A stretch of DNA of 64,000 nt from Lentimicrobium sp. GTDB lineage: Bacteria; Bacteroidota; Bacteroidia; Bacteroidales; Lentimicrobiaceae. The stretch lies in NCBI GenBank assembly GCA_023957275.1, contig JAMLHF010000010.1:17745-81744 (forward strand), given 5' to 3'. A model generated the notes under the pieces. It was not told where the DNA came from, did not search any database, and was given only the letters and a program-made list of their open reading frames with translations. Each line of letters opens with the position of its first letter. Position 1 is the first letter of the stretch. Below, one piece after another: positions 1-64,000 of the stretch. The position numbers and the translations under genes are program-made.

Positions 1-167
1 TGACATCCTGCCATATTGATATTCCTGAGCCGAAAATAATTAACTTCAAAGAAGCGTTGATATTTGCGTTACTGGGAGTGCTCCGGTACAAAAATATCCC
101 TAATTGCCTGGCTTCTGTAACTGGTGCTGTTTCCGACAGCATAGGAGGAGCAATTTATGAAGCCTGA
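1..167 (+). CDS. anmK: AnmK, anhydro-N-acetylmuramic acid kinase (3' end only)
   Basis: Only the last 54 codons are in the window; the reading frame is open from base 3 to the TGA at 165-167. The peptide contains FKEALIFALLGVLR, then NCLASVTGAVSDSIGGAIYE, which matches the usual C-terminal end of AnmK (an EAxxFALL stretch followed by ASVTGA and a GG near the terminus). AnmK phosphorylates and opens 1,6-anhydro-MurNAc during cell-wall recycling. The call rests on these C-terminal motifs alone, since the catalytic part lies outside the window. The next gene starts 424 bases downstream, so it is probably a separate transcription unit. Confidence 0.75.
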   Translation, partial: TSCHIDIPEPKIINFKEALIFALLGVLRYKNIPNCLASVTGAVSDSIGGAIYEA

Positions 168-496
168 AATTACCGGAAAGACAAATAAACCCCGTTTAAT
201 CAACAGAAGGCCCGGGAGGACTGAACTGTTATTGATTTCATGAGGATAATCCCGATTCAGGGTTTGCCATGTACAATTCTTATTGCGCTTATTACAAAAT
301 ATTTAATCGTTAAGCGTTGTCAAATGTTTAATCCGGGACAAAAACATCCAGGATCAATTTCCTTGCCTAAAAATTATGAACATTCGCTCATAAATATGTA
401 ATTTTGTTTGTGGTTTCACTTTCCTGAGTGGAAAGGGATTACCATCTTTATAGCAATCCATTATCGGACAGGCCCTGAGTTACTGATAAGATTTGT
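168..496. other. Intergenic region between anmK and the copper receptor gene
   Basis: No open frame of note and no RNA gene recognised on either strand. The segment is AT-rich, and its right end leads into the promoter and hairpin described at 497-548. No strong terminator with a T tract was found after anmK. Confidence 0.5.
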
Positions 497-504
497 TATC
501 TTTG
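497..504 (+). promoter_or_regulatory. Bacteroidota-type -7 element (TATCTTTG)
   Basis: TATCTTTG fits the Bacteroidota housekeeping -7 consensus TAnnTTTG. It lies 87 bases before the ATG of the TonB-dependent receptor, and a perfect 11-bp inverted repeat begins two bases after it. No convincing -33 TTTG was found at the expected distance, so this is a motif-level call. Confidence 0.45.
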
Positions 505-505
505 A

Positions 506-548
506 TAAGGCAGATGCCCGGATTTAAACCTTTAATCCATCTGCCTTA
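506..548 (+). promoter_or_regulatory. Perfect 11-bp inverted repeat in the leader of the copper receptor operon
   Basis: TAAGGCAGATG at 506-516 is exactly complementary to CATCTGCCTTA at 538-548; an inner GGATT/AATCC pair (520-524, 534-538) could lengthen an alternative stem. No T tract follows, so it does not look like an intrinsic terminator. Because it straddles the expected transcription start just after the -7 element, it could be an operator for a dimeric repressor or a 5' leader hairpin. Which one cannot be told from the sequence. Confidence 0.5.
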
Positions 549-590
549 ATCCGGCCATGAATTGAATCAATAATAATTGTAAAATACCAG

Positions 591-2768
591 ATGATGAGGG
601 ATAGAACGAAAAGTTATTTTGGAAACAGCAAACGGATAATACGCGGTCTGATTGCAATTACCGCAGCATTCTTCATGCCGACAGCAGATGTTGTTGCACA
701 GCAAAAGGACAGTATTGTACAATTACCGGTGTTTGAACTGACCGACACCTCTGTTTACCGCAGGATGCCCGTTTCAGTCATAAATGCAGGTTCACTTGAG
801 CAGATCAGGGAAGTGGATCTGGGAGAAATTCTCAGGCGGCAACCAAATGTCAGCGGCATCCGGCGGGGAGGTTATGCGTTGGATCCCGTTGTAAGGGGAT
901 TCAGGTACTCGCAGATCAGCGTATTTCTGGATGAAGGGATTCATATTGAAGGGGGATGTCCCAATCGTATGGATCCGGTGCTTGCGCATATTGAACCTGA
1001 GCAGGTCAACAGCCTGGAGATTGTAAAAGGCCCCTATCTGCTGCAGTACGGCCCTGCACCTTCAGCCAGCATTCATATAAAAACCAGACCTGATCAATCA
1101 GCATTTAACCGGGGCTTCCATGCAACCTCCCATACTGGTTTCGATGCCGGCAGGAACGGGTTGAAACAACACATCAGCCTTCTTTTTTCAGCTGAAAAGG
1201 CATTCCTGAGTTTAGGCGGCGGGATAAAAGATTACGACAACTACACTGACGGCAATGGCAAAGAGTGGAATTCCTCTTTTACCAAGAAAGATATCTCAGC
1301 AGATGCAGGCTTCAAAACCGGAAAATCCGGATTCCTGATCCTTTCTTACAGGGGATCATTTGGCAGGGACATCCTCTTCCCGGCCCTCCCCATGGATGAA
1401 AAAAAAGGCAATACCAATATCTTTTCCGGTTATTTCGAAAGATACAATCCGGCGAATCCTGAAAAACGGCTGACATTGTCTGCATATCATTCGAAGGTTT
1501 ATCATGTGATGGATAACAGCTTCAGGCCGCAATACAATGAGGTAGTTCCCCCCTACAACGGCATCATGCAGGCAACCGCCATTGCCGACGCTTCATCAAC
1601 GGGGGGCAGATTCTCCATCTCCTACCCATTCAAAAACCTGAATATGCTTCATGGAATTGATACCAGAATCACTACAAAGGACGGAACCAGAGATATGCGC
1701 ATGATTATGATCATGGACGGGCAGGAATATACCTCAGAAAAAAAAATCAACCTCTGGCGAGATGCGCTGATATTTAATACCGGGCTTTTTACCTCAGCAG
1801 TATTGAAAAAAGGGAAAACTGAGGCTTTTTTAGCGGCACGCCTTGATCTTAACCATGCTGAATCCGGAGATACGCTGATTGTTGCAAAGGAGGGTAATCT
1901 ATGGTATAAAAGTACCCCAGTAAACCAGTTATTATTCAGTATATCCGGAAACATCACCTACAGACTGACAAAAAAAACAACTATAGGCGTGGGACTGGCA
2001 AGAAGCCAGCGTACTGGAGATATGCAGGAAAGGTATATAAAATTCCTTGCAACCGGGTTCGACCGTTACGACTATTTAGGCAATCCGCAGATAAAACCTG
2101 AAACCAATCATCAGGCCGACCTCATGCTGACCTACAGACCAGGAAAAGCACAACTACTTGTAAATCTGTTTATTTCAAGAATTGACAACTATATAACAGG
2201 TATATTACTTCCGCCGAATGTTGCCCGGCCATTGAGTCAGGGCGCGCCGGGTGTTAAACAGTTCGGCAACATTGATGCGGCAGTTTTTACAGGGCTTGAA
2301 GCATCGCTTTCATGGATACCATTCAAAAATTCCAATATCGGGGTCTCTGGCGCCTATACATTTGCCTATTTCACCAAAGCTGAAAAAATCATCCTCGAAA
2401 ACAATCAACTGGCCGGAACTGAAATCATTAAAAATGATCCGGTACCTGAGATCCCGGCCCTGGATGCCACAATGATTTTCTCATACAAATTCCGGAAACC
2501 CCGGTTAAAACCCCAATTAACAGTAAGGGCTGTTGCAGCGCAAAATCATGTATCTATTTCTTATTATGAAGAAAAGTCCCCGGGGTATGTGATTACCGAT
2601 CTGGCATTGATTTATTACCCGCACAAATTAGTTTCACTCTCAGCCGGCGTAAGTAATCTCTTTGACATCGCCTACTACGACCACCTCAACCGCAGATTGC
2701 TTGGGAGCAATGAGAAATTGTATGAACCGGGCAGGTCATTTTATATCAATCTCAAAATCAAGATTTAA
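591..2768 (+). CDS. TonB-dependent copper receptor, OprC/NosA-like
   Basis: A 725-residue outer-membrane receptor: signal peptide (residues 1 to about 37, ending at VVAQQ), plug domain (about 45-165) and a 22-strand-type barrel ending in an aromatic-rich strand (SFYINLKIKI). The plug carries GGCPNRMDPV around residues 121-130 followed by EIVKGP and QYGP, closely matching the CPNRMDP / VIKGPQTVLWGP block that I associate with the OprC/NosA copper receptor family; C123 and M126 are candidate Cu ligands. The barrel has Met-containing stretches such as MRMIMIMDG. It is followed 15 bases later by an MbnP-family lipoprotein, which supports copper. ExbB/ExbD/TonB at 6.9-8.9 kb would energise it. ATG ATG at 591/594 gives two possible starts. 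Confidence 0.8.
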   Translation: MMRDRTKSYFGNSKRIIRGLIAITAAFFMPTADVVAQQKDSIVQLPVFELTDTSVYRRMPVSVINAGSLEQIREVDLGEILRRQPNVSGIRRGGYALDPVVRGFRYSQISVFLDEGIHIEGGCPNRMDPVLAHIEPEQVNSLEIVKGPYLLQYGPAPSASIHIKTRPDQSAFNRGFHATSHTGFDAGRNGLKQHISLLFSAEKAFLSLGGGIKDYDNYTDGNGKEWNSSFTKKDISADAGFKTGKSGFLILSYRGSFGRDILFPALPMDEKKGNTNIFSGYFERYNPANPEKRLTLSAYHSKVYHVMDNSFRPQYNEVVPPYNGIMQATAIADASSTGGRFSISYPFKNLNMLHGIDTRITTKDGTRDMRMIMIMDGQEYTSEKKINLWRDALIFNTGLFTSAVLKKGKTEAFLAARLDLNHAESGDTLIVAKEGNLWYKSTPVNQLLFSISGNITYRLTKKTTIGVGLARSQRTGDMQERYIKFLATGFDRYDYLGNPQIKPETNHQADLMLTYRPGKAQLLVNLFISRIDNYITGILLPPNVARPLSQGAPGVKQFGNIDAAVFTGLEASLSWIPFKNSNIGVSGAYTFAYFTKAEKIILENNQLAGTEIIKNDPVPEIPALDATMIFSYKFRKPRLKPQLTVRAVAAQNHVSISYYEEKSPGYVITDLALIYYPHKLVSLSAGVSNLFDIAYYDHLNRRLLGSNEKLYEPGRSFYINLKIKI

Positions 2769-2783
2769 GTAAATACGGCGATT

Positions 2784-3575
2784 ATGCGACCCAACTATAA
2801 ATTACTTGTTTTACTCCTGGCCATCCCGATGATCGCATGCACCGAAAAAGATCCGCCTGCCTCTGAAAACGGATTAAAAATTGTTTTCAACCATCAGGTA
2901 GATAATGAGCCGCTGATTACCGACCAGATGATTTACGAAAACGCGGCCGGAAATCACTATGAAGTGACCGAGATCATGTATTTCATTTCAGATCTGACAC
3001 TTTACCACAGCGACGGCAGCGTCATCAGACCATCAGATTGGGAAGACATCCATTACACCGATACCAATATCCCCGAAACACTGGAGTGGCTTGCCGGGAA
3101 AAATATACCAGCCGGGCAGTACGACAGCCTCACTTTCACATTCGGCCTGTCCGAAGAGCGGAATGAATCGTTTATGTATGTAAACCCGCCTGAGGTCAAT
3201 ATGGTATGGCCTGAAGTACTGGGAGGCGGTTACCATTATCTCATGCTGAACGGATGGTGGGAAGATCTTCAGGGAGTCAGACAACCCTATAATTTCCACC
3301 TTGGCATCGGACAGATATATGAAAATAATTCCGGACTGGTGCCTGACATCACCGGATTTGTTCACAATTATTTTACGGTAAACCCAAACGGGGGACCTTT
3401 TTACATAGCGGCTGAAGGCATTTCGGAATTAACCCTGACCATGCATATTGAAAGCTGGTTTGAGACACCCTTCATATACGATCACAACCAATGGGGTGGA
3501 GCAATCATGCAGATTCAGGATGCAATGTACATTGGCAGCATGAACGGAAGGGATGCTTTTTCGATTAAACAATAA
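2784..3575 (+). CDS. MbnP-family copper-associated lipoprotein
   Basis: 263 residues with a lipoprotein signal peptide (MIAC, lipidated Cys at residue 19). The body matches the MbnP family: VFNHQVDNEPL at the start, EVTEIMYFISDLTLYHSDG, a central IPAGQYDSLTFTFGL and a conserved VWPEVLGGGYHYLMLNG. MbnP proteins occur beside copper-handling TonB receptors and, in methanotrophs, with the methanobactin partner MbnH. The immediate upstream gene is an OprC/NosA-type receptor, so a periplasmic copper-binding role is inferred. No MbnH (di-haem) gene is present nearby. The ORF ends inside the terminator hairpin at 3574-3601. Confidence 0.82.
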   Translation: MRPNYKLLVLLLAIPMIACTEKDPPASENGLKIVFNHQVDNEPLITDQMIYENAAGNHYEVTEIMYFISDLTLYHSDGSVIRPSDWEDIHYTDTNIPETLEWLAGKNIPAGQYDSLTFTFGLSEERNESFMYVNPPEVNMVWPEVLGGGYHYLMLNGWWEDLQGVRQPYNFHLGIGQIYENNSGLVPDITGFVHNYFTVNPNGGPFYIAAEGISELTLTMHIESWFETPFIYDHNQWGGAIMQIQDAMYIGSMNGRDAFSIKQ

Positions 3576-3601
3576 CAGCAGTGCCATAAAACACTGCTGT
3601 T
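3574..3601. terminator. Hairpin between convergent genes (10-bp stem)
   Basis: AACAGCAGTG (3574-3583) pairs perfectly with CACTGCTGTT (3592-3601) across an 8-base loop. It overlaps the stop codon of the MbnP gene and lies between two convergent transcription units, as expected for a shared terminator. Only a weak T tract follows on the plus strand. Confidence 0.6.
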
Positions 3602-3623
3602 GTTCCTGAAAACATTCTTTCAC

Positions 3624-4169
3624 TCAATCATAGTAGGGGCAATACCTTTCGCTGCGCATGCCGGGCCCCCGGCGACCTGGTTTTATATTATCATCGTTCC
3701 GGCCTCTGCCATAGCCACGCCCGCAATTGTTATCGTACCAGGTTTTCTGCTCATCATTCAGCAATGCCTTGATGCCGCGACGGTGTGCTTCCCTTTCTTT
3801 CATGATGTCACCGCGAAGTTTTGAGATCTCGTCAATAGCCTTATCTATGGCCTTTTCATCTTGTTTTTCAGCAAGCCGGAGCGTACGCAGCCTGGCTTGT
3901 TTCTCTCCGATCTCTGCCCGCATCAATTCTGCTTTGCGAAAATGTGCAGTTCTCAACTTCTCAATGCTGGTTTTCTGCTCATCAGAAAGACCAGGAATGT
4001 CTTCAGCCCAATAGCCTCTCACAGGTCGTTGCATTTCCTGTCCGCCCCCTGGTCCGTATCCTCCTCTGAGACCCCGGCCTGGTCTTTGAGCTGAAAGGTC
4101 CGTTGAAGAAAAGATTATCATTGCCAATCCGGCAATCAGGGCGGATAATTTCATTTTGTTGATTCTCAT
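3624..4169 (-). CDS. Spy/CpxP-like periplasmic protein with LTxxQ-type motifs
   Basis: Last gene of the ECF sigma operon. From the ATG at 4169 it encodes about 181 residues with a clean signal peptide (MRINKMKLSALIAG... to LSAQ). The mature part is mostly long charged helices with two LTxxQ-like signatures, LSDEQ and LNDEQ, the hallmark of the Spy/CpxP/ZraP fold, and Gly/Arg/Pro-rich tails. A longer frame starts at an ATG at 4235 overlapping the previous stop by one base (TAATG), which may provide translational coupling, but its 22 extra residues precede the signal peptide and look non-native. The likely role is a periplasmic chaperone or metal-stress protein controlled by the operon's own sigma factor. 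Confidence 0.65.
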   Translation of the reverse strand: MRINKMKLSALIAGLAMIIFSSTDLSAQRPGRGLRGGYGPGGGQEMQRPVRGYWAEDIPGLSDEQKTSIEKLRTAHFRKAELMRAEIGEKQARLRTLRLAEKQDEKAIDKAIDEISKLRGDIMKEREAHRRGIKALLNDEQKTWYDNNCGRGYGRGRNDDNIKPGRRGPGMRSERYCPYYD

Positions 4170-4234
4170 AACATTAAAAATTTGATTGTTGAAAAAAATA
4201 GTTGGTTTGTAGTTTACTGGTTCGTCAGTTTTCA

Positions 4235-4771
4235 TTATCGTCTGCCACGGCGAAACCGGTGTCCCTCTCCCCTGCCGGCCGGCGGAACATCGCCCTTCAG
4301 CAACTCATGATAGAATAACACGAGTTCATCCCGCTGTTCAGGTCTGGCAATGTTCCATACATCGCGCATATGTCCCACCGTTTTTAATTTGATTTCTCCG
4401 TGAATATCTCCTATTAAAAAGCACAATTGTTCGATTCTGAGAGAATCGGGATGATCTTTCATCACTTCAGTTATCAGTTCTCCGTTCAGATCCTTTAATT
4501 CGGAAAACAAAGGAGCCACAAGGTCGCGCTGTCTGAGTCTGGAATCATGGATCTGCATGGCCTGGTTTTCATCAAAACCGGCTTCACGGATCATCATAGC
4601 CGGCCGGAGCCTGTTCCTTTCCCACATAACCATACTGCTGTCTGATCTTTGATCCGTAGCCGTTTCAGTTTGTCTCACTTTGTAATAGACGGTAAATACA
4701 GCTGCCAGGTTAATGACAGTCAGTAGGATAATCAAAAGCAGTATAATCCTGCTGGTTCTTGCGGTTGTCAT
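4235..4771 (-). CDS. CnrX/ZraP-like periplasmic metal or stress sensor, membrane-anchored
   Basis: 178 residues: one N-terminal transmembrane helix (about 8-30, IILLLIILLTVINLAAVFTVYY) followed by an all-helical periplasmic domain with FDENQAMQIHD and DLVAPLFSELKDLNGEL, typical of the Spy/CpxP/CnrX class. The C terminus is strikingly basic (RFRRGRR). Its start overlaps the stop of the anti-sigma gene by four bases (ATGA), so the two are co-translated. By analogy with CnrYXH it would sense a periplasmic signal and relieve the membrane anti-sigma factor. The ligand cannot be read from sequence; the convergent copper-uptake genes make Cu a reasonable guess. Confidence 0.6.
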   Translation of the reverse strand: MTTARTSRIILLLIILLTVINLAAVFTVYYKVRQTETATDQRSDSSMVMWERNRLRPAMMIREAGFDENQAMQIHDSRLRQRDLVAPLFSELKDLNGELITEVMKDHPDSLRIEQLCFLIGDIHGEIKLKTVGHMRDVWNIARPEQRDELVLFYHELLKGDVPPAGRGEGHRFRRGRR

Positions 4772-5250
4772 TTATCCTCGTTTTTTTCGTTATCAAAGAA
4801 ATACGTTTCCAGCCGGTCAAGTGAAGCTTCCTGCTGCATGATTTCCTGAGCATAGGCTTCCTGCAGGCCGGAAGCAGCATCTTCCCGAACAACAGAACCA
4901 TTGAAAAAAGGTGCGAATACCCTGCTTCCAAGCCATATTCCAAGGAAGACTGCCGCAGCAAGGCCGGTGAGAGAGGTACCAAACTGAAAGGTGTTTATTT
5001 TTAACCAGCCATACTCCAAACGGTTGGCTTTACCGGTTCTTAACCTGCTTATTACATTGTTATAGAATTCAGGATTTTCTTCAGTAACCCTTTCTGCAGC
5101 AACAACCTGATAGGCTGTTGAATATATTTCAGAAAACCTGCGGCAGGCAATGCATTCCTGAAGGTGCCGGTCCAAATCCGGATTGTACTGCCGCACATCT
5201 GCAGAGGCAGTGTAATCGAGGATTAATTTCTGAGCATCACGGCATTTCAT
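4768..5250 (-). CDS. Zinc-finger (zf-HC2 type) transmembrane anti-sigma factor
   Basis: 160 residues. The N-terminal cytoplasmic part has C3 and an H-x3-C-x2-C motif (HLQECIAC, about residues 29-36), the zinc-binding anti-sigma signature. One transmembrane helix follows at about 92-110 (SLTGLAAAVFLGIWLGSRVF), then a periplasmic tail of about 45 residues. It lies 50 bases downstream of the ECF sigma gene and is translationally coupled to the CnrX-like sensor. The role, sequestering that sigma factor at the membrane, is inferred from domain and context. Confidence 0.8.
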   Translation of the reverse strand: MKCRDAQKLILDYTASADVRQYNPDLDRHLQECIACRRFSEIYSTAYQVVAAERVTEENPEFYNNVISRLRTGKANRLEYGWLKINTFQFGTSLTGLAAAVFLGIWLGSRVFAPFFNGSVVREDAASGLQEAYAQEIMQQEASLDRLETYFFDNEKNEDK

Positions 5251-5300
5251 CTGACTGAGCTTTTATGTTTGACACAGATTGCGCAGATTACTTGCGCAAA

Positions 5301-5870
5301 TTAAAGATTCTTATAATTTTTCAGTTTTTTCTGCAAGTTAATTTTTGCCCTGTGGATCAATGATTCCACTGCCGGGAGGCTGACCTGCATAACTTCCGCA
5401 ATTTCAGCGTAAGGAAGTTCTTCGAATTTATTCAGCGTAAAAGCAACCCTTTGGTTCTCAGGCAGACTGTCAATTGCAGATTTCAGCAAATGCCTCAACT
5501 CATTTGATTCCAGTTTATTATCCTCTGTATATGGTTCCCCGGATTTATTATTATCAACATCATCTGCCAGTCCGAACACGGCTCCGATTTCATACAGAAA
5601 CCGTTTCTTCCTGTTGTTCCTGATGTGGTTCAGCGATCTGTTCACTGCAATGCGATAGAGCCAGGTGCTGATTTTTGAATCCCCCCTGAAGCGGTGCGCA
5701 TTTTTCAGGGCTTCCACAAATACATCCTGGGCAATATCTTCAGCATCTTCATGGTTGTGCAACAGACCGAGACATACATTGATGACCTGCAACTGATGAG
5801 ACTTAACCAAAAACCGCCCCGCTTCAGGGTCTCCGGCAGCAAGGCCTGAAATCAATTCACTGTCGGTCAT
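5301..5870 (-). CDS. ECF-family RNA polymerase sigma factor
   Basis: 189 residues with region 2 (EDAEDIAQDVFVEALKNAHRF, then STWLYRIAVNRSLNHIR) and region 4 (LPENQRVAFTLNKFEELPYAEIAEVM with helix-turn-helix) separated by an acidic linker. Length and architecture are those of ECF sigma factors. It is the first gene of a four-gene operon with its anti-sigma factor and two periplasmic sensors, so it probably controls its own operon. No TAnnTTTG element was seen directly upstream on the minus strand, consistent with a non-housekeeping promoter. Possible targets include the adjacent copper genes, but this is untested. Confidence 0.88.
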   Translation of the reverse strand: MTDSELISGLAAGDPEAGRFLVKSHQLQVINVCLGLLHNHEDAEDIAQDVFVEALKNAHRFRGDSKISTWLYRIAVNRSLNHIRNNRKKRFLYEIGAVFGLADDVDNNKSGEPYTEDNKLESNELRHLLKSAIDSLPENQRVAFTLNKFEELPYAEIAEVMQVSLPAVESLIHRAKINLQKKLKNYKNL

Positions 5871-6084
5871 AATGCTGTTTTAATCTCATTTGGATGACGG
5901 AAAATACATTATTATTTTGACAGATCAGCATCAAAAAACTTGCGCACCTGCGTAAAGTTAATTCACTCAACCCATTTTCACCGGTCTTCGCGGAAAAGGA
6001 ATCCATAAATTCTTCAGAAAAATATTGTTGCTTTCTCTCACCGGAAAACTTATCAGCCAAACAGTTATCCGGTCAATTAATCCT

Positions 6085-6092
6085 TAACTTTG
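6085..6092 (+). promoter_or_regulatory. Bacteroidota-type -7 element (TAACTTTG)
   Basis: TAACTTTG fits TAnnTTTG and lies 22 bases before the ATG at 6115. Together with the T-tract hairpin at 6692-6739 it brackets a short transcription unit holding two small ORFs. No clear -33 box. Confidence 0.5.
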
Positions 6093-6114
6093 CGCCTGCA
6101 AACTCAATGAACAA

Positions 6115-6468
6115 ATGGGCGGTCAGATGAAACCCCGGAACAGAGCAATAAATTTTTTTTTATTGATTGCTACGTTTTATCTGTCGTTGCATGTGGCTTA
6201 TCCTGATTTACAGGGGGATCATCTCTGTGACTCAGAACTTGTTTACGGACAGAAAACATTCGCGCTCCTGCCCATATGTCCCGAAAACAGGGAAACCGGA
6301 TTTGAGAAAGCCCCGCTAAGTCAGGAAAATTCAACACCTGATGTTTTTCTCAAACCCCGCTATTATTATCAAAGACTCTTAAATCTTTTACCTGAAATCT
6401 TCCGGACCAGACTCACCTTCCCTGAATCAACAGAGCTTCTCAATCTTTTCTGTGTATTGAGGATATAG
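6115..6468 (+). CDS. Small protein of unknown function with N-terminal membrane or signal segment
   Basis: 117 residues; no family recognised. ATG codons at 6115 and 6127 are both possible starts; the second gives MKPRNRAINFFLLIATFYLSL, a basic n-region and hydrophobic core typical of a signal peptide or anchor. The remainder has two Cys (DHLCDSEL, LLPICPEN) and a Tyr/Leu-rich C-terminal half. Support for it being real is contextual: a -7 element just upstream, a second small membrane ORF and a terminator downstream, and no better frame on the other strand. It is not homologous to its neighbours as far as I can see. Confidence 0.45.
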   Translation: MGGQMKPRNRAINFFLLIATFYLSLHVAYPDLQGDHLCDSELVYGQKTFALLPICPENRETGFEKAPLSQENSTPDVFLKPRYYYQRLLNLLPEIFRTRLTFPESTELLNLFCVLRI

Positions 6469-6552
6469 AATCCCTTTTCCATTGCCGGTTTCCGGCTTCA
6501 GACCAATCATATTACTGGTTTTCAAAGGATTCATTATTTAATTTACACAACC

Positions 6553-6672
6553 ATGTCAGCTGAAAGTTCAGAAAAATCAGGCATGTCAGGATTTAAGCCA
6601 TTTTTAATTATTCTGGCTATCCTGATCGGGATATCGCTGCTGCTGAAAGTAGTTATATCTCTGTTAATGTAA
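6553..6672 (+). CDS. 39-residue single-pass membrane microprotein
   Basis: ATG at 6553, TAA at 6670-6672. The peptide has a Ser-rich soluble start (MSAESSEKSGMSGFKP) and one long hydrophobic helix (FLIILAILIGISLLL, then KVVISLLM). It lies 84 bases after the preceding small ORF and 20 bases before a strong terminator hairpin, so both small ORFs probably share one mRNA. Its function is unknown; size and topology are like those of small membrane subunits or regulators. Confidence 0.5.
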   Translation: MSAESSEKSGMSGFKPFLIILAILIGISLLLKVVISLLM

Positions 6673-6691
6673 TTATTACAATAACATTTAT

Positions 6692-6739
6692 GAGGCAGGA
6701 GAAGAGACAGTTCATCGTTTTCTCCTGCTTCCTTTTTTT
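6692..6739 (+). terminator. Intrinsic terminator after the small-protein unit
   Basis: GAGGCAGGAGAA (6692-6703) pairs with TTCTCCTGCTTC (6720-6731; one G-T pair) and is followed by a run of seven T (6733-6739). It separates the small-ORF unit from exbB. Confidence 0.8.
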
Positions 6740-6863
6740 ATGATAAAATATTTAGCCGCTTTGTGAGTTAAATATTAACATCAGGATGTTGATAGAATAA
6801 ATCGCGATGCAACAATCCTGCTCGTTATAAACACTAATTTTACCCTGATAAAAATAATTCACA

Positions 6864-7583
6864 ATGATTTCAGGAATTCTTCTACAAATCACCCAGCCCG
6901 CGGGGGCCATTGCAGACACGCTTGTTTCCGGAGCTTTACCGGTTGAAGCAGCCGGAGAGATTAAACTTTCAATCTGGGAACTTGCCCTGAAAGGCGGCTG
7001 GATTATGTTGCCACTGGCACTGATGTCGCTTTTTGCCGTGTATATTTTTATTGAAAGATATATCATAATCAACCGGGCATCCCGCGAAGAAAACAATTTC
7101 ATGAACAATATCCGGGATTTTATCCATAATGGAAGGATCGATTCAGCCTTATCCCTCTGCAAAAACAATCATAGCCCGATTGCCAGAATGATAGAAAAGG
7201 GAATAATCAGGATTGGCAAACCGTTGAACGATGTAAATGCCGCGATTGAGAATGTTGGCAAGCTTGAAGTCGCCAAACTTGAGAAAAATATAGCAGGACT
7301 GGCGACTGTTGCCGGAGCGGCTCCCATGATAGGATTTCTTGGCACTGTAATCGGCATGGTCAGGGCATTTTACGATATGTCCATGGCAGGAAACAACATT
7401 GACATCGGTTTGCTGTCGGGTGGAATCTACCAGGCGATGATTACCACAGTTGCCGGTCTCATTGTTGGTATTATTGCTTACATCTGTTACAATATCCTGG
7501 TCGCAAGGGTTGAAAAAGTTGTTTTCATTCTCGAAGCCAGGGCTACCGAATTCATTGATTTGTTGCACGAACCGGCATCCTGA
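6864..7583 (+). CDS. exbB: ExbB/TolQ/MotA-family proton channel subunit
   Basis: 239 residues. Three membrane segments: about 46-66 (GGWIMLPLALMSLFAVYIFI), about 147-172 (VAGAAPMIGFLGTVIGMVRAF) and about 187-212. The GFLGTVIGM block is the ExbB/TolQ core. It forms the inner-membrane motor with ExbD that energises TonB. exbD follows after 47 bases and tonB after that, so a Ton rather than Tol assignment is preferred; no tolA or tolB is present. Confidence 0.9.
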   Translation: MISGILLQITQPAGAIADTLVSGALPVEAAGEIKLSIWELALKGGWIMLPLALMSLFAVYIFIERYIIINRASREENNFMNNIRDFIHNGRIDSALSLCKNNHSPIARMIEKGIIRIGKPLNDVNAAIENVGKLEVAKLEKNIAGLATVAGAAPMIGFLGTVIGMVRAFYDMSMAGNNIDIGLLSGGIYQAMITTVAGLIVGIIAYICYNILVARVEKVVFILEARATEFIDLLHEPAS

Positions 7584-7630
7584 ATCTCAGACTGATTCAA
7601 TTTCTTTAAACTGATTTTCATCAGAAAACT

Positions 7631-8044
7631 ATGGCAATCAAATCCAGAAATAAAATAAATGCGCAGTTTAGCACAGCATCCATGTCGGATCTGGTTTTCC
7701 TGTTGCTGATCTTTTTCATGCTTACATCCACACTGGTAAGTCCCAACGCCATCAAACTGCTGCTGCCATCCAGTTCAAGCAAGACAATGGCCAGGCAGTC
7801 GCTTACAGTATATATTGATGCAACGAACAGCTATTTTGTTGAAGAAACCCCGGTAAATCCGGAGTTTCTCGTCGAAACAATCGGAAATAAACTCCAGGGG
7901 CAACAGGATGCATCAGTTGTGCTCAGAGCCGATCAGCAGGTTCCGGTTCAGTATGTTGTCACCCTGATCGATGCAGTCAACCAGGTAAATGAACTTACCA
8001 ATACAAGGCATAAAGTAATTCTTGCCACCAAGCCGGCCAAATAA
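7631..8044 (+). CDS. exbD: ExbD/TolR-family biopolymer transport protein
   Basis: 137 residues: short cytoplasmic N terminus, one transmembrane helix (about 18-38) beginning with SMSDLVFLLLIFFMLTS, in which the Asp of MSDLVF is the expected proton-carrying residue, then a periplasmic domain ending QVNELTNTRHKVILATKP. Partner of the upstream ExbB and downstream TonB. Confidence 0.9.
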   Translation: MAIKSRNKINAQFSTASMSDLVFLLLIFFMLTSTLVSPNAIKLLLPSSSSKTMARQSLTVYIDATNSYFVEETPVNPEFLVETIGNKLQGQQDASVVLRADQQVPVQYVVTLIDAVNQVNELTNTRHKVILATKPAK

Positions 8045-8096
8045 GCCCTCATATTGTGGCAGTATTTTTGTTATAAATTCCGGACAGACTGATCGT

Positions 8097-8876
8097 ATGG
8101 ACAGAGATAAAATAAAGGGCATAGCAGGAACGGTGATATTTCATGCGTTGCTGCTGGTCATGCTTATCTTTCTGGCTTTGCGGACTCCCCTTCCACTTCC
8201 TGAGGAAGCCGGGGTTGAGGTAAACCTGGGTTATTCCGATGAAGGCATGGGCGAACTGCAACCCCGTGAACTTGCCATGGGGGAAGCCATTCCTGCCCCC
8301 GCTCAACCAGCAGTATCAAATGAGGATATTGTAACGGAAGAAACGGAGGAAGTACCTTCCATTCAACCGGTTAGTAAAGAAAAACCGGCCGAAGTTGTAA
8401 AAACCGAGCCTAAGCCGGCTATAAAGCCTGAACCTAAGCCCGAACCATTGCCGGTTGTCGATGAACGGGCATTGTTCAAGGGAATGCAGGGATCTTCGAA
8501 ACAGGGAGGAAATCAGGGAACAACCGGGAAGCCGGGCGATCAGGGGAAACCCACCGGAAATCCGGATGCACAGGGTTATGAAGGCAACGGTGGAGCCGGC
8601 GGAGGCATTTCATTCGATCTGGCCGGGCGGAGTTCCAGACTAATCCCAAGGCCACCCAATACTTTCAGGGAAAGAGGCACTGTTGTAGTGACAATCTATG
8701 TGAACCGTGCCGGCATTGTAACCCGGGTTATAACCGGAGCCAAAGGAACTACCACCTCGAGCACCGAACTGAGAAAACTTGCCGAAAGAGCTGCGTTGCA
8801 GGCACGATTCAGTCCTAAAGATGATGCCCCTGAAGAACAAAGGGGAACGATTACATATATTTTCGAGTTGAACTAA
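8097..8876 (+). CDS. tonB: TonB-family energy transducer
   Basis: The ATG at 8097 (MDRDKIKG) is preferred over an upstream in-frame start at 8022, which overlaps exbD; it gives 259 residues. Layout: N-terminal transmembrane helix (about 8-28), a Pro/Glu/Lys-rich periplasm-spanning linker (EPKPAIKPEPKPEPLP), a Gly-rich segment (GGNQGTTGKPGDQGKPTGNP), and a C-terminal TonB domain (RERGTVVVTIYVNRAG ... TITYIFELN). Third gene of exbB-exbD-tonB-folC; would drive the copper receptor at 0.6 kb and other receptors in the genome. Confidence 0.85.
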   Translation: MDRDKIKGIAGTVIFHALLLVMLIFLALRTPLPLPEEAGVEVNLGYSDEGMGELQPRELAMGEAIPAPAQPAVSNEDIVTEETEEVPSIQPVSKEKPAEVVKTEPKPAIKPEPKPEPLPVVDERALFKGMQGSSKQGGNQGTTGKPGDQGKPTGNPDAQGYEGNGGAGGGISFDLAGRSSRLIPRPPNTFRERGTVVVTIYVNRAGIVTRVITGAKGTTTSSTELRKLAERAALQARFSPKDDAPEEQRGTITYIFELN

Positions 8877-8887
8877 ATTCATGCCCG

Positions 8888-10174
8888 ATGAATTACCAGC
8901 AAACCCTGGATTACATGTTCAGCAGGTTGCCCATGTTTCAGCGCATAGGTGCTGCGGCATACAAGGCGAATCTGGATAATACCCTGGCCCTGTGCGAACT
9001 CACCGGGCATCCCTACCGGAAATTCAGGTCCATTCATGTGGCAGGGACCAATGGCAAAGGTTCCGTTTCGCATATGCTGGCCTCCATTATGCAGGAAAAT
9101 GGCCTGAAAACCGGGTTATTCACCTCTCCCCATCTGAAAGACTTCAGGGAACGAATCAAAGTAAACGGGGAAATGGTTACCCGGGAATTTGTAACCGGCT
9201 TTATCGAAAAGTATAAGCGGGATTTCGAAAAGATCAGCCCGTCATTCTTCGAGATGACCTTTGCCATGGCTATGTGCTGGTTCGAAGAAATGCAGGTAGA
9301 TATAGCGATCATTGAAACAGGCATGGGCGGCCGGCTGGATTCCACTAATGTGATTACCCCAATTCTTTCAATAATTACCAACGTGGGGTATGATCATACC
9401 CAATTCCTGGGAAAAACCCTTGAAGAGATTGCTGCTGAAAAGGCCGGAATCATCAAATCAGAAGTACCTGTGGTAATCGGAGAAACCCTGCCCGGATCAG
9501 CGGATGTTTTCCGGGAAATTGCTTTTCAAAAAAATGCGCCCATTGTTTTCGCGGACAAGGTTGTTAAAGTTGTCAGGGACGGCAGACATCCGGTTGCAGG
9601 AGAAATGATGGTGACCGCATTTCATTCCTTAAGGAAAAGTATTTTTAAATCCCCGCTTACAGGTAATTATCAGTTGAAGAATATTGCCACCGTCATCGCA
9701 GCTGCTGACCTGCTTCAAACCACCTATGCATTATTTGCCGACCTTACGGTTACCGCAGGCATTCATAATACCATACAGAATACAGGATTGGCCGGGCGGT
9801 GGCAGGTACTTAAAGAAAAGCCGCTTACCATCTGCGATATCGGACATAATCCTGACGGAATCAGTGAAATAGTACACCAACTGAACAGTATGGATTTCAA
9901 CCAGTTGCATTTTGTCTTAGGTGTTGTCAACGACAAGGATATCGACAAAATGCTTTCGCTTCTGCCAATGAATGCCAGATATTATTTTTGTAAAGCGGAC
10001 ATTCCCAGAGGGCTCGATGCGAACGAACTGCATGAAAAGGCCCTCGGGTTCGAGCTTTTCGGAGAAAGCTATCCTTCAGTACGAGCCGCCTATCATGCGG
10101 CTGTCAGTAATGCGACTGACAACGATCTGGTTTTTATAGGGGGCAGCGCTTTTGTTGTCGCTGAAGTTATCTGA
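8888..10174 (+). CDS. folC: Bifunctional dihydrofolate / folylpolyglutamate synthase
   Basis: 428 residues with the Mur-ligase-like FolC signatures: P-loop VAGTNGKGSVSHM (about residues 48-60), GLFTSPHLKDFRERIKVNG, and IETGMGGRLDSTNV, followed by VGYDHTQFLG and a C-terminal DIGHNPDG / VLGVVNDKD block. It adds glutamate to dihydropteroate and folates in the cytoplasm. It starts 11 bases after tonB, so it is probably co-transcribed. Its 3' end is two bases from the convergent sulfur-carrier gene. Confidence 0.93.
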   Translation: MNYQQTLDYMFSRLPMFQRIGAAAYKANLDNTLALCELTGHPYRKFRSIHVAGTNGKGSVSHMLASIMQENGLKTGLFTSPHLKDFRERIKVNGEMVTREFVTGFIEKYKRDFEKISPSFFEMTFAMAMCWFEEMQVDIAIIETGMGGRLDSTNVITPILSIITNVGYDHTQFLGKTLEEIAAEKAGIIKSEVPVVIGETLPGSADVFREIAFQKNAPIVFADKVVKVVRDGRHPVAGEMMVTAFHSLRKSIFKSPLTGNYQLKNIATVIAAADLLQTTYALFADLTVTAGIHNTIQNTGLAGRWQVLKEKPLTICDIGHNPDGISEIVHQLNSMDFNQLHFVLGVVNDKDIDKMLSLLPMNARYYFCKADIPRGLDANELHEKALGFELFGESYPSVRAAYHAAVSNATDNDLVFIGGSAFVVAEVI

Positions 10175-10176
10175 CA

Positions 10177-10380
10177 TCAGCCTCCCGTAACCAGGTGTAA
10201 AACCATAACGTCATCCCCGTCCCTGACAATCGCCTTGTCAAATTCATGACGCCTGACAAGTTCGCCATTGATTTTCACGACAAGCATTTTAAAAGTGTAA
10301 TTCTTCAACGCGAGCAATTCCGTTATGGTCAACTGTTCCTTATCGAACGATTCAGACTTATTATTGAGATTGATTTTCAT
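10177..10380 (-). CDS. ThiS/MoaD-like sulfur carrier protein
   Basis: 67 residues from the ATG at 10380, which has an AAGGAA ribosome-binding site. A beta-grasp ubiquitin-like carrier ending VLHLVTGG; the terminal Gly-Gly is the site of adenylation and thiocarboxylation. The sequence KMLVVKINGELVRR ... DGDDVMVLHL is of ThiS type. Its partner, a ThiF-family activating enzyme, begins just upstream in the same operon with only ten bases between coding regions. No other thiamine gene is in the window, and the pair is divergent from an aldehyde:ferredoxin oxidoreductase, so a role as sulfur donor for the pterin dithiolene of a tungsten or molybdenum cofactor is plausible besides thiazole synthesis. 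Confidence 0.8.
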   Translation of the reverse strand: MKINLNNKSESFDKEQLTITELLALKNYTFKMLVVKINGELVRRHEFDKAIVRDGDDVMVLHLVTGG

Positions 10381-10390
10381 GATAATTTCC

Positions 10391-10999
10391 TTATTCGTCA
10401 ACCGGCTTAAATTCCTTCAGCAGGATATTCAGGACTTCGTTGGCCTGCATATGGGCAACAATACCCACCCTTGGCGCCAACACAGGCAATGAATCCGAAA
10501 CTTCAGAGGTTTCGTCCCCGCAGATAATCAGATTTTCAGAATATCTGCTATGCAACAGATTGGTACTACCCCACCCTGCCATACCAACCCCGACAACCAG
10601 CGGCTTACCGGGAATCCTGGAAAGAACGGTCTCAATGATCATATACTTCATCTCTGCTTTGTCAAAGGCTTCAACAATGACATCACATTTTGAATACAAA
10701 TCCACTATATCAGAAGTGCACAGTTTAAGATCAAAAGCCTTTACGGAAACATCGGGATTGATGCGCTGAATGTTTTCCCTCAGCGCATGTACTTTCAGCC
10801 GTCCGATCTGATCATGAAAATAATACTGCCGGTTCAGGTTATGATTCGTCACGATGTCATAGTCAGCAATAACAAGTTTGCCGACACCGGCACGCGCCAG
10901 TGCGACTGCGCAATTCGATCCCAGGCCGCCACAGCCTGCAATCCCAACTGTATACTTTTTCAGATATGCACTGATTTCAGCAGCTCTGGCAAACGACAT
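10391..10999 (-). CDS. ThiF/MoeB/HesA-family sulfur-carrier adenylyltransferase (ThiF family 2)
   Basis: 202 residues from the ATG at 10999 (MSFARAAEIS); the longer frame begins with TTG at 11032 and would sit inside the promoter. Rossmann ATP-binding site VGIAGCGGLGSN (about 18-29), then VIADYDIVTNHNLNRQYY, the E1-like D-N-R block, and an EAFDKAEMK segment. It lacks the long C-terminal part of full E1/MoeB proteins and has the roughly 200-residue length of the second ThiF family. It should adenylate the Gly-Gly end of the adjacent ThiS-like carrier. A TATTTTTG -7 element on the minus strand (11038-11045) lies 39 bases before the start. Confidence 0.82.
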   Translation of the reverse strand: MSFARAAEISAYLKKYTVGIAGCGGLGSNCAVALARAGVGKLVIADYDIVTNHNLNRQYYFHDQIGRLKVHALRENIQRINPDVSVKAFDLKLCTSDIVDLYSKCDVIVEAFDKAEMKYMIIETVLSRIPGKPLVVGVGMAGWGSTNLLHSRYSENLIICGDETSEVSDSLPVLAPRVGIVAHMQANEVLNILLKEFKPVDE

Positions 11000-11037
11000 A
11001 ACCGATCCATTTTCACTTATAACAGTTCCCAAAGATG

Positions 11038-11045
11038 CAAAAATA
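11038..11045 (-). promoter_or_regulatory. Bacteroidota -7 element for the thiF-thiS pair (TATTTTTG on the minus strand)
   Basis: The plus-strand CAAAAATA reads TATTTTTG on the minus strand, matching TAnnTTTG. It lies about 40 bases upstream of the chosen ATG at 10999 and supports that start over the TTG at 11032. No -33 box assigned. Confidence 0.45.
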
Positions 11046-11178
11046 GAAAAATAAGTCTTAGGACATCCCGGTGGTGAAATTCAATAAACGCGCTTTTGTT
11101 TAAACAGGTTTTTGTTTTCCTGTAAAACTCCCCGGATATGAAAACGCAGTCATATCGCTAATTTTCAGCGAATAAAGG

Positions 11179-11207
11179 TTGGGCATTTACAAAACTTTGT
11201 ACATTTG
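11179..11207 (+). promoter_or_regulatory. Promoter of the aldehyde:ferredoxin oxidoreductase gene (TTG-N18-TACATTTG)
   Basis: TTG at 11179-11181 and TACATTTG at 11200-11207 are separated by 18 bases, within the usual Bacteroidota -33/-7 spacing. The AOR ATG is at 11247, giving a leader of roughly 35 bases. It is the best two-part promoter seen in the window. Confidence 0.6.
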
Positions 11208-11246
11208 TGAACCGAATAACAGAAAACTCAAAATCAAAATATATCT

Positions 11247-13400
11247 ATGGACCTTACAGTTTTAAAAGACTCACTGCGATTGATTAAGGAGTACCGGTAT
11301 TCCTGGGCGCCTATTGAAAAAGGATACAATAACAGGACGGCTTATGTGAATGTAAGCACTCACGACATTCTTGAAAAGCCGGTTACTCCTCAGATGAAGG
11401 AAAAGTTTATCGGAGGTAAAGGATTTGGGCTCAGGCTGCTGTGGGATGCCACCACACCCACCACCCGGTGGAACGATCCCGACAATGAGATCGTAATCGG
11501 CATGGGGCCTATCTGCGGAATAACACAGTATTCCGGAACGGGAAAATCGCTGGTTGTTACCATTTCACCTCAAACCGACATTGTAATAGACAGCAATGTT
11601 GGCGGATATTTTGGTCCTTTTCTTAAATTCTGCGGTTTTGATGCTTTGGAACTTCAGGGAAAGAGCGAAAAGGATCTGGTTATCCTCTTTGATGAGACCC
11701 GTGAAGTAATTGAGATATACGAGCGACTTAACCTTCCTGCTGACAGTCATTTACTGGCAGAAAAACTCACAGAGTTGTTTGCAGAAGATGAGAGCGGCCG
11801 CAAGAATGTATCTGTGGTTTCGGCAGGAACAGCGGCAGAGCACTCCCTTATTGGCATGCTTAACTTCAGCTTCTTTGATTCAAAGCGGAAAGTTGTGAGG
11901 CTGAAACAAGCCGGCCGGGGCGGAATCGGCACTGTTTTCCGCGATAAAGGGATTCTTGCCCTTGTAGCAAAAGCCAAGGGGGTTAAAGGAAACCTTAATA
12001 ATGTGGTTGACCTGGATTCCATTATGGAACGCGGTCGCCGGTTTAACCGCGAAATGCGCGAACTTGATGACAAGCAGTGTGAAATGCGCTCAAAAGGAAC
12101 TGCGCACCTCACCAATATCATGAACGACTATGACCTGCTACCTACCAATAACTTCAAGTTCGGCAGCCATCCGGATGCAATAAAAATCCACTCCGAAGTA
12201 TACAAGGAAAGATTTACGCAGGGTGTTCCTGATGGCTGCTGGATTGGATGCAACATGTCATGCGCCAAGGGTGTGGATAATTACGAGCTGCGCTCGGGCC
12301 CGTACAAAGGATCCAAAGTGATTGTCGACGGACCGGAATATGAAACCGCATCTTCTCTCGGCTCCATTGCCGGTATTTTTAATCCTGACTTTACCATCGA
12401 GGGCAACTTTTATTGCGACACCTATGGCATTTGCACCATTTCCTGGGGAACCATCCTTGGATTTGTTATGGAGTGCTACGAAGCAGGGGTTCTCAACGAA
12501 GAGCGCACCGGCGGCCTTAAACTGAACTTCGGGAATGCCGATGATGCCATGGAATTGCTGCATCAGGTAGCCAGGGGTGAAGGCTTTGGCAAGATTGCCG
12601 GACTCGGGGTCAGAAAGATGAAGGAAATGTTCATTGCCAACGGATGGGGTGATCCCCGGTTCCTTCAGGACATTGGAATGGAAAACAAGGGACTGGAATA
12701 CTCACAGTATATTTCAAAAGAATCACTGGCTCAGCAGGGCGGATATGCCATGACCAATAAAGGCCCTCAACACGACGAAGCATGGCTTATTTTCATGGAT
12801 ATGGTTAATAATCAGATTCCAACATTTGAGAACAAAGCTGAGGCCCTGCACTACTTCCCCATGTTCAGAACCTGGTTTGGCCTGCAGGGGCTTTGCAAAT
12901 TACCCTGGAATGACGTGGAACCGGAAAGCAATGCACTCAGTGGTGAACCCGCAAAAGTTCCCGAGCATGTTGACAACTATGTGACCATTTACAACGCGGT
13001 AACCGGCAGCAACATCGACAAACATGAAATTATCCGTCAGTCGGAAAGGGTTTACAATTTCCAACGCATTTTTAACATCCGCCGCGGTTATGGCCTCAGG
13101 AAACATGATGCACAACCTTACCGGGCGGCCGGTCCTGTAACTGCCGAGGAATACCTGTCGCGACAGGAGCGTTATGACAAGCAGCTTTCAGAACTGCAGG
13201 GATTGGATCCTTCAAAAATGACACTGGAAGAAAAAATGGCCGCTACACGAAAGTATCGCGAAGACCGTTACGAGCAATTACTGGATGCCGTTTATTTCAG
13301 GAGAGGGTGGAACAGCAATGGCGTTCCGAAAATCGAACATTTGAAGAAGATCGGCATGGACCTTCCCGAACTGATCGAGGTGGTTGCTCCGCTGCAATAG
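11247..13400 (+). CDS. Aldehyde:ferredoxin oxidoreductase family tungsten-type enzyme
   Basis: 717 residues, slightly longer than typical family members because of about 35 extra N-terminal residues. N-terminal AOR domain: FIGGKGFGLRLLWD (about 52-65), GPICGITQYSGTGKS, then GGIGTVFRDKGILA and further pterin-binding segments. Cluster ligands appear as C331, C335 and C339 (GCWIGCNMSCAKG) plus a distal C550 (GLQGLCKLPW). The first spacing is C-x3-C-x3-C, not the C-x2-C-x3-C I know from Pyrococcus AOR. The family uses a bis-pterin tungsten cofactor and a 4Fe-4S cluster to couple aldehyde or acid chemistry to ferredoxin. Divergent thiF-thiS and the wtpA gene nearby fit cofactor supply. The substrate is unknown. 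Confidence 0.87.
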   Translation: MDLTVLKDSLRLIKEYRYSWAPIEKGYNNRTAYVNVSTHDILEKPVTPQMKEKFIGGKGFGLRLLWDATTPTTRWNDPDNEIVIGMGPICGITQYSGTGKSLVVTISPQTDIVIDSNVGGYFGPFLKFCGFDALELQGKSEKDLVILFDETREVIEIYERLNLPADSHLLAEKLTELFAEDESGRKNVSVVSAGTAAEHSLIGMLNFSFFDSKRKVVRLKQAGRGGIGTVFRDKGILALVAKAKGVKGNLNNVVDLDSIMERGRRFNREMRELDDKQCEMRSKGTAHLTNIMNDYDLLPTNNFKFGSHPDAIKIHSEVYKERFTQGVPDGCWIGCNMSCAKGVDNYELRSGPYKGSKVIVDGPEYETASSLGSIAGIFNPDFTIEGNFYCDTYGICTISWGTILGFVMECYEAGVLNEERTGGLKLNFGNADDAMELLHQVARGEGFGKIAGLGVRKMKEMFIANGWGDPRFLQDIGMENKGLEYSQYISKESLAQQGGYAMTNKGPQHDEAWLIFMDMVNNQIPTFENKAEALHYFPMFRTWFGLQGLCKLPWNDVEPESNALSGEPAKVPEHVDNYVTIYNAVTGSNIDKHEIIRQSERVYNFQRIFNIRRGYGLRKHDAQPYRAAGPVTAEEYLSRQERYDKQLSELQGLDPSKMTLEEKMAATRKYREDRYEQLLDAVYFRRGWNSNGVPKIEHLKKIGMDLPELIEVVAPLQ

Positions 13401-13421
13401 TTCTCTTAATCAATTAATGAT

Positions 13422-13463
13422 AAAAGCTGCCTTATTAATCAAAGGCAGCTTTTATTATTTTAT
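13422..13463 (+). terminator. Intrinsic terminator after the AOR gene
   Basis: AAAAGCTGCCTT (13422-13433) pairs exactly with AAGGCAGCTTTT (13442-13453) over an 8-base loop, with a T-rich tail. It lies 22 bases after the AOR stop and before a convergent gene. Confidence 0.85.
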
Positions 13464-13524
13464 TCAACAGCACCAGCAGAAGCACCAGAAATCGGAAATC
13501 AAAAACACTCCGATACAACAACGC

Positions 13525-14607
13525 TTAATATTTCCCGGTCACTTCATTATACATTTCCATAAATACCGGGTTTTTTATCATTCCTTTCTGACCAATTTCT
13601 GCAAACATCAGACTTGGTTGTTCATTGGCTTCTATCAGTACCGGACCCTTGTCGGTAATGGCTACATCCCAGCCAATGATTCTTAATCCGGGAGTTATGC
13701 TGGCGGCAGATTCAACCAGGCTGACAATCTCCTTAAAATATGGCAAAGGATAATCTCTGAAGAGAAGTCCGGTTTCCGGATGCACGCGATGCGTTTTGCC
13801 CCTGCCATGGGTAAAATCAGAAAATGCCTCCTCCCTCAGAACGCCCTTCTCCATGTCTATCCCAACAAACGCCCCTCCTTTTGACACATTGTCAACGTGC
13901 GCTTTGTTCAATCCGATCCTGATATTTCCTGACATGATACGTGAAACTTTATGTCTGTTGGTAAAAGTTTCAATCCTGAGCGTATTTACACAATATGGAT
14001 TTAAGCGGTTAATTGCCTCATGCTGCTGCAATTGCTCCTGAAAAATAAAATCTGACCGGATTACTGCATTATAAACTTTTTCAAGTTCAACTTTATCTCT
14101 CTTCAACGAAGAAAAAGATACCTTGAAAATATTGCTGCCCCCTCCTGATCCATGCATCTTTTTAATAAAAATAAATTCCGATGCGACAAGTTTTGCCGTA
14201 AGCAATTCAATGACACCCAGGAATTCTTCAGGCGAATTAATTTGCAGAACCCTGTTATCAATAAGGACAAGGGAATTATAGCTTTGGGCTATGCTCGGGT
14301 GTATGCTGATTTGATGCTGGTTACAGAAGCGCTCAAACAGGTATTTGTTATCCAGCAGAGAATAATAGTTTGGATCATTCAGTGCCCAGCATTTTTGCTG
14401 TATGGCAGGGGTCATCAGGTAATCCTTACAGTTGTCCACTCCTTTCCTGTAAAGAAATTTTGGAAAATACTGCTCCGCAACGGAAGGCTTGCTGACCAGA
14501 AAACCTGTATACTCCCTGATTATTAATGGCATGCTTTTTCTGTCAGGATCTTTCAGAACTATTGAAAAAAAATCCTCCATTTTTGAAACCAGGGTTCGCT
14601 TACTCAT
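13525..14607 (-). CDS. Sugar-transfer-associated ATP-grasp family protein
   Basis: 360 residues. ATP-grasp fold: a first lobe with DNKYLFERFCNQHQI, a Lys-Gly-rich loop FIFIKKMHGSGGGSNIF (about 150-166), VNTLRIET, GGAFVGIDMEKG, and a C-terminal metal/ATP-site block IIGWDVAITDKGPVLIEANEQP. This matches the ATP-grasp subfamily found with glycosyltransferase and capsule genes, which probably makes amide or ester bonds on sugars or lipids; the acceptor is unknown. It stands alone on the minus strand, convergent with the AOR gene. A second, partial member of the same family lies at 63387-64000. Confidence 0.75.
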   Translation of the reverse strand: MSKRTLVSKMEDFFSIVLKDPDRKSMPLIIREYTGFLVSKPSVAEQYFPKFLYRKGVDNCKDYLMTPAIQQKCWALNDPNYYSLLDNKYLFERFCNQHQISIHPSIAQSYNSLVLIDNRVLQINSPEEFLGVIELLTAKLVASEFIFIKKMHGSGGGSNIFKVSFSSLKRDKVELEKVYNAVIRSDFIFQEQLQQHEAINRLNPYCVNTLRIETFTNRHKVSRIMSGNIRIGLNKAHVDNVSKGGAFVGIDMEKGVLREEAFSDFTHGRGKTHRVHPETGLLFRDYPLPYFKEIVSLVESAASITPGLRIIGWDVAITDKGPVLIEANEQPSLMFAEIGQKGMIKNPVFMEMYNEVTGKY

Positions 14608-14841
14608 AAAAAGCCACCAATAAATAAAATTTAACCATAAAGAAAAGTTCCTTTGATCTGTCCCGTTTCCTTCCGGAAGACGGCTGACTTATTCAGGGTT
14701 CAAGCAATTCACAAAAGCGCAATATCGGCGGATTCAACATGCGCTCAACTTCGCTGTATCACTTAATCACGATTTGCAAAACAAGTAATCAGTTTCTGAA
14801 TTAATTAATTCAGTGACTCAGATTCAGGACTTGAATTAAGA
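14608..14841. other. Intergenic region between the ATP-grasp gene and pruA
   Basis: 234 bases without a supportable ORF or clear hairpin. It must hold the promoter of the ATP-grasp gene (minus strand) and the 3' end of pruA transcription. No TAnnTTTG element was found on the minus strand. Confidence 0.4.
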
Positions 14842-16482
14842 TCAGTGACAACGGTCTTCCTTCATAAACGGATAACGAAAATCGGTAGGAGGCAGCAGGG
14901 TTTCTTTGATTGTTCTGGGGCTCGTCCAGCGGATGAGGTTAAGGTGGCTGCCGGCTTTGTCGTTTGTACCTGACTGCCGGGAACCCCCGAAAGGCTGTTG
15001 ACCCACCACGGCGCCTGTTGGTTTATCATTGAAATAAAGGTTCCCGGCTGAATACTTCAACGCTTTGCTGGCCTTATCAAGTACCTGACGGTCATGCGCA
15101 AAGATTGCCCCGGTCAGTCCATAAGGTGAAGTCTCATCCACCAGTTTCAGCATTTCGTTAAAATCCTTATCTTCATAAACATAGATTGTAAGCACAGGGC
15201 CGAAAATTTCTTCTTCCATGGTAATAAAATGGGGATCTTTCGTCAGAATAACGGTTGGTTCAATAAAATAGCCTTTCGACTTGTCCCCGTTACCTCCGAA
15301 TATCACCTCGGCATCCGGCGATTGCTTTGCCTTTGAGATATAATTCATGATATTATCGAACGATGCCTCGTCAATCACTGCATTCATGAAATTGCTGAAT
15401 TCACGCACATCACCAACGGTTACCTCCGAGAGCATCTCCCCTACCCTGTTGCGTACTAAAGGCCAGAGCGATGCAGGCAGATAAGCCCTGGAAGCAGCTG
15501 AGCACTTCTGTCCCTGATACTCAAAAGCTCCGCGGACAATTGCTGTAGAAACTTCATCCACGTGCGCCGATTCATGAACAACAATGAAATCCTTACCTCC
15601 TGTTTCGCCCACAATTTTAGGGTATGATTTGTAATTCCTCAGATTCTGGGCAACATTCATCCACAGGCGGTTAAAGGTTACGTTGGACCCGGTGAAATGC
15701 AATCCGGCAAAATTCCGGTCTGTAAATATTGCATTGCCGACCACCGATCCGGCTCCAGGAATAAAATTTATCACCCCCTCAGGCAGTCCGGCTTCACGGA
15801 ATATCTGCATCAGCACGTAGTTTGACAGAATTGAAGTGGAAGCGGGTTTCCAAAGGACTGTATTGCCCATCAACACGGGCGACATATTGAGATTGGATGC
15901 TATTGCGGTAAAATTGAACGGAGTAAGCGAAAAGATGAATCCCTCAAGCGGACGGTATTCAATTCTGTTGATAAAGCCAGGATCCGAATGAGGCTGTTCA
16001 TGGTAAATGTCAGAAATGTAATGCGCATTGAACCTGAGAAAATCAATGGTTTCGCAGGCGCTGTCGATTTCAGCCTGATATGCGTTCTTACTTTGGCCAA
16101 GCATGGTGGCAGCGTTGAGGGTTGCCCTGTATTTCTTAGAGATAAGTTCAGCTATCCTGAGGGTAACGGAAACGCGCTCCACATAAGAAAATGACTCCCA
16201 CTGCCTGTGGGCCTTCAGGGCTGCATGAATGGCCATCTTAACCTCCTCAGGACCGGCCTTGTGATAATTTGCCAGGATATGCCCGTGATCGTGCGGCATC
16301 ACTACCGGTTCAGTATCCCCGGTTCTGACCTCTTTTCCGCCAATGATCAGCGGGATATCCACCGTTTCGGAAGACATCCTGTCAAGTTCCTTCTGCAGAT
16401 TACGACGCTCCGGAGTCCCTGGTGAATAAGACTTTACCGGTTCATTTTCAGGGTAATCAAAAACAAATATGGCATTATTCAT
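14842..16482 (-). CDS. pruA: L-glutamate gamma-semialdehyde (1-pyrroline-5-carboxylate) dehydrogenase
   Basis: 546 residues from the ATG at 16482 (MNNAIFVFDYPENEPV); a TTG-started frame reaching 16539 adds 19 unlikely residues. Aldehyde dehydrogenase fold with FSLTPFNFTAIASNL, FTGSNVTFNRL, the general base region VGETGGKDFIVVHESAHVD, catalytic Cys in YQGQKCSAASRAYLP, and EEEIFGPVLTIYVYED. The group 1 P5C dehydrogenase pattern (HxxPxxDPGFINR-like segment, C-terminal FGGSRQSGTNDKAG and SPRTIKE) identifies PruA. It oxidises glutamate semialdehyde to glutamate with NAD in proline and ornithine catabolism. Divergent from the SDR gene with 94 bases between starts. Confidence 0.92.
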   Translation of the reverse strand: MNNAIFVFDYPENEPVKSYSPGTPERRNLQKELDRMSSETVDIPLIIGGKEVRTGDTEPVVMPHDHGHILANYHKAGPEEVKMAIHAALKAHRQWESFSYVERVSVTLRIAELISKKYRATLNAATMLGQSKNAYQAEIDSACETIDFLRFNAHYISDIYHEQPHSDPGFINRIEYRPLEGFIFSLTPFNFTAIASNLNMSPVLMGNTVLWKPASTSILSNYVLMQIFREAGLPEGVINFIPGAGSVVGNAIFTDRNFAGLHFTGSNVTFNRLWMNVAQNLRNYKSYPKIVGETGGKDFIVVHESAHVDEVSTAIVRGAFEYQGQKCSAASRAYLPASLWPLVRNRVGEMLSEVTVGDVREFSNFMNAVIDEASFDNIMNYISKAKQSPDAEVIFGGNGDKSKGYFIEPTVILTKDPHFITMEEEIFGPVLTIYVYEDKDFNEMLKLVDETSPYGLTGAIFAHDRQVLDKASKALKYSAGNLYFNDKPTGAVVGQQPFGGSRQSGTNDKAGSHLNLIRWTSPRTIKETLLPPTDFRYPFMKEDRCH

Positions 16483-16576
16483 ATTAAAAATCTTAAAAGG
16501 TGTAATTTTAACCGACGAAATAACAGCGGCTAAGTTCAAATGTTCATCACCTGCCGCAACTAAAAATTGTTACGGT

Positions 16577-17329
16577 ATGAATGCATACATAATTACAGGT
16601 ACCAGCTCGGGAATCGGCAACTCACTTGCCCGGAACCTGCTCTCCGGACGGGAAGGGGTCATCAGCATCTCGCGCAATGAGAACACCGGCTTAAACCGGC
16701 TTGCGGAAACCAACAACAGTTTCTTCAGGCACTTTACATTCGACCTGAGCCAAACAGACAAATTACCTGGGCTTATGGACAGCATTTTTAAATCCCTTCA
16801 GGATGTAAATCCCGAAAGAATTTCCCTGATTAACAACGCCGGAACCATAGAGCCCATCGGACCTTCAGGCAAAATGGATGCAACCCGGATTAAAATACAC
16901 CATAAAACAAACCTGATTGCGCCAGCTGTGCTGATCAATGAATTTATCCGCTTTACCCGGCCACTAAAGATCAGCAAAAGCATCCTGAACATCAGTTCCG
17001 GGGCTGCACACAATCCTTATGCCGGATGGAGCAATTACTGTGCCTCAAAAGCCGGATTGGATATGCTGACAAAGAGCATTGCTATAGAGCAGTCATCTGA
17101 AGAGTTTCCAGTAAGGATCATCTCGCTGGCGCCCGGCATTGTAGAAACGCCCATGCAGGAAAAGATCAGGGCTACCTCAGCAGGTCAGTTTCCCATGCGC
17201 AACAAATTTATTGATCTTTATAATAATCACCGCCTGAGTAATCCTGACGAAGTGGCCGGAAAAATCATCCCGCTGATTTTCTCAGATCACCCGGCATCAG
17301 GCACGTTCAGCGACCTGAGAAATCTGTAA
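16577..17329 (+). CDS. Short-chain dehydrogenase/reductase, sepiapterin/benzil-reductase-like
   Basis: 250 residues from the ATG at 16577; the longer frame from 16469 overlaps pruA's 5' end and precedes the cofactor loop with 36 meaningless residues. TGTSSGIG at 7-14 is the NAD(P) loop; LINNAG, the catalytic Ser in LNISSGAAHNPYAGW and Y-C-A-S-K complete the classical SDR site; SLAPGIVETPMQ follows. The relation to sepiapterin or YueD-type benzil reductases is by general appearance only, so the substrate is open. It is 73 bases upstream of ppnP. Confidence 0.8.
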   Translation: MNAYIITGTSSGIGNSLARNLLSGREGVISISRNENTGLNRLAETNNSFFRHFTFDLSQTDKLPGLMDSIFKSLQDVNPERISLINNAGTIEPIGPSGKMDATRIKIHHKTNLIAPAVLINEFIRFTRPLKISKSILNISSGAAHNPYAGWSNYCASKAGLDMLTKSIAIEQSSEEFPVRIISLAPGIVETPMQEKIRATSAGQFPMRNKFIDLYNNHRLSNPDEVAGKIIPLIFSDHPASGTFSDLRNL

Positions 17330-17401
17330 ATAATACTCCGGCTGTTGGTTTACCCCTTTAAAATAATTAGATTTGCCAGGGAAAACCATAATCTTTAAGC
17401 T

Positions 17402-17683
17402 ATGTTCAAAACCAATGATTACTTCGACGGAAAAGTAAAATCGATCGCCTTTGAAACCATTGAAGGTCCGGCAACTGTGGGCGTTATGGCAGCCGGTGAA
17501 TATGAGTTCGGCACTTCTTCTGTCGAATACATGACTGTTATTTCAGGAGAAATGGATGTGAAACTTCCGGGGGAATCCGGGTGGAAAACATTTTTGCCTT
17601 TTGAAACATTCATTGTTCCGGCAAATGTAAAATTCGGGGTACGGATGAAAGGTGACACCGCTTACCGTTGTTTATACCGATAG
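17402..17683 (+). CDS. ppnP: Pyrimidine/purine nucleoside phosphorylase PpnP
   Basis: 93 residues, the full length of the PpnP (formerly DUF1255) cupin-like family. Visible signatures are [29 protein letters not shown], a [12 protein letters not shown] strand pair and the [15 protein letters not shown] block. The family phosphorolyses several purine and pyrimidine nucleosides. It is followed by a hairpin and then the ModE-like gene; no functional link to the tungsten genes is evident. Confidence 0.9.
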
Positions 17684-17688
17684 AGATA

Positions 17689-17709
17689 AAGCCCCGGTTT
17701 ACGGGGCTT
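17689..17709 (+). terminator. GC-rich hairpin after ppnP
   Basis: AAGCCCCG (17689-17696) pairs with CGGGGCTT (17702-17709) over a 5-base loop. The T tract after it is weak (TTGTTC), so read-through into the ModE-like gene is possible. Confidence 0.6.
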
Positions 17710-17754
17710 GTTCAATCTGCCAGGCAGAAAGTATTCATCTAACGGATTAAAAAA

Positions 17755-18129
17755 ATGAAAGCAAGTAAGTACGAAGAGCTTCGTTTGCATTACAAAATAT
17801 GGTTCACGGACAAGGATGATAACGGCATTCTCGGCGATGGTAAATATAAAATACTTAAAGCCATTGATGAAACCGGATCCTTGATGTCAGCATGCGAAAA
17901 GCTGGGCATTACTTACCGGCGGACATGGAATGATCTCAAAAGCATTGAAAAGCGGCTGGGATTTCCATTGCTGGAGAAGACCAGGGGAGGAACAGATGGC
18001 GGAAGCAGTACCCTGACTCCCGAAGGCAGGAAACTTATAAGGGCATTTGATAATTTCCATGAGAATATGGACGAAATCATGCAGCATCATTTTAAAGTAC
18101 TCAAGCACCAGCTTCTTTCAGATGAATAA
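17755..18129 (+). CDS. ModE-like winged-helix regulator lacking a molybdate-binding domain
   Basis: 124 residues comprising only the ModE N-terminal winged helix: ILKAIDETGSLMSACEKLGITYRRTWNDLKSIEKRLGFPLLEKTRGG, then SSTLTPEGRKLIRAFDNFH, which are the family's characteristic blocks. The two MOP domains that bind molybdate or tungstate in E. coli ModE are absent, so oxyanion sensing would need a partner or another mechanism. The gene ends inside the first codons of wtpA (8-base overlap), so it is almost certainly co-expressed with, and may regulate, tungstate uptake. Confidence 0.82.
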   Translation: MKASKYEELRLHYKIWFTDKDDNGILGDGKYKILKAIDETGSLMSACEKLGITYRRTWNDLKSIEKRLGFPLLEKTRGGTDGGSSTLTPEGRKLIRAFDNFHENMDEIMQHHFKVLKHQLLSDE

Positions 18130-19096
18130 AAGTGGAATGGTATACTTTACAGCCTGGCTTCTGCTTTCGGCGATTTTCATAAGTTCATGCCGGAACAATC
18201 AGTCAGAGAAGCAGTCAACAGACTTATCAGGTGAACTGACGATATTTCATGCTGGCAGCCTTTCGGTTCCGTTTAAAGCACTTGCCGATTCATTCTGCAG
18301 GATTCACCCTGAAGTCAGCATACTCACCGAGTCTGCCGGCAGCCTCGCTTCAATAAGGAAAATCACCGACCTGAATAAGCCTTGCGATATAATGGCATCA
18401 GCGGATTACACCCTTATAGATAAATTATTGATCCCGGATTACGCAAGCTGGAACCTGCTGTTTGCCGGCAATGAAATGTCCATTGTTTACCATTCAGATT
18501 CCAGGCTGGCTGATTCATTATCTGCGGATAACTGGTATAAAATACTAATGAACCCCGAAGTAAGGTTCGGGCGCTCAGATCCCGATTCAGATCCCTGTGG
18601 CTACAGGGCCATCCTTACCATGAAACTGACAGAAAAATTCCTCGATCAGCCCGGTATGACGGAGAACTTTCTTCAGAAAGACAATAAATTCATCAGGCCA
18701 AAAGAAGTTGACCTTCTGGCATTACTTGAATCAGGATCAATAGATTATATATTTCTTTATAAATCAGTTGCCATACAACATAAGCTAAAATATCTGGAAT
18801 TATCCGACAGCATTAACCTCGCTTCACCCGGCCTCCACGATCTGTATCAGACTGTTTCAGTGGAAATAGCAGGCAATAAACCAGGGGACAAAATCACTCA
18901 GCATGGTGAAGCCATGGTTTATGGCCTCACCATCCTTAACAACAGCAAAAACAAAGCGCTTGCCGAAGCTTTTATCAGTTTTATACTGAAAGATGGCTTA
19001 CAGATTATAGAAAATCTCGGGCAAACCCGTGTAATTCCCAGACTATCTGAAAAATCGCAAGCTCCGGCATTTCTTCATGAATATCTTGTCCCCTGA
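18122..19096 (+). CDS. wtpA: Tungstate/molybdate ABC transporter substrate-binding lipoprotein (WtpA-like)
   Basis: 324 residues from the ATG at 18122, overlapping the ModE-like gene by 8 bases; the frame reaching back to 18047 lies wholly inside that gene. A lipoprotein signal peptide ends at ISSC with Cys23. The mature part starts ELTIFHAGSLSVPFKAL, then ESAGSLASIRKI, DIMASADYTLID, FGRSDPDSDPCGYR, all typical of the WtpA branch of molybdate/tungstate binding proteins. No permease or ATPase gene follows; these (wtpB, wtpC) lie 35 kb downstream at 54.1-55.9 kb. Confidence 0.88.
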   Translation: MNKSGMVYFTAWLLLSAIFISSCRNNQSEKQSTDLSGELTIFHAGSLSVPFKALADSFCRIHPEVSILTESAGSLASIRKITDLNKPCDIMASADYTLIDKLLIPDYASWNLLFAGNEMSIVYHSDSRLADSLSADNWYKILMNPEVRFGRSDPDSDPCGYRAILTMKLTEKFLDQPGMTENFLQKDNKFIRPKEVDLLALLESGSIDYIFLYKSVAIQHKLKYLELSDSINLASPGLHDLYQTVSVEIAGNKPGDKITQHGEAMVYGLTILNNSKNKALAEAFISFILKDGLQIIENLGQTRVIPRLSEKSQAPAFLHEYLVP

Positions 19097-19188
19097 TTTA
19101 TAGCTAGTTAAGATTTCATTTTACAAGGTTTCTGGTGGCGGAAGAACAAACTCCATCAATTGTTGTTTGTTGCATAAAAACCAATAAC

Positions 19189-20751
19189 ATGATATCTTCC
19201 GACAATCACAGAATTGCTGAATTTCTCTCCCGTTTAGGCATTTCAGAACACAACAAGGGTGCAACTTCCGGGACAGTATGGATTGATACGAAAGGAGGAC
19301 CGAATCCATCCTACTCCCCCGCCGATGGCAAACTGATTGCCTCGGTAACACTTGCCACCGGAGATGACTACGCTGTCATCACTCAAAAAGCAACTGAAGC
19401 ATTCAAAATATGGAGAATGATTCCGGCTCCTAAAAGGGGAGAAGTTGTCAGGCAGATCGGAAACAGGCTGAGGGAATTCAAGGAGCCGCTCGGATCACTG
19501 GTGTCGTATGAGATGGGTAAAGTATACCAGGAAGGTTTGGGTGAAGTTCAGGAAATGATTGACATTGCAGATTTTGCAGTCGGACTTTCCAGACAGTTAT
19601 ATGGATTCACCATGCATTCCGAAAGGGAGCGCCATCGGATGTACGATCAGTATCACCCGCTTGGTGTTGTCGGCGTGATTTCCGCTTTTAATTTCCCGGT
19701 CGCCGTTTGGGCATGGAACGCTATGATAGCAATGGTTTGCGGAAATGTGGTAATATGGAAACCTTCATCCAAAGTGATGTTGAGCGCGATCGCTGTGCAT
19801 AAAATCATTGAAAAGGTGCTGGCCGACAATGAAGTTCCAGAAGGTGTGCTGAATCTGATCGCGGGAAGCTCTAAACACATGGGAGATAACTTCCTTTCGG
19901 ACAAGCGCATTCCATTGATTTCTGTCACTGGCTCCACCAGGGTGGGCAGGCATGTAAGTAAAACAGTCGGAGAACGTCTGGGCCGATGTATCCTTGAGTT
20001 GGGCGGAAACAACGCCATTATCGTTTCGCAATACGGAAACCTCAACATGGCTTTACGGGCCAGCCTTTTCGGGGCAGTAGCCACATCAGGACAGCGGTGC
20101 ACGTCAACCAGGCGGTTATTGATCCATGACTGTATCTTTGATAAATTCCGCGATAAACTGATCGATGCTTACAAGCAACTCAGGATCGGGCATCCGCTGG
20201 ACCCGTCAACCGTAGTCGGGCCTCTGGTTGACAAGGATGCGGTCAGAGCGTTTCTTGATGCTCAGGCCAGGATCGTTGAAGAAGGCGGAAAAATAGTATA
20301 CGGCGGTCAGGTTCTTAGTGGTGAAGAATATGCATCGGGATGTTACGTCATACCTTGTATTGCCGAGGTTGAAAACGATTTCAGTATCGTTCAGGAGGAA
20401 ACCTTTGCGCCCATTTTATACCTGATCAAATACAAGACGCTCGATGAGGCAATTGAACTGCACAATGCCGTTCCACAAGGACTTTCATCAGCAATTTTTT
20501 CAAGAAACATTATAGAAACAGAACGCTTCCTTTCACACGAGGGTTCCGACTGTGGCATAGCGAATGTAAACATTGCCACAAACGGAGCAGAGATCGGCGG
20601 TGCATTCGGGGGTGAAAAAGAAACGGGCGGAGGCCGGGAATCAGGCTCCGATGCCTGGAAAGCCTATATGCGGAGGCAGACAAACACCATCAATTTTTCC
20701 ACCGAATTGCCATTGGCACAAGGTATAAAATTTGATGCCTTTGATGATTAA
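19189..20751 (+). CDS. Aldehyde dehydrogenase, ALDH7 (aminoadipate-semialdehyde dehydrogenase-like)
   Basis: 520 residues from the ATG at 19189 (MISSDNHRIAEFLSRLGI); a GTG at 19135 would add 18 residues. ALDH fold: GVVGVISAFNFPVAVWAWN, SVTGSTRVGRHV, general base in ILELGGNNAIIV, catalytic Cys in SGQRCTSTRRL, EETFAPILYLIKY and a C-terminal GGAFGGEKETGGGRESGSDAWK. This pattern is that of ALDH7A1/PaoC-type enzymes acting on aminoadipate semialdehyde and related lysine-derived aldehydes. It sits directly after wtpA without obvious operon structure. The physiological substrate is inferred from family only. Confidence 0.85.
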   Translation: MISSDNHRIAEFLSRLGISEHNKGATSGTVWIDTKGGPNPSYSPADGKLIASVTLATGDDYAVITQKATEAFKIWRMIPAPKRGEVVRQIGNRLREFKEPLGSLVSYEMGKVYQEGLGEVQEMIDIADFAVGLSRQLYGFTMHSERERHRMYDQYHPLGVVGVISAFNFPVAVWAWNAMIAMVCGNVVIWKPSSKVMLSAIAVHKIIEKVLADNEVPEGVLNLIAGSSKHMGDNFLSDKRIPLISVTGSTRVGRHVSKTVGERLGRCILELGGNNAIIVSQYGNLNMALRASLFGAVATSGQRCTSTRRLLIHDCIFDKFRDKLIDAYKQLRIGHPLDPSTVVGPLVDKDAVRAFLDAQARIVEEGGKIVYGGQVLSGEEYASGCYVIPCIAEVENDFSIVQEETFAPILYLIKYKTLDEAIELHNAVPQGLSSAIFSRNIIETERFLSHEGSDCGIANVNIATNGAEIGGAFGGEKETGGGRESGSDAWKAYMRRQTNTINFSTELPLAQGIKFDAFDD

Positions 20752-20799
20752 CGGTATTGAAATTGAAAGAAGGCTCCGGAAGTATTTAAAGCTTTACAC

Positions 20800-20807
20800 T
20801 ATATTTG
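20800..20807 (+). promoter_or_regulatory. Bacteroidota -7 element at the head of the polysaccharide locus (TATATTTG)
   Basis: TATATTTG matches TAnnTTTG and lies 101 bases upstream of the flippase ATG. It is the only such element between the ALDH gene and the flippase and is a likely promoter for the first glycan genes. No clear -33 box. Confidence 0.5.
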
Positions 20808-20907
20808 CGGAACGGGTAGTTGACTTTTTCAACAATTGACACCGGCGGGCATGATAACCTGAATAATAAAATCAACACTTTACTGCAATTTTACCTTAAA
20901 GCGGATT

Positions 20908-22272
20908 ATGAAGAAACTGCTCCTGCGCTACATAGAAAGGTTCAATTCAGGTCATAGCCGCAGTGTAAAAGCCAGAAAAAACATTCTCGCATCTTTCTTC
21001 ATTAAAGGTGTCAGTATAATTGTCGGTTTTATCTTCGTACCGTTACTTATCGGTTATCTGGGTGAGGTTGAATACGGTATATGGATTACAATGAGTTCCA
21101 TCCTGGCCTGGGTGAATTACTTTGACATCGGGCTGGGCAACGGTCTGAGAAACCGGTTCGCGGAATCACTGGCCAAAGGGGAACATCAGATGGCCAGGAT
21201 ATACGTGAGCACTGCCTATGCCTCTTTAAGCCTGCTGTTCGGATCATTCTTCCTGGTCTTTATGGCAATCAATCCCTTGCTAAGCTGGTACGAAATCCTC
21301 AAGGCCCCGGCATCATTGGCAGACGAGCTTAACATACTGGTAATTATTACTTTTGGGTTCTTTCTGCTCAGATTTACGCTCAGATTAATTGCCATTATTA
21401 TTATTGCCGACCAACGGCCCGCGCTTAGCAATGTTTTCGATCCGCTTGCGAATCTGATATCTCTGCTGGCCGTATTGGTATTGATCCAGACTTCGGAAAC
21501 ATCCCTGCTTGTGCTGGGAATTATCCTGGGGGCTGCGCCTGTTCTGGTGCTGGCGTTGGCCACGATCTATTTCTTCAGACACGATTACCGGGAATACCGG
21601 CCCTCCATCAGGCTGATTAATTTCAAGTATTTTAAAGACCTTACAGGGCTGGGAGCGAAATTTTTTATAATTCAGATTACAGTGGTGATTATCATGTCGA
21701 CCAACAACTTTATAATTACACGGGTTGTCGGCCCTGAGGCAGTAACTGCTTATAATGTTGCCTATAAGTATTTCGGACTGTTGCTTATGCTATTCACCAT
21801 AATTACAAACACTTACTGGTCAGCATATACAGAAGCCTTTATTAAGAAGGATTTTGCCTGGATTCGCAGGGTGACCGGAAATCTTGTAAAAGGCTGGATA
21901 GCTATACTCTTTATTCTCGCTGCAATGCTTGTTATTGCGCCATATTTCTATCATGTCTGGATACGTGACAAGGTGGAAATACCTTTCCTGCTTTCAGCAT
22001 TCACTGCACTTTTCATCGGAATTTACATCTGGTACATTATTTTCATTTATTTCATTAACGGAACCGGCAAAATTACCCTGCAGCTCTATGTCTGTGTGAT
22101 TGTGGCAGTTCTGAATATCCCCGTCTCAGTATTCTTTGCGAGGTATCTTGGCTTGGGCTCGGCCGGAGTAATCCTGGGTTCTTGTGTTACTTATCTTCCT
22201 GGTGCAATCATTGCACCGATTCAATACAGAAAGATCATCACCGGCAAAGACAACGGCATCTGGGGCAAGTAA
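20908..22272 (+). CDS. Polysaccharide flippase (Wzx/PST family)
   Basis: 454 residues with about 12 to 14 hydrophobic helices. Opening signature FFIKGVSIIVGFIFVPLLIGYLG, then YGIWITMSSILAWVNYFDIGLGNGLRNRFAES, is characteristic of MATE/PST exporters that flip undecaprenyl-linked repeat units. First gene of the polysaccharide locus; the FkbM methyltransferase ATG follows its stop codon directly. A Wzx/Wzy-dependent pathway is supported by the polymerase, Wza and Wzc genes downstream. Confidence 0.85.
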   Translation: MKKLLLRYIERFNSGHSRSVKARKNILASFFIKGVSIIVGFIFVPLLIGYLGEVEYGIWITMSSILAWVNYFDIGLGNGLRNRFAESLAKGEHQMARIYVSTAYASLSLLFGSFFLVFMAINPLLSWYEILKAPASLADELNILVIITFGFFLLRFTLRLIAIIIIADQRPALSNVFDPLANLISLLAVLVLIQTSETSLLVLGIILGAAPVLVLALATIYFFRHDYREYRPSIRLINFKYFKDLTGLGAKFFIIQITVVIIMSTNNFIITRVVGPEAVTAYNVAYKYFGLLLMLFTIITNTYWSAYTEAFIKKDFAWIRRVTGNLVKGWIAILFILAAMLVIAPYFYHVWIRDKVEIPFLLSAFTALFIGIYIWYIIFIYFINGTGKITLQLYVCVIVAVLNIPVSVFFARYLGLGSAGVILGSCVTYLPGAIIAPIQYRKIITGKDNGIWGK

Positions 22273-23226
22273 ATGAAAATCAGCATCAGTCAGGATGCAT
22301 ATTTGCAAAACACCGGGTTGCAAAACAGAATAATCAATAATCGGAGATTAAATTTGCTCAAAAAAAACATCATGAATCATCTGAAGGATTTTTTAAAAAC
22401 ACAATTGATCAAGGTTTTCCCCTCTGCCTATAAGAAGCGCCATTACAGGTTTCTGGAAAACCTGAACTGGAATAACATTCCTGCGGAGGAAGGAGAGCTG
22501 CTCCTTATGCCGTATTTCCTTAATGATAATACTTTGTTTTTTGACATCGGCGCGAATACCGGAATTTACACATCCTTCGCCCAGAAATTCATTCCCGGCG
22601 AATCGGTTTATGCCTTTGAACCAATCCCTGAACTATATACCCGGTTAAAATACTTGTTCAGAAAATCAAACATATACAAAATGGCATTCTCCAATGAAAT
22701 CAGCGAGAAGCAGTTTAAGATCCCTTCCATTTGCGGAAAAGAGTTTAAGTCGAGGGGCACCCTGAATGTCAGTTACAAAGAAAACGATGAAACAAAATCC
22801 CGTGTTATTGATGTAAGCACAGATACCATTGATAGCTTTGTAAAGAAAAAAAATATATCAAAAATCGGATTTGTAAAAATTGATGTAGAAGGCCATGAAC
22901 TACAAGTAATTGAAGGTGGAATTGAAACACTGAAAGAGCAAAAGCCCGTTCTGCAGATTGAAATAGAACAGCGCCATTATCAAAGAAATATCAGTGAGAT
23001 CATCGATTTTATTAAAGATGCCGGTTATTTCTGCTATTATCTTGATCCGAAGGCCTGGATACTTAAAAAACTGGAAGTTGATCCCGTCAGTCTGCAGAAA
23101 GAAGATCATTTCAAGACTGCGCAATATATACACAACTTTATTTTCCTGCCTGTCAACACAAAATGGGACTCAGCAGTTACAAGTATAAATCAGGATATCA
23201 GATTGGCCAGATCAGGGAATTATTAA
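22273..23226 (+). CDS. FkbM-family SAM-dependent methyltransferase
   Basis: 317 residues if started at the ATG that abuts the flippase stop; an internal ATG at 22372 (MNHLKDFLKT) is an alternative giving 284. SAM-binding loop FFDIGANTGIYTSF, YAFEPIPELY, and the FkbM-type VKIDVEGHELQVIEGG are present. Enzymes of this family O-methylate sugars or polyketides; here a methyl decoration of the glycan is the natural guess. Followed by 179 bases without a gene. Confidence 0.82.
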   Translation: MKISISQDAYLQNTGLQNRIINNRRLNLLKKNIMNHLKDFLKTQLIKVFPSAYKKRHYRFLENLNWNNIPAEEGELLLMPYFLNDNTLFFDIGANTGIYTSFAQKFIPGESVYAFEPIPELYTRLKYLFRKSNIYKMAFSNEISEKQFKIPSICGKEFKSRGTLNVSYKENDETKSRVIDVSTDTIDSFVKKKNISKIGFVKIDVEGHELQVIEGGIETLKEQKPVLQIEIEQRHYQRNISEIIDFIKDAGYFCYYLDPKAWILKKLEVDPVSLQKEDHFKTAQYIHNFIFLPVNTKWDSAVTSINQDIRLARSGNY

Positions 23227-23331
23227 AATATAACCAGCGTAGTCAAATAAGGACCGGTGAAAGATACCTACTACGCCCCCTTGTTATAATGCAGCAGGAG
23301 GTGTAGAAACAATTCATCCCGGTGTATTGTT

Positions 23332-23345
23332 AAGTTACGTAACTT
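23332..23345. promoter_or_regulatory. 14-bp perfect palindrome upstream of the polymerase gene
   Basis: AAGTTACGTAACTT is a perfect palindrome, 60 bases before the start of the polymerase gene in an otherwise featureless 179-base gap. It could be a dimeric regulator's operator. There is no second copy that I noticed, and chance cannot be excluded. Confidence 0.3.
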
Positions 23346-23405
23346 TATGGTTGCTTTTTCGCTGATTTCTGCACGTAAAACTGAAGATTCCAATCTGCAA
23401 TAAAA

Positions 23406-24668
23406 ATGGTCAAAAGAGTCATCGCGCTTTTTATTATTATTACATCGCTTGAGCTCTTCAATTTTGCCTTTATAAGCAAAGAGATTACAAAAGTTGCAGA
23501 AATTGCCGGAATTGGTGTTATCCTGCTGGTGATTGTGCTTCAGTTGATTTATCACAAAGGGGAAGGTTTCAGGATGACGTTTAAGTGGGAAGTCGGGTTG
23601 ATTCTTCTCGCACTGGTTACCAGTATGTTTATGGCATATTCGGCGCATAATCAGAATTTTCAGACGACACTGATTGCGCAACGTTTTATGTATTTCTATT
23701 TTTTTTATTACGCGCTGCATATGTTGAGAATTCCGGATACAGAACTGGAAAAAATCATCCTGTATCTGGCCCTGATCTATGTGTTCTTTTATATTATCCA
23801 GTATTTTGCCTATCCAACAATTATTTTCAGGGTCCGGGTGATTGAGGAAAGGGGAACCATCAGGATTTTTCAGGTTGGCCTTTCATATATGATTCTTGCA
23901 TATTTCTATGTACTGAACAGAAGTTTTGACAAATTATCGCTCAGGGGAATCGGCATGTTGTTTTTGTTTTTCAGTGTGATTATACTTATGGGTACCCGGC
24001 AGCTTTTATTTTCCATGTTCCTTCTGACTATGCTCAATATCCTGATGAGCCGCAAAGTAAAATCAAAACTAATGGTGATCTTACTTGCGATGTTTGCAGC
24101 GATTCCGGTTGTACTGATGTTTCAGGATATATTTACAAGCATTATAAGTTTATCGAAAGAGCAGAGTGTAGGCTTTGAAGAAAATATAAGGGTATTGGCC
24201 GGCACATTCTTCCTCACAGAGTTTTTCCCGAACAACCTCGCCTACTTAACAGGGAATGGCGCTGACAGTGCAAATTCGGGCTATGGAATGACAATACAGA
24301 TGTACAAGGATGTGTTTGGTTTCTATCAATCCGATGTCGGCATTATTGGAGACTACAGCAAATTCGGAATTCTGTTTCTTGCTGGTGTATTCTCTATCCT
24401 TTACCGGACGCTGAAAACAAGTTTCAGCGATGATCTTAATTACATTAAATACTTTTTTCTTTTTGTGATATTAACAGGCATTACCGGCGCAGGTCCGTTT
24501 GGGGATGCCAATTCAATTGTTACCATCAGCATTATCTTATACCTGGCTGATGTCGACAAACATAATCGCAAACTGGAGGAAGAAGAACAAGCCCTTGCAG
24601 GCAGCGACCCTGATGCGGTTGCAAACACTGCTGAAGAAAATCCGGTGGAAAACAACTATACTTACTAA
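23406..24668 (+). CDS. O-antigen ligase/polymerase-like membrane protein (Wzy candidate)
   Basis: 420 residues with around ten transmembrane helices and a large loop between residues about 240 and 320 (GTFFLTEFFPNNLAYLTGNGADSANSGYG), the arrangement of Wzy/WaaL proteins. The acidic, Asn-rich C-terminal tail is cytoplasmic-like. Sequence identity among polymerases is low, so the call leans on topology and on its place between a flippase/methyltransferase pair and glycosyltransferases. The stop overlaps the next ATG by one base (TAATG). Confidence 0.65.
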   Translation: MVKRVIALFIIITSLELFNFAFISKEITKVAEIAGIGVILLVIVLQLIYHKGEGFRMTFKWEVGLILLALVTSMFMAYSAHNQNFQTTLIAQRFMYFYFFYYALHMLRIPDTELEKIILYLALIYVFFYIIQYFAYPTIIFRVRVIEERGTIRIFQVGLSYMILAYFYVLNRSFDKLSLRGIGMLFLFFSVIILMGTRQLLFSMFLLTMLNILMSRKVKSKLMVILLAMFAAIPVVLMFQDIFTSIISLSKEQSVGFEENIRVLAGTFFLTEFFPNNLAYLTGNGADSANSGYGMTIQMYKDVFGFYQSDVGIIGDYSKFGILFLAGVFSILYRTLKTSFSDDLNYIKYFFLFVILTGITGAGPFGDANSIVTISIILYLADVDKHNRKLEEEEQALAGSDPDAVANTAEENPVENNYTY

Positions 24669-25588
24669 TGAACGAAGCAAACATAGCCGTCCTTATTCCT
24701 GTGCATAACGGGTTGCATTTCACTTCGAAGTGCCTGAAGGATTTGTATCATCAGATCAACCTGCTCAGCAACGAAACGAAAAAATTCACCATCGTTGTTA
24801 TTGATGATGGATCCACAGATAAAAGCCAGGAATGGATTAAGGCCAACTATCCTGAAACCGTAGTATTGAATGGAGATGGCAGTCTGTGGTGGGGAGGAGG
24901 CATCAATAAGGGAACTCAGTATGCCATTGATGAACTTAAATGTGATTATGTTCTCTGGTGGAACAATGATATACATACGGACGGCGATTATTTCAGGAAT
25001 CTGCTGCGGATAGCCAGCGAAACTGAGGAAAATACAATTATTGGCTCGAAAATATATTTTGCTGACAAGCCGGAAGTTATCTGGTCAATGGGAGGAATTT
25101 TCGATACCAGGTCCGGCAGAAAATATACCATCGGGATGCTTCAGAAAGATTCAGAGCAATTCAGCCGGCCTATTGAAGCTGACTGGCTCCCCGGAATGGG
25201 GACACTTATACACCGTTCCGTTTTCGAGAAGATTGGATACGTTAATGCAACTGATTTCCCCCAATATCATGGTGACAGTGATTTCACTTTCAGGGCAAAA
25301 CTTGCGGGATACCGTATTTTAGTATCACCATTGCTGAAGATATGGAACGACAAAAGCAATTCCGGGCTGCATCATTATAACAGTTTCCGATTGCTTATTA
25401 AGTCACTGACCGATATCAAATCAAACAATAATATAGGAAAGGATGTTCTTTTCTATCACAAATACGCCACCTCACCGGTGGCATATATTGCATTGGCTCA
25501 CAAATACATATATTACATTGGCGGATTTTTTAAATGGAAAATTCTCAGCCTGGCGGGTTTTAAAAAACGCGATTCCCAACTGAAATAG
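24668..25588 (+). CDS. Glycosyltransferase family 2 protein
   Basis: 306 residues. GT-A signatures: IAVLIPVHNGLHFTSKCL at the start, VVIDDGSTDKSQEW (about 37-50), GDGSLWWGGGIN, and a metal-site region VLWWNNDIH. A mid-domain DWLPGMGTLIHRSVFEKIGY is typical of rhamnosyl-type GT2 enzymes. Transfers a sugar to the growing repeat unit; donor and acceptor unknown. Translationally coupled to the polymerase gene. Confidence 0.85.
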   Translation: MNEANIAVLIPVHNGLHFTSKCLKDLYHQINLLSNETKKFTIVVIDDGSTDKSQEWIKANYPETVVLNGDGSLWWGGGINKGTQYAIDELKCDYVLWWNNDIHTDGDYFRNLLRIASETEENTIIGSKIYFADKPEVIWSMGGIFDTRSGRKYTIGMLQKDSEQFSRPIEADWLPGMGTLIHRSVFEKIGYVNATDFPQYHGDSDFTFRAKLAGYRILVSPLLKIWNDKSNSGLHHYNSFRLLIKSLTDIKSNNNIGKDVLFYHKYATSPVAYIALAHKYIYYIGGFFKWKILSLAGFKKRDSQLK

Positions 25589-25594
25589 TAAAAA

Positions 25595-26764
25595 ATGAAA
25601 GTTTCAATTTTTAATGGTGCAGGACAGGTTGATTATTTGTACGGGCTGGTTTCCGGACTTGCCCAGTTTAAAGAAGACCAGATTAATGTTCTGGATGCCG
25701 ATGTAACCGGTGATTTATTCCTTCAATATCCCAATGTCAGATATATTCCGGTTTTCAGGTTTCTGCCAAAGAATTCTTCCTTTTTCAGTAAAGGGTTAAA
25801 CATCGTGCGGTTTTATTTCAGACAAATATGGTACCTTCTCACCTCTTCTCCGGGAATTGTTCATTTTCAATGGCTTGACAGATATAAACTTATTGACAGG
25901 CTTATTCTGCCAACGATTGCCAGAATGATGGGCAACAAGGTTGTATTGACCGTTCACAATATAAATGCCGGCAGCAGAGACAATAAAGATTCAAAGATTA
26001 ACAGGCTGACGCTAAAATATCTTTACCGGATATCAAACCACCTGATTGTGCATACTCCTTTAAGTAAATCTGAACTGATTACTGAATTTGGCACCCAGGA
26101 TTCTAAAATTTCCGTTGTCAGGCATGGTTTGAACAACAGGGTCAGTCACAAAGGATTGAAACCCCGGGAAGGCAGAGAATTGCTTGGCATCCGTGACAAT
26201 GAAAAAACAGTGCTGTTTTTCGGCAATATCGATCATTATAAAGGGCTTGATATCCTGATCAAATGTCTTGACTTCTTGCCTGATAACATTATAGACAATT
26301 TCCGGCTGCTCATCGCCGGTAACTCAAAAGATGAGAATTACACCGGAGAAATACTATCCGACATTTCGGACTCCACTCACAGTCAGCTGATTAATTACAG
26401 AATATGCTATATCCCTGATGAGGATGTAGAGCAATACTTTACAGCTGCTGATTGCATCGTACTGCCATACAGAAAAATATATCAGTCAGGTGTCATTTTT
26501 ATGGCATATACCTTTGGATTACCAATTATTGTGACAGATATAGGAAATTTTAAAAATGACATGCTGGAAGGTAAAACCGGCATGATAATCAAAGAAAATA
26601 CACCGGAAATGCTTTCCAAAACCATTACTGACTTCTTTAGTTCGGAGATGTATCTTAAACTTTCTGAAACAAGGGGTTTTATTAAAAAATGGGCCATTGA
26701 AAATTATGGTTGGGAAAGCATTGGGAAAGAAACCCGTAACTGCTACCTGAAATTATTTAAATAA
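25595..26764 (+). CDS. Glycosyltransferase family 4 protein
   Basis: 389 residues with a GT-B fold: N-terminal Rossmann half (MKVSIFNGAGQVDYL, VVLTVHNINAG), then the donor-binding half with VLFFGNIDHYKGLDIL, LLIAGNSKD, and a YFTAADCIVLPYRKIYQSGVIFMAYTFGLPIIVTD block containing the conserved E/S-x7-E equivalent region. Six bases after the GT2 gene, hence the same operon. Followed by a 223-base gap. Confidence 0.83.
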   Translation: MKVSIFNGAGQVDYLYGLVSGLAQFKEDQINVLDADVTGDLFLQYPNVRYIPVFRFLPKNSSFFSKGLNIVRFYFRQIWYLLTSSPGIVHFQWLDRYKLIDRLILPTIARMMGNKVVLTVHNINAGSRDNKDSKINRLTLKYLYRISNHLIVHTPLSKSELITEFGTQDSKISVVRHGLNNRVSHKGLKPREGRELLGIRDNEKTVLFFGNIDHYKGLDILIKCLDFLPDNIIDNFRLLIAGNSKDENYTGEILSDISDSTHSQLINYRICYIPDEDVEQYFTAADCIVLPYRKIYQSGVIFMAYTFGLPIIVTDIGNFKNDMLEGKTGMIIKENTPEMLSKTITDFFSSEMYLKLSETRGFIKKWAIENYGWESIGKETRNCYLKLFK

Positions 26765-26987
26765 CCTTCATTTTATCAAAGCCTTAAGGAAAACAATCAG
26801 ATATTGCATTCGCCGGTTATAAGAAAGGGAGTCATCCGAATAATGAATTTACCGGCCAAATGTGCCACTTATTTATTTACTTTTAGCAGAATTTTCTTTT
26901 CAACCCTTACAAACCAGAACTGCTTTGGATTGTTGGTATTTCATTACAGCAGCCAATCATTTGGGCCGAATCATATAAATTAACAAT
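26765..26987. other. Gap before the deacetylase gene
   Basis: 223 bases of AT-rich sequence without ORF, strong hairpin or a full TAnnTTTG element (the nearest is TTACTTTTAG). May contain an internal promoter. Confidence 0.3.
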
Positions 26988-27776
26988 ATGAAAGTTAGCG
27001 ACAGGCCGGTTATTTTTTTCCGGAATGATGACGTAAGGGAGCGCCTTGACTACACCCTGATCAGTCTGACAGAGCTATTTCTGAAACAACAGATTCCGCT
27101 TGCCCATGCTGTAGAGCCTGCAAACATCACGCCCGAAGTTGTCAACTGGTTAAAATCATTAAAGACAGACCACCCCCGGTTAATTGACATCGTACAGCAT
27201 GGTTACAATCACAATGCTGAAAACCCGGGCATAAAGATGGAATTCGGTGGCTCCCGGAATTACGCCGATCAATACAATGACATTCTCAAAGGGAAAGACC
27301 TGATGTATGAATATTTTTCTGAACACTGGTCCCCTGTTTTCACTTTTCCTTACGGCACTTATAATTCCGGTTCCCTGAGAGCTCTTTCTGACTGCGGATT
27401 TAAAATACTTTCTTCGAAGATCAAATTTACCACGAAAGCCAGGTTAAAAAATTTCCTTGGCCGTTCGCTTGGAAAGGACTTCATTTTTGGAAAATCCGTC
27501 AACTATCATCCGGGTGTCAGAAGTAATTACAACTTCAGAGAAATCTCGGTTTCAGTGAACCTGATCAGAAAATACACAGGATATGAAACAGCTGACCATT
27601 ACAACCTTCAGGAAATTCTTTACCAGATTGAAGCAGCCCGAAAACATACATCCATCATCGGGATTCTGATGCATCACCGCTTCCATGGTAATCATCTGGA
27701 CATGATTCAGGAATTACTGACTCACCTTAGAAATACCGGATATTCTTTTGTTTCATTTTCTGAGCTGATGTATTAA
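26988..27776 (+). CDS. Polysaccharide deacetylase (NodB-fold) family protein
   Basis: 262 residues. Opens with VIFFRNDDVRERL, where the Asp-Asp pair corresponds to the NodB motif 1 metal and base residues; DIVQHGYNHNAEN supplies the H-x3-H-like metal ligands (motif 2), FTFPYGTYN fits motif 3, and a late GILMHHRFHG resembles motif 5. No signal peptide, so it probably acts in the cytoplasm on a lipid-linked or nucleotide-linked intermediate. It begins a group of five genes that looks like a glycan-modification module. Confidence 0.72.
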   Translation: MKVSDRPVIFFRNDDVRERLDYTLISLTELFLKQQIPLAHAVEPANITPEVVNWLKSLKTDHPRLIDIVQHGYNHNAENPGIKMEFGGSRNYADQYNDILKGKDLMYEYFSEHWSPVFTFPYGTYNSGSLRALSDCGFKILSSKIKFTTKARLKNFLGRSLGKDFIFGKSVNYHPGVRSNYNFREISVSVNLIRKYTGYETADHYNLQEILYQIEAARKHTSIIGILMHHRFHGNHLDMIQELLTHLRNTGYSFVSFSELMY

Positions 27777-27796
27777 CTGTCTAAAATTATCAGTAC

Positions 27797-29656
27797 ATGA
27801 AAGAGTTTATTCATGAAATCGATATTGACAAGCAGATCAAGCCCAAAATGGCAGGATATCTTCTTGTTGAATCGGATCCGAATGACCCGGACAGAAGCCA
27901 GAACATCCTTTCTGAAGGCATCAGGAATTTTTTCGGCGGGTTTGGCAACAGGGCACATATCTACTCCCTGGGTAAATTCATCTTTGCGCTGCTGATTCCT
28001 GACGAAATTCACAAACTGGACATTTGTGGCTTTATCAGGGATAAACGGGATTTTGCTTTTATAGAGGGTACGTTTTATGAATCACCCGCTCCCGATAGCT
28101 TAATTAAAAACAGGAAAGATGCAGGAAATTATCTTGCTGAAGAAATTCTGAATATATGCAGATCAGGGAATCCGGACAAACTTAAAGAACTCAACGGGAG
28201 ATATTCAGGCTTCTCCTATCTTTATGAAACCGACACCCTGATCATTTTCAATGACCAGTTGGGTGGTAACAGGATTTATGTTTATGACAACAGCAAAGTC
28301 TTCGCTATCAGCAATAATGTTTTTGCGCTGGCATCAAATCCGGCTCTGCAGATTTCAATCAATGAACAATCAATTGCAGAAATACTTCAGTTGGAATATC
28401 CGCTATACAGAAATACTGAATTCAATGAGATAACCCTCATTGTACCGTCTGATATCTATATCCGGAAGGGGAAATCAGTCGTTTACCGGAAGTATTACCA
28501 GAAGTTCGACAGAAGCAGGAAAATGTCGGACAACAGTTACATCGAAGGCCTGAAGCATGTCATTGATTCTTTTTTTAAGAAACTTTACCAGCAGGTTGAA
28601 GAGCCACTTGGAATTTTCATGTCGAAAGGAAAAGACAGCAGGATATTTCTGCCATTCATGGAACACAACCAAATACCATATATACCTTATGTTTTCAAAG
28701 ACGGAACAGGGGTTTTTGATTACCCTTACGTAAAAAGAATTGCAGAATTGCTGCAAAAAGACTTACATGTACTTGAGTCATATTCGATTGACCGTCGCCT
28801 CGCGTTTATGATTGCAATGAGCACAACGCCAACATTTTCATGGGGCGCTTTGGGCAGTCTGGCATCCGGCTATTCTTCAACGGCATTGATGGGACTTTTC
28901 GGAGACATGAGTTCGGGCAAGATGCCTTCATTCAGGGTTCCTGGTATTAAAACCCGTGATGATATGATCCATGGCATTTTTGATTGGATTACCAAAGGTG
29001 TTACACGCGAAATTTTCAAGGAATCGCTGACCTGCTATAATAAATATGACATCTGGAATCAATATACATCACTATACAAGGAGTATCCGGAATCGGAGCT
29101 CCTGATTGACACAGAGATTCACCACGACACTGACAACCGCTCATTTCGCAACACCCAGCCGATCCTGCTGCGTGCACAGCACTTTCTGACGCCTGTCACC
29201 CCATTTGCCGACAGAGAAATACTTAAAGCCTATCACTCCTTACCGGCAAGCCTGATACGTTCTCAAAAAGCACATGCGAAGATTGCGGCAACCGAGCAAA
29301 AATCCAATTCTGTCAGATCCACGGCTTTCCCCGTTTCCCTGAAACTTGAAAGCCGTATTCGCCCTGCAATGCTCCAGATTATCAGATTCAACAACAGGAA
29401 CAGCAACCTTCTGCTCCGTTGGCAAATTAAAAAGTTTAATCCGTACGTTGAAACAGATCAATTCATCCCTCGATCAGACTATTTCAGGAATTTATTCATT
29501 GACAAAAAATCAATCAGACCAGGTCATAAACGCTTACTGACCCGAATGTATAACACTGACGATTACCTTCACCTGATTTTTCATGACAATATCAGATCTT
29601 TTTGCAGGACACCGGATATTGTTTATAATGAAATGGAAGCGATGCAGAAAAATTGA
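27797..29656 (+). CDS. Asparagine-synthase-like protein with missing glutaminase Cys
   Basis: 619 residues resembling AsnB in two-domain layout: an N-terminal class II amidotransferase-like half (LNGRYSGFSYLYETDTLIIFNDQLGGNRIYVY) and a C-terminal synthetase half. The N-terminal Cys2 needed for glutamine hydrolysis is absent (starts MKEF). The ATP-pyrophosphatase loop reads SKGKDS at 276-281 instead of SGGxDS. FFGDMSSGKMPS and HFLTPVTPFADREIL correspond to later AsnB blocks. It probably activates a carboxylate as an adenylate and uses another nucleophile, or is non-catalytic. It lies between a deacetylase and a glycosyltransferase. Confidence 0.72.
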   Translation: MKEFIHEIDIDKQIKPKMAGYLLVESDPNDPDRSQNILSEGIRNFFGGFGNRAHIYSLGKFIFALLIPDEIHKLDICGFIRDKRDFAFIEGTFYESPAPDSLIKNRKDAGNYLAEEILNICRSGNPDKLKELNGRYSGFSYLYETDTLIIFNDQLGGNRIYVYDNSKVFAISNNVFALASNPALQISINEQSIAEILQLEYPLYRNTEFNEITLIVPSDIYIRKGKSVVYRKYYQKFDRSRKMSDNSYIEGLKHVIDSFFKKLYQQVEEPLGIFMSKGKDSRIFLPFMEHNQIPYIPYVFKDGTGVFDYPYVKRIAELLQKDLHVLESYSIDRRLAFMIAMSTTPTFSWGALGSLASGYSSTALMGLFGDMSSGKMPSFRVPGIKTRDDMIHGIFDWITKGVTREIFKESLTCYNKYDIWNQYTSLYKEYPESELLIDTEIHHDTDNRSFRNTQPILLRAQHFLTPVTPFADREILKAYHSLPASLIRSQKAHAKIAATEQKSNSVRSTAFPVSLKLESRIRPAMLQIIRFNNRNSNLLLRWQIKKFNPYVETDQFIPRSDYFRNLFIDKKSIRPGHKRLLTRMYNTDDYLHLIFHDNIRSFCRTPDIVYNEMEAMQKN

Positions 29657-29688
29657 AATCCAACAATCAAAGAACAGGACTTCTCTGT

Positions 29689-30846
29689 ATGAAAAAATGG
29701 ATTATCTTCAGCGGTACCGACTGGTTCAGACCTTCTGTTACCAGTACCCGTCAGATAATGATGCAATTTAAGCTAAAAGGATATTATATTCTGTGGGTAA
29801 ATCCTATCGCATTTAAATCTCCGGCGGTAAATTCGGAGAACAGAAAATCAATGCGAAAAAAAATACTGAACAAATTGCAGACCCACCTTAAGTTTATCAG
29901 GAAAGCAGATCAGGGAGTTTACGTATTGGTTCCCTTCTACATTCCTCTGTTCAGTGCAACCGGCGATAAGATCAATGACATGCTGATCAGGCTTCAAATA
30001 GCAGTTATTACGTTTTTTCTGGGCATCAGGATCAGAGAAACCATTTTGTGGATATCGGGTAGCTTCACCTTATCGCCGGTTCTGCATAAACCTTTTTACC
30101 GCAAAATTTATCAGGCGGCCGACCTTATCTCAGATTTCAGGACCAGCAACCAGGCACTTCTGAAAGAACTCCGGAGAAAAGAACATTACCTCGGGACTCA
30201 TGTCGATCTTTTATTCGCAAGTTCTCCGAATATCAGGACTAAACTGGAACAACTTACAGGCAGGCAGGTTTCCTTGTTAACTCATGGTGTAAACTTCACA
30301 CATTTCAATACTGCAGTGGAAGTAAATCCGTTTATGTTAAAAGTTAAGGCATCGGGCCTGCCGGTTGCCGGTTATTTTGGAACACTTTCAGATGCCAATG
30401 ACAAAGAAGTCTTCAGAATACTTGCAGAGCGCGGATTTTCGGTTGTAATTATCGGAAAAGTGCTGGGAGATTACTCTTCACTTGAAAATCTTGACAACAT
30501 TTATTTTACCGGCCCTGTTGATTTTAAGGAACTCCCCTCCTATGCCCGGGCTTTCGATGTTTGTCTGCTCAACTGGATTATGGCCGACTGGATTTACAAT
30601 TCATACCCTGTTAAGACCCTTGAATACCTGGCTATGGGCAAGCCCATTGTCAGTTGCCCCATCCCGGTAGTAAAGGAACTTTTTGGTTCACTGGTATACT
30701 TCGCAGATACGCCTGAAGAATACCTGGAAAAAGCCTTGCTTGCATTGAAAGAAAACAGCAGAGAATTATCAGAAGCCAGAGTCAGTGCAGCCGCAGAACA
30801 CACCTGGGAAAGTAAATTTAAAACCATAGAATCTGCAATCCAATGA
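29689..30846 (+). CDS. Glycosyltransferase (GT4-like, GT-B fold)
   Basis: 385 residues from the ATG at 29689 (MKKWIIFSGTDWFRPS); a TTG at 29653 overlapping the previous stop is less likely. The C-terminal half has PVAGYFGTLSDANDKE, VVIIGKVLGDYSSLENLDNIYFTGPVDFKELPSYARAFDVCLLNW and KTLEYLAMGKPIVSCPI, the usual donor-nucleotide region of GT4-type enzymes. Four-base overlap (ATGA) with the CapK-like gene indicates co-translation. Confidence 0.8.
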   Translation: MKKWIIFSGTDWFRPSVTSTRQIMMQFKLKGYYILWVNPIAFKSPAVNSENRKSMRKKILNKLQTHLKFIRKADQGVYVLVPFYIPLFSATGDKINDMLIRLQIAVITFFLGIRIRETILWISGSFTLSPVLHKPFYRKIYQAADLISDFRTSNQALLKELRRKEHYLGTHVDLLFASSPNIRTKLEQLTGRQVSLLTHGVNFTHFNTAVEVNPFMLKVKASGLPVAGYFGTLSDANDKEVFRILAERGFSVVIIGKVLGDYSSLENLDNIYFTGPVDFKELPSYARAFDVCLLNWIMADWIYNSYPVKTLEYLAMGKPIVSCPIPVVKELFGSLVYFADTPEEYLEKALLALKENSRELSEARVSAAAEHTWESKFKTIESAIQ

Positions 30847-32144
30847 AGACAGGCATAAAACTCATTGACCTGGCCAGGGGCACCGATATCCTGGGTAAAT
30901 ACAAGGAGCTTGTCAGGCTTTGGGATAATAAATCGCCTCTTGAGGAAGCCCGTAATAAGAACCTTGCCAGATTCCTGCTGGCCATCAGGAGCCAGAACCG
31001 ATTTTACAGCCCCTTACTGGGTAGATATAGCCCGGATGAGATCATTGACAATCCGCAGAAGGTGCTGACAGACATGCCGGTCATCGACAAAAAAATGCTA
31101 TCCGAAAACCAGCATCTGGTTTTTACCCCGGTTAAAGGCGTTGACTATCAGCTTAAGAAAACAGGAGGCAGCACCGGCGAACCTTTCCGGTATTATGTCG
31201 ACAAGGAGCACCTCTCCTGGATGTGGGCACATAACTATCTGTTCTGGCACAACAACTGCGGTTATGAACCCGGGGAGCCGTTTGTTACAATAGCCGGTAA
31301 CTCTCTCCGAACAGTCAATAAAAAATTTTCTGAGAGTATTTATCACAAACTTCAGAACAATTATTTCCTTAAGGGTGACATGATCGACAATAATCTGAAA
31401 CCGGATCTTTCAAAATTAAAGAAAGCGGTGTTGATTTATGGATACCCCAGCTCAATCCTTAACATTATAAAATCAGTGCCTGAGTTCTCATCACATTTCA
31501 AGGGGCTCAGGGCAATATTCACAACCTCTGAGCAATTAATACCATCGGTTCGCAGACAAATAGAGGCGGCATTCAATAAACCTGTATTTGATATTTACGG
31601 GGCTAATGATGGTGGAATCCTGGGATGTGAATGTCCTGAACACCAGGGATATCATTACAATTTTCTCAATTGCTTTGCTGAAACATTGACAACAGAAGAC
31701 GGGTTTACCGAATTGTTGCTGACCAACACAAACAGTCAGAACTATCCCTTCATAAGATACCGTGTCGGAGATATAGGAAGTATCACCAGCGACAGATGCA
31801 TATGCGGCTCTGCATGGCCAAGGATAATTGATTTAAAAGGCAGAACAAGGGACCTTATCAGAAAACCGGATGGTGGTTCAATTCATGGAGCATATTTCAA
31901 TAAAATTCTATTTGACTTCCCCGAGGTCGACGCCTACCGCATTGTTCAGGAAACTGATTATTCAGTGACTGTTTATATTCACCTGAAGCAAATGCAACTA
32001 TTTGACAAAATGGCAACAAAACTGACCGCCACGCTGAATAAACTTCTGCCAGAACTCTCCTTTTCAATTGTGCAAATGCAGGAATACAATCCGACCAATG
32101 CAAAGTTTAAATTAATTGAAAGCCATGTCAATCAATCTATGTAG
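30843..32144 (+). CDS. CapK/PaaK-like adenylate-forming ligase
   Basis: 433 residues. The adenylation motif TGGSTGEP is at 107-114; PVFDIYGANDGGILGCECPEHQGYH, LLLTNTNSQNYPFIRYRVGDIG and LKGRTRDLIRKPDGG are the expected blocks of phenylacetate-CoA ligase-like proteins, of which the CapK subgroup occurs in capsule loci. Cys residues in GCECPEH and DRCICGSAWP resemble a zinc site found in this family. It would activate an acyl or amino-acid carboxylate for attachment to the glycan; substrate unknown. Coupled to both neighbouring genes. Confidence 0.82.
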   Translation: MKTGIKLIDLARGTDILGKYKELVRLWDNKSPLEEARNKNLARFLLAIRSQNRFYSPLLGRYSPDEIIDNPQKVLTDMPVIDKKMLSENQHLVFTPVKGVDYQLKKTGGSTGEPFRYYVDKEHLSWMWAHNYLFWHNNCGYEPGEPFVTIAGNSLRTVNKKFSESIYHKLQNNYFLKGDMIDNNLKPDLSKLKKAVLIYGYPSSILNIIKSVPEFSSHFKGLRAIFTTSEQLIPSVRRQIEAAFNKPVFDIYGANDGGILGCECPEHQGYHYNFLNCFAETLTTEDGFTELLLTNTNSQNYPFIRYRVGDIGSITSDRCICGSAWPRIIDLKGRTRDLIRKPDGGSIHGAYFNKILFDFPEVDAYRIVQETDYSVTVYIHLKQMQLFDKMATKLTATLNKLLPELSFSIVQMQEYNPTNAKFKLIESHVNQSM

Positions 32145-33150
32145 TGTCGGCGATATTATGCTTGGTGAAAATGTTCATCATTTTGACCGGGGTATCATTA
32201 AAAAGTTCAGCAATGATTTCACCGAACTGCTAAGTCCGGATGTACTTGAGGCATTGTCAAAGGCAGATATTCTGGTTTTTAATATGGAGTCGGGCTTTGC
32301 ACCGGATGATCATTTCTTAACACGGAATATCAACAACGGGGTTTATCTTGCACCTTATAGTGCCGCATCTGTTTTCAGGAGGATTAATGCTAAAAAAATT
32401 GCCAACATTGCCAACAACCATTTCAGTCAGCATGGAGTGTTATATGCCGGAAACAGCGTAAAACTTCTCGAAAATGAAGGCATTTTAGTCACCGGTAAAG
32501 ACAATTCTCCCCTGATTCTTGAAATGCACAGTAAGGTTGTAAAAATCTGGGGAGTAAGCCTTATAAATGACAAAAACTATTGCGGTCAATATTTTTTCAG
32601 CACCTATAACAGTCTTATCCATGACCTGAATCTCATGCCGAAAGCTGATGATGAAATCCGCATTATAAGCATTCATTGGGGAGATGAATATCTGACACTG
32701 GAAAATGCGAAACAGCGCAAGCTTGCGCATGATTTAAGCGAAGCCGGGTTTGATTTTATCCTCGGACATCATCCTCATGTAATACAACCTTTGGTTAAAA
32801 TAAATGAAACATGGACTTTATATAGTCAAGGAAACTTTATATTCGATCAGAACTTTTCTAAATTGACCCAAACCGGATTGATTTTCAATATGAATCTTTC
32901 TGATAATAAACCAAAATTGTTATTTTCGCATCAGAAAAATTTCCAGGTTAAAGAACTCAGAGCAACCAGCCCTGAAGCATTGAATCATTATTGCAAAAGG
33001 CACTTTCATCCACGAAAGCCATTTTTTATGCGGATCAGGATGAAAGTTGAATTAATTGTTCATTTTTATGAGCTCAACAGAAGTGTAATCGTCGTTTTTA
33101 TGAAAAGACTTTTACGTAAAAGCAGTAGTCGCCATAATGGGGAAAATTAA
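32125..33150 (+). CDS. CapA-family metallophosphoesterase-like protein
   Basis: 341 residues from the ATG at 32125 (MSINLCSVGDIMLGEN), overlapping the ligase by 20 bases; a TTG at 32116 would add three residues. Metal-site motifs: VGDIMLGEN, LVFNMESGF, ANNHFSQHG, SIHWGDEYL and GHHPHVIQP, the CapA/PgsA pattern. CapA proteins take part in polyglutamate capsule or other envelope polymer assembly. No signal peptide is seen, unlike secreted family members, which suggests a cytoplasmic role in the same modification module. Overlaps the Alg14-like gene by 14 bases. Confidence 0.8.
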   Translation: MSINLCSVGDIMLGENVHHFDRGIIKKFSNDFTELLSPDVLEALSKADILVFNMESGFAPDDHFLTRNINNGVYLAPYSAASVFRRINAKKIANIANNHFSQHGVLYAGNSVKLLENEGILVTGKDNSPLILEMHSKVVKIWGVSLINDKNYCGQYFFSTYNSLIHDLNLMPKADDEIRIISIHWGDEYLTLENAKQRKLAHDLSEAGFDFILGHHPHVIQPLVKINETWTLYSQGNFIFDQNFSKLTQTGLIFNMNLSDNKPKLLFSHQKNFQVKELRATSPEALNHYCKRHFHPRKPFFMRIRMKVELIVHFYELNRSVIVVFMKRLLRKSSSRHNGEN

Positions 33151-33592
33151 AATACTTGCCATCGCCTCCAGCGGAGGCCACTGGATACAATTGTTAAGAC
33201 TTCTGCCGGCTTTTGACGGACAGGATCTGATTTTTGTGTCCACCCATAAAGGCAATCAGGCCCAGGTTGAAGGCTATAAATTTTATGCAGTTACCGATGC
33301 AACGAGATGGGAAAAACTGAAGCTTATTAAAATGGCCTTTGAAGTAAGGAGAATTATTGTAAATGAAAATCCTGATGTGATTATTTCAACAGGGGCAGCA
33401 CCCGGGCTTATGGCCGTTATATGGGGAAGGTTGAAAAGAAAAAAGACAATCTGGATCGACAGCATAGCAAATGTTGACCGGATATCCATGAGTGGCCGCA
33501 TTGCAAAACCTTTCAGCCGGCTGCACCTTACCCAATGGGATCATCTGGCCGATAATAAATCAACGCTATTTAAAGGAACGGTTATATCATGA
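33137..33592 (+). CDS. Alg14/PssD-like glycosyltransferase subunit
   Basis: 151 residues, the acceptor-binding and membrane-anchoring half of a split GT28-type enzyme: IKILAIASSGGHWIQLLRLLP, FVSTHKGNQ, PDVIISTGAAPGLMAVIWGR and TIWIDSIANVDRISMSGR. In eukaryotes Alg14 recruits Alg13; bacterial pairs (PssD/PssE) work the same way in exopolysaccharide synthesis. Four-base overlap with the Alg13-like gene. Confidence 0.85.
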   Translation: MGKIKILAIASSGGHWIQLLRLLPAFDGQDLIFVSTHKGNQAQVEGYKFYAVTDATRWEKLKLIKMAFEVRRIIVNENPDVIISTGAAPGLMAVIWGRLKRKKTIWIDSIANVDRISMSGRIAKPFSRLHLTQWDHLADNKSTLFKGTVIS

Positions 33593-34065
33593 TTTTTGTT
33601 GTAGTAGGAACTCAGGAACCATTCGACAGGCTGATCAGAGCTGTTGACCGGTGGGCCGGCGACACCGGTTATAAAGAGATTTTTGGTCAGATTTCCAGGG
33701 CAGAATATCTACCAACCAACTTCCGTTATACTGACTTTATTGAGCCTGAACATTTTATTGACAGGTTCAGGTCAGCTGATGTTATCGTCGGGCACGCAGG
33801 AATGGGAACAATCATTCAGGCGCTGCAGTTCTCCAAACCCATCATTGTAATGCCCCGGCTATCAAGCTTTCATGAAACAAGAAATGATCACCAGATATCA
33901 ACAGCAAAAAGCTTTGGACGGTTGGGATACGTCCGGGATGTCTACTCGGAACAGGACCTTTTTGAAGCTTTAAACCGGATCGACACAATTAGACCTTCAA
34001 AACCCATAGGGCCAGGCGCTTCAGAAAACCTCCTGGCATCTCTCAGGGAATTTATCGGCATTTAA
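33589..34065 (+). CDS. Alg13/PssE-like glycosyltransferase catalytic subunit
   Basis: 158 residues matching the C-terminal donor-binding half of MurG/GT28: MIFVVVGTQEPFDRLIRAVDRW, FRSADVIVGHAGMGTIIQALQFSKPIIVMPRLSSFHETRNDHQ. It should bind the UDP-sugar and act with the Alg14-like protein encoded immediately upstream. Last gene of this operon segment; a 463-base gap follows. Confidence 0.87.
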   Translation: MIFVVVGTQEPFDRLIRAVDRWAGDTGYKEIFGQISRAEYLPTNFRYTDFIEPEHFIDRFRSADVIVGHAGMGTIIQALQFSKPIIVMPRLSSFHETRNDHQISTAKSFGRLGYVRDVYSEQDLFEALNRIDTIRPSKPIGPGASENLLASLREFIGI

Positions 34066-34528
34066 CTTATCCCCGAAAATACAGACATGGTGGATCGAAG
34101 AAAAACCTTACTGTTGTTTCTGTTTCGGCAGTCATTTTATAAATAAACGCTGAGATTTTTTATATTTCACCCCGGCAACAAATGAAATTTGTCAATTATA
34201 GGTTGTTTTCAAGTAAAAGCGCAACAAATATGAGTTTTAGTTGTGAAATATAATTATTTTTGATAACTCGTACATTTCTACCTTCGACCACTAAAAAGAA
34301 AATTATTCATGTTGTAATAATCGTGAAAAGATTTCTTTTTTTTGACTGACGTTGATTTTTGGTTTTAATATTTTCAGGTTTACCGGATTTCTTGCATAAA
34401 ATAATTTCGGTTGAAAAGCGGCAGCGCGGCTAAGAAACAAATCCGGAATTAATTTGTTGACATTGGCACTTAAGGCATTATTATTAACCTGATTTGCGAT
34501 TAAATACTAAAACCCCCGAATAGCGAAA
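34066..34528 (+). promoter_or_regulatory. 463-bp intergenic leader before the assembly/export genes, with a -7-like element
   Basis: No ORF of note. TATTTTTG at 34255-34262 matches TAnnTTTG, 267 bases before the next ATG, implying a long 5' leader; a TTG occurs 11 bases upstream of it, too close for the usual spacing. Long leaders before capsule export genes often carry elongation control, but no specific element could be identified here. Confidence 0.4.
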
Positions 34529-35935
34529 ATGATACAGGAGCGCGAGGAGCTTGGAAGCAAAACTTTTGGCATTATCATCACGATATTGTCAGTATTTGCT
34601 TTTATAGGGGCTTTTTTTATAATAAACTGGTTATCAATAGCCGACATTGAATACAATAGCCAGTATCTCACCGTTTTGCTGATCATGATCCCTTTATGGC
34701 ATTTTGGGATCAGCAAAACAAATCTCACCCGGTTTTACAGGGCCAAGGATACGGCGATCATCCTGATTGAGAGTTTTTTATTTATCTTAACCGGAACCGG
34801 GATTCTGGCCATCATTATTTCATTGCTAAAACTCGACCAGGTTAATTTTTACATCCTCCTGGTGTTTGCATCAGTTGAGTTTATATTGCTAAACCTGATA
34901 ATTATTCTATCCTACAGGTATCATAAAAATCTACTCAGCAAAGGATTAAACACCAGAAATATCATATTAATCGCTGATGAAAACTGTGTTGATTTTATTG
35001 AAAGACTTTTTCTCCATAAAGAATGGGGATTCAGAATTGTAACCATAATATCTGAATCGGAAATTATTTCAGAGATTTTCAGCAGCAGGGTCAAGGTCAT
35101 TCAAAATACTCAAAGCCTGGCCTACCTGATAAAATCGCATGTTGTTGACGAAGTGTTCTATTGCAAAAATGACATTAATCAGGCTGAAATTAAAAAGCTG
35201 GTGTTTGCATGTGAAGAAATCGGGGTTGTATTCAGGCTGCAATCTGCTTTCTTCCAGATGCCTGCGACCAAGACTCATCTGAGTTATTACAATGAAGTAC
35301 CCTTTCTCACATTTATCAATACGCCGGCCAACAAGGATGCACATCAATGGAAATTTGTCGTTGACATTGTAGCTTCCTTCCTTATATTGCTTATTTGGTC
35401 CCCCATTCTGTTGCTAATTGTTATTGCGATAAAACTCACCTCAAGGGGACCGGTTATATTCAAGCAGAAAAGGGTTGGTCTCAGGGGGCGTGAATTCAAC
35501 ATCTATAAATTCCGGACAATGGTTCAGGATGCGGAGAAACTGAGGCCCCTGCTCGAAGCCCAGAACGAAATGGATGGTCCGGTATTCAAGATAAAAAAAG
35601 ATCCACGAATCACAGCTGTTGGGAAGATACTCAGAAAAACAGGCCTCGATGAAGTCCCCCAGTTCTTTAATGTTTTAAAAGGTGACATGTCGCTGGTTGG
35701 GCCCAGGCCACCCCTCCCCAGCGAAGTAGCCCAGTATCAGAGATGGCAACTCAGACGGTTGTCAATGCGTCCGGGGATCACCTGCATATGGCAGATTGCG
35801 CCCAACAGGAACAACATTACTTTTGACGAATGGATGAAACTCGATCTGCAGTACATTGACAGCTGGTCACTGAAAATAGATTTCATGCTGCTGATAAAAA
35901 CCATTCAGACAGTCGCAAAAGGTTCAGGTCAATAA
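34529..35935 (+). CDS. Undecaprenyl-phosphate sugar phosphotransferase (initiating PGT, WcaJ/WbaP-like)
   Basis: 468 residues: four N-terminal transmembrane helices and a CoA-binding-like domain, a fifth hydrophobic segment (VASFLILLIWSPILLLIVIAI, about 283-303), then the bacterial sugar-transferase domain with KQKRVGLRGREFNIYKFRTM, PVFKIKKDPRITAVGKILRKTGLDEVPQ and NVLKGDMSLVGPRPP. It attaches the first sugar phosphate to undecaprenyl phosphate, starting repeat-unit synthesis. Heads the wza-wzc export segment. Which sugar (commonly glucose or galactose) cannot be read. Confidence 0.9.
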   Translation: MIQEREELGSKTFGIIITILSVFAFIGAFFIINWLSIADIEYNSQYLTVLLIMIPLWHFGISKTNLTRFYRAKDTAIILIESFLFILTGTGILAIIISLLKLDQVNFYILLVFASVEFILLNLIIILSYRYHKNLLSKGLNTRNIILIADENCVDFIERLFLHKEWGFRIVTIISESEIISEIFSSRVKVIQNTQSLAYLIKSHVVDEVFYCKNDINQAEIKKLVFACEEIGVVFRLQSAFFQMPATKTHLSYYNEVPFLTFINTPANKDAHQWKFVVDIVASFLILLIWSPILLLIVIAIKLTSRGPVIFKQKRVGLRGREFNIYKFRTMVQDAEKLRPLLEAQNEMDGPVFKIKKDPRITAVGKILRKTGLDEVPQFFNVLKGDMSLVGPRPPLPSEVAQYQRWQLRRLSMRPGITCIWQIAPNRNNITFDEWMKLDLQYIDSWSLKIDFMLLIKTIQTVAKGSGQ

Positions 35936-36047
35936 AGGAATTTTCAGACAATTGCCTGAAACAACAATGATTGATCAACCCATGCGTTACTATATGAAAT
36001 GCCGGATAATTGAACTTAACAGTCAGCCAAACAGAAAAGAACACCAT

Positions 36048-36818
36048 ATGAAAAACCCGGGTCAGTTTGCACTTAAGCTGGTTATGTTATTGCTTATCTC
36101 AGGAATACTGGCGTCGTGTGTACCGCAGGACAACCTAAAATACGTTCAGAACAAAACAAGCTCGGAAATCAAGGAAAGCTACGAACACCTAAGGCCGATA
36201 AAAAAAATACGGCCTTTTGACAATCTGTATATCAATGTTTTAAGCCTCGACGAACAAACCGCCAGGATATTCAGTAACCAGAATTCTTCCATTACGGGGG
36301 GCCTTAGCATTGATCTTCTCAGCTATACGGTGAGTGAAAGAGGCACCATTGATTTTCCGTTTATCGGCGAAATATATCTGAGCAATCTTACCCTTATTGA
36401 AGCAAAAGCCAAAGTTGAAGCTGAATTAAGCCAGTACCTCAGCAATACGGCCATTACCATGAAATTTGTAAACAGCAATATCACCGTGTTGGGTGAAGTA
36501 CGGAACCAAGGAGAATTCCCTTTTTTTAAAGAGCAGATCAATATCTTTCAGGCACTGGGATATGCAGGTGGAGTGACTGATTATGGCGACAAAAGTAAGG
36601 TAACCCTCATCCGCGAATACGACAATCTGATCAGATTTCACAGCCTGAACCTGACAGATAAAAAAATTGTTGAAAATGAGCTTTATTATCTTCAGCCTGG
36701 TGATGTTTTGATCGTAGAGCCCATTAAAACCAAATTCAGAAGCCTCAGGACCTTTACTTATGCCACATTCCTTGCCACTACTACAACTCTAATCACAGTA
36801 TTGTACTTTTTCAGATAA
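36048..36818 (+). CDS. Wza-type polysaccharide export outer-membrane lipoprotein
   Basis: 256 residues from the ATG at 36048; an upstream in-frame ATG-less extension to 35952 precedes the signal peptide. Lipobox LASC with Cys24. The Poly_export and SLBB regions are visible (IRPFDNLYINVLSLDEQT; GTIDFPFIGEIYLSNLTLIEAKAKV; ITVLGEVRNQGEFPFFKEQINIFQALGYAGG) and the protein ends in a transmembrane helix, as in short Bacteroidota Wza proteins. Forms the outer-membrane channel with the Wzc-like kinase encoded 9 bases downstream. Confidence 0.88.
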   Translation: MKNPGQFALKLVMLLLISGILASCVPQDNLKYVQNKTSSEIKESYEHLRPIKKIRPFDNLYINVLSLDEQTARIFSNQNSSITGGLSIDLLSYTVSERGTIDFPFIGEIYLSNLTLIEAKAKVEAELSQYLSNTAITMKFVNSNITVLGEVRNQGEFPFFKEQINIFQALGYAGGVTDYGDKSKVTLIREYDNLIRFHSLNLTDKKIVENELYYLQPGDVLIVEPIKTKFRSLRTFTYATFLATTTTLITVLYFFR

Positions 36819-36827
36819 TCCGGACCC

Positions 36828-39272
36828 GTGAAAAGATCAGAAGAAATATTTCAGCAAAAGACCGATTACAGAGACCTGATTTTCAAGCTCTGGCGTTATA
36901 AATTCTGGTTTGTCCTTTCTCTCGCCATCTTTCTTGCTGCAGCATTTCTGTTCAACAAGATGTCAACCACAATTTTCAGGAACCACTCCACATTGTTGCT
37001 CAAAGAATCGGAGCGCAATGCATTTATGAGTTCACAGGATATGATGCAGGGGTTTGGCCTTTTTGCCTCCAACCAGAATATTGAAAACGAACTGGGCATA
37101 CTGACCTCCTATACAATGATTTATGAGGCTGTCAATCAGTTGAACCTCGATGTATCTTTTTACAAAGAAGATTATATGTTCGGGGGGATAGTCAAGCACA
37201 AATTTTTCAGGCAACTCGAAGAAATATATTTTGACAAGCCTCTGCAGGTGAGTATTGACAAGTCATCTCTTCAACCGATTGACCTTCCCGTTTATTTCAA
37301 AATACTGAACAAGGACGAATTCAGCATTGAAGCAAACGGGGAGAATGTGCTTATCTATAATTACCTTGATGATAATATTGTAAGGGTCGCCCCGAAAGTC
37401 CGCATTTCCGGCACTTACAAATTCGGAGAAGAGATTAAAGGCGAGGATTTTAGTTTCAGGGTGCATCTGCCTCCCGGAAATAATGTAAAACCTACATCCG
37501 AGAGGGTGTATTTTACTTTTAACAGCTTGAGTTATCTCACCCTGAAATATCAGGCATCCATTACTGCTAATGTCACTTCCAGGACCTCTTCTCTTGTAAT
37601 AATCACCATGTCAGGCGACAACCGGTACAAAATTTCTGATTTTCTCAACACATTATCCAACGCCTATCTGGAGAAAAACCTTGAAAAGAAAAACAGAATC
37701 GCCATCAATACTGTAAAATTTATCGATAGTCAAATCAGCGAAGTCTCCGATTCTTTGACTTATGCCGAAAGTAAACTCCAGAATTTCAGGACCTCGAACA
37801 GGGTAATGGATATTAGTTATCAGGGGCAGCAATCCCTCGAAAGGATGAATCAACTGGAAAGTGAACGGGCATTGCTCATCATGCAAAAGAAGTACTATGA
37901 TTACATCCGTGAATACTTTGCCAAAACTACTGATTTATCAGATCTGGTAGCGCCGTCCTCCATGAATGTGCAGGATCCGTTATTAAACCAATTAATTGCT
38001 CAGTTGATCACACTCAATTCTGAAAGAACCAACCTGCTTAACCAGGGAAACATCAAAAATCTCAGGCTTAATACAATTGAAGTTCAGATTGCGAACCTGA
38101 AAAAAACCATCAACGAAAACATTAGCAGCAATGCAGCAACTACGGAGATTGCCCTTCAGGATATCAACAACCGGTCTGCGCGCATTTCCGCTGAAATGTC
38201 ACGACTACCTTCTACTGAAAGGCAGCTTTTCGGGATTGAGCGAAAGTTTAAACTGAATGACGCCATCTATACCTTCCTGTTGCAGAAAAGATCAGAAGCC
38301 CAGATTGCAAGGGCTTCGAATGCCCCTGATTACGAGGTTATTGATCCGGCGAGATATATTACTTCATACCAGATTTTCCCAAAAAACAGGTTGACCCTTC
38401 TGATAGGTGCCTTGCTCGGCTTGCTGATTCCTTTTGTGGTTATTCTGCTGCGAGACTTCCTCAATACAAAGATATCGTCGAAGAAAGAGATCGAATCAAT
38501 CACCGGCCTGCCGATCCTGGGACATGTATTTCACAATGACAGCAAAGAAAAGATAGTTATCAATGAAGCCTTTAATTCACCTATTTCTGAATCATTCAGA
38601 AGTTTAAGGACGAACCTTCAATTCTATGCTACGGGAAATGAGAAAATGATTTTTGTGGTTACATCTTCATACACGGGAGAAGGAAAGTCATTTATATCCC
38701 AGAATCTCGCCTGTGTTTATGCCCTGTTTGGCAAGAAGACCCTGCTAATAGGTTTTGACCTCAGGCGGCCAAAACTCTACCAGGACTTCAACCTGTCCAA
38801 TCAGAAAGGGATCAGTACCGCACTTATAAATCAATCTTCCCTATCTGAAATTATTCAGAAAACAAGCATCGATAACCTTGACTTTATTTCAGCCGGGCCA
38901 ATTCCGCCAAACCCGCTTGAACTTATCGCTTCTCCTAAAACTGAGCAGTTAATCAATGACCTGAAGAAACTTTATGACTTTATAATAATTGATTCACCGC
39001 CTGTCGGCGTTGTATCTGACACTTACCTCTTAATGAAGTTTTCAGATGCAAACATTTTCGTCGTAAGACAGGGATTTACTGTAAAAGAGGCATTTACAAC
39101 AAATATTAATCACCTGACCCAGAAAAACATACCGCACATCAGCCTTGTAATTAACGATGTAAAAGCGAAGGGGCTGAGTTATGATTACGGATATGAGTAC
39201 ACTTATTATGAAGAGAAAAAGGATAAATCCTTCTTCAAATCATTCAGCAGGAAATTATTAAAGAAAAAGTGA
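36828..39272 (+). CDS. Wzc-type tyrosine autokinase / polysaccharide co-polymerase
   Basis: 814 residues with a GTG start. N-terminal Wzz domain between two membrane helices (about 24-46 and about 526-546), a long coiled-coil region, then a BY-kinase domain: Walker A in SSYTGEGKS (around 612-621), Walker A' FDLRRP (D644), Walker B IIIDSPP (D722). The C-terminal cluster has six Tyr between 785 and 794, the autophosphorylation tail. It controls chain length and export with Wza. No separate Wzb phosphatase gene is present in the window. Confidence 0.92.
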   Translation: MKRSEEIFQQKTDYRDLIFKLWRYKFWFVLSLAIFLAAAFLFNKMSTTIFRNHSTLLLKESERNAFMSSQDMMQGFGLFASNQNIENELGILTSYTMIYEAVNQLNLDVSFYKEDYMFGGIVKHKFFRQLEEIYFDKPLQVSIDKSSLQPIDLPVYFKILNKDEFSIEANGENVLIYNYLDDNIVRVAPKVRISGTYKFGEEIKGEDFSFRVHLPPGNNVKPTSERVYFTFNSLSYLTLKYQASITANVTSRTSSLVIITMSGDNRYKISDFLNTLSNAYLEKNLEKKNRIAINTVKFIDSQISEVSDSLTYAESKLQNFRTSNRVMDISYQGQQSLERMNQLESERALLIMQKKYYDYIREYFAKTTDLSDLVAPSSMNVQDPLLNQLIAQLITLNSERTNLLNQGNIKNLRLNTIEVQIANLKKTINENISSNAATTEIALQDINNRSARISAEMSRLPSTERQLFGIERKFKLNDAIYTFLLQKRSEAQIARASNAPDYEVIDPARYITSYQIFPKNRLTLLIGALLGLLIPFVVILLRDFLNTKISSKKEIESITGLPILGHVFHNDSKEKIVINEAFNSPISESFRSLRTNLQFYATGNEKMIFVVTSSYTGEGKSFISQNLACVYALFGKKTLLIGFDLRRPKLYQDFNLSNQKGISTALINQSSLSEIIQKTSIDNLDFISAGPIPPNPLELIASPKTEQLINDLKKLYDFIIIDSPPVGVVSDTYLLMKFSDANIFVVRQGFTVKEAFTTNINHLTQKNIPHISLVINDVKAKGLSYDYGYEYTYYEEKKDKSFFKSFSRKLLKKK

Positions 39273-39775
39273 AACGCCCGGTTACATTATCAAACCGGAC
39301 AACCTCTCTCAATCTCCCGTGTAACCCATCCGGGGCAGATATAATAAACTGACAAATATCATCGGTTTGTCGCGCACCAATGCTTTCGGATAGAGTGCGT
39401 TTACGGTTTGCTGAATCCTTAATAGCAACCCCTGGGGAGATTTTCCCCAAAATGAGAAAGCAAGGTCAGCGATATCCCCTCTTGTTACTTAGACTCTTTT
39501 TAAATTAACTTAAAAAGGAAATTAATAATTTTCTCAATTCGCTGTCTGTAATCAATTTCAGATTCCACCTCCATTATCAGCAAATAAACAGCTATTCAAC
39601 CAAAATTTCTGGCATAGTTTTCCATCAAACTTTCACGGGACAGCACTCCGGGATGAAAATGCCGTCCGGGGAATCATTTTACTGATTACAATCATACAAA
39701 ATGCAACTCCCTGCTGAGTGATCTGATTTATTGGCTTACCAGCAGCATTGTGAACTCAATTTGAATTAATGTTAA
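39273..39775. other. 503-bp gap between wzc and the first giant surface-protein gene
   Basis: No supportable ORF. A short CCGGTT/AACCGG hairpin follows wzc and a TGGGGA-N5-TCCCCA inverted repeat lies near 39432-39450; neither has a T tract. No TAnnTTTG element was found near the following start, so the promoter of the surface-protein gene is unassigned. Confidence 0.35.
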
Positions 39776-42700
39776 ATGAACAAACTAAAACGACTACAAA
39801 TGGAAAACAAACGGAGCATTCATGGAGGAGAAATTTCCAACAACAAACCCAGATTTTTATTTCTTGCATTAACCTTACTGTTACTCGTATTTTACTCTTC
39901 GATTCTTTTTGGCGCAACCATCTACATTGATCCGACCAACACAAGCTCCGGTCAGAATGGTTCCATTACAAGCCCTTACAGTTCCTGGACCAGATTTTCC
40001 CTGGTGAGCGGGAATACCTATTTGCAAAAAAGGGGGACTACGTACACATCCTCAACGCAAATTTTCATCAGTGCGAAAAACAACATCACAATCGGAGCAT
40101 ATGGCACCGGTAGCAAGCCTGTTTTCTCATATACAGGCAGCGGATACGCTTTTAGAATCGAAGGCTCTTCCAATTGCACCGTTCAGGACTTTGAAGTTAA
40201 CGGAAATGGAAATGCCCATTCCCTGATAGGGGTCTCGGGCAGTTCATCAAACTACACTTCTGAAATTACCATCAACAATTGCGTGCTTCACAATGCACAT
40301 AATACCAACAATGCAGGCTTCGGAATATATGGGGTATACAACAACAACCTGTCAATTCTGAATACCACAATTCACAATGTAGCCATTGACGGAATATATT
40401 TAGCCAATATTCCGGGTATTGAGATCGGGTACAGTCATATCTACAATATTAACCGGAGATTTTTTGTAAACCCCAATCAGACTTACTCATCAGGAGATGG
40501 AATACAACTCGACGGCAATTATAATGGTTTTCACATTCACCATACGATTATTGACCGCACAAACGGTGCCGGCAATAAGTTCAACCTTATTCTGAACAGT
40601 GCACCCGGGACTTCCGACAATGCAACCGGAATAATTGAGTATTGCACATTTATCAATGGCTCAAATGTGGCTGCAGCTGTGCACATTGAACGCGGGAACG
40701 GAATCATTACGAGGTATAATACTTTTCAGGGAAATACCCTGGGCTTAAGAATTGCAGGAGCATATACCAGTAACAATCTGATTCACAACAATATCTTCTA
40801 CAACTGTTCAAGCGGAATCGGCATTGGATATACATATCCCTCAGCGGGACCGGCAACAAACACTAAGGTATACAACAATGTTTTTTATCGCGTTTCCAAT
40901 TACCACATCTGGGTTGATAAAACCAATGTTGATTCAAGAAACAATATTCACCTGAGAGGCACTGACAATGGAGTCGCCATATATAACTACGGCGGCGGAT
41001 CGTGGACCATCCGGAATAACTGTTATGGCACATCGGCCACAGCCGGATCACCAGGGACTGGATCAAGTCCAGTAATAGGTAACCCGCAGTTTGTAAATCC
41101 AGCGAACTACGACTTTCACTTGCAAAGCGGTTCTCCCTGCATTAATAAAGGAATGAATGTAGGGATCAGCCATGACATTGACGGCACTTCAATTTTTCAG
41201 GGATCTGCGCCTGATATCGGAGCCTATGAATATATTTCGACTTCAGGCAGCAACCTACCCCCTGTAATCAACAATCAAACCTTTTCAGTAAACGAAAACA
41301 GCCCAAACGGCACAAACGTCGGGACCGTAACTGCAACAGACCCCAATGCAGGACAAACACTTACATATACTATTGTCAGCGGTAACACGAACAGTGCATT
41401 TGCGTTAAATTCAAGTACCGGCCAGATTAGTGTAGCCAACAGTGCGGCCGTGAACTACGAAGTTTCTTCATCCTATGCTCTTGTTATAAGGGTAACTGAT
41501 AACGGCACAGGTAACCTCTGGTCACAGGCAACAATTACAGTTAATATACTTAACGTCAATGAACCACCGGTTATATCCAATCAGGCATACAGTATTTCCC
41601 AGAATCTCCCCAACGGCAGCCTGGTCGGGACAGTATCGGCCTCTGATCCGGATCAGGGACAAGTTCTTGCATTTTCTATTACCAGTGGAAACACCAACTC
41701 CTGCTTTGCAATCAATGCTTCAACGGGTGCTATTACAGTTGCAAACTCAGTTGCACTCAACCCTCAAACGTTTAACCTTACCGTGAGGGCGACTGATAAT
41801 GGCAACCCAATCCTGTATACTCAGGCTGCAGTGACTATAACAGTTACTTCAGTAAACCAGGCTCCGGTGATAAATAGCCAATCATTCAGCATTATGCAGG
41901 GCTCCCCTAATGGAACTGTTATCGGAACAGTGATTGCAGGCGACCCCAACCAGGGGCAAACGCTGTCATATTCCATTACAGCCGGGAATGCATCATCATG
42001 TTTTGCAATAAATGCCTCAAACGGAGCACTTACAGTCAATAATTCAGCAGCCCTGGCGGTTCAGATATATAATTTAACGGTCCGGGTAACAGATAACGGA
42101 ATACCATCTTTGAGCAGCCAGGCAACCGTCTCGGTTAATGTAACCTCTGCAAATCAAGCTCCTGAAATGGAAAGCCAGACTTTCACTATTGAGCAATATG
42201 CACCTGCCGGCGCACTTGTCGGGATGATAACTGCCACAGATCCGGATCCGGGTCAGACCCTCACATACTCAATTACCGCCGGGAATTCAAACGGGATATT
42301 TGCCGTCAATCCAAGCACAGGCGCCATTACAGTAGTTTATTCCTTTGCTCTTTACCCAAGGACATTTTATATGATGGCAAGGGCAACCGACAACGGAACA
42401 CCTTCATTGTTCGCTGATGCAATGATACAGATTATTGTACCGGAGGAAAATTTTCCACCGGTAATTGACAATCAAACCTTCATCACCAAGACAAATCCTT
42501 TGGTAGGTTCTGTAATCGGGACAGTTGTTGCTGATGATCCCAACCAGGGACAGCAACTTACCTTTACAATAACAGCGGGAAATTCCAACGGCATTTTTGA
42601 TCTGAACCCTTATACAGGCGTGCTTTCTGTTGCAAATCCGGCTGCATTTTATCCGCGTACGCTCTATCTCAGGGTCAGAGCTACAGACAATGGCACCCCT

Positions 42701-43345
42701 AATATGTATGCAGAAGCAATTATTTCAATTGTCGTGTCAAATGCATCTGCCACCACCACTGTTCCGGTTTCCAAACAATATTTCAATACCAGCATTCTTC
42801 TTCCCGAAGGGAGTCCTGTTGGCCAAATTTTACCAAGGCACTCCTCCGACGAGACGATTCTGACATACATCCCAATGCAGGATTACCCACTTCCTGGCAT
42901 TTCAATCAATAGTTCGACTGGTGAAATCATAATATCAGACAAAGACAGGCTTTTGTCGGGCGAGCTTGATTGCAAAATCGGAGTTCTTGATTTTGAAGAA
43001 CTTGAATTAATGGAAGTTGTTGACATTACCATATCCATTTCAGAAAAGATAACAACTACAGAAACCAAAGAAGAAAATAACATGCAAAATATTTCTTTTG
43101 ATTCAGAATTCGTTGTTTACCCGAATCCCTCGGTTGATGGAATCTTCAACATCGGATTCAGCGGACAACCTATATCTGCCACTGAGATAGCGGTTTTTGA
43201 CTTATCGGGCAGTCTTATTTTCAACACAATTTTCAAGCAGTCGGACAAAATAACAATTGACCTTTCAGGACGGCCCAAAGGAACTTACCTCCTGAAGGTT
43301 TTTAATGGATTGCAACAGAAGACCATTAAAGCGATCATCGGCTAA
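39776..43345 (+). CDS. T9SS-secreted surface protein: right-handed beta-helix plus cadherin-like repeats
   Basis: 1189 residues. Signal peptide ending near residue 45 (SSILFGA); a parallel beta-helix of about 450 residues rich in Asn (NNCVLHNAHNTNNAG, LIHNNIFYNCSSG); about six cadherin-like units of 97-101 residues, each with a PVI-NQ-F start, a GTV-A-DP calcium-type motif, YSI-GN, and a DNG near the end; then a C-terminal T9SS sorting domain (VVYPNPSVDG ... GTYLLKVFNG). It is likely exported, cleaved and attached to the surface glycan (A-LPS). The beta-helix could be a carbohydrate lyase or binding domain. The first about 460 residues are nearly identical to the next gene, so the pair arose by duplication. 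Confidence 0.83.
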   Translation: MNKLKRLQMENKRSIHGGEISNNKPRFLFLALTLLLLVFYSSILFGATIYIDPTNTSSGQNGSITSPYSSWTRFSLVSGNTYLQKRGTTYTSSTQIFISAKNNITIGAYGTGSKPVFSYTGSGYAFRIEGSSNCTVQDFEVNGNGNAHSLIGVSGSSSNYTSEITINNCVLHNAHNTNNAGFGIYGVYNNNLSILNTTIHNVAIDGIYLANIPGIEIGYSHIYNINRRFFVNPNQTYSSGDGIQLDGNYNGFHIHHTIIDRTNGAGNKFNLILNSAPGTSDNATGIIEYCTFINGSNVAAAVHIERGNGIITRYNTFQGNTLGLRIAGAYTSNNLIHNNIFYNCSSGIGIGYTYPSAGPATNTKVYNNVFYRVSNYHIWVDKTNVDSRNNIHLRGTDNGVAIYNYGGGSWTIRNNCYGTSATAGSPGTGSSPVIGNPQFVNPANYDFHLQSGSPCINKGMNVGISHDIDGTSIFQGSAPDIGAYEYISTSGSNLPPVINNQTFSVNENSPNGTNVGTVTATDPNAGQTLTYTIVSGNTNSAFALNSSTGQISVANSAAVNYEVSSSYALVIRVTDNGTGNLWSQATITVNILNVNEPPVISNQAYSISQNLPNGSLVGTVSASDPDQGQVLAFSITSGNTNSCFAINASTGAITVANSVALNPQTFNLTVRATDNGNPILYTQAAVTITVTSVNQAPVINSQSFSIMQGSPNGTVIGTVIAGDPNQGQTLSYSITAGNASSCFAINASNGALTVNNSAALAVQIYNLTVRVTDNGIPSLSSQATVSVNVTSANQAPEMESQTFTIEQYAPAGALVGMITATDPDPGQTLTYSITAGNSNGIFAVNPSTGAITVVYSFALYPRTFYMMARATDNGTPSLFADAMIQIIVPEENFPPVIDNQTFITKTNPLVGSVIGTVVADDPNQGQQLTFTITAGNSNGIFDLNPYTGVLSVANPAAFYPRTLYLRVRATDNGTPNMYAEAIISIVVSNASATTTVPVSKQYFNTSILLPEGSPVGQILPRHSSDETILTYIPMQDYPLPGISINSSTGEIIISDKDRLLSGELDCKIGVLDFEELELMEVVDITISISEKITTTETKEENNMQNISFDSEFVVYPNPSVDGIFNIGFSGQPISATEIAVFDLSGSLIFNTIFKQSDKITIDLSGRPKGTYLLKVFNGLQQKTIKAIIG

Positions 43346-43732
43346 GCAGCGAAATTAATTCCTGAGTCAGGTGGCTATACAATTAGCCACCTTTTTTATT
43401 TATGGAATTTATTAATTCACATTCATATACCGCTACATTGCTTTTATTATATTTATACACACTACGAAATCAAGGATTATAATCAGTCACAAATATTAGC
43501 CATAGACTATACACTATTGTCATACAGCCCATTAATTCATTTATAAGGTAAAGCAAATTTACATTAGCCCGAAAAGTATACCTTTTCTAAATTATCATTA
43601 ATCCAATTATTACCTATTACTTTTTCCAAAAAAAACTATAAAAGAAATACAAAGCCAGAAGGAGGAGATCGGCCAGGGATACTTCTGCCTTCAACTAGGA
43701 TTAATCAACGACTTAGGTCACTCAAACAACTA
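43346..43732. other. 387-bp AT-rich gap between the two giant paralogues
   Basis: Contains the terminator at 43369-43397 and otherwise very AT-rich sequence. GGAGGAG at about 43661-43667 is too far from the ATG (43733) to be its ribosome-binding site. No TAnnTTTG element recognised. Confidence 0.4.
43369..43397 (+). terminator. Intrinsic terminator after the first giant gene
   Basis: AGGTGGCTA (43369-43377) pairs exactly with TAGCCACCT (43384-43392), followed by six T. It gives the two paralogues separate transcripts unless read through. Confidence 0.88.
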
Positions 43733-46700
43733 ATGGAGGAAATGATGGGAAGACAATTAGTTACCTGGACTCCTGTGCAATCAGATTGCCGGGGACGTTC
43801 TCTTTTATTAACCTTTGTACTATCCTTAATAGTATTTTTCAGCTTTTCGCAAACAACGATTTATATTGATCCTACCTTTACGGGTTCCAACCAGAACGGA
43901 TCAATAACCAATCCTTTCGATTCATGGACAGACTTTTCTTTTGTCAATGGCAATACCTACCTGCAAAAGAGGGGAACAACCTATACTTCGTCCACTCAGA
44001 TTTATTTAAGTTCCAAGACAAATATTACAATTGGCTCCTACGGGACCGGAGAAAGGCCGGTATTTTCATACACAGGCAGCGGATATGCTTTTCGCGTTCA
44101 GAGTTCTTCCAATTGCACAATTCAGGACTTCGAGGTAAACGGGAATGTCAATGCCCATTCGCTGGTCGCTGTTATTGGTAGTTCATCAAGCTATACTTCA
44201 AACATCACCATCAACAATTGTGTGCTTCATAATGCACATAATACCAATAATGCTGGTTTTGGCATTTATGGTGTTTATAACAACAACCTTTCGATTCTGA
44301 ATACAGTTATCCATAATGTTGCCATTGATGGAATATACTTTGCCAATATTCCGGGAGTTGAAATCGGGTATTGCCATATCTACGACTTAAACCGGCGATA
44401 CTTTGTTAATTCGAACCAGACATATTCATCCGGGGATGGTATACAGCTTGATGGAAATTACAATGGCTTCCACATTCACCATACCATCATCGACCGTACC
44501 AATGGTGCCGGCAACAAGTTCAATCTCATTTTGAACAGCGCTCCGGGATCATCCGACAATGCAACGGGAATTATCGAGCATTGTACATTTGTCAATGGTT
44601 CGAATGTGGGTGCATCCGTTCACATTGAACGAGGTAATGGAATTATAACCAGGTACAATACTTTTCAGGGAAATACCCTGGGTCTGAGAATTGCAGGAGC
44701 ATATACCAGTAATAATCTGATTCATAACAACATCTTCTACAACTGTTCCAGCGGAATAGGCATTGGTTATACATATCCCTCGGTGGGACCGGCAACAAAC
44801 ACCAAGGTATACAACAATGTGTTTTATCGCATTTCCAATTACCATATCTGGGTTGATAAAACCAACGTTGATTCAAGAAACAATATCCACCTGAGGGGCA
44901 CAGACAATGGTGTTGCCATATACAACTACGGCGGCGGATCATGGACCATCATGAACAACTGCTATGGCACAGCAAGTACTGCAGGTTCCCCCGGAACAGG
45001 TTCAAACCCGGTAATAGCTAACCCATTGTTTGTGAATCCTGCGATCTACGACTTTCACCTGCAAAATAACTCTCCCTGTATCAATGCCGGAACCAATGTC
45101 AATATTGGAATGGATATGGAAGGAACAGCAATCCCTCAAAACGGTGTTCCTGATATCGGAGTTTATGAATACCTGTCAGGAACGGGTTCAAACCAGGCTC
45201 CACAGATCAGCAATCAGACCTTCTCATTGAATGAAAATTCACCCAACGGAACCACTGCCGGGACAATAATCGCTACTGATCCTGATGCAGGACAAACCCT
45301 TAACTTCTCTATTTTATCAGGAAACACAAGCAACGCTTTTTCCATAAACAGTTCTACCGGAGTCTTATCAGTAAATAATTCTTCCGTAATTAACTTTGAA
45401 GCTACCCCAGCATTCAACCTGAATGTTCAGGTTACTGATAATGGCTCAAGCCCTTTAAGCAGCCAGGCTTTAATAACCGTAAACTTAACCGATGTCAATG
45501 AACCCCCGGTTATCAATAACCAGGCTTTCTCGATTCCGGAGCAATCAGTCAACGGAACGCTTGTTGGTAATGTTATCGCAACTGACCCTGATAATGGACA
45601 GACAATCAGCTATTCAATCGTTGGCGGCAATACATCAAATGCATTTTCAATCAATGCTTCAAGTGGCGCCCTTATTGTTAATAATTCCGTTGCGCTGAAT
45701 TTTCAGACAAACCCGACCTTCAACCTGATGGTAAGGGTACAGGATAATGGTGCAGGCAACCTCAATTCAACAGCTCAGGTTGTTGTTAACCTTACTGAGG
45801 TCAATTATCCTCCGGTTATCAATAATCAAACTTTTTCACTGAACGAACTTTCACAAAACGGCACCCTGGTTGGAACGGTACTGGCAACAGATAACAATCC
45901 TGCACAGACGCTGACCTATTCAATTATTTCAGGAAATACCTCTTCAGCATTTTCGATTAATGGGATCACCGGTGAACTGATGGTAAATAACTCTCAGGCA
46001 CTGGTATTCAATACCAATCCGGTATTTTCTCTTACTGTAAAGGTTCAGGATAATGGACCCGGAAATCTTTCAGACAACGCAGTTGTTACTGTGAATCTGA
46101 TCCAGGAACCTCCGATGTCGCTCAGCTTCGCAGTCACCGACGAAACGCCTCCCGGAAATAACGGGTCAATTGACCTGACAGTGAATGGTGGATTTAGTCC
46201 GTTTTCTTATATATGGACCAACGAACAGCCTGCGAATTGTGCAGCATTGGCAGTATCTTCAGTTTATGCGATTGGTGACGATGGGAATATCCCACAAAAT
46301 GTTTTAGACAATAACCTGGATACCAGATGGTCGCACAACGGCATAGGATCATGGATCGAACTTGATCTCGGGGGTATTAAAACAATCTGCAGTGTCAACA
46401 TAGCATGGTATAATGTTGTAAGAATAAATTATTTTGATATATCAGTTTCTTCCGATGGCATAAACTACATAAATGTTTATACCGGAGAAAGCAATACAGC
46501 ATATCTGCCAAATCCGGAACCCTACGATTTCGGGAATACAAGCGGACGATTCGTTCGGATAACCGTAAACGGAAACTCGATGAATACGTGGGCCAGCATC
46601 ACGGAAATAGATGTTTTAGGGTTTGATCCCATCGCTTCTACCGAGGATATCAATGACCTCAGCGCGGGAAGCTACTTTGTTACCGTTACCGGATCAAACG

Positions 46701-47347
46701 GAAACATAATCACCGGTAGCGCTATAGTTGAATATGATGCGGGAAACTCAGCCCCGGTGATGAGCAATCAGACTTTCAACATTAATGAAAACGCTCCAGC
46801 CGGAACCGTTGCAGGCACCATGAATGCCACGGACCCCGATCAGGGACAAACCCTGACTTACAGCATCACGGCCGGAAACACCGGTGGCGCATTCGCCATC
46901 AGCCCTTCAACCGGAGTAATTACAGTAAACAACCCGGCAGCAGTTAACTTTGAAGTCAATCCGGTCTTCATCCTGACCATCATGGTTCAGGATAACGGCG
47001 CACCAGCTCTTTCCGTCAATGCAATGGCAACCATCAACCTGACGGATTTAAACGAGTCCCCGGCTATGGGCGATCAGGTGTTCAGCATCAATGAAAACGT
47101 TCCCGCAGGAACCGTTGCAGGCACCATGAATGCCACGGACCCCGATCAGGGACAAACCCTGACTTACAGCATCACGGCCGGAAACACCGGTGGCGCATTC
47201 GCCATCAGCCCTTCAACCGGGGTAATTACGGTAAACAACCCGGCAGCAGTTAACTTTGAAGTCAATCCGGTCTTCATCCTGACCATCATGGCCAGGATAA
47301 CGGCGCACCAGCTCTTTCCGTCAATGCAATGGCAACCATCAACCTGA
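43733..47347 (+). CDS. Second giant T9SS surface protein, 5' part (frame broken near 47291)
   Basis: 1204 codons to a premature stop. Signal peptide; beta-helix (about 45-480) almost identical to the preceding paralogue; three cadherin-like units (about 490-795); a SprB-like segment interrupted by a discoidin (F5/8 type C) domain (about 795-1005); then two further cadherin-like units. In the second of these a missing base (ATGGCCAGG where sister repeats read ATGGCTCAGG or ATGGTTCAGG, at about 47291) ends the frame in an unrelated tail. Sister frames resume downstream and reach the sorting domain at 51305, so this is one gene of about 2,520 codons that is broken in the given sequence. Confidence 0.75.
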   Translation: MEEMMGRQLVTWTPVQSDCRGRSLLLTFVLSLIVFFSFSQTTIYIDPTFTGSNQNGSITNPFDSWTDFSFVNGNTYLQKRGTTYTSSTQIYLSSKTNITIGSYGTGERPVFSYTGSGYAFRVQSSSNCTIQDFEVNGNVNAHSLVAVIGSSSSYTSNITINNCVLHNAHNTNNAGFGIYGVYNNNLSILNTVIHNVAIDGIYFANIPGVEIGYCHIYDLNRRYFVNSNQTYSSGDGIQLDGNYNGFHIHHTIIDRTNGAGNKFNLILNSAPGSSDNATGIIEHCTFVNGSNVGASVHIERGNGIITRYNTFQGNTLGLRIAGAYTSNNLIHNNIFYNCSSGIGIGYTYPSVGPATNTKVYNNVFYRISNYHIWVDKTNVDSRNNIHLRGTDNGVAIYNYGGGSWTIMNNCYGTASTAGSPGTGSNPVIANPLFVNPAIYDFHLQNNSPCINAGTNVNIGMDMEGTAIPQNGVPDIGVYEYLSGTGSNQAPQISNQTFSLNENSPNGTTAGTIIATDPDAGQTLNFSILSGNTSNAFSINSSTGVLSVNNSSVINFEATPAFNLNVQVTDNGSSPLSSQALITVNLTDVNEPPVINNQAFSIPEQSVNGTLVGNVIATDPDNGQTISYSIVGGNTSNAFSINASSGALIVNNSVALNFQTNPTFNLMVRVQDNGAGNLNSTAQVVVNLTEVNYPPVINNQTFSLNELSQNGTLVGTVLATDNNPAQTLTYSIISGNTSSAFSINGITGELMVNNSQALVFNTNPVFSLTVKVQDNGPGNLSDNAVVTVNLIQEPPMSLSFAVTDETPPGNNGSIDLTVNGGFSPFSYIWTNEQPANCAALAVSSVYAIGDDGNIPQNVLDNNLDTRWSHNGIGSWIELDLGGIKTICSVNIAWYNVVRINYFDISVSSDGINYINVYTGESNTAYLPNPEPYDFGNTSGRFVRITVNGNSMNTWASITEIDVLGFDPIASTEDINDLSAGSYFVTVTGSNGNIITGSAIVEYDAGNSAPVMSNQTFNINENAPAGTVAGTMNATDPDQGQTLTYSITAGNTGGAFAISPSTGVITVNNPAAVNFEVNPVFILTIMVQDNGAPALSVNAMATINLTDLNESPAMGDQVFSINENVPAGTVAGTMNATDPDQGQTLTYSITAGNTGGAFAISPSTGVITVNNPAAVNFEVNPVFILTIMARITAHQLFPSMQWQPST

Positions 47348-48215
47348 CGGATTTAAACGAGTCCCCGGCTATGGGCGATCAGGTGTTCAGCATCAATGAA
47401 AACGTTCCCGCAGGAACCGTTGCAGGCACCATGAATGCCACGGACCCCGATCAGGGACAAACCCTGACTTACAGCATACGGCCGGAAACACCGGTGGCGC
47501 ATTCGCCATCAGCCCTTCAACCGGGGTATTACGGTAAACAACCCGGCAGCGGTAAACTTTGAAGTCAATCCGGTTTTCAGCCTGACCATAATGGCTCAGG
47601 ATAACGGCGCACCTACTCTTTCGTCAATGCAATGGCAACCATCAACCTGACGGATATAAACGAGTCCCCGGCTATGGGCGATCAGGTGTTCAGCATCAAT
47701 GAAAACGTTCCCGCAGGAACCGTTGCAGGCACCATGAAGTGCCACGGACCCCGATCAGGGACAAACCCTGACTTACAGCATCACGGCCGGAAACACCGGC
47801 GGCGCATTCGCCATCCAGCCCTTCAACCGGGGTAATTACGGTAAACAACCCGGCAGCGGTAAACTTTGAAGTCAATCCGGTCTTCATCCTGACCATCATG
47901 GCTCAGGATAACGGCGCACCAGCTCTTTCCGTCAATGCAATGGCAACCATCAACCTGACGGATATAAACGAGTCCCCGGCTATGGGCGATCAGGTGTTCA
48001 GCATCAATGAAAACGTTCCCACCGGAACCTTTGCAGGCTCCATGAATGCCACGGACCCCGATCGAAAGAACGGACAAACCCTGACTTACAGCATCACGGC
48101 CGGAAACACCGGTGGCGCTTTTGCCATCAGCCCTTCAACCGGGGTAATTACGGTAAACAACCCGGCAGCGGTAAACTTTTTGAAGTCAATCCGGTCTTCA
48201 TCCTGACCATCTGTG
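46741..48215 (+). repeat. Five near-identical 306-bp cadherin-unit repeats carrying a cluster of indels
   Basis: The marker ACC(G/T)TTGCAG recurs at 46805, 47111, 47416, 47719 and 48027: spacings of 306, 305, 303 and 308. Comparing copies shows single-base losses near 47291, 47476, 47527 and 47621, single-base gains near 47739 and 47815, an in-frame 6-base gain near 48063, two extra T near 48178 and one extra base near 48211. The net change is +1 (mod 3), exactly the shift between the frames of the upstream and downstream parts. Two short frames (47329-47562, 47632-47835) and one at 47898-48206 are fragments of this region, not genes. Confidence 0.85.
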
Positions 48216-51200
48216 GCCACCGACAACGGAACTCCCGGTTTGTCAGACGAGGAAACGGTTGTTATTCTCCTGAATGATGTGAACGAAGCGCCCGTGATTG
48301 AAGACCAGAGTTTTGGCGTATCCAGAACCGCACCGGCAGGAACCCTGATCGGAACGGTGGTGGCTGCTGACCCCGACTTTAATCAAACGCTGACATTTGC
48401 TGTTACCGACGGCGATCCTGACAATATTTTCAGCATTGACCCTCTGAGCGGCGAGCTATCCGTCAGCAACAGCGGTGCACTTATGGCTTCGGCCAATGAG
48501 ATGTTTACCCTGAACATCCTGGCTGAGGATAACGGAAATCCCGTACTCTCAGCATCTGCAATCGCTACCATCATGGTTACTGAAAGCAACCTGCCGCCTG
48601 CCATCGAAAATCAGCTCTTCGCCATTGACGAAAATGCAGCTTCAGGCTCGTTGGTCGGCCAGGTGATCGCCACAGATCCGGATCAGAACCAGACACTTTC
48701 GTTTAGCATTACCGCAGGAAATCCTGAAAACGCATTCCAAATCTCTGAAAGCGGCCTGATATCTGTCGTCAATGCGGGCCTTATGGATTTTGAGACATAT
48801 CCTGTATTTAATCTCACCATTCAGGTAACGGACAACGGCTCCCCCGCCCTGTCGGCTTCGGCAACAATTACCATTGAACTCAACGATATCAATGAAACCC
48901 CGGTGATCGACCCGGGCCAGGCATTCCTGGTTGATGAGCATGTTCCCGCCCTGACCCAGGTAGGAACGGTATCAGCCGCCGACCCCGACTCAGGACAATC
49001 GCTCACCTATACCATTCAGGGCGGAAATACCAACAACGCCTTTGCCATCGACGCACTTACAGGTGAAATTACCGTGGCCGGAAATATCTGCTTTGAAAAC
49101 TGCAGCCAGTACAACCTGCTGGTGAGGGCCGCCGACAACGGAACTCCCGGTTTGTCAGACGAGGAAACGGTTGTTATTCTTTTGAATGATGTGAACGAAA
49201 CCCCGGTGATCGACCCGGGCCAGGCATTCCAGGTTGATGAGCATGTTCCCGCCCTGACCCAGGTAGGAACGGTATCAGCCGCCGATCCCGACTCAGGTCA
49301 ATCACTCACCTATACCATTCAGGGCGGAAATACCAACAACGCCTTTGCCATCGACGCCCTTACAGGTGAAATTACCGTGGCCGGAAATATCTGCTTTGAA
49401 AACTGCAGCCAGTACAACCTGCTGGTGAGGGCCACCGACAACGGAACTCCCGGTTTGTCAGACGAGGAAACGGTTGTTATTCTTCTGAATGATGTGAACG
49501 AAACCCCGGTGATCGACCCGGGCCAGGCATTCCAGGTTGATGAACATGTTCCCGCCCTGACCCAGGTCGGAACGGTATCAGCCGCCGACCCTGACTCAGG
49601 TCAATCGCTCACCTATACCATTCAGGGCGGAAATACCAACAACGCCTTTGCCATCGACGCACTTACAGGTGAAATTACCGTGGCCGGAAATATCTGCTTT
49701 GAAAACTGCAGCCAGTACAACCTGCTGGTGAGGGCCACCGACAACGGAACTCCCGGTTTGTCAGATGAGGAAACGGTTGTTATTCTCCTGAATGATGTGA
49801 ACGAAGCGCCCGTGATTGAAGACCAGAGTTTTGGCGTATCCAGAACCGCACCGGCAGGAACCCTGATCGGAACGGTGGTGGCTGCTGACCCCGACTTTAA
49901 TCAAACGCTGACGTTTGCTGTTACCGACGGCGATCCTGACAATATTTTCAGCATTGACCCCCTGAGCGGCGAGTTGTTTATTGTAAGCACAAATACCCTT
50001 GGAATAATTTTAGAGGAATTTATATATCTGAGTGTTACAGTCACCGACAATGGCAGCCCGGAAGAAGCGTCAGATGCAATCATTACCATTGTAATGGATG
50101 CTATGAATAACAATCCAGTAATTCTGGATCAGGGATTTTCAACAGATGAAAATGCAGCAGTCGGAACGGAAGTAGGACAAATAGCCGCTTTCGACCCTGA
50201 TGAAGACCAGGAATTGACTTTTAGCATAGCAGATGGAAATACCGGTGAAGCATTTTCACTATCTCAGGAAGGGACACTGACTGTTTTGAATTCCGAAATG
50301 CTTAACTATGAGACGGCACCAATCTTCCAGCTTGTAGTTATTGTAACCGACAATGGCATTCCGGCTATGGCTTCACAGGCGCTGATAACCATCAGCCTGA
50401 ATGATATCAGCGAACCTCCTGTTGTTTACCCTCAAAGTTTCACTATTGAAGAAAATTTATCAAACGGTCAGTTTGTTGGCGAGATTGAAGCTTATGATCC
50501 TGACTCTGGAAACAACCTGCAATTCGAAATTATTTCAGGGAATACGGATAATGCTTTCCGGATTCATCCAATCAATGGTCAGCTGTTTGTCAGAAACAGC
50601 GCGGCCATTAATTTTGAGGAAAACCCGGTATTTTCCCTGTTGGTAAGGGTGAGTGACAGTGACAATCTGGCAACAGAAGAAACTATAACCATAATTGTAG
50701 CAGACAGCAATGAGCCTCCCGAAACTTACAATTTCAGCTTCTATGCTGAATATTCATCGCCAGAAGGCACTTTGGTTGGCGTCATAGAGGCAACTGATCC
50801 TGATCAGGGGCAGCTACTTTCGTACGAGTTCTTAGATGGCAATGCCGATAATATCTTCAACCTGCATCCTTTCACGGGAGAGATATCTATCAATAACTCA
50901 AATGCCCTCAGGATCAGCAATGTGGGTCAATACAACATGGTTGTCAAGGTTTCCGATAACGGCACACCTTCACTGTCAGCAATCTGTTATGTTAAAATTG
51001 CCATAACGATGCCCGAAACCGAAAAGAATATTGCATCGGACAATAGCACAACGCTCAAACGCCTGGATTTCAAGGCATATCCAAACCCATCAATTGATGG
51101 AAAATTTACCCTGGCGTTTACATCAGAGCCATCTCCGGATGCAACAATTTCAATAACAGATATCTCCGGAATTGTGATGTATGAAATAAATCCGAACAGA

Positions 51201-51305
51201 ATGCTGAACTATCCCCTGGACCTCAGCCATCTTAACAAAGGATTCTATGTAATACAAATAACCAACGGTCAGTACCGTACCAAGGATAAACTGATTATTC
51301 AATAA
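48213..51305 (+). CDS. Second giant T9SS surface protein, 3' part (cadherin repeats and sorting domain)
   Basis: 1030 codons; no true start here (GTG at 48213 is only the first usable codon after the indel cluster). About nine cadherin-like units follow, three of them near-identical tandem copies (period 303 bp, 48905/49208/49511). Each of these has PVIDPGQAF, SAADPDSGQSLTYTIQGGN, TGEITVAGNICFENCSQYNLLVRA and DNGTPGLSDEE. The C-terminal T9SS domain is FKAYPNPSIDGKFTLAFTSE ... LNKGFYVIQITNGQYRTKD. It is the continuation of the gene starting at 43733. Confidence 0.78.
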   Translation: MATDNGTPGLSDEETVVILLNDVNEAPVIEDQSFGVSRTAPAGTLIGTVVAADPDFNQTLTFAVTDGDPDNIFSIDPLSGELSVSNSGALMASANEMFTLNILAEDNGNPVLSASAIATIMVTESNLPPAIENQLFAIDENAASGSLVGQVIATDPDQNQTLSFSITAGNPENAFQISESGLISVVNAGLMDFETYPVFNLTIQVTDNGSPALSASATITIELNDINETPVIDPGQAFLVDEHVPALTQVGTVSAADPDSGQSLTYTIQGGNTNNAFAIDALTGEITVAGNICFENCSQYNLLVRAADNGTPGLSDEETVVILLNDVNETPVIDPGQAFQVDEHVPALTQVGTVSAADPDSGQSLTYTIQGGNTNNAFAIDALTGEITVAGNICFENCSQYNLLVRATDNGTPGLSDEETVVILLNDVNETPVIDPGQAFQVDEHVPALTQVGTVSAADPDSGQSLTYTIQGGNTNNAFAIDALTGEITVAGNICFENCSQYNLLVRATDNGTPGLSDEETVVILLNDVNEAPVIEDQSFGVSRTAPAGTLIGTVVAADPDFNQTLTFAVTDGDPDNIFSIDPLSGELFIVSTNTLGIILEEFIYLSVTVTDNGSPEEASDAIITIVMDAMNNNPVILDQGFSTDENAAVGTEVGQIAAFDPDEDQELTFSIADGNTGEAFSLSQEGTLTVLNSEMLNYETAPIFQLVVIVTDNGIPAMASQALITISLNDISEPPVVYPQSFTIEENLSNGQFVGEIEAYDPDSGNNLQFEIISGNTDNAFRIHPINGQLFVRNSAAINFEENPVFSLLVRVSDSDNLATEETITIIVADSNEPPETYNFSFYAEYSSPEGTLVGVIEATDPDQGQLLSYEFLDGNADNIFNLHPFTGEISINNSNALRISNVGQYNMVVKVSDNGTPSLSAICYVKIAITMPETEKNIASDNSTTLKRLDFKAYPNPSIDGKFTLAFTSEPSPDATISITDISGIVMYEINPNRMLNYPLDLSHLNKGFYVIQITNGQYRTKDKLIIQ
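48890..49800 (+). repeat. Three tandem 303-bp repeats inside the giant gene
   Basis: GATCGACCCGGGCCAGGCAT recurs at 48905, 49208 and 49511 (period 303 bp, 101 codons). The copies differ by only a few bases each. A separate segment around 48280-48450 is also repeated almost exactly at 49800-49970. Both patterns point to recent in-gene duplication or gene conversion. Confidence 0.88.
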
Positions 51306-51326
51306 AATTGCCTGAATCAATCGGGT

Positions 51327-51358
51327 ATGGGCTGGCGCGGGGCCAGCCCATTTTTTTT
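51327..51358. terminator. Strong terminator between convergent genes
   Basis: ATGGGCTGGC (51327-51336) pairs exactly with GCCAGCCCAT (51342-51351), followed by eight T (51351-51358). It ends transcription of the giant gene and overlaps the 3' end of fcl. Confidence 0.9.
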
Positions 51359-52475
51359 AAACTGAGGTATAATAACTATAAACTGCCGCAATCCCGTCCC
51401 TAAGCGTCATTCCGGCTTCCCATCCCAATGAATGAAGTCTTGAAACATCAAGCAGTTTCCGCGGAGTTCCGTCAGGTTTGCTTGAATCAAATACTATTTC
51501 ACCCTTAAAACCCACAACCTCTTTAACCAGAGAAGCCAGATCCCTGATGGAAATTTCTTTCCCGCTACCGATGTTAATGTGGGTGTTTCTGATCTCTTTA
51601 TCATCATAGCTTCCCGAGCCGCCTCCGAGATCGGAAAAACTATGGTTTTCCATCACAAATACACAGGCATCAGCCATATCCTCTACCCAGAGAAACTCCC
51701 GTAGAGGCCGGCCGGTGCCCCATAACGATAATCTGACATGCCGGCTTCCGTTCTGTATGATCTCAGATATACCGAAACGGCCAAGGTATTCCACCAGCGT
51801 CTGTTCTCCGGTATCGTTGCTGATTCCTTCCGCATTATTTCTGATCAGATCATTTCTGATTTCAAGAAAATCACTCTTTTCAAAACATTTTCCAAGATGG
51901 ATTTTTCTCAGCAGTGCAGGGAGTACATGCGAGGTTTCCAGGTTAAAATTATCATTATAGCCATACAGATTGGTCGGCATTACTGAAATAAAATCAGTTC
52001 CATACTGCAGATTATACGATTCGCACATCTTCATGCCTGCAATCTTGGCGATGGCATAGGGTTCATTGGTATACTCCAGTTCACCGGTAAGCAGGCAATC
52101 TTCCGACATAGGCTGAGGCGCATTTTTGGGATAGACACAACTGCTGCCCAGAAACAACAATTTCTTCACGCCGTTGAGATATGCCTGATGAATTATATTA
52201 TTCTGAATCTGAAGGTTTTCATAAATAAACTGCGCCCTGTATTTATTATTGGCCATAATACCTCCGACTTTGGCGGCGGCCAGAAAAACAAATTCAGGTT
52301 TTTCATACTCAAAAAACGCAGTAACTTTTGACTGGTCTGTCAGGTCTAATTCCTCAAAAGTTCTGGTGATTAAATTGACATATCCTTTTCGCTGAAGATT
52401 ATTCATGATGGCGCTGCCTACCAAACCCCGGTGCCCGGCGATGTAAATCCTGCTGTCCTTATTCATTATGGCCAT
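51357..52475 (-). CDS. fcl: GDP-L-fucose synthase
   Basis: 372 residues, somewhat longer than the usual roughly 320 because of inserted segments near 200-235 and 280-300. NAD(P) loop [28 protein letters not shown]; the catalytic Ser/Tyr/Lys block [11 protein letters not shown] ... [34 protein letters not shown]. It converts GDP-4-keto-6-deoxymannose to GDP-L-fucose. Runs in an operon with gmd, 22 bases downstream of it. Confidence 0.93.
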
Positions 52476-52497
52476 TGTTTATCTCTTTTATTAAGGT

Positions 52498-53616
52498 TTA
52501 TTCAAAATAGCTTAAAATATCGTACCCTCCATCTCTCAGGTACCGGTCTTTTTTCATCAGTTTGATATCTCCTTCCATCATATCTTTAACCAATCCTTTC
52601 AGGTCATATTCCGGAATCCAGCCCAGCTTTTCCCTGGCTTTTGCCGGATCTCCCAACAACAGGTCTACTTCAGTCGGCCTGAAATACATAGGATCCACAG
52701 CAAGCACCTCTTTACCGGCCGGCAACTGATATTCCGGATTACTGCAACCGGCAACATACGCCTTTTCATCCACTCCTGATCCTTTAAATTCTATGGAAAT
52801 ACCTACCTCACCAAAGGCCAGTCTGACAAATTCCCTCACCTCAGTAGTAATCCCGGTAGCTATTACAAAATCTTCCGGTTTCTCCTGCTGAAGAATCAGG
52901 TACATTGCCCTGACATAATCCTTTGCATGTCCCCAATCGCGTTTAGCCGAAAGATTTCCCAGGAACAATTTATCCTGCATACCCAGGGCGATCCTTGAGA
53001 CGGCCATTGTGATCTTCCTGGTAACGAATGTTTCACCGCGAATAGGCGATTCATGGTTGAACAATATGCCGTTAGCAGCAAAAAGTCCGTAAGCTTCACG
53101 ATAGTTCACCGTGATCCAGTAGGCGTACATCTTTGCAACTGCGTAAGGACTCCGGGGATAGAAAGGGGTTTTTTCTGACTGCGGAATCTGTTGCACCAAT
53201 CCATAGAGTTCGCTGGTTGATGCCTGGTAAATCCTTGTTTTCCCGACAAGGTTAAGCAACCTTACCGCTTCAAGTATCCTTAAAGTACCGATTCCATCTG
53301 CATTCGCCGTATATTCCGGGGAGTCGAAACTCACCTTGACATGCGACATGGCAGCAAGATTATATATTTCGTCGGGTTGAACCTCCTGGATGATCCTGAT
53401 AAGATTTGATGAATCAGTCATATCTCCGTAGTGGAGAATAAAATGACGGTTTTCTATATGCGGATCCTGATACAGGTGATCTATCCTGTTGGTATTGAAT
53501 AAGGAACTGCGTCGTTTGATCCCGTGAACAATATACCCTTTGCGCAAAAGGAATTCGGCAAGATAGGCGCCATCCTGACCTGTGACACCGGTAATCAGGG
53601 CTACTTTTTGTGACAT
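52498..53616 (-). CDS. gmd: GDP-mannose 4,6-dehydratase
   Basis: 372 residues. NADP loop [59 protein letters not shown] with the catalytic Thr/Ser-Glu; Tyr-x3-Lys in [40 protein letters not shown]. First enzyme of GDP-L-fucose synthesis, feeding fcl. The pair supplies a fucose donor to the glycosyltransferases of the locus and closes the polysaccharide cluster on the opposite strand. Confidence 0.95.
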
Positions 53617-53659
53617 AAAGCTTAATTTAGTGTTCTGTTATCGCTGTTATCCGGTTAAA

Positions 53660-53880
53660 TTATGAGATTACCTTCGGTGAACTCTCCGCCACTGGCGGTT
53701 CGGTTCCTTGCTAACGCTGAGAATGACTTTGACTAACATGGGTTTGAGGAAAAGGGGGCTTGGTGGCGGCTATTCAGCCACCAAGCCCCCTTTGATTATC
53801 GTCAATATATTGTCATTCTGAACGTAACGTTGTGAAGTGAAGAACCGACCAATATGAGCTCACCGAAGGTAATCTCATAA
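53660..53880. repeat. 221-bp MITE-like palindromic element with 21-bp perfect ends
   Basis: The 21-base sequences at 53660-53680 (starting TTATGAGATTACC) and 53860-53880 are exact reverse complements. In the centre, 53751-53767 and 53777-53793 form a perfect 17-bp stem (AAAGGGGGCTTGGTGGC) with a 9-base loop. The right inner arm contains GTCATTCTGAACG ... GTGAAG, similar to short dispersed repeats common in bacterial genomes, and AGAATGAC is matched on the left arm. No ORF lies within. It is in the gap between gmd and wtpB, and could be a non-autonomous mobile element or a REP-type element; its central hairpin may also stop transcription. Confidence 0.8.
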
Positions 53881-54048
53881 CTCCTTCCAAAGATTTACCG
53901 GACAATAATGGTTCTCTAATACAAAATTAACAAAAAACGACCATACTAAACCCGTTGCACAATAATCTTGTTCAAGCAAAGCTCCTGCCGCCGAAAAGGG
54001 CATTTGGCATGGTCTTTTGAATCAGAGACCCAACAGATAATTTTATAT

Positions 54049-54056
54049 TACCTTTG
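54049..54056 (+). promoter_or_regulatory. Bacteroidota -7 element for wtpB (TACCTTTG)
   Basis: TACCTTTG matches TAnnTTTG and lies 37 bases before the wtpB ATG. A TTTTG at 54015-54019 is too distant to be the -33 box. No ModE-type operator palindrome was recognised around it. Confidence 0.5.
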
Positions 54057-54093
54057 CGATCAGAATGTTTAAACATATCGGTTTTCCGAAACA

Positions 54094-54879
54094 ATGAAAC
54101 ATCGCATCTTTCATCTGTTGCTGACCCTGAGTGGTGCAATCATTCTGTTGTTCATCATTGCTCCGTTGGCCGGAATCTTTTTGAAAAGTGAAGGCAGTGA
54201 ATTACTGGCTGCAGGCAGGGACAGCCAGGTCACTGACAGCATCTGGCTGACCATTGGCACCTCAATGGCAGCAACAGTCATTTTTGCGTTTTTATCGCTG
54301 CCTTTTGCATGGTTGTTGGCCAGGCGCCGGTTTAAAATGAAGAAACTAGTACTGGGCATTATTGACCTTCCGGTAGTTATCCCGCACACAGCCGCCGGCA
54401 TTGCTCTTCTTGGCGTAATATCCCGCGATTCATTCATTGGCCGGATGGCAGAGGAAGCCGGCATTGATTTTATAGGCCATCCATTCGGAATTACACTGGC
54501 AATGGCTTTTGTCAGTCTTCCCTTTTTTATCAATGCAGCCAGGGAAGGTTTTGTCAGCGTTCCCGACCGTCTTGAAAAAGCTGCACTTAATCTCGGGGCT
54601 TCCCCTCTCAGGGTATTTCTCACCATATCCATCCCGCTGGCAATGCGCCAGATCATCTCCGGTTCAGTGATGATGTTTGCAAGGGGAATGAGCGAATTCG
54701 GCGCGGTAGTAGTCATTGCCTATCACCCGATGACGGCTCCGGTGCTTATCTATGAAAGATTCAGTTCCTTCGGATTGCAGTATGCACGACCGGTTTCAGT
54801 AATATTTATCATAATCTCCGTATTGTTATTTCTCCTTATGAGACTATTGGCCAGAGATCCTGAAAATGCTAGAAATTAA
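54094..54879 (+). CDS. wtpB: Tungstate/molybdate ABC transporter permease
   Basis: 261 residues with six transmembrane helices and the binding-protein-dependent permease motif EKAALNLGASPLRVFLTISIPLAMRQI (EAA-x3-G loop, about 168-194), which contacts the ATPase. PVVIPHTAAGIALLG and ARGMSEFGAVVVIAYHPMTAPVLIYE are typical of ModB/WtpB. Overlaps wtpC by 14 bases. The binding protein gene is absent here; wtpA is 35 kb upstream. Confidence 0.85.
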   Translation: MKHRIFHLLLTLSGAIILLFIIAPLAGIFLKSEGSELLAAGRDSQVTDSIWLTIGTSMAATVIFAFLSLPFAWLLARRRFKMKKLVLGIIDLPVVIPHTAAGIALLGVISRDSFIGRMAEEAGIDFIGHPFGITLAMAFVSLPFFINAAREGFVSVPDRLEKAALNLGASPLRVFLTISIPLAMRQIISGSVMMFARGMSEFGAVVVIAYHPMTAPVLIYERFSSFGLQYARPVSVIFIIISVLLFLLMRLLARDPENARN

Positions 54880-55915
54880 ACACTTACATAAATACTTTGA
54901 CCGGTTCCAAATTGTTGACATCAACCTGAAAATCAACAGGGAGGATTATTTTGTGCTCCTCGGAGCCTCCGGAGCAGGGAAATCGGTCTTACTGGAGCTG
55001 ATAGCCGGCATTACCCGGCCTGACAAAGGCAGTGTTTTTATGAACGGAAATGAAATCACTTTTTTACCGGTGGAAAAGCGCAAAACAGGACTGATTTTTC
55101 AGACGCCGGCGATTTTTCCACATCTTACGGTGAAAGAAAATATAGCCTACCCCCTGTTTGCAGCAGCCCGACAGATGGTCGATTCCAGGGTCAGATCCCT
55201 GGCCGGCCAGACCGGCATTTCACATCTGCTGAATGAAAAACCGGCCAAACTCTCCGGAGGTGAGCTGCAGCGGCTTGCGCTGGCCCGTACACTTGCATCG
55301 GATCCATTGATGCTGCTGCTGGATGAACCCCTCTCTGCAGTTGACACACCCATGAAATCCTCACTCAGGGGACTGCTGCGCGAACTGAACCGCGAAGGAA
55401 TGCCGGTGCTGCATGTAACGCATGACTTTGAGGAAGCGCTTGCCCTGGCCAATAAAATGGCAGTTATTGAGAACGGCCGCATCATACAAACCGGAACTCC
55501 ATCGGAGATCATCAATCAGCCAAAAAGCGGTTTTGCAGCCGGATTTACAGGAGAACACAACTTTTTCAAAGCTGAAATCAGGGGGCTTTCCGCAACTGTG
55601 AAAGCGGGTAGTAGCAAAAAGGAACAATTCATCATTCACCTCAGTGAGCATTACGACGAAGGCACTGCCAACATCCTGATCCGCAGCAATCACGTGATTG
55701 TTGCAAAAGACAGGGCCGAAATGAGTACCACAAACAACTTCTTGGGAACAATCACCGCAATCAGCCCTTTAAGGGAAGGATTTGAAATATGCATTGAAAA
55801 CGGATACCGGTTTTATGCCCGGATCACAAGGGACTCTCTCGGAAAACTGAATCTGGCACCCGGGCAGGAAGTATGGGCTTGCTTCAAAGCATCGGCGGTG
55901 GAAGTAATCCGTTAA
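54866..55915 (+). CDS. wtpC: Tungstate/molybdate ABC transporter ATP-binding protein
   Basis: 349 residues. Walker A GASGAGKSV (about 33-41), Q-loop LIFQTPAIFPHLTV, signature LSGGELQRLALARTLAS, Walker B LLLLDEPLSAVD and H-loop HVTHDFEEA. The C-terminal part from about 235 (GEHNFFKAEI ... ICIENGYRFYARIT ... VWACFKASAVEVI) is a MOP/TOBE regulatory domain as in ModC/WtpC. Reads on from wtpB and would energise uptake with WtpA. The specificity for tungstate over molybdate is inferred from WtpA type and the AOR gene. Confidence 0.87.
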   Translation: MLEIKHLHKYFDRFQIVDINLKINREDYFVLLGASGAGKSVLLELIAGITRPDKGSVFMNGNEITFLPVEKRKTGLIFQTPAIFPHLTVKENIAYPLFAAARQMVDSRVRSLAGQTGISHLLNEKPAKLSGGELQRLALARTLASDPLMLLLDEPLSAVDTPMKSSLRGLLRELNREGMPVLHVTHDFEEALALANKMAVIENGRIIQTGTPSEIINQPKSGFAAGFTGEHNFFKAEIRGLSATVKAGSSKKEQFIIHLSEHYDEGTANILIRSNHVIVAKDRAEMSTTNNFLGTITAISPLREGFEICIENGYRFYARITRDSLGKLNLAPGQEVWACFKASAVEVIR

Positions 55916-55967
55916 TTATGCTGCTATTTTATTCTTCTCCTGATCTGAAAACAACCCCGACCTTATC

Positions 55968-56528
55968 ATGATCTCATTGCCTAACCTGATCATTATCGGA
56001 GGATCGTCGCGAAATGTAGGAAAAACATCCATATGCCTTGACCTGATTTCAAGGTATGCGTCAAAACTGGACATTACCGGCCTGAAAATTTCCGCCATTA
56101 AGCCGGAAGAGAAAATTTACCACGGAACCCATGGGCATGTGTTTAAGGGCAGAAATTTCAGGATCTATGAAGAGCCGAAACCTGATGACCATAAAGATAC
56201 GGCCAGAATGCTGAAAGCCGGTGCAAAAAGAGCCGTTTACATCGAAGCAGCCGACGAGCACCTGGCAGAAGCATTTGCCGGATTCAGGAATTTATACGGA
56301 ACAACCGGTCCGATTATCAGTGAATCAAGAAGCTTGAGAAAACTGGCAATTCCCTCACTCTTCATCCTGATAAAGCATTTTGAGGCGGCCCTGATAAAAC
56401 AGGATTTTTATAAATACGAAGCCCTTGCAGACCTAACTGTAAACATCAAACCCGGCTGCAACACCTCTGCTTCCGTTGCTTCACGGATATTCTGGGATCA
56501 GGATCATTGGGCGCTTTCAGCGGACTAA
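55968..56528 (+). CDS. P-loop protein related to MobB/BioD, possibly for pterin cofactor metabolism
   Basis: 186 residues. The nucleotide-binding loop GGSSRNVGKTSICLDLI (about 11-27) has the G-x5-GKT spacing seen in BioD/CobB/MobB-type P-loops. ISAIKPEEKIYHGTHGHV resembles the KxxH region following the P-loop in MobB, and GTTGPIISESRSLRKL the later ExxR element. It is separated from wtpC by 52 bases on the same strand and ends 11 bases from a convergent gene. A role in molybdenum or tungsten cofactor maturation fits the location but is not proven by sequence. Confidence 0.45.
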   Translation: MISLPNLIIIGGSSRNVGKTSICLDLISRYASKLDITGLKISAIKPEEKIYHGTHGHVFKGRNFRIYEEPKPDDHKDTARMLKAGAKRAVYIEAADEHLAEAFAGFRNLYGTTGPIISESRSLRKLAIPSLFILIKHFEAALIKQDFYKYEALADLTVNIKPGCNTSASVASRIFWDQDHWALSAD

Positions 56529-56538
56529 AACCTTAGGC

Positions 56539-59190
56539 TCAGTAATAAATTACTTCCACTCCCGGTCTGGAGGACCTGAACTGATCGGCCCGTTTTGCGG
56601 AAACCCGCGTATTGTATATTTTAAGCGTTTTAAGGTTTGTCAGGTCTTCGAGTGGCTTAAGGTTGCTTACCCTGGTATTGAAGCAACTCAGATAAACAAG
56701 CTGGCGGGCAGATGACAAAGCATTTAATCTTGATATCTGCGTCCCTGAAATATCGAGAATTTCAAGCTCCGTAAGGAACTCCAGCGGGTCAATTTTACTC
56801 AGGGGGGTATTGGAACAGTTCAGTTTTTTCAGTGCCCGGTGGGTGGTGAGTGGACTAAGGTCTGACAGCGGAGTGTCGGAGCAATCCAGTTCCTGAAGCC
56901 GCGTAATAAGACCCAGTGGCAGGAGATCAGAGACCTGAACGCCACTCATATTAAGGACTTCAAGTCTTTTTAACATGGTAACCGGCATCAGGCTTACGAT
57001 TTCCCTGTTTCGGGAGATATCCAGATTCCGGATAGATGCAATCCTGTGCAGCTGATCGCGATCAGGCTCAGTTCCAAGCGGCTCGTATCCTGCAAAAACA
57101 CTTTTCCAGACTTCATCCAGGGAAGCCCACCATTTCTGAAGTTCGGGCGTCTGGTAAACCACCAGCACACCGGGAATGCTGTCCGGGAGCTTCTCCGCAA
57201 TGCGGTCCAATCCCGGGACTCCGTCGCCATATACCATTTCAAGGCGGCTAAGCCCTGAAAGGATTTCAATATTTTGTAACTGCAGCTGATCGATTCCGAT
57301 CCTGCGGAGATTACTCAGGCCTTTCAGCGGGCTGAGATCAGCCACCTTTGTTCCTGAAATATTTAAATCCCTGAGCTTCTCAAGGCGGCTCAATGGACCG
57401 GCATCAATTACCAAAGTATTCGAAACATCAAGTACCTCAAGATCAAACAGATCTTTGAGCGCCATCAGATCGGTGATTCCGGTTGATGCTGCGTACAATT
57501 GATTGAGCGAACTTAGCTTGCGCAACGGATCAAGGGTTGTAACCCCCTGATTACCTGAAATATCTATCCGCTTCAGGAAGGAAATTTCATGCAACTGTTC
57601 CCTTTGTGGCGGTGAATCAAGCGGAAGCATGGCTGAAAAAATACTTTTCCAGACCTCAGGCATAGTCTGCCACCAGGCGGTAAGCTCCTCCGATTCATAA
57701 ATCACTTTTACATGAGGCCGCTGTTGCATGAATGCCTGAGCTGTGGCTTTGTTTACCAGGGTTTTATCGCAATAAACAACTTTTAATTCAGCCAGGTATT
57801 GCAGGGGGGTAAGCTGCGCAACGGGAGAACGATCGAGATAAACATACTCAAGTGACGGCATATCTGCAAGCGGAGCGATATCTCTGATATAGGTTTGTTC
57901 CAGCACGATCCGCTTGAGATTTTCCATGCCGGTCAGCGATGTGAGATCATTCAGCGGAGTACCCGATAAGTCAAGCACTTCGAGGCCCGAAAGCCCGGAG
58001 AGACTTTCAAGTGATTTTACAGGTAAATTATTGAGCCGCAATTCCTTAAGCTTGGACAATTCACGGATGGGCGAAATGTCGTCTACCGACAATCCGGTCA
58101 GAAATAAGTATTCCAGCATTTTAAAATTGGCAACCGGTTCAATATCGGCAATAAAAGTATTTGACAGGTCAAGATAACGAAGGCTGGTTGAATACTGAAG
58201 CGCATTGATCGAACTGATCAATGTTCCGGAGGCAATGAAAGTTTCAAGTTTTGAAAGGTTCCGGATTGGCTCTGGCTTGATCACCTTCGCTCCTGAGATG
58301 TTAAGATGTTTAAGAGCGTTAAGCGCACTTAACGGATCAAGATCAAAAATCCCCGGCACGCCGGAAATATCTATTTCCTCGGTACGCCATATTTTTCTGA
58401 TCTCATTGAGCACTCCGGCAGGTGACACAAAAAGGGTATCTCCCGTTTCTGTCGAATCGGCCTGATTGATATTACCAGTTGCCCTGACCATATAATCACG
58501 GCCGATGGCAATTATTTCATGCATAGGAATGTTCTCCCCTGCCAGTGTAGTGCCTGAAAAAAAGCTTCTCCAGCCGCTCCCCAGATTGTTCCACCAGGTA
58601 ATAAGCTCCTGTTCTTCACTTGACCTTGTGGTATAGATGCTTGCGATCTTAAGATCCCTGTTGGCATCATCCAGGTTAATTTCTATGAAACGAGTCTTGT
58701 TGTCATTGATCTTCCCGCCTTCCAGGGTAATCCCGTTAAGGTTACGGCTGGTCTTAATTTTGAAGTACAATTCGCCCTTTTCATTTGTCTCCTGCGTAAT
58801 TTCCTCAATCGTAAACCTGAAAGCCACTTCCCTGAAAAAGAAATCGATATCCTTCAGGTAAGCCTGAACATCTTTATTGGTAACGACATCGCGCTTTTCC
58901 ACCAGGTCATCTTCAATCTGCACCCTGGCATCACGGAAAAATTTCAAAAATGACTGGTTAATGATGATATCCTTCTCCTTATACTCAGCTTTGGCGCTTC
59001 CAAGGGTATTGAATGCATACTCCATGAAACTTACCAACTGGGTCGCCTGTTTCTGATAACCAGCAAGTTCTTCGGCTGACAAACCTGACACAGACGAACT
59101 ATCCGGCACTTTTTCATTCTGCTGCGCAAAGCCTGCAGTAGCCGGAATCAGCAGCAGAAATAAAACGCCAATCTGAAGCACCTTATTCAT
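56539..59190 (-). CDS. Exported leucine-rich-repeat protein with three WW-type modules
   Basis: 883 residues from the ATG at 59190 (MNKVLQIGVLFLLLIP), overlapping the upstream gene by 8 bases. Signal peptide; an N-terminal domain of about 160 residues (VSFMEYAFNTLGSAKAEYKE ...); then blocks of short LRRs of the type LxxLxxLxLSxTxIxDIxPL. Three longer modules interrupt or start the LRR blocks, each with a double Trp (near 199, 506 and 687), xxxWKSxFxG and a DISGN/DISRN step: ITWWNNLGSGWRSFF, TAWWQTMPEVWKSIF, QKWWASLDEVWKSVF. No T9SS domain or anchor is visible, so it may be periplasmic. Function unknown. Confidence 0.7.
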   Translation of the reverse strand: MNKVLQIGVLFLLLIPATAGFAQQNEKVPDSSSVSGLSAEELAGYQKQATQLVSFMEYAFNTLGSAKAEYKEKDIIINQSFLKFFRDARVQIEDDLVEKRDVVTNKDVQAYLKDIDFFFREVAFRFTIEEITQETNEKGELYFKIKTSRNLNGITLEGGKINDNKTRFIEINLDDANRDLKIASIYTTRSSEEQELITWWNNLGSGWRSFFSGTTLAGENIPMHEIIAIGRDYMVRATGNINQADSTETGDTLFVSPAGVLNEIRKIWRTEEIDISGVPGIFDLDPLSALNALKHLNISGAKVIKPEPIRNLSKLETFIASGTLISSINALQYSTSLRYLDLSNTFIADIEPVANFKMLEYLFLTGLSVDDISPIRELSKLKELRLNNLPVKSLESLSGLSGLEVLDLSGTPLNDLTSLTGMENLKRIVLEQTYIRDIAPLADMPSLEYVYLDRSPVAQLTPLQYLAELKVVYCDKTLVNKATAQAFMQQRPHVKVIYESEELTAWWQTMPEVWKSIFSAMLPLDSPPQREQLHEISFLKRIDISGNQGVTTLDPLRKLSSLNQLYAASTGITDLMALKDLFDLEVLDVSNTLVIDAGPLSRLEKLRDLNISGTKVADLSPLKGLSNLRRIGIDQLQLQNIEILSGLSRLEMVYGDGVPGLDRIAEKLPDSIPGVLVVYQTPELQKWWASLDEVWKSVFAGYEPLGTEPDRDQLHRIASIRNLDISRNREIVSLMPVTMLKRLEVLNMSGVQVSDLLPLGLITRLQELDCSDTPLSDLSPLTTHRALKKLNCSNTPLSKIDPLEFLTELEILDISGTQISRLNALSSARQLVYLSCFNTRVSNLKPLEDLTNLKTLKIYNTRVSAKRADQFRSSRPGVEVIYY

Positions 59191-60010
59191 GATAAATGTA
59201 TTTGAGTAAGACATTTTTCTGCTCTTCATTTATCTTCATTAACCCTGAAATCAGCCAACCGGAATTACCGCCCGGCCTGTTAAAATCAGAAAGCTCAAAA
59301 TACCATCCCGGAACCTGAAAAAAATGGAATTTAACCCTGTTTACGGTTTTAAAAATCAGGCTGCCTTTCTTGAATTCATACAAAAACAATGTCAGGTAAT
59401 CCGGCAGGTAATCTTTTTCAGTATAAAGCTCTACATAATCCTTTTCTTTAAAGACCCTGACCAGATTCATGAAATCCAGCTCATGACTAAGGGGGTGAAG
59501 GAAATGACTTCCGGTTTCCGTATTCATGCTGAACATCAGCTGGAAATGCCTGAAATACACATTGGATATAACCCATTTGTGTCCAAGGTTTTCCTTCTCA
59601 AGCTTCAGAAACAGGGTCAATTCCTCATCCTTGCCCTGGTAAAGGAACCTGGTGGTGACTTCAGCAAACCACTGCCCTTCGTGGAAGTTCAGAAAAGCCG
59701 GAGATTCCGGATTCAACACGTCACTGATAAATGCATCCTTAAGCGGATCGGTAATGGCGGAGTTCTGGTAATCGAAAAGCACGTTGAGGTATTTCTGACG
59801 AAGAGCGGGACTGCGATAATCTTTATCTCCGCTGTAATACCTGTCACCCCTTGAGCTCTCTTCGCCGTTGAACCGGCGGAAAAACTGGTTAACCTGTTTG
59901 GTTTGGGCGAAAAGCACACTTTCATCCCCAAGCAGCGAATTGAATGACTGAGCCTGCAACAATGCAGGGAATAACAAAACTGACAGGACAATGAAAAACG
60001 TCTTCCTCAT
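59183..60010 (-). CDS. Exported protein of unknown function (LRR operon)
   Basis: 275 residues with a signal peptide (MRKTFFIVLSVLLFPALLQAQ). No family recognised. The C-terminal half is rich in aromatic strands (VKFHFFQVPGWYFELSDFNRPGG), and the central part (FLYQGKDEELTLFLKLEKENLGHKWVISNVYF) has an NTF2/cystatin-like feel, as do its operon partners. It overlaps the LRR gene by 8 bases, so the two products are made together. Upstream gap of 120 bases. Confidence 0.6.
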   Translation of the reverse strand: MRKTFFIVLSVLLFPALLQAQSFNSLLGDESVLFAQTKQVNQFFRRFNGEESSRGDRYYSGDKDYRSPALRQKYLNVLFDYQNSAITDPLKDAFISDVLNPESPAFLNFHEGQWFAEVTTRFLYQGKDEELTLFLKLEKENLGHKWVISNVYFRHFQLMFSMNTETGSHFLHPLSHELDFMNLVRVFKEKDYVELYTEKDYLPDYLTLFLYEFKKGSLIFKTVNRVKFHFFQVPGWYFELSDFNRPGGNSGWLISGLMKINEEQKNVLLKYIYHE

Positions 60011-60130
60011 GCGACAGAGATTAATAGCGCCAAATATTCAATGCTTTACCAAACAACCGAATAAAGAATCCGGCCCGGGAATTGCATGATGGGCATCCCG
60101 AAGCCAGAAAAATTATCAGCTTTGCAATGA

Positions 60131-60706
60131 TCAGCCCGGTTTGGTTTCAGTTACCCTGATATCGCCCAGCAGCACATCCCAGAAACCGATGATACGTCCG
60201 GAAATCTGCGTGGTTTTTCTTTCAACGTAAACCGTCACATCTTTTTTGGTCACATCCACATACCTGAGCCCTTCTTTGGTAGTTCCTTCGAAGCGCTGAA
60301 AAATGGTTATTACGCCAACGTACCGGCCGTCCGGCTGTCTTTCAAGATCGCTGATGTACTGAATATTGTACCATGAAATGGTAACCTTATCGTAATTCAA
60401 GGCCATGAGCCGCTCAAGGTATTCCCTGATACCATAGTAATTAACCTCTTCGCGGTTGATGGAGGAAACACCCATCAGTGCACCGTCGGCAAAAAGCTCA
60501 AGGGTACGTTCAATCACCCGGTTAGCCTCCGACCATGGCGTGTCTTTATTCCCCACAATACTGATGTACTTGCTGAGATCCCTCACTTTTTCAAGCGCAA
60601 GCGAGTCGATGGCCTGTTTACGCGACGGGGAGATATCGTCCTGTGCTGCCAGGTTAGCGGAAAAAGCAATAATCAGGGCAGCTGCAATGCTTAATATTCT
60701 TGTCAT
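60131..60706 (-). CDS. Exported protein of unknown function, NTF2-like in appearance (LRR operon)
   Basis: 191 residues, signal peptide (MTRILSIAAALIIAFSANLAAQ). The mature part includes VIERTLELFADGALMGVSSINREEVNYYGIREYLERLMAL and a run of beta strands (VTISWYNIQYISDLERQPDGRYVGVITIFQRFEG). The ALxxFA-x-V-xxIxREE-xxYxxIRxYLE pattern recurs in the next gene, which suggests shared ancestry. Six bases after the upstream gene. Confidence 0.6.
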   Translation of the reverse strand: MTRILSIAAALIIAFSANLAAQDDISPSRKQAIDSLALEKVRDLSKYISIVGNKDTPWSEANRVIERTLELFADGALMGVSSINREEVNYYGIREYLERLMALNYDKVTISWYNIQYISDLERQPDGRYVGVITIFQRFEGTTKEGLRYVDVTKKDVTVYVERKTTQISGRIIGFWDVLLGDIRVTETKPG

Positions 60707-60712
60707 ATCCCT

Positions 60713-61402
60713 TTACTTTTTAATGAGTTCAAGTTCTGTAATTTTTCCATTTGAATCAATAACCGCATTCAGCACCTTGTTGGGCGATTTTTTCTGATCC
60801 TTGATAAACTCGAGGTACTTGCGAATGGTTGTAGGCCTGTCGTAATCCTTGATTTCGCCTTCACGGCTGATCAGAATAAGCACAGGGACATCTTCATTGG
60901 CAAATGCGGCGAGCGCTTCCCTGATTTTCATATTGGCAGACGCTACATCGCCGGCTCCGGCAACGGCATCCAGTGAATTGTTAATCTGGCGGTATTGTCC
61001 GCCTTCACGCAACTCCCGTTCCTTCGCTTCCTTTTCGCGCTGCAATCGTTCCTCCTCCTTTTTCCGTTCAAGGGCGGCCCTTTCGCGGCCAAGAATTTCT
61101 TCAGCCTGGCTGATCAGGTCATTGATTTCACTGTCATCAATACCCATACGCTTGACAGCCGCCAGTTTGAATTCCTTTTCTTCAAGGGTCATCCTGCCAT
61201 CGTCGTTGATAATTGCCAGCAGATCTGATTTGGCTTTTGCCTTTTTCTCTGCAAGCTCCTGTGCTGCCTTCTTTTTCGCTGCTTTCTTCTGACTGGTACA
61301 TGAACTGAAACCGGCCCCAAGGGATACCACCAGCATCATGATCAAAAACAGCCTGAAATTACCCGTTGTTCCGGTACGGAAGGGATTACTTTTTCTCATC
61401 AT
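60713..61402 (-). CDS. Lipoprotein with Lys/Glu-rich coiled coil (LRR operon, first gene)
   Basis: 229 residues; a second ATG immediately follows the first. Lipoprotein signal with FSSC (Cys about residue 35), then an Ala/Lys-rich helix, a short helical unit (INDDGRMTLEEKEFKLAAVKRMGI), a strongly charged coiled coil (ERKKEEERLQREKEAKEREL, about 110-135), and a C-terminal region with FANEDVPVLILISREGEIKDYDRPTTIRKYLEFIKD similar to the following protein. Membrane-anchored; role unknown. Upstream of it is a 441-base gap. Confidence 0.6.
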   Translation of the reverse strand: MMRKSNPFRTGTTGNFRLFLIMMLVVSLGAGFSSCTSQKKAAKKKAAQELAEKKAKAKSDLLAIINDDGRMTLEEKEFKLAAVKRMGIDDSEINDLISQAEEILGRERAALERKKEEERLQREKEAKERELREGGQYRQINNSLDAVAGAGDVASANMKIREALAAFANEDVPVLILISREGEIKDYDRPTTIRKYLEFIKDQKKSPNKVLNAVIDSNGKITELELIKK

Positions 61403-61843
61403 AAATCAGATATTTTGAATTAAAACTCACTTTTTAAACAAATATTATGCTCAAATTATTCTTCAACCCTGCGATTCAGAAAATTTTTCAATTTCTAAAC
61501 CACAACAAAAATAATTCTTTTTAAGACTTAATAACAATAAACGGCGGAATCAACCTGAAAAGCATGACTTGGGCTTATGAACAGTACTGCATATGAAGAT
61601 TTTACAACCCCGTGGATTTGATAAGAAGATTCCGGATAAAAAAATCCCTGCATCGGAAGGCAGGGATCAGAGGAATATTCCGGACTAAAGCAGGCCACCC
61701 AATCCGGAGTAAAGCAAGCCCGTTAATCCGGGTTATATTGTCAATCCCATTTTTCTTATGACTTACAATTATACCAATGATTTTGTTTTTAGTCAGCGAC
61801 TGCGTTTAAGACTTATTTGTAATGTGTTGTAAATTATTATATT
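61403..61843. other. Gap between the LRR operon and the IS region
   Basis: 441 bases without an ORF. It must hold the LRR operon's promoter (minus strand), but no TAnnTTTG was found. Includes the minus-strand terminator hairpin at 61638-61667. Base composition becomes clearly more AT-rich to the right, toward the IS. Confidence 0.4.
61638..61667 (-). terminator. Terminator hairpin for minus-strand transcription
   Basis: ATCCCTGC (61644-61651) pairs with GCAGGGAT (61660-61667) over eight bases. Seven A on its left (61638-61644) give a T tract on the minus strand, so it would stop transcripts coming from the IS side. Confidence 0.65.
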
Positions 61844-62326
61844 TCAATCATTTGCAACCTTGAAATTTAATAAATAATCCAATAATTTTGAATGAATCAG
61901 ACTTAAATTACATCCTTTGCTTTCAATTAATTGTCCATTTGTTTTAATCACGAAATTACTCGTTTCTCCGTCAATCGGGCATCCTCTCTCAAATGGTAAA
62001 TAAATTGAATAATAATCGGCTAGTTTTTGCTTTAAAATCAATATTTCTGAATCATTAAGCTGTTCCTTGATTATATTGTGCTTTCTCTTGAATCGTCTTG
62101 ATTTCAGAGGTAAGTAAGTAATCTTATTGTAAAAGTTTCCTTGGCTATCAATCCGAATCAATCTGTTATCAGACCACGGTGTCAGATATTCAAGCTCAAT
62201 GTACTCAAAATCAAAAATCTTATTTGAGAATAATTTTAAATCCTTATAATCAAGCTGAAAATTACTTGGCGAAATAAGAGTCAATGTACTATCAGTCTGC
62301 TTTGAAATATTATATTTTTTGCTCAT
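61844..62326 (-). CDS. Protein of unknown function whose start lies in the IS end
   Basis: 160 residues; no family recognised. It is AT-rich with many Lys, Asn and Ile, unlike the LRR operon. FVIKTNGQLIESKGCNLSLIH and the Cys-Pro in FERGCPIDGE stand out. The ATG and next three codons (MSKK) are wholly inside the 16-bp inverted repeat of the IS (62315-62330), and the ATG overlaps the transposase stop (ATGA). Either this ORF is a passenger of the element, or an older gene lost its 5' end to the insertion and now starts from the IS terminus. I favour a truncated gene. Confidence 0.45.
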   Translation of the reverse strand: MSKKYNISKQTDSTLTLISPSNFQLDYKDLKLFSNKIFDFEYIELEYLTPWSDNRLIRIDSQGNFYNKITYLPLKSRRFKRKHNIIKEQLNDSEILILKQKLADYYSIYLPFERGCPIDGETSNFVIKTNGQLIESKGCNLSLIHSKLLDYLLNFKVAND

Positions 62327-63311
62327 CCGTTATTATACCAGTAATTATTTGACACAGCAATTGCAAGCCTATCGAAAAGTTTCTCACCAAAGTACCTTCG
62401 ATTCAATTTGTAACAAAATTCATCCAGGTAAAGTTGCAAATACTTTCCTTTAATTTTGTGGTAAATGCCTAGTAATGTTCTTTTTGCATTACTAATTGCA
62501 ATATGAACCCAAGGCAAGGTTCTGACAGTAGTTTGTTTTGAAGATTTCTCGGTAATATGAACCTCAACAAAGTTTGATATGTCCACATAGCTGGTGCTCT
62601 TGTCACTGAAAACAATGGTTTTTTCATTGATACTGTCCTCAATCACCTGGTTAATCTCATCTTTCTGATATGATTCTAATACTCTCATCTTGAAATACCT
62701 ACAGTGATTGGATATTTTGCCGGTTCGAACATCTTCCAATGGAGTTGATTCAGCCATCACAGCAACGTTGACCTGCCTTTCGCTTCCCCTTCCTCGTTTA
62801 AGAGATGTTCGGGATTCATTATCAATTTCTGTTTCAAAGCATCCTTCATCAAATTCAACCATATCGGTTAACTTATACAAAGCGTCCCGGTTCCCCATTG
62901 CCTTCCGGATTTTATGCATCATAAACCAGATAGGTTCGTAACGTTTATGTCCCAGTTGCCTTTGTAGCTCAGTTGCAGATATGCCTTTCTTTGAAAAGCT
63001 CATAAATGCCATAGCCAGATACCACATCCTGAATGGTAGTTTGGCATTTTCCATCATACTTCCACTTCGAAGCGTTGTCCGAAACCGACATTCTGAACAT
63101 TGCCATTGCCACTTTCCTTGTAACCAATAATGTTTGGTGCATCCACAGCTTTTACAGATAATTCCTTGCTGTTCCCGAATGCCCTTGAAATGCATCCTGC
63201 AGCTATGCTCATCGGGAAATTCTTCAATAAATTTGATTAGATTCACGTCAAAATTTTTTCGTCAATATAATCATTATTTGAATTGTGGTACATTTACGGA
63301 TGAGCAAAAAA
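62315..63311 (-). mobile_element. IS1595-type insertion sequence with 16-bp perfect terminal inverted repeats
   Basis: TTTTTTGCTCATCCGT at 62315-62330 is the exact reverse complement of 63296-63311. Similarity continues imperfectly inward (both arms have TACCA about eight bases further). The interval, 997 bp, contains one transposase and matches the roughly 1-kb size of IS1595-group elements. No 8-bp target duplication is apparent next to these ends (ATATTATA on the left, GTTTTTAT on the right), so ends may be old, rearranged or slightly misplaced. No second copy is in the window. Confidence 0.75.
62323..63246 (-). CDS. IS1595-family transposase
   Basis: 307 residues with a GTG start. An N-terminal zinc ribbon (CKSCGC ... 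WQCSECRFRTTLRSGSMM), then the IS1595/ISXO2-like DDE domain with VEFDEGCFE (first Asp), VFSDKSTSYVD (second Asp) and VHIAISNAKRTLLGIYHKIKGKYLQLYLDEFCYKLNRR (terminal block with Asn and the catalytic Glu). It is full length and uninterrupted, so the element may still be active. Its stop codon lies inside the left inverted repeat. Confidence 0.88.
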   Translation of the reverse strand: MNLIKFIEEFPDEHSCRMHFKGIREQQGIICKSCGCTKHYWLQGKWQWQCSECRFRTTLRSGSMMENAKLPFRMWYLAMAFMSFSKKGISATELQRQLGHKRYEPIWFMMHKIRKAMGNRDALYKLTDMVEFDEGCFETEIDNESRTSLKRGRGSERQVNVAVMAESTPLEDVRTGKISNHCRYFKMRVLESYQKDEINQVIEDSINEKTIVFSDKSTSYVDISNFVEVHITEKSSKQTTVRTLPWVHIAISNAKRTLLGIYHKIKGKYLQLYLDEFCYKLNRRYFGEKLFDRLAIAVSNNYWYNNG

Positions 63312-63386
63312 GTTTTTATTTATTAGTATATTCGTGAACAAAATTTCATCATCCAAAGAGTTCTTCGTGAAAGTCTTGATAATTTC

Positions 63387-64000
63387 TTAAAATTTATAAT
63401 TTTCATAAAGTTGATGCTTATTATTCACACAATAGTCAATAACTTCATTGGTAAAATCGCCAAACAGTGGACCATTATTAAGCTGAAAAAAATTTATTTC
63501 ATTCCCGATTATGTTTATCTCTATGCATCTAACTGTTTGATTATCACCAACGGCCATATCTAAACCTAACAATCGAAAATGAAGATATTTTGAAGCTATT
63601 TCTTTGGCTCTGCCTTTTATTTCATTAAAGCATGGAATTTCAAGATGTTGCAATAGACTCAGACCATTCACTTCGGTAAAATGTTCCCCAAGCTTATTAG
63701 TGGCGTAATTATTTAGCAGCCCCTTAGGACCAACGCCAATGGCAAATCCGCCGCTTCTTGAATTGTCAACATATTTTCCCTGAGTTCCAACACGAAAAAT
63801 ACACTGTAAAATTTCAACATTCCCCGAACCAGGGCTTAACCATGTCAGAACCCTGATTGTATTAATAGAATCTTTATTAAATTTACTCAAATCACTATGT
63901 TGTGACAACACCTTTTGCACTACATAATTCTTTACTAAATGAGTTTCAAGAAATGCGAGATTCAATTCTTTCTCTGTATTGTCAATCATTTTATTGCCTG
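63387..64000 (-). CDS. Sugar-transfer-associated ATP-grasp protein (N-terminal part outside the window)
   Basis: The frame is open through the right edge of the window, so only the C-terminal part (about 204 codons) is seen; the ATG at 63989 is not taken as the start. INTIRVLTWLSPGSG, RSGGFAIGVGPKGLLNNYA, and FRLLGLDMAVGDNQTVRCIEINIIGNEINFFQ match the C-terminal blocks of the ATP-grasp family also found at 13525-14607 (VNTLRIET, KGGAFVGID, IIGWDVAITDKGPVLIEAN). Such genes usually accompany glycan biosynthesis, suggesting another polysaccharide region beyond 64 kb. Confidence 0.7.
   Translation of the reverse strand, partial: GNKMIDNTEKELNLAFLETHLVKNYVVQKVLSQHSDLSKFNKDSINTIRVLTWLSPGSGNVEILQCIFRVGTQGKYVDNSRSGGFAIGVGPKGLLNNYATNKLGEHFTEVNGLSLLQHLEIPCFNEIKGRAKEIASKYLHFRLLGLDMAVGDNQTVRCIEINIIGNEINFFQLNNGPLFGDFTNEVIDYCVNNKHQLYENYKF

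Follow-up and report, generated by a model that had tools for sequence, protein, structure and literature searches.

Polysaccharide loci, O-antigen and capsule loci among them, are exchanged between fixed flanking genes. We take the aldehyde:ferredoxin oxidoreductase (AOR) family to consist of tungsten-cofactor enzymes. AOR genes with linked MoaD/MoeB-like genes are described in PMC1779556, and in PMC11980592 ModE represses modABCD and activates moa.

The window analysed here is a 64,000-nucleotide stretch of a Lentimicrobium sp. contig (JAMLHF010000010.1, positions 17,745 to 81,744), in which wtpA lies at 18.0-19.1 kb and wtpBC at 54.1-55.9 kb, with 35 kb between them. As in the known WtpABC transporter, all three subunits are encoded, the binding protein being an archaeal-type WtpA; here, however, the genes stand in two places, with wtpBC behind its own promoter-like element. 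Like exchanged polysaccharide loci, the intervening DNA shows mosaic exchange between fixed flanks, but these flanks appear to be two halves of what was once a transporter operon and the content looks mostly vertical. A ThiS/MoaD-like and ThiF-like pair sits beside AOR, resembling the arrangement in PMC1779556 but divergent from AOR and close to modE and wtpA. With the E. coli ModE regulon the locus shares a 24-bp operator architecture, placed repressor-like at uptake genes and activator-like at an enzyme gene; it differs in a regulator without a TOBE domain, in its putative targets (AOR and P5C dehydrogenase) and in the dispersal of its genes. Our overall reading, to which we assign a probability of about three in four, is that a WtpABC-type tungstate/molybdate uptake system serving AOR was split, prior to radiation of the genus, by an exopolysaccharide locus together with fcl/gmd and a P6C dehydrogenase gene, that its halves have since been kept or lost together, and that wtpBC acquired its own promoter and, in six genomes, a ModE-type box that would make the halves one regulon.

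Tungsten genes flank an exopolysaccharide locus

The preliminary description of this DNA, which reported a tungsten neighbourhood split by a glycan locus, is confirmed: wtpA and wtpBC are single-copy, and an exopolysaccharide locus lies between them. It had also named a second complete wtpABC operon elsewhere in the genome as a finding that would count against its inference; wtpA and wtpB each have one match in the genome at E ≤ 0.001, with no second match that would point to such an operon. Its gene list holds for the sulfur-carrier pair, AOR, wtpA and wtpBC, but omitted P6CDH (19135-20751) and fcl/gmd (51357-53616, minus strand), both of which lie between wtpA and wtpB.

The sulfur-carrier pair lies on the minus strand. 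A ThiS/MoaD-like protein (10177-10401) ends in VTGG and matches Pfam ThiS (3.9e-10), and a ThiF/MoeB-like adenylyltransferase (10391-11032) reaches 249.7 bits against NF006395 (cut-off 159). Plus-strand ORFs at 10440-11077 lack any family match and do not represent this pair. The AOR gene (11247-13400, plus) encodes Pfam domains AFOR_N and AFOR_C and matches PDB entries 1aor and 8c0z; from its family and the neighbouring WtpA we infer that the enzyme carries a tungsten cofactor. Beyond it are a first copy of P5C dehydrogenase (P5CDH; 14842-16539, minus; TIGR01236, 773.8 against a cut-off of 613.6), which lacks the ModE-type box described below, and a ppnP-like gene (17402-17683, plus; Pfam Ppnp) belonging to a block absent from tungsten-less relatives. 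The ModE-like DNA-binding protein (17755-18129, plus; 124 aa) scores 71 bits against TIGR00637 (E = 6.7e-20), under the cut-off of 98.5, and matches PDB 2ijl and ModE 1b9m. HTH_1 is its sole Pfam domain, with no C-terminal TOBE metal-binding domain. The wtpA ORF (18047-19096, plus) encodes a tungstate/molybdate-binding protein (TIGR03730, 302.9 bits; cut-off 242.75) whose best PDB sequence match is 2onk_E, an archaeal molybdate/tungstate-binding protein. This ORF overlaps modE, and the real start probably lies further inside it.

Between wtpA and wtpB lie the L-piperidine-6-carboxylate dehydrogenase gene (P6CDH; plus strand; NF050084, 779.7 against a cut-off of 730), the exopolysaccharide locus (20908-51305, plus) and two genes on the minus strand: an fcl-like NAD-dependent epimerase (51357-52475; Pfam Epimerase), named from its pairing with gmd, and gmd itself (GDP-mannose 4,6-dehydratase; 52498-53616), the sole match in the genome at E ≤ 1e-100. 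The locus encodes a Wzx/polyprenyl-glycosylphosphotransferase/Wza/Wzc-type set together with FkbM, glycosyltransferases, PGA_cap and three large cadherin-repeat proteins, two of which bear a type IX sorting tail. The Wzx/Wzy-type markers Wzx, initiating sugar transferase, Wza and Wzc are all present; the genes scanned in the locus gave no match to a Wzy family, and 23406-24668 matched nothing in Pfam or NCBIfam.

On the right, the wtpB permease (54094-54879, plus) and the wtpC ATPase with its TOBE domain (54866-55915, plus) have tungstate_WtpB and tungstate_WtpC as best NCBIfam matches, at 272 and 312 bits. Because both scores fall under the family cut-offs (340 and 440), we describe the substrate as tungstate/molybdate rather than as tungsten over molybdenum. 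The adjoining gene (55968-56528, plus), previously called MobB/BioD-like, encodes a P-loop protein that is weakly MobB-like (Pfam MobB E = 0.018, under the cut-off), with a P-loop-like GGSSRNVGKTS near its start, read by eye.

A 274-bp repeat with inverted arms (53637-53910), with TTCT on both sides as read by eye, occupies the right junction, and had been suggested as a MITE-like palindrome marking the event. It is found at the gmd-wtpB site in this genome only: it is missing at the matching place in a close relative (G001), the gmd-wtpB spacer measures 477 bp here and does not exceed 231 bp in 13 relatives, and many further copies or fragments are spread across the genome. We therefore regard it as a later insertion and reject it as a mark of the split.

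Gene order in the genus and in outgroups

The split is not private to this genome. Six of 19 genus genomes carry the glycan locus between wtpA and wtpB on a single contig (spans of 27.5-49.5 kb), and separation of the two genes is found in all four genus clades. The window comes from a draft metagenome assembly of 145 contigs, a circumstance that could favor an assembly or binning artefact; we give that explanation practically no weight, as the identical arrangement recurs in five other genomes, including G001, which is assembled in two contigs.

For outgroup comparison, 80 of 89 loci were kept, 11 of which (L061-L071) were assigned to the genus and removed from the outgroup counts. Consistent with the earlier statement that WtpABC genes are normally adjacent, 47 of the 53 non-genus loci showing both genes have wtpA immediately 5' of wtpB; one gene lies between them in three more, and wtpA is inverted downstream in the other three. 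No wtpA is seen in 16 of 69 non-genus loci. Some outgroup loci (L124, L125, L129, L136) have a matching left flank, P5CDH, ppnP, modE and wtpA, leading straight into wtpBC.

Three genus genomes (G014, G016, G018) display the locus-free order wtpA-P6CDH-fcl-gmd-wtpBC, with 4.2-4.4 kb between the halves. Orthologues of three glycan-locus marker genes are absent from them: gene 27797 has no match, wzc has only a 44-45% paralogue that also occurs elsewhere in the genome of the window (G000), and the sugar transferase has nothing above 43%. Relocation of the locus within these genomes was rejected by these three markers only. A further genome, G011, also seems to be without most of the glycan locus, which we count against our best explanation.

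History of the split

Insertion of the glycan locus before the genus radiated, followed by losses, is our best reading of these gene orders. On both the flank trees and the RpoB tree, locus presence and absence can be explained by two changes, or by three with outgroups coded as lacking the locus; in this coding G015 and G006 were scored as having it though its place is unresolved in G015 and rearranged in G006, and G011 was uncoded in one run and absent in the other. The trees suggest that the state of G014, G016 and G018 is a derived loss. The preliminary description had inferred that the glycan locus entered between wtpA and wtpB, an idea that outgroup contiguity and the shared left flank support. 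It had expected glycan-free relatives to show wtpA next to wtpB, which fails, as these three genomes retain P6CDH, fcl and gmd in between, and had held that locus-free relatives with the halves apart would speak against it. These three are literally such relatives, but if their state is derived, the story is altered rather than refuted. The wtpA and wtpB trees place the genus in one broad neighbourhood with differing sisters and are not decisive.

Two other sequences of events deserve consideration. P6CDH and fcl/gmd may have cut the operon first, with the glycan locus arriving later, perhaps repeatedly, at a polysaccharide hot spot. This would explain the three genomes with P6CDH and fcl/gmd alone between the halves, and by a manual tree count three or four gains are nearly level with a single gain followed by two losses. 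Moreover, G012, G004 and G007 are placed differently by the glycan tree and by the flank trees, so that content was probably exchanged, and a block from about 13.5 to 35.9 kb is ~99.5% identical between G000 and G001. We nevertheless hold this order of events to be unlikely, because all four genus clades share these genes in the same order and the trees mostly agree, a pattern more readily explained by descent than by repeated arrival. The reverse order, in which the glycan locus and fcl/gmd were there first and the tungsten genes inserted around them in three pieces, strikes us as quite improbable: outgroups have P5CDH-ppnP-modE-wtpA running on into wtpBC, and the genus forms one clade in both the wtpA and wtpB trees. 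In its favor, the chromosome is closed without tungsten genes in G002, G007 and G011, and the outgroups next to the genus differ slightly (L100 in the wtpA tree; L073, L075, L077 and L099 in the wtpB tree). On the RpoB tree, however, G007 and G011 are nested within the genus (two changes; G002 had no RpoB match), and their tungsten-less state therefore looks derived.

The separated halves are kept and lost together

AOR, wtpA and wtpB are all present in 15 genus genomes, with wtpA fragmented in G015 and G017 (broken into two frames in the latter), and the wtpB reading frame is open in all 15 genus genomes having wtpB. None of the three genes has a match in G002, G007 or G011. In G004 (72% complete), counted as an unresolved case, AOR and wtpA were found and wtpB was not. 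Each block is absent from its own site, as seen for AOR in G007 and G011, ppnP-modE-wtpA in G007 and G002, and wtpBC-mobB in all three genomes, while ThiF is retained in the two AOR-less relatives, G007 and G011. The separated parts still behave as one unit.

One could instead regard the halves as uncoupled, with wtpBC a relic or a transporter for another substrate; WtpB and WtpC score below their family cut-offs, WtpC is comparatively poorly conserved for a protein of the region (83% to G001), and wtpA is broken in G017. The open wtpB frames, the shared presence in 15 genomes and joint absence in three (G004 being unresolved), and the ModE-type box common to six genomes make this very unlikely.

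A promoter-like element and a ModE-type box at wtpBC

A TAnnTTTG promoter-like element (54049-54056, plus) precedes wtpBC. Such an element is found there in all 14 genus genomes whose sequence covers that place (omitting G015, whose contig starts inside wtpB) versus 1 of 47 contiguous loci, a comparison weakened by the median wtpA-wtpB gap of 7 nt in the latter, which leaves little promoter room. Directly after the element is a ModE-type box (54057-54080; 14.4 bits; outside the training set), a repressor-like position. At AOR, the box (11134-11157; 28.7 bits; a training site) lies activator-like, with TAnnTTTG starting 66 nt after the box start.

The 24-bp matrix was trained on 15 AOR/modE sites. 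It gave 11 further hits of at least 13.3 bits in 731 kb, ten of them at wtpB (6), second P5CDH copies (2) and AOR (2), in a scan that took in contig fragments and whose thresholds, 12 and 13.3 bits, were picked after the score list had been seen. In a 2.5-kb E. coli region, the matrix ranks the modA operator first, at 15.9 bits, with the next site at 1.9. Within the genus, the box occurs at AOR in 12 of 12 genomes (out of 16 with AOR, the AORs of G003, G008, G015 and G016 lying outside the stretches examined), at modE in 5 of 14 and at wtpB in 6 of 14; for G005, whose annotated start codon is upstream of its box, the distance was measured again from the in-frame ATG. It is absent from the wtpB promoter in G003, G008, G009, G010, G012, G014, G016 and G017, and from modE in nine genomes including this one. 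Among outgroup genes with upstream sequence, it is found at 4 of 29 AOR, 8 of 18 modE and 5 of 51 wtpA genes. An upstream-region test reached only p = 0.023 with uncleaned controls, which included thiF and gmd on the same intergenic DNA, and the Fisher p-values of the genome comparison treat related genomes as independent. Genome-wide, a loose pattern with one mismatch occurred at much the same frequency as its reversed control and was thus uninformative for more boxes. One further candidate site is common to G000, G001 and G005; in G001, it lies where a lipoprotein-like gene begins.

Judged by where the boxes lie, AOR would be activated, and both uptake and a metal-free dehydrogenase repressed. 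The detached wtpBC would be transcribed from its own promoter, and in six genomes, including this one, the predicted box covers the likely start site. Once loaded with metal, the ModE-like protein from the gene next to wtpA would shut down uptake and induce AOR; the halves in these six genomes would then form one regulon, though no longer one operon. Against this regulon counts the lack of a TOBE domain in the ModE-like protein.

A possible metal-economy switch

More tentatively, several Bacteroidales lineages may possess a ModE-type metal-economy switch. With tungsten, uptake and a metal-free NAD-dependent P5CDH would be turned off and, in some lineages, this genus among them, AOR turned on; without tungsten, the NAD enzyme would take over. 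The split transporter would have been kept in the switch where wtpBC gained promoter and box. In line with this, genus P5CDH genes carry the box at 7 of 8 second copies and 0 of 15 first copies (counted in G000-G015, leaving out G016-G018 and four non-genus copies scoring -2.2, 14.1, 9.6 and -1.3; one first copy, in G011, has only ~80 nt upstream), as do 8 of 9 outgroup P5CDH genes inside wtp loci. In the outgroups, each of the four AOR boxes precedes TAnnTTTG by 44-58 nt; four of the five wtpA boxes overlap the element, and six of the eight modE boxes either overlap or border it. Against the switch, TAnnTTTG is off its expected place at five of the eight P5CDH boxes in outgroups and two of the seven in the genus, and the presence of a box at only 4 of 29 outgroup AOR genes lowers its odds, so that we consider it possible rather than probable.

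A text search of the literature, covering parts of the sources, met no description of such a tungsten-responsive ModE-type regulon in these bacteria. The targets of the box provide a short list of candidate tungsten-responsive genes. Together, these genomes offer a natural experiment on operon cohesion, in which the same transporter is contiguous, interrupted by either 30-50 kb or 4 kb, or gone from its separate places. The ModE-type box provides a testable answer to what would hold such a unit together: co-regulation rather than co-transcription.

A divided tungstate-uptake operon common to the genus

Gene order across the 19 genomes of the genus shows that a polysaccharide locus does divide the tungstate-uptake operon, and that this is a common feature of the group. 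The window covers C2:17745-81744 of the source genome, G000, a 4.4-Mb draft in 145 contigs. Matches to NCBIfam, Pfam and PDB sequences bear out the preliminary description of a tungsten-gene neighbourhood divided by the glycan locus. A search for a second wtp operon returned a single wtpA and a single wtpB (E ≤ 0.001), and between them lie the P6C dehydrogenase gene (P6CDH), the exopolysaccharide locus and, on the opposite strand, fcl and gmd. The sulfur-carrier pair described at 10.2 kb indeed consists of ThiS-like and ThiF-like genes on the minus strand; MoaD/MoeB-like genes next to the aldehyde:ferredoxin oxidoreductase gene (AOR) are described in an earlier study (PMC1779556). The proposed MobB/BioD-like gene is only weakly assigned to MobB, with a Pfam match (E = 0.018) that stays below cut-off. 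WtpA and AOR suggest tungsten as the metal. Where G001, another genome of the genus, has a single 4613-aa ORF, the window has two cadherin-repeat ORFs of 1204 and 1030 aa (43733-51305), reflecting either assembly repeat collapse or a true deletion.

The glycan locus lies between wtpA and wtpB on one contig in six genomes, with wtpA-wtpB distances of 35.0 kb in G000, 41.0 in G001, 27.5 in G003, 49.5 in G010, 43.7 in G012 and 44.4 in G013. In three others (G014, G016 and G018) the distance is 4.2-4.4 kb, with P6CDH, fcl and gmd alone between; relatives without the glycan genes thus do not show the adjacent wtpA and wtpB that had been anticipated. The two genes are on separate contigs in five genomes (G005, G008, G009, G015 and G017). 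The broken contigs of four of these carry the same junction sides, both of them in G005, G008 and G017 and only the right one in G009. G006 is rearranged, with the wtpA-modE...AOR block inverted and wtpA lying just after wtpC (C57, L165). G004 has no wtpB in a 72%-complete assembly, and G002, G007 and G011 have neither gene. In G003 the P5C dehydrogenase (P5CDH)-wtpA block stands without an adjacent AOR, which is on a different contig (C8:35910-38051). The wtpA of G017 is split between two frames, through mutation or sequencing error (C56, L166). Inside the glycan loci of G013, G010, G012 and G017 (L146, L150, L154 and L166) there are also genes on the opposite strand that have no homologues in the window; many of them encode 300-600 aa.

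Outside the genus, the expectation that wtpABC genes are normally adjacent holds: wtpA lies directly before wtpB in 47 of 69 loci, with a median gap of 7 nt. One gene intervenes in three loci (about 418 aa in L073, L075 and L099), and in three more wtpA is inverted downstream of wtpC (L131, L138 and L139). For the remaining 16, no wtpA was found in the stretch examined, which includes >3 kb of upstream sequence in 10. None of the non-genus neighbourhoods listed has fcl or gmd beside wtpB. WtpABC is reported from 172 of 3683 molybdenum-using bacteria (PMC6147048), and our literature search found nothing joining wtpA, Bacteroidales and tungstate, or tungsten, Bacteroidales and AOR.

Order of events at the split locus

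Trees of RpoB and of the left and right flanks agree on the main clades, some of which are weakly supported internally. The glycan locus requires two changes on the right-flank and RpoB trees, or three if outgroups are coded as lacking it, and this count by itself cannot tell one gain plus two losses apart from three or four gains. Presence at the genus root is favoured by the identical gene content, order and position of the locus across all four clades. No orthologue of the marker genes 27797, wzc and sugar transferase was found in G014, G016 or G018, nor in G011, which keeps a cadherin-like fragment beside fcl. The absence in G011 may be a further loss or one shared with G016, beside which the RpoB tree places it with a support of only 11. 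Retention of fcl and gmd may reflect that gmd is single-copy in G014, G016 and G018, where the one match at E ≤ 1e-100 is in each case at the wtp site.

The glycan gene tree is concordant except for G012, G004 and G007, where the conflict suggests that lineages have exchanged genes. A block extending from ~13.5 (13450) to ~35.9 kb (35900) is about 99.5% identical between G000 and G001, interrupted by a patch of about 85% at 32.1-33.0 kb; beyond the block, 500-base pieces are 73-99.8% identical. Because this mosaic block takes in wtpA as well as most glycan genes, such exchange can take wtpA with it.

A palindrome at the right junction had been proposed to mark the split. This 274-bp element (53637-53910, inverted arms of 25 nt) has many copies and fragments elsewhere in G000 (28 match rows, some of them palindrome self-matches). 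It is absent from the corresponding place in G001, and the gmd-wtpB spacer is 477 bp in G000 vs ≤231 bp in 13 other genomes, which argues against that role; the element arrived after the split.

Probable loss of the tungsten genes as a set

AOR, wtpA and wtpB all lack a match in G002, G007 and G011. We found thiF-P5CDH without AOR in G007 (L347) and G011 (L348), SDR-P6CDH without ppnP-modE-wtpA in G007 (L347) and G002 (L349), and gmd-LRR without wtpB-wtpC-mobB in G011, G007 and G002 (L343, L344 and L345). All three gaps are visible in G007, and two each in G011 and G002 because contigs end. The tungsten genes therefore seem to be lost as a set from separate places. Glycan genes persist in G007 and in G002 (sugar transferase, 69%; wzc fragment, 60%); G011 has none beyond the cadherin fragment. 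The other 16 genomes have AOR (16/16), wtpA (16/16, including fragments in G015 and the two-frame gene of G017) and wtpB (15/16).

A ModE-type box may link the separated genes

The upstream regions of AOR and modE have in common a 24-bp palindrome, CGWTATGAA-N6-TTCATAWCG. A matrix built from 15 such sites (10 AOR, 5 modE) gave 26 matches at ≥13.3 bits in 731 kb of genus sequence: 12 at AOR (12/12 genomes with the region), 5/14 at modE, 6/14 at wtpB, two at second P5CDH copies adjacent to wtpA, and one intragenic. The wtpB and P5CDH sites and two AOR sites were outside the training set. Counting copies elsewhere in the genomes, seven of eight second P5CDH copies carry the box (the miss is G014), against 0/15 first copies. 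The second copy lies directly after wtpA and before P6CDH, with a strong box, in G013 (L145) and G010 (L149), and elsewhere, box still present, in G000 (C102), G005, G006, G012 and G003. The matrix also recognises the Escherichia coli K-12 modA operator, its top score in the modE-modA region (15.9 bits; next 1.9). At 12 bits, boxes outside the genus occur at 8/9 P5CDH, 8/18 modE, 5/51 wtpA, 4/29 AOR and 1/68 wtpB genes with upstream sequence. A box-like site at G000:C144:1425-1448 has similar counterparts in G005 and G001; the one in G001 sits where a lipoprotein-like gene begins.

The Bacteroidota promoter element TAnnTTTG precedes the detached wtpB in 14/14 genus genomes with sequence there, 35-45 nt from the start in 13 (in G005 measured to the downstream ATG). 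It does so in 1 of 47 contiguous loci (L123, also the sole one with a box before wtpB), a contrast partly expected because contiguous loci leave little promoter room. The wtpB box is present in G000, G001, G005, G006, G013 and G018, a distribution that takes two changes on the tree; in eight other genomes only the promoter-like element precedes wtpB.

At AOR, TAnnTTTG begins 65-66 nt after the box start in 12/12 (three have another at 40); at wtpB it begins 8 nt before the box in 6/6, and at P5CDH 12-13 nt before it in 5/7. None was found at the five genus modE boxes. Outgroup AOR boxes lie 44-58 nt upstream of TAnnTTTG (4/4), wtpA boxes overlap it (4/5), and those of modE either overlap or abut it (6/8). 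From position alone, the regulator would activate AOR and repress uptake and P5CDH. ModE is reported to repress modABCD and to activate moa (PMC11980592). Most outgroup AOR genes lack a box. Counting against this regulatory reading are the boxless modE upstream region of G000, a ModE-like protein without a TOBE domain (Pfam), a loose box pattern that is not enriched genome-wide, an upstream-region box test whose p = 0.023 was obtained with uncleaned controls, and WtpB and WtpC scores under the NCBIfam family cut-off.

Together, these comparisons provide good evidence that the separated parts remain one unit, and the putative ModE-type regulon is the most interesting aspect of the split locus.
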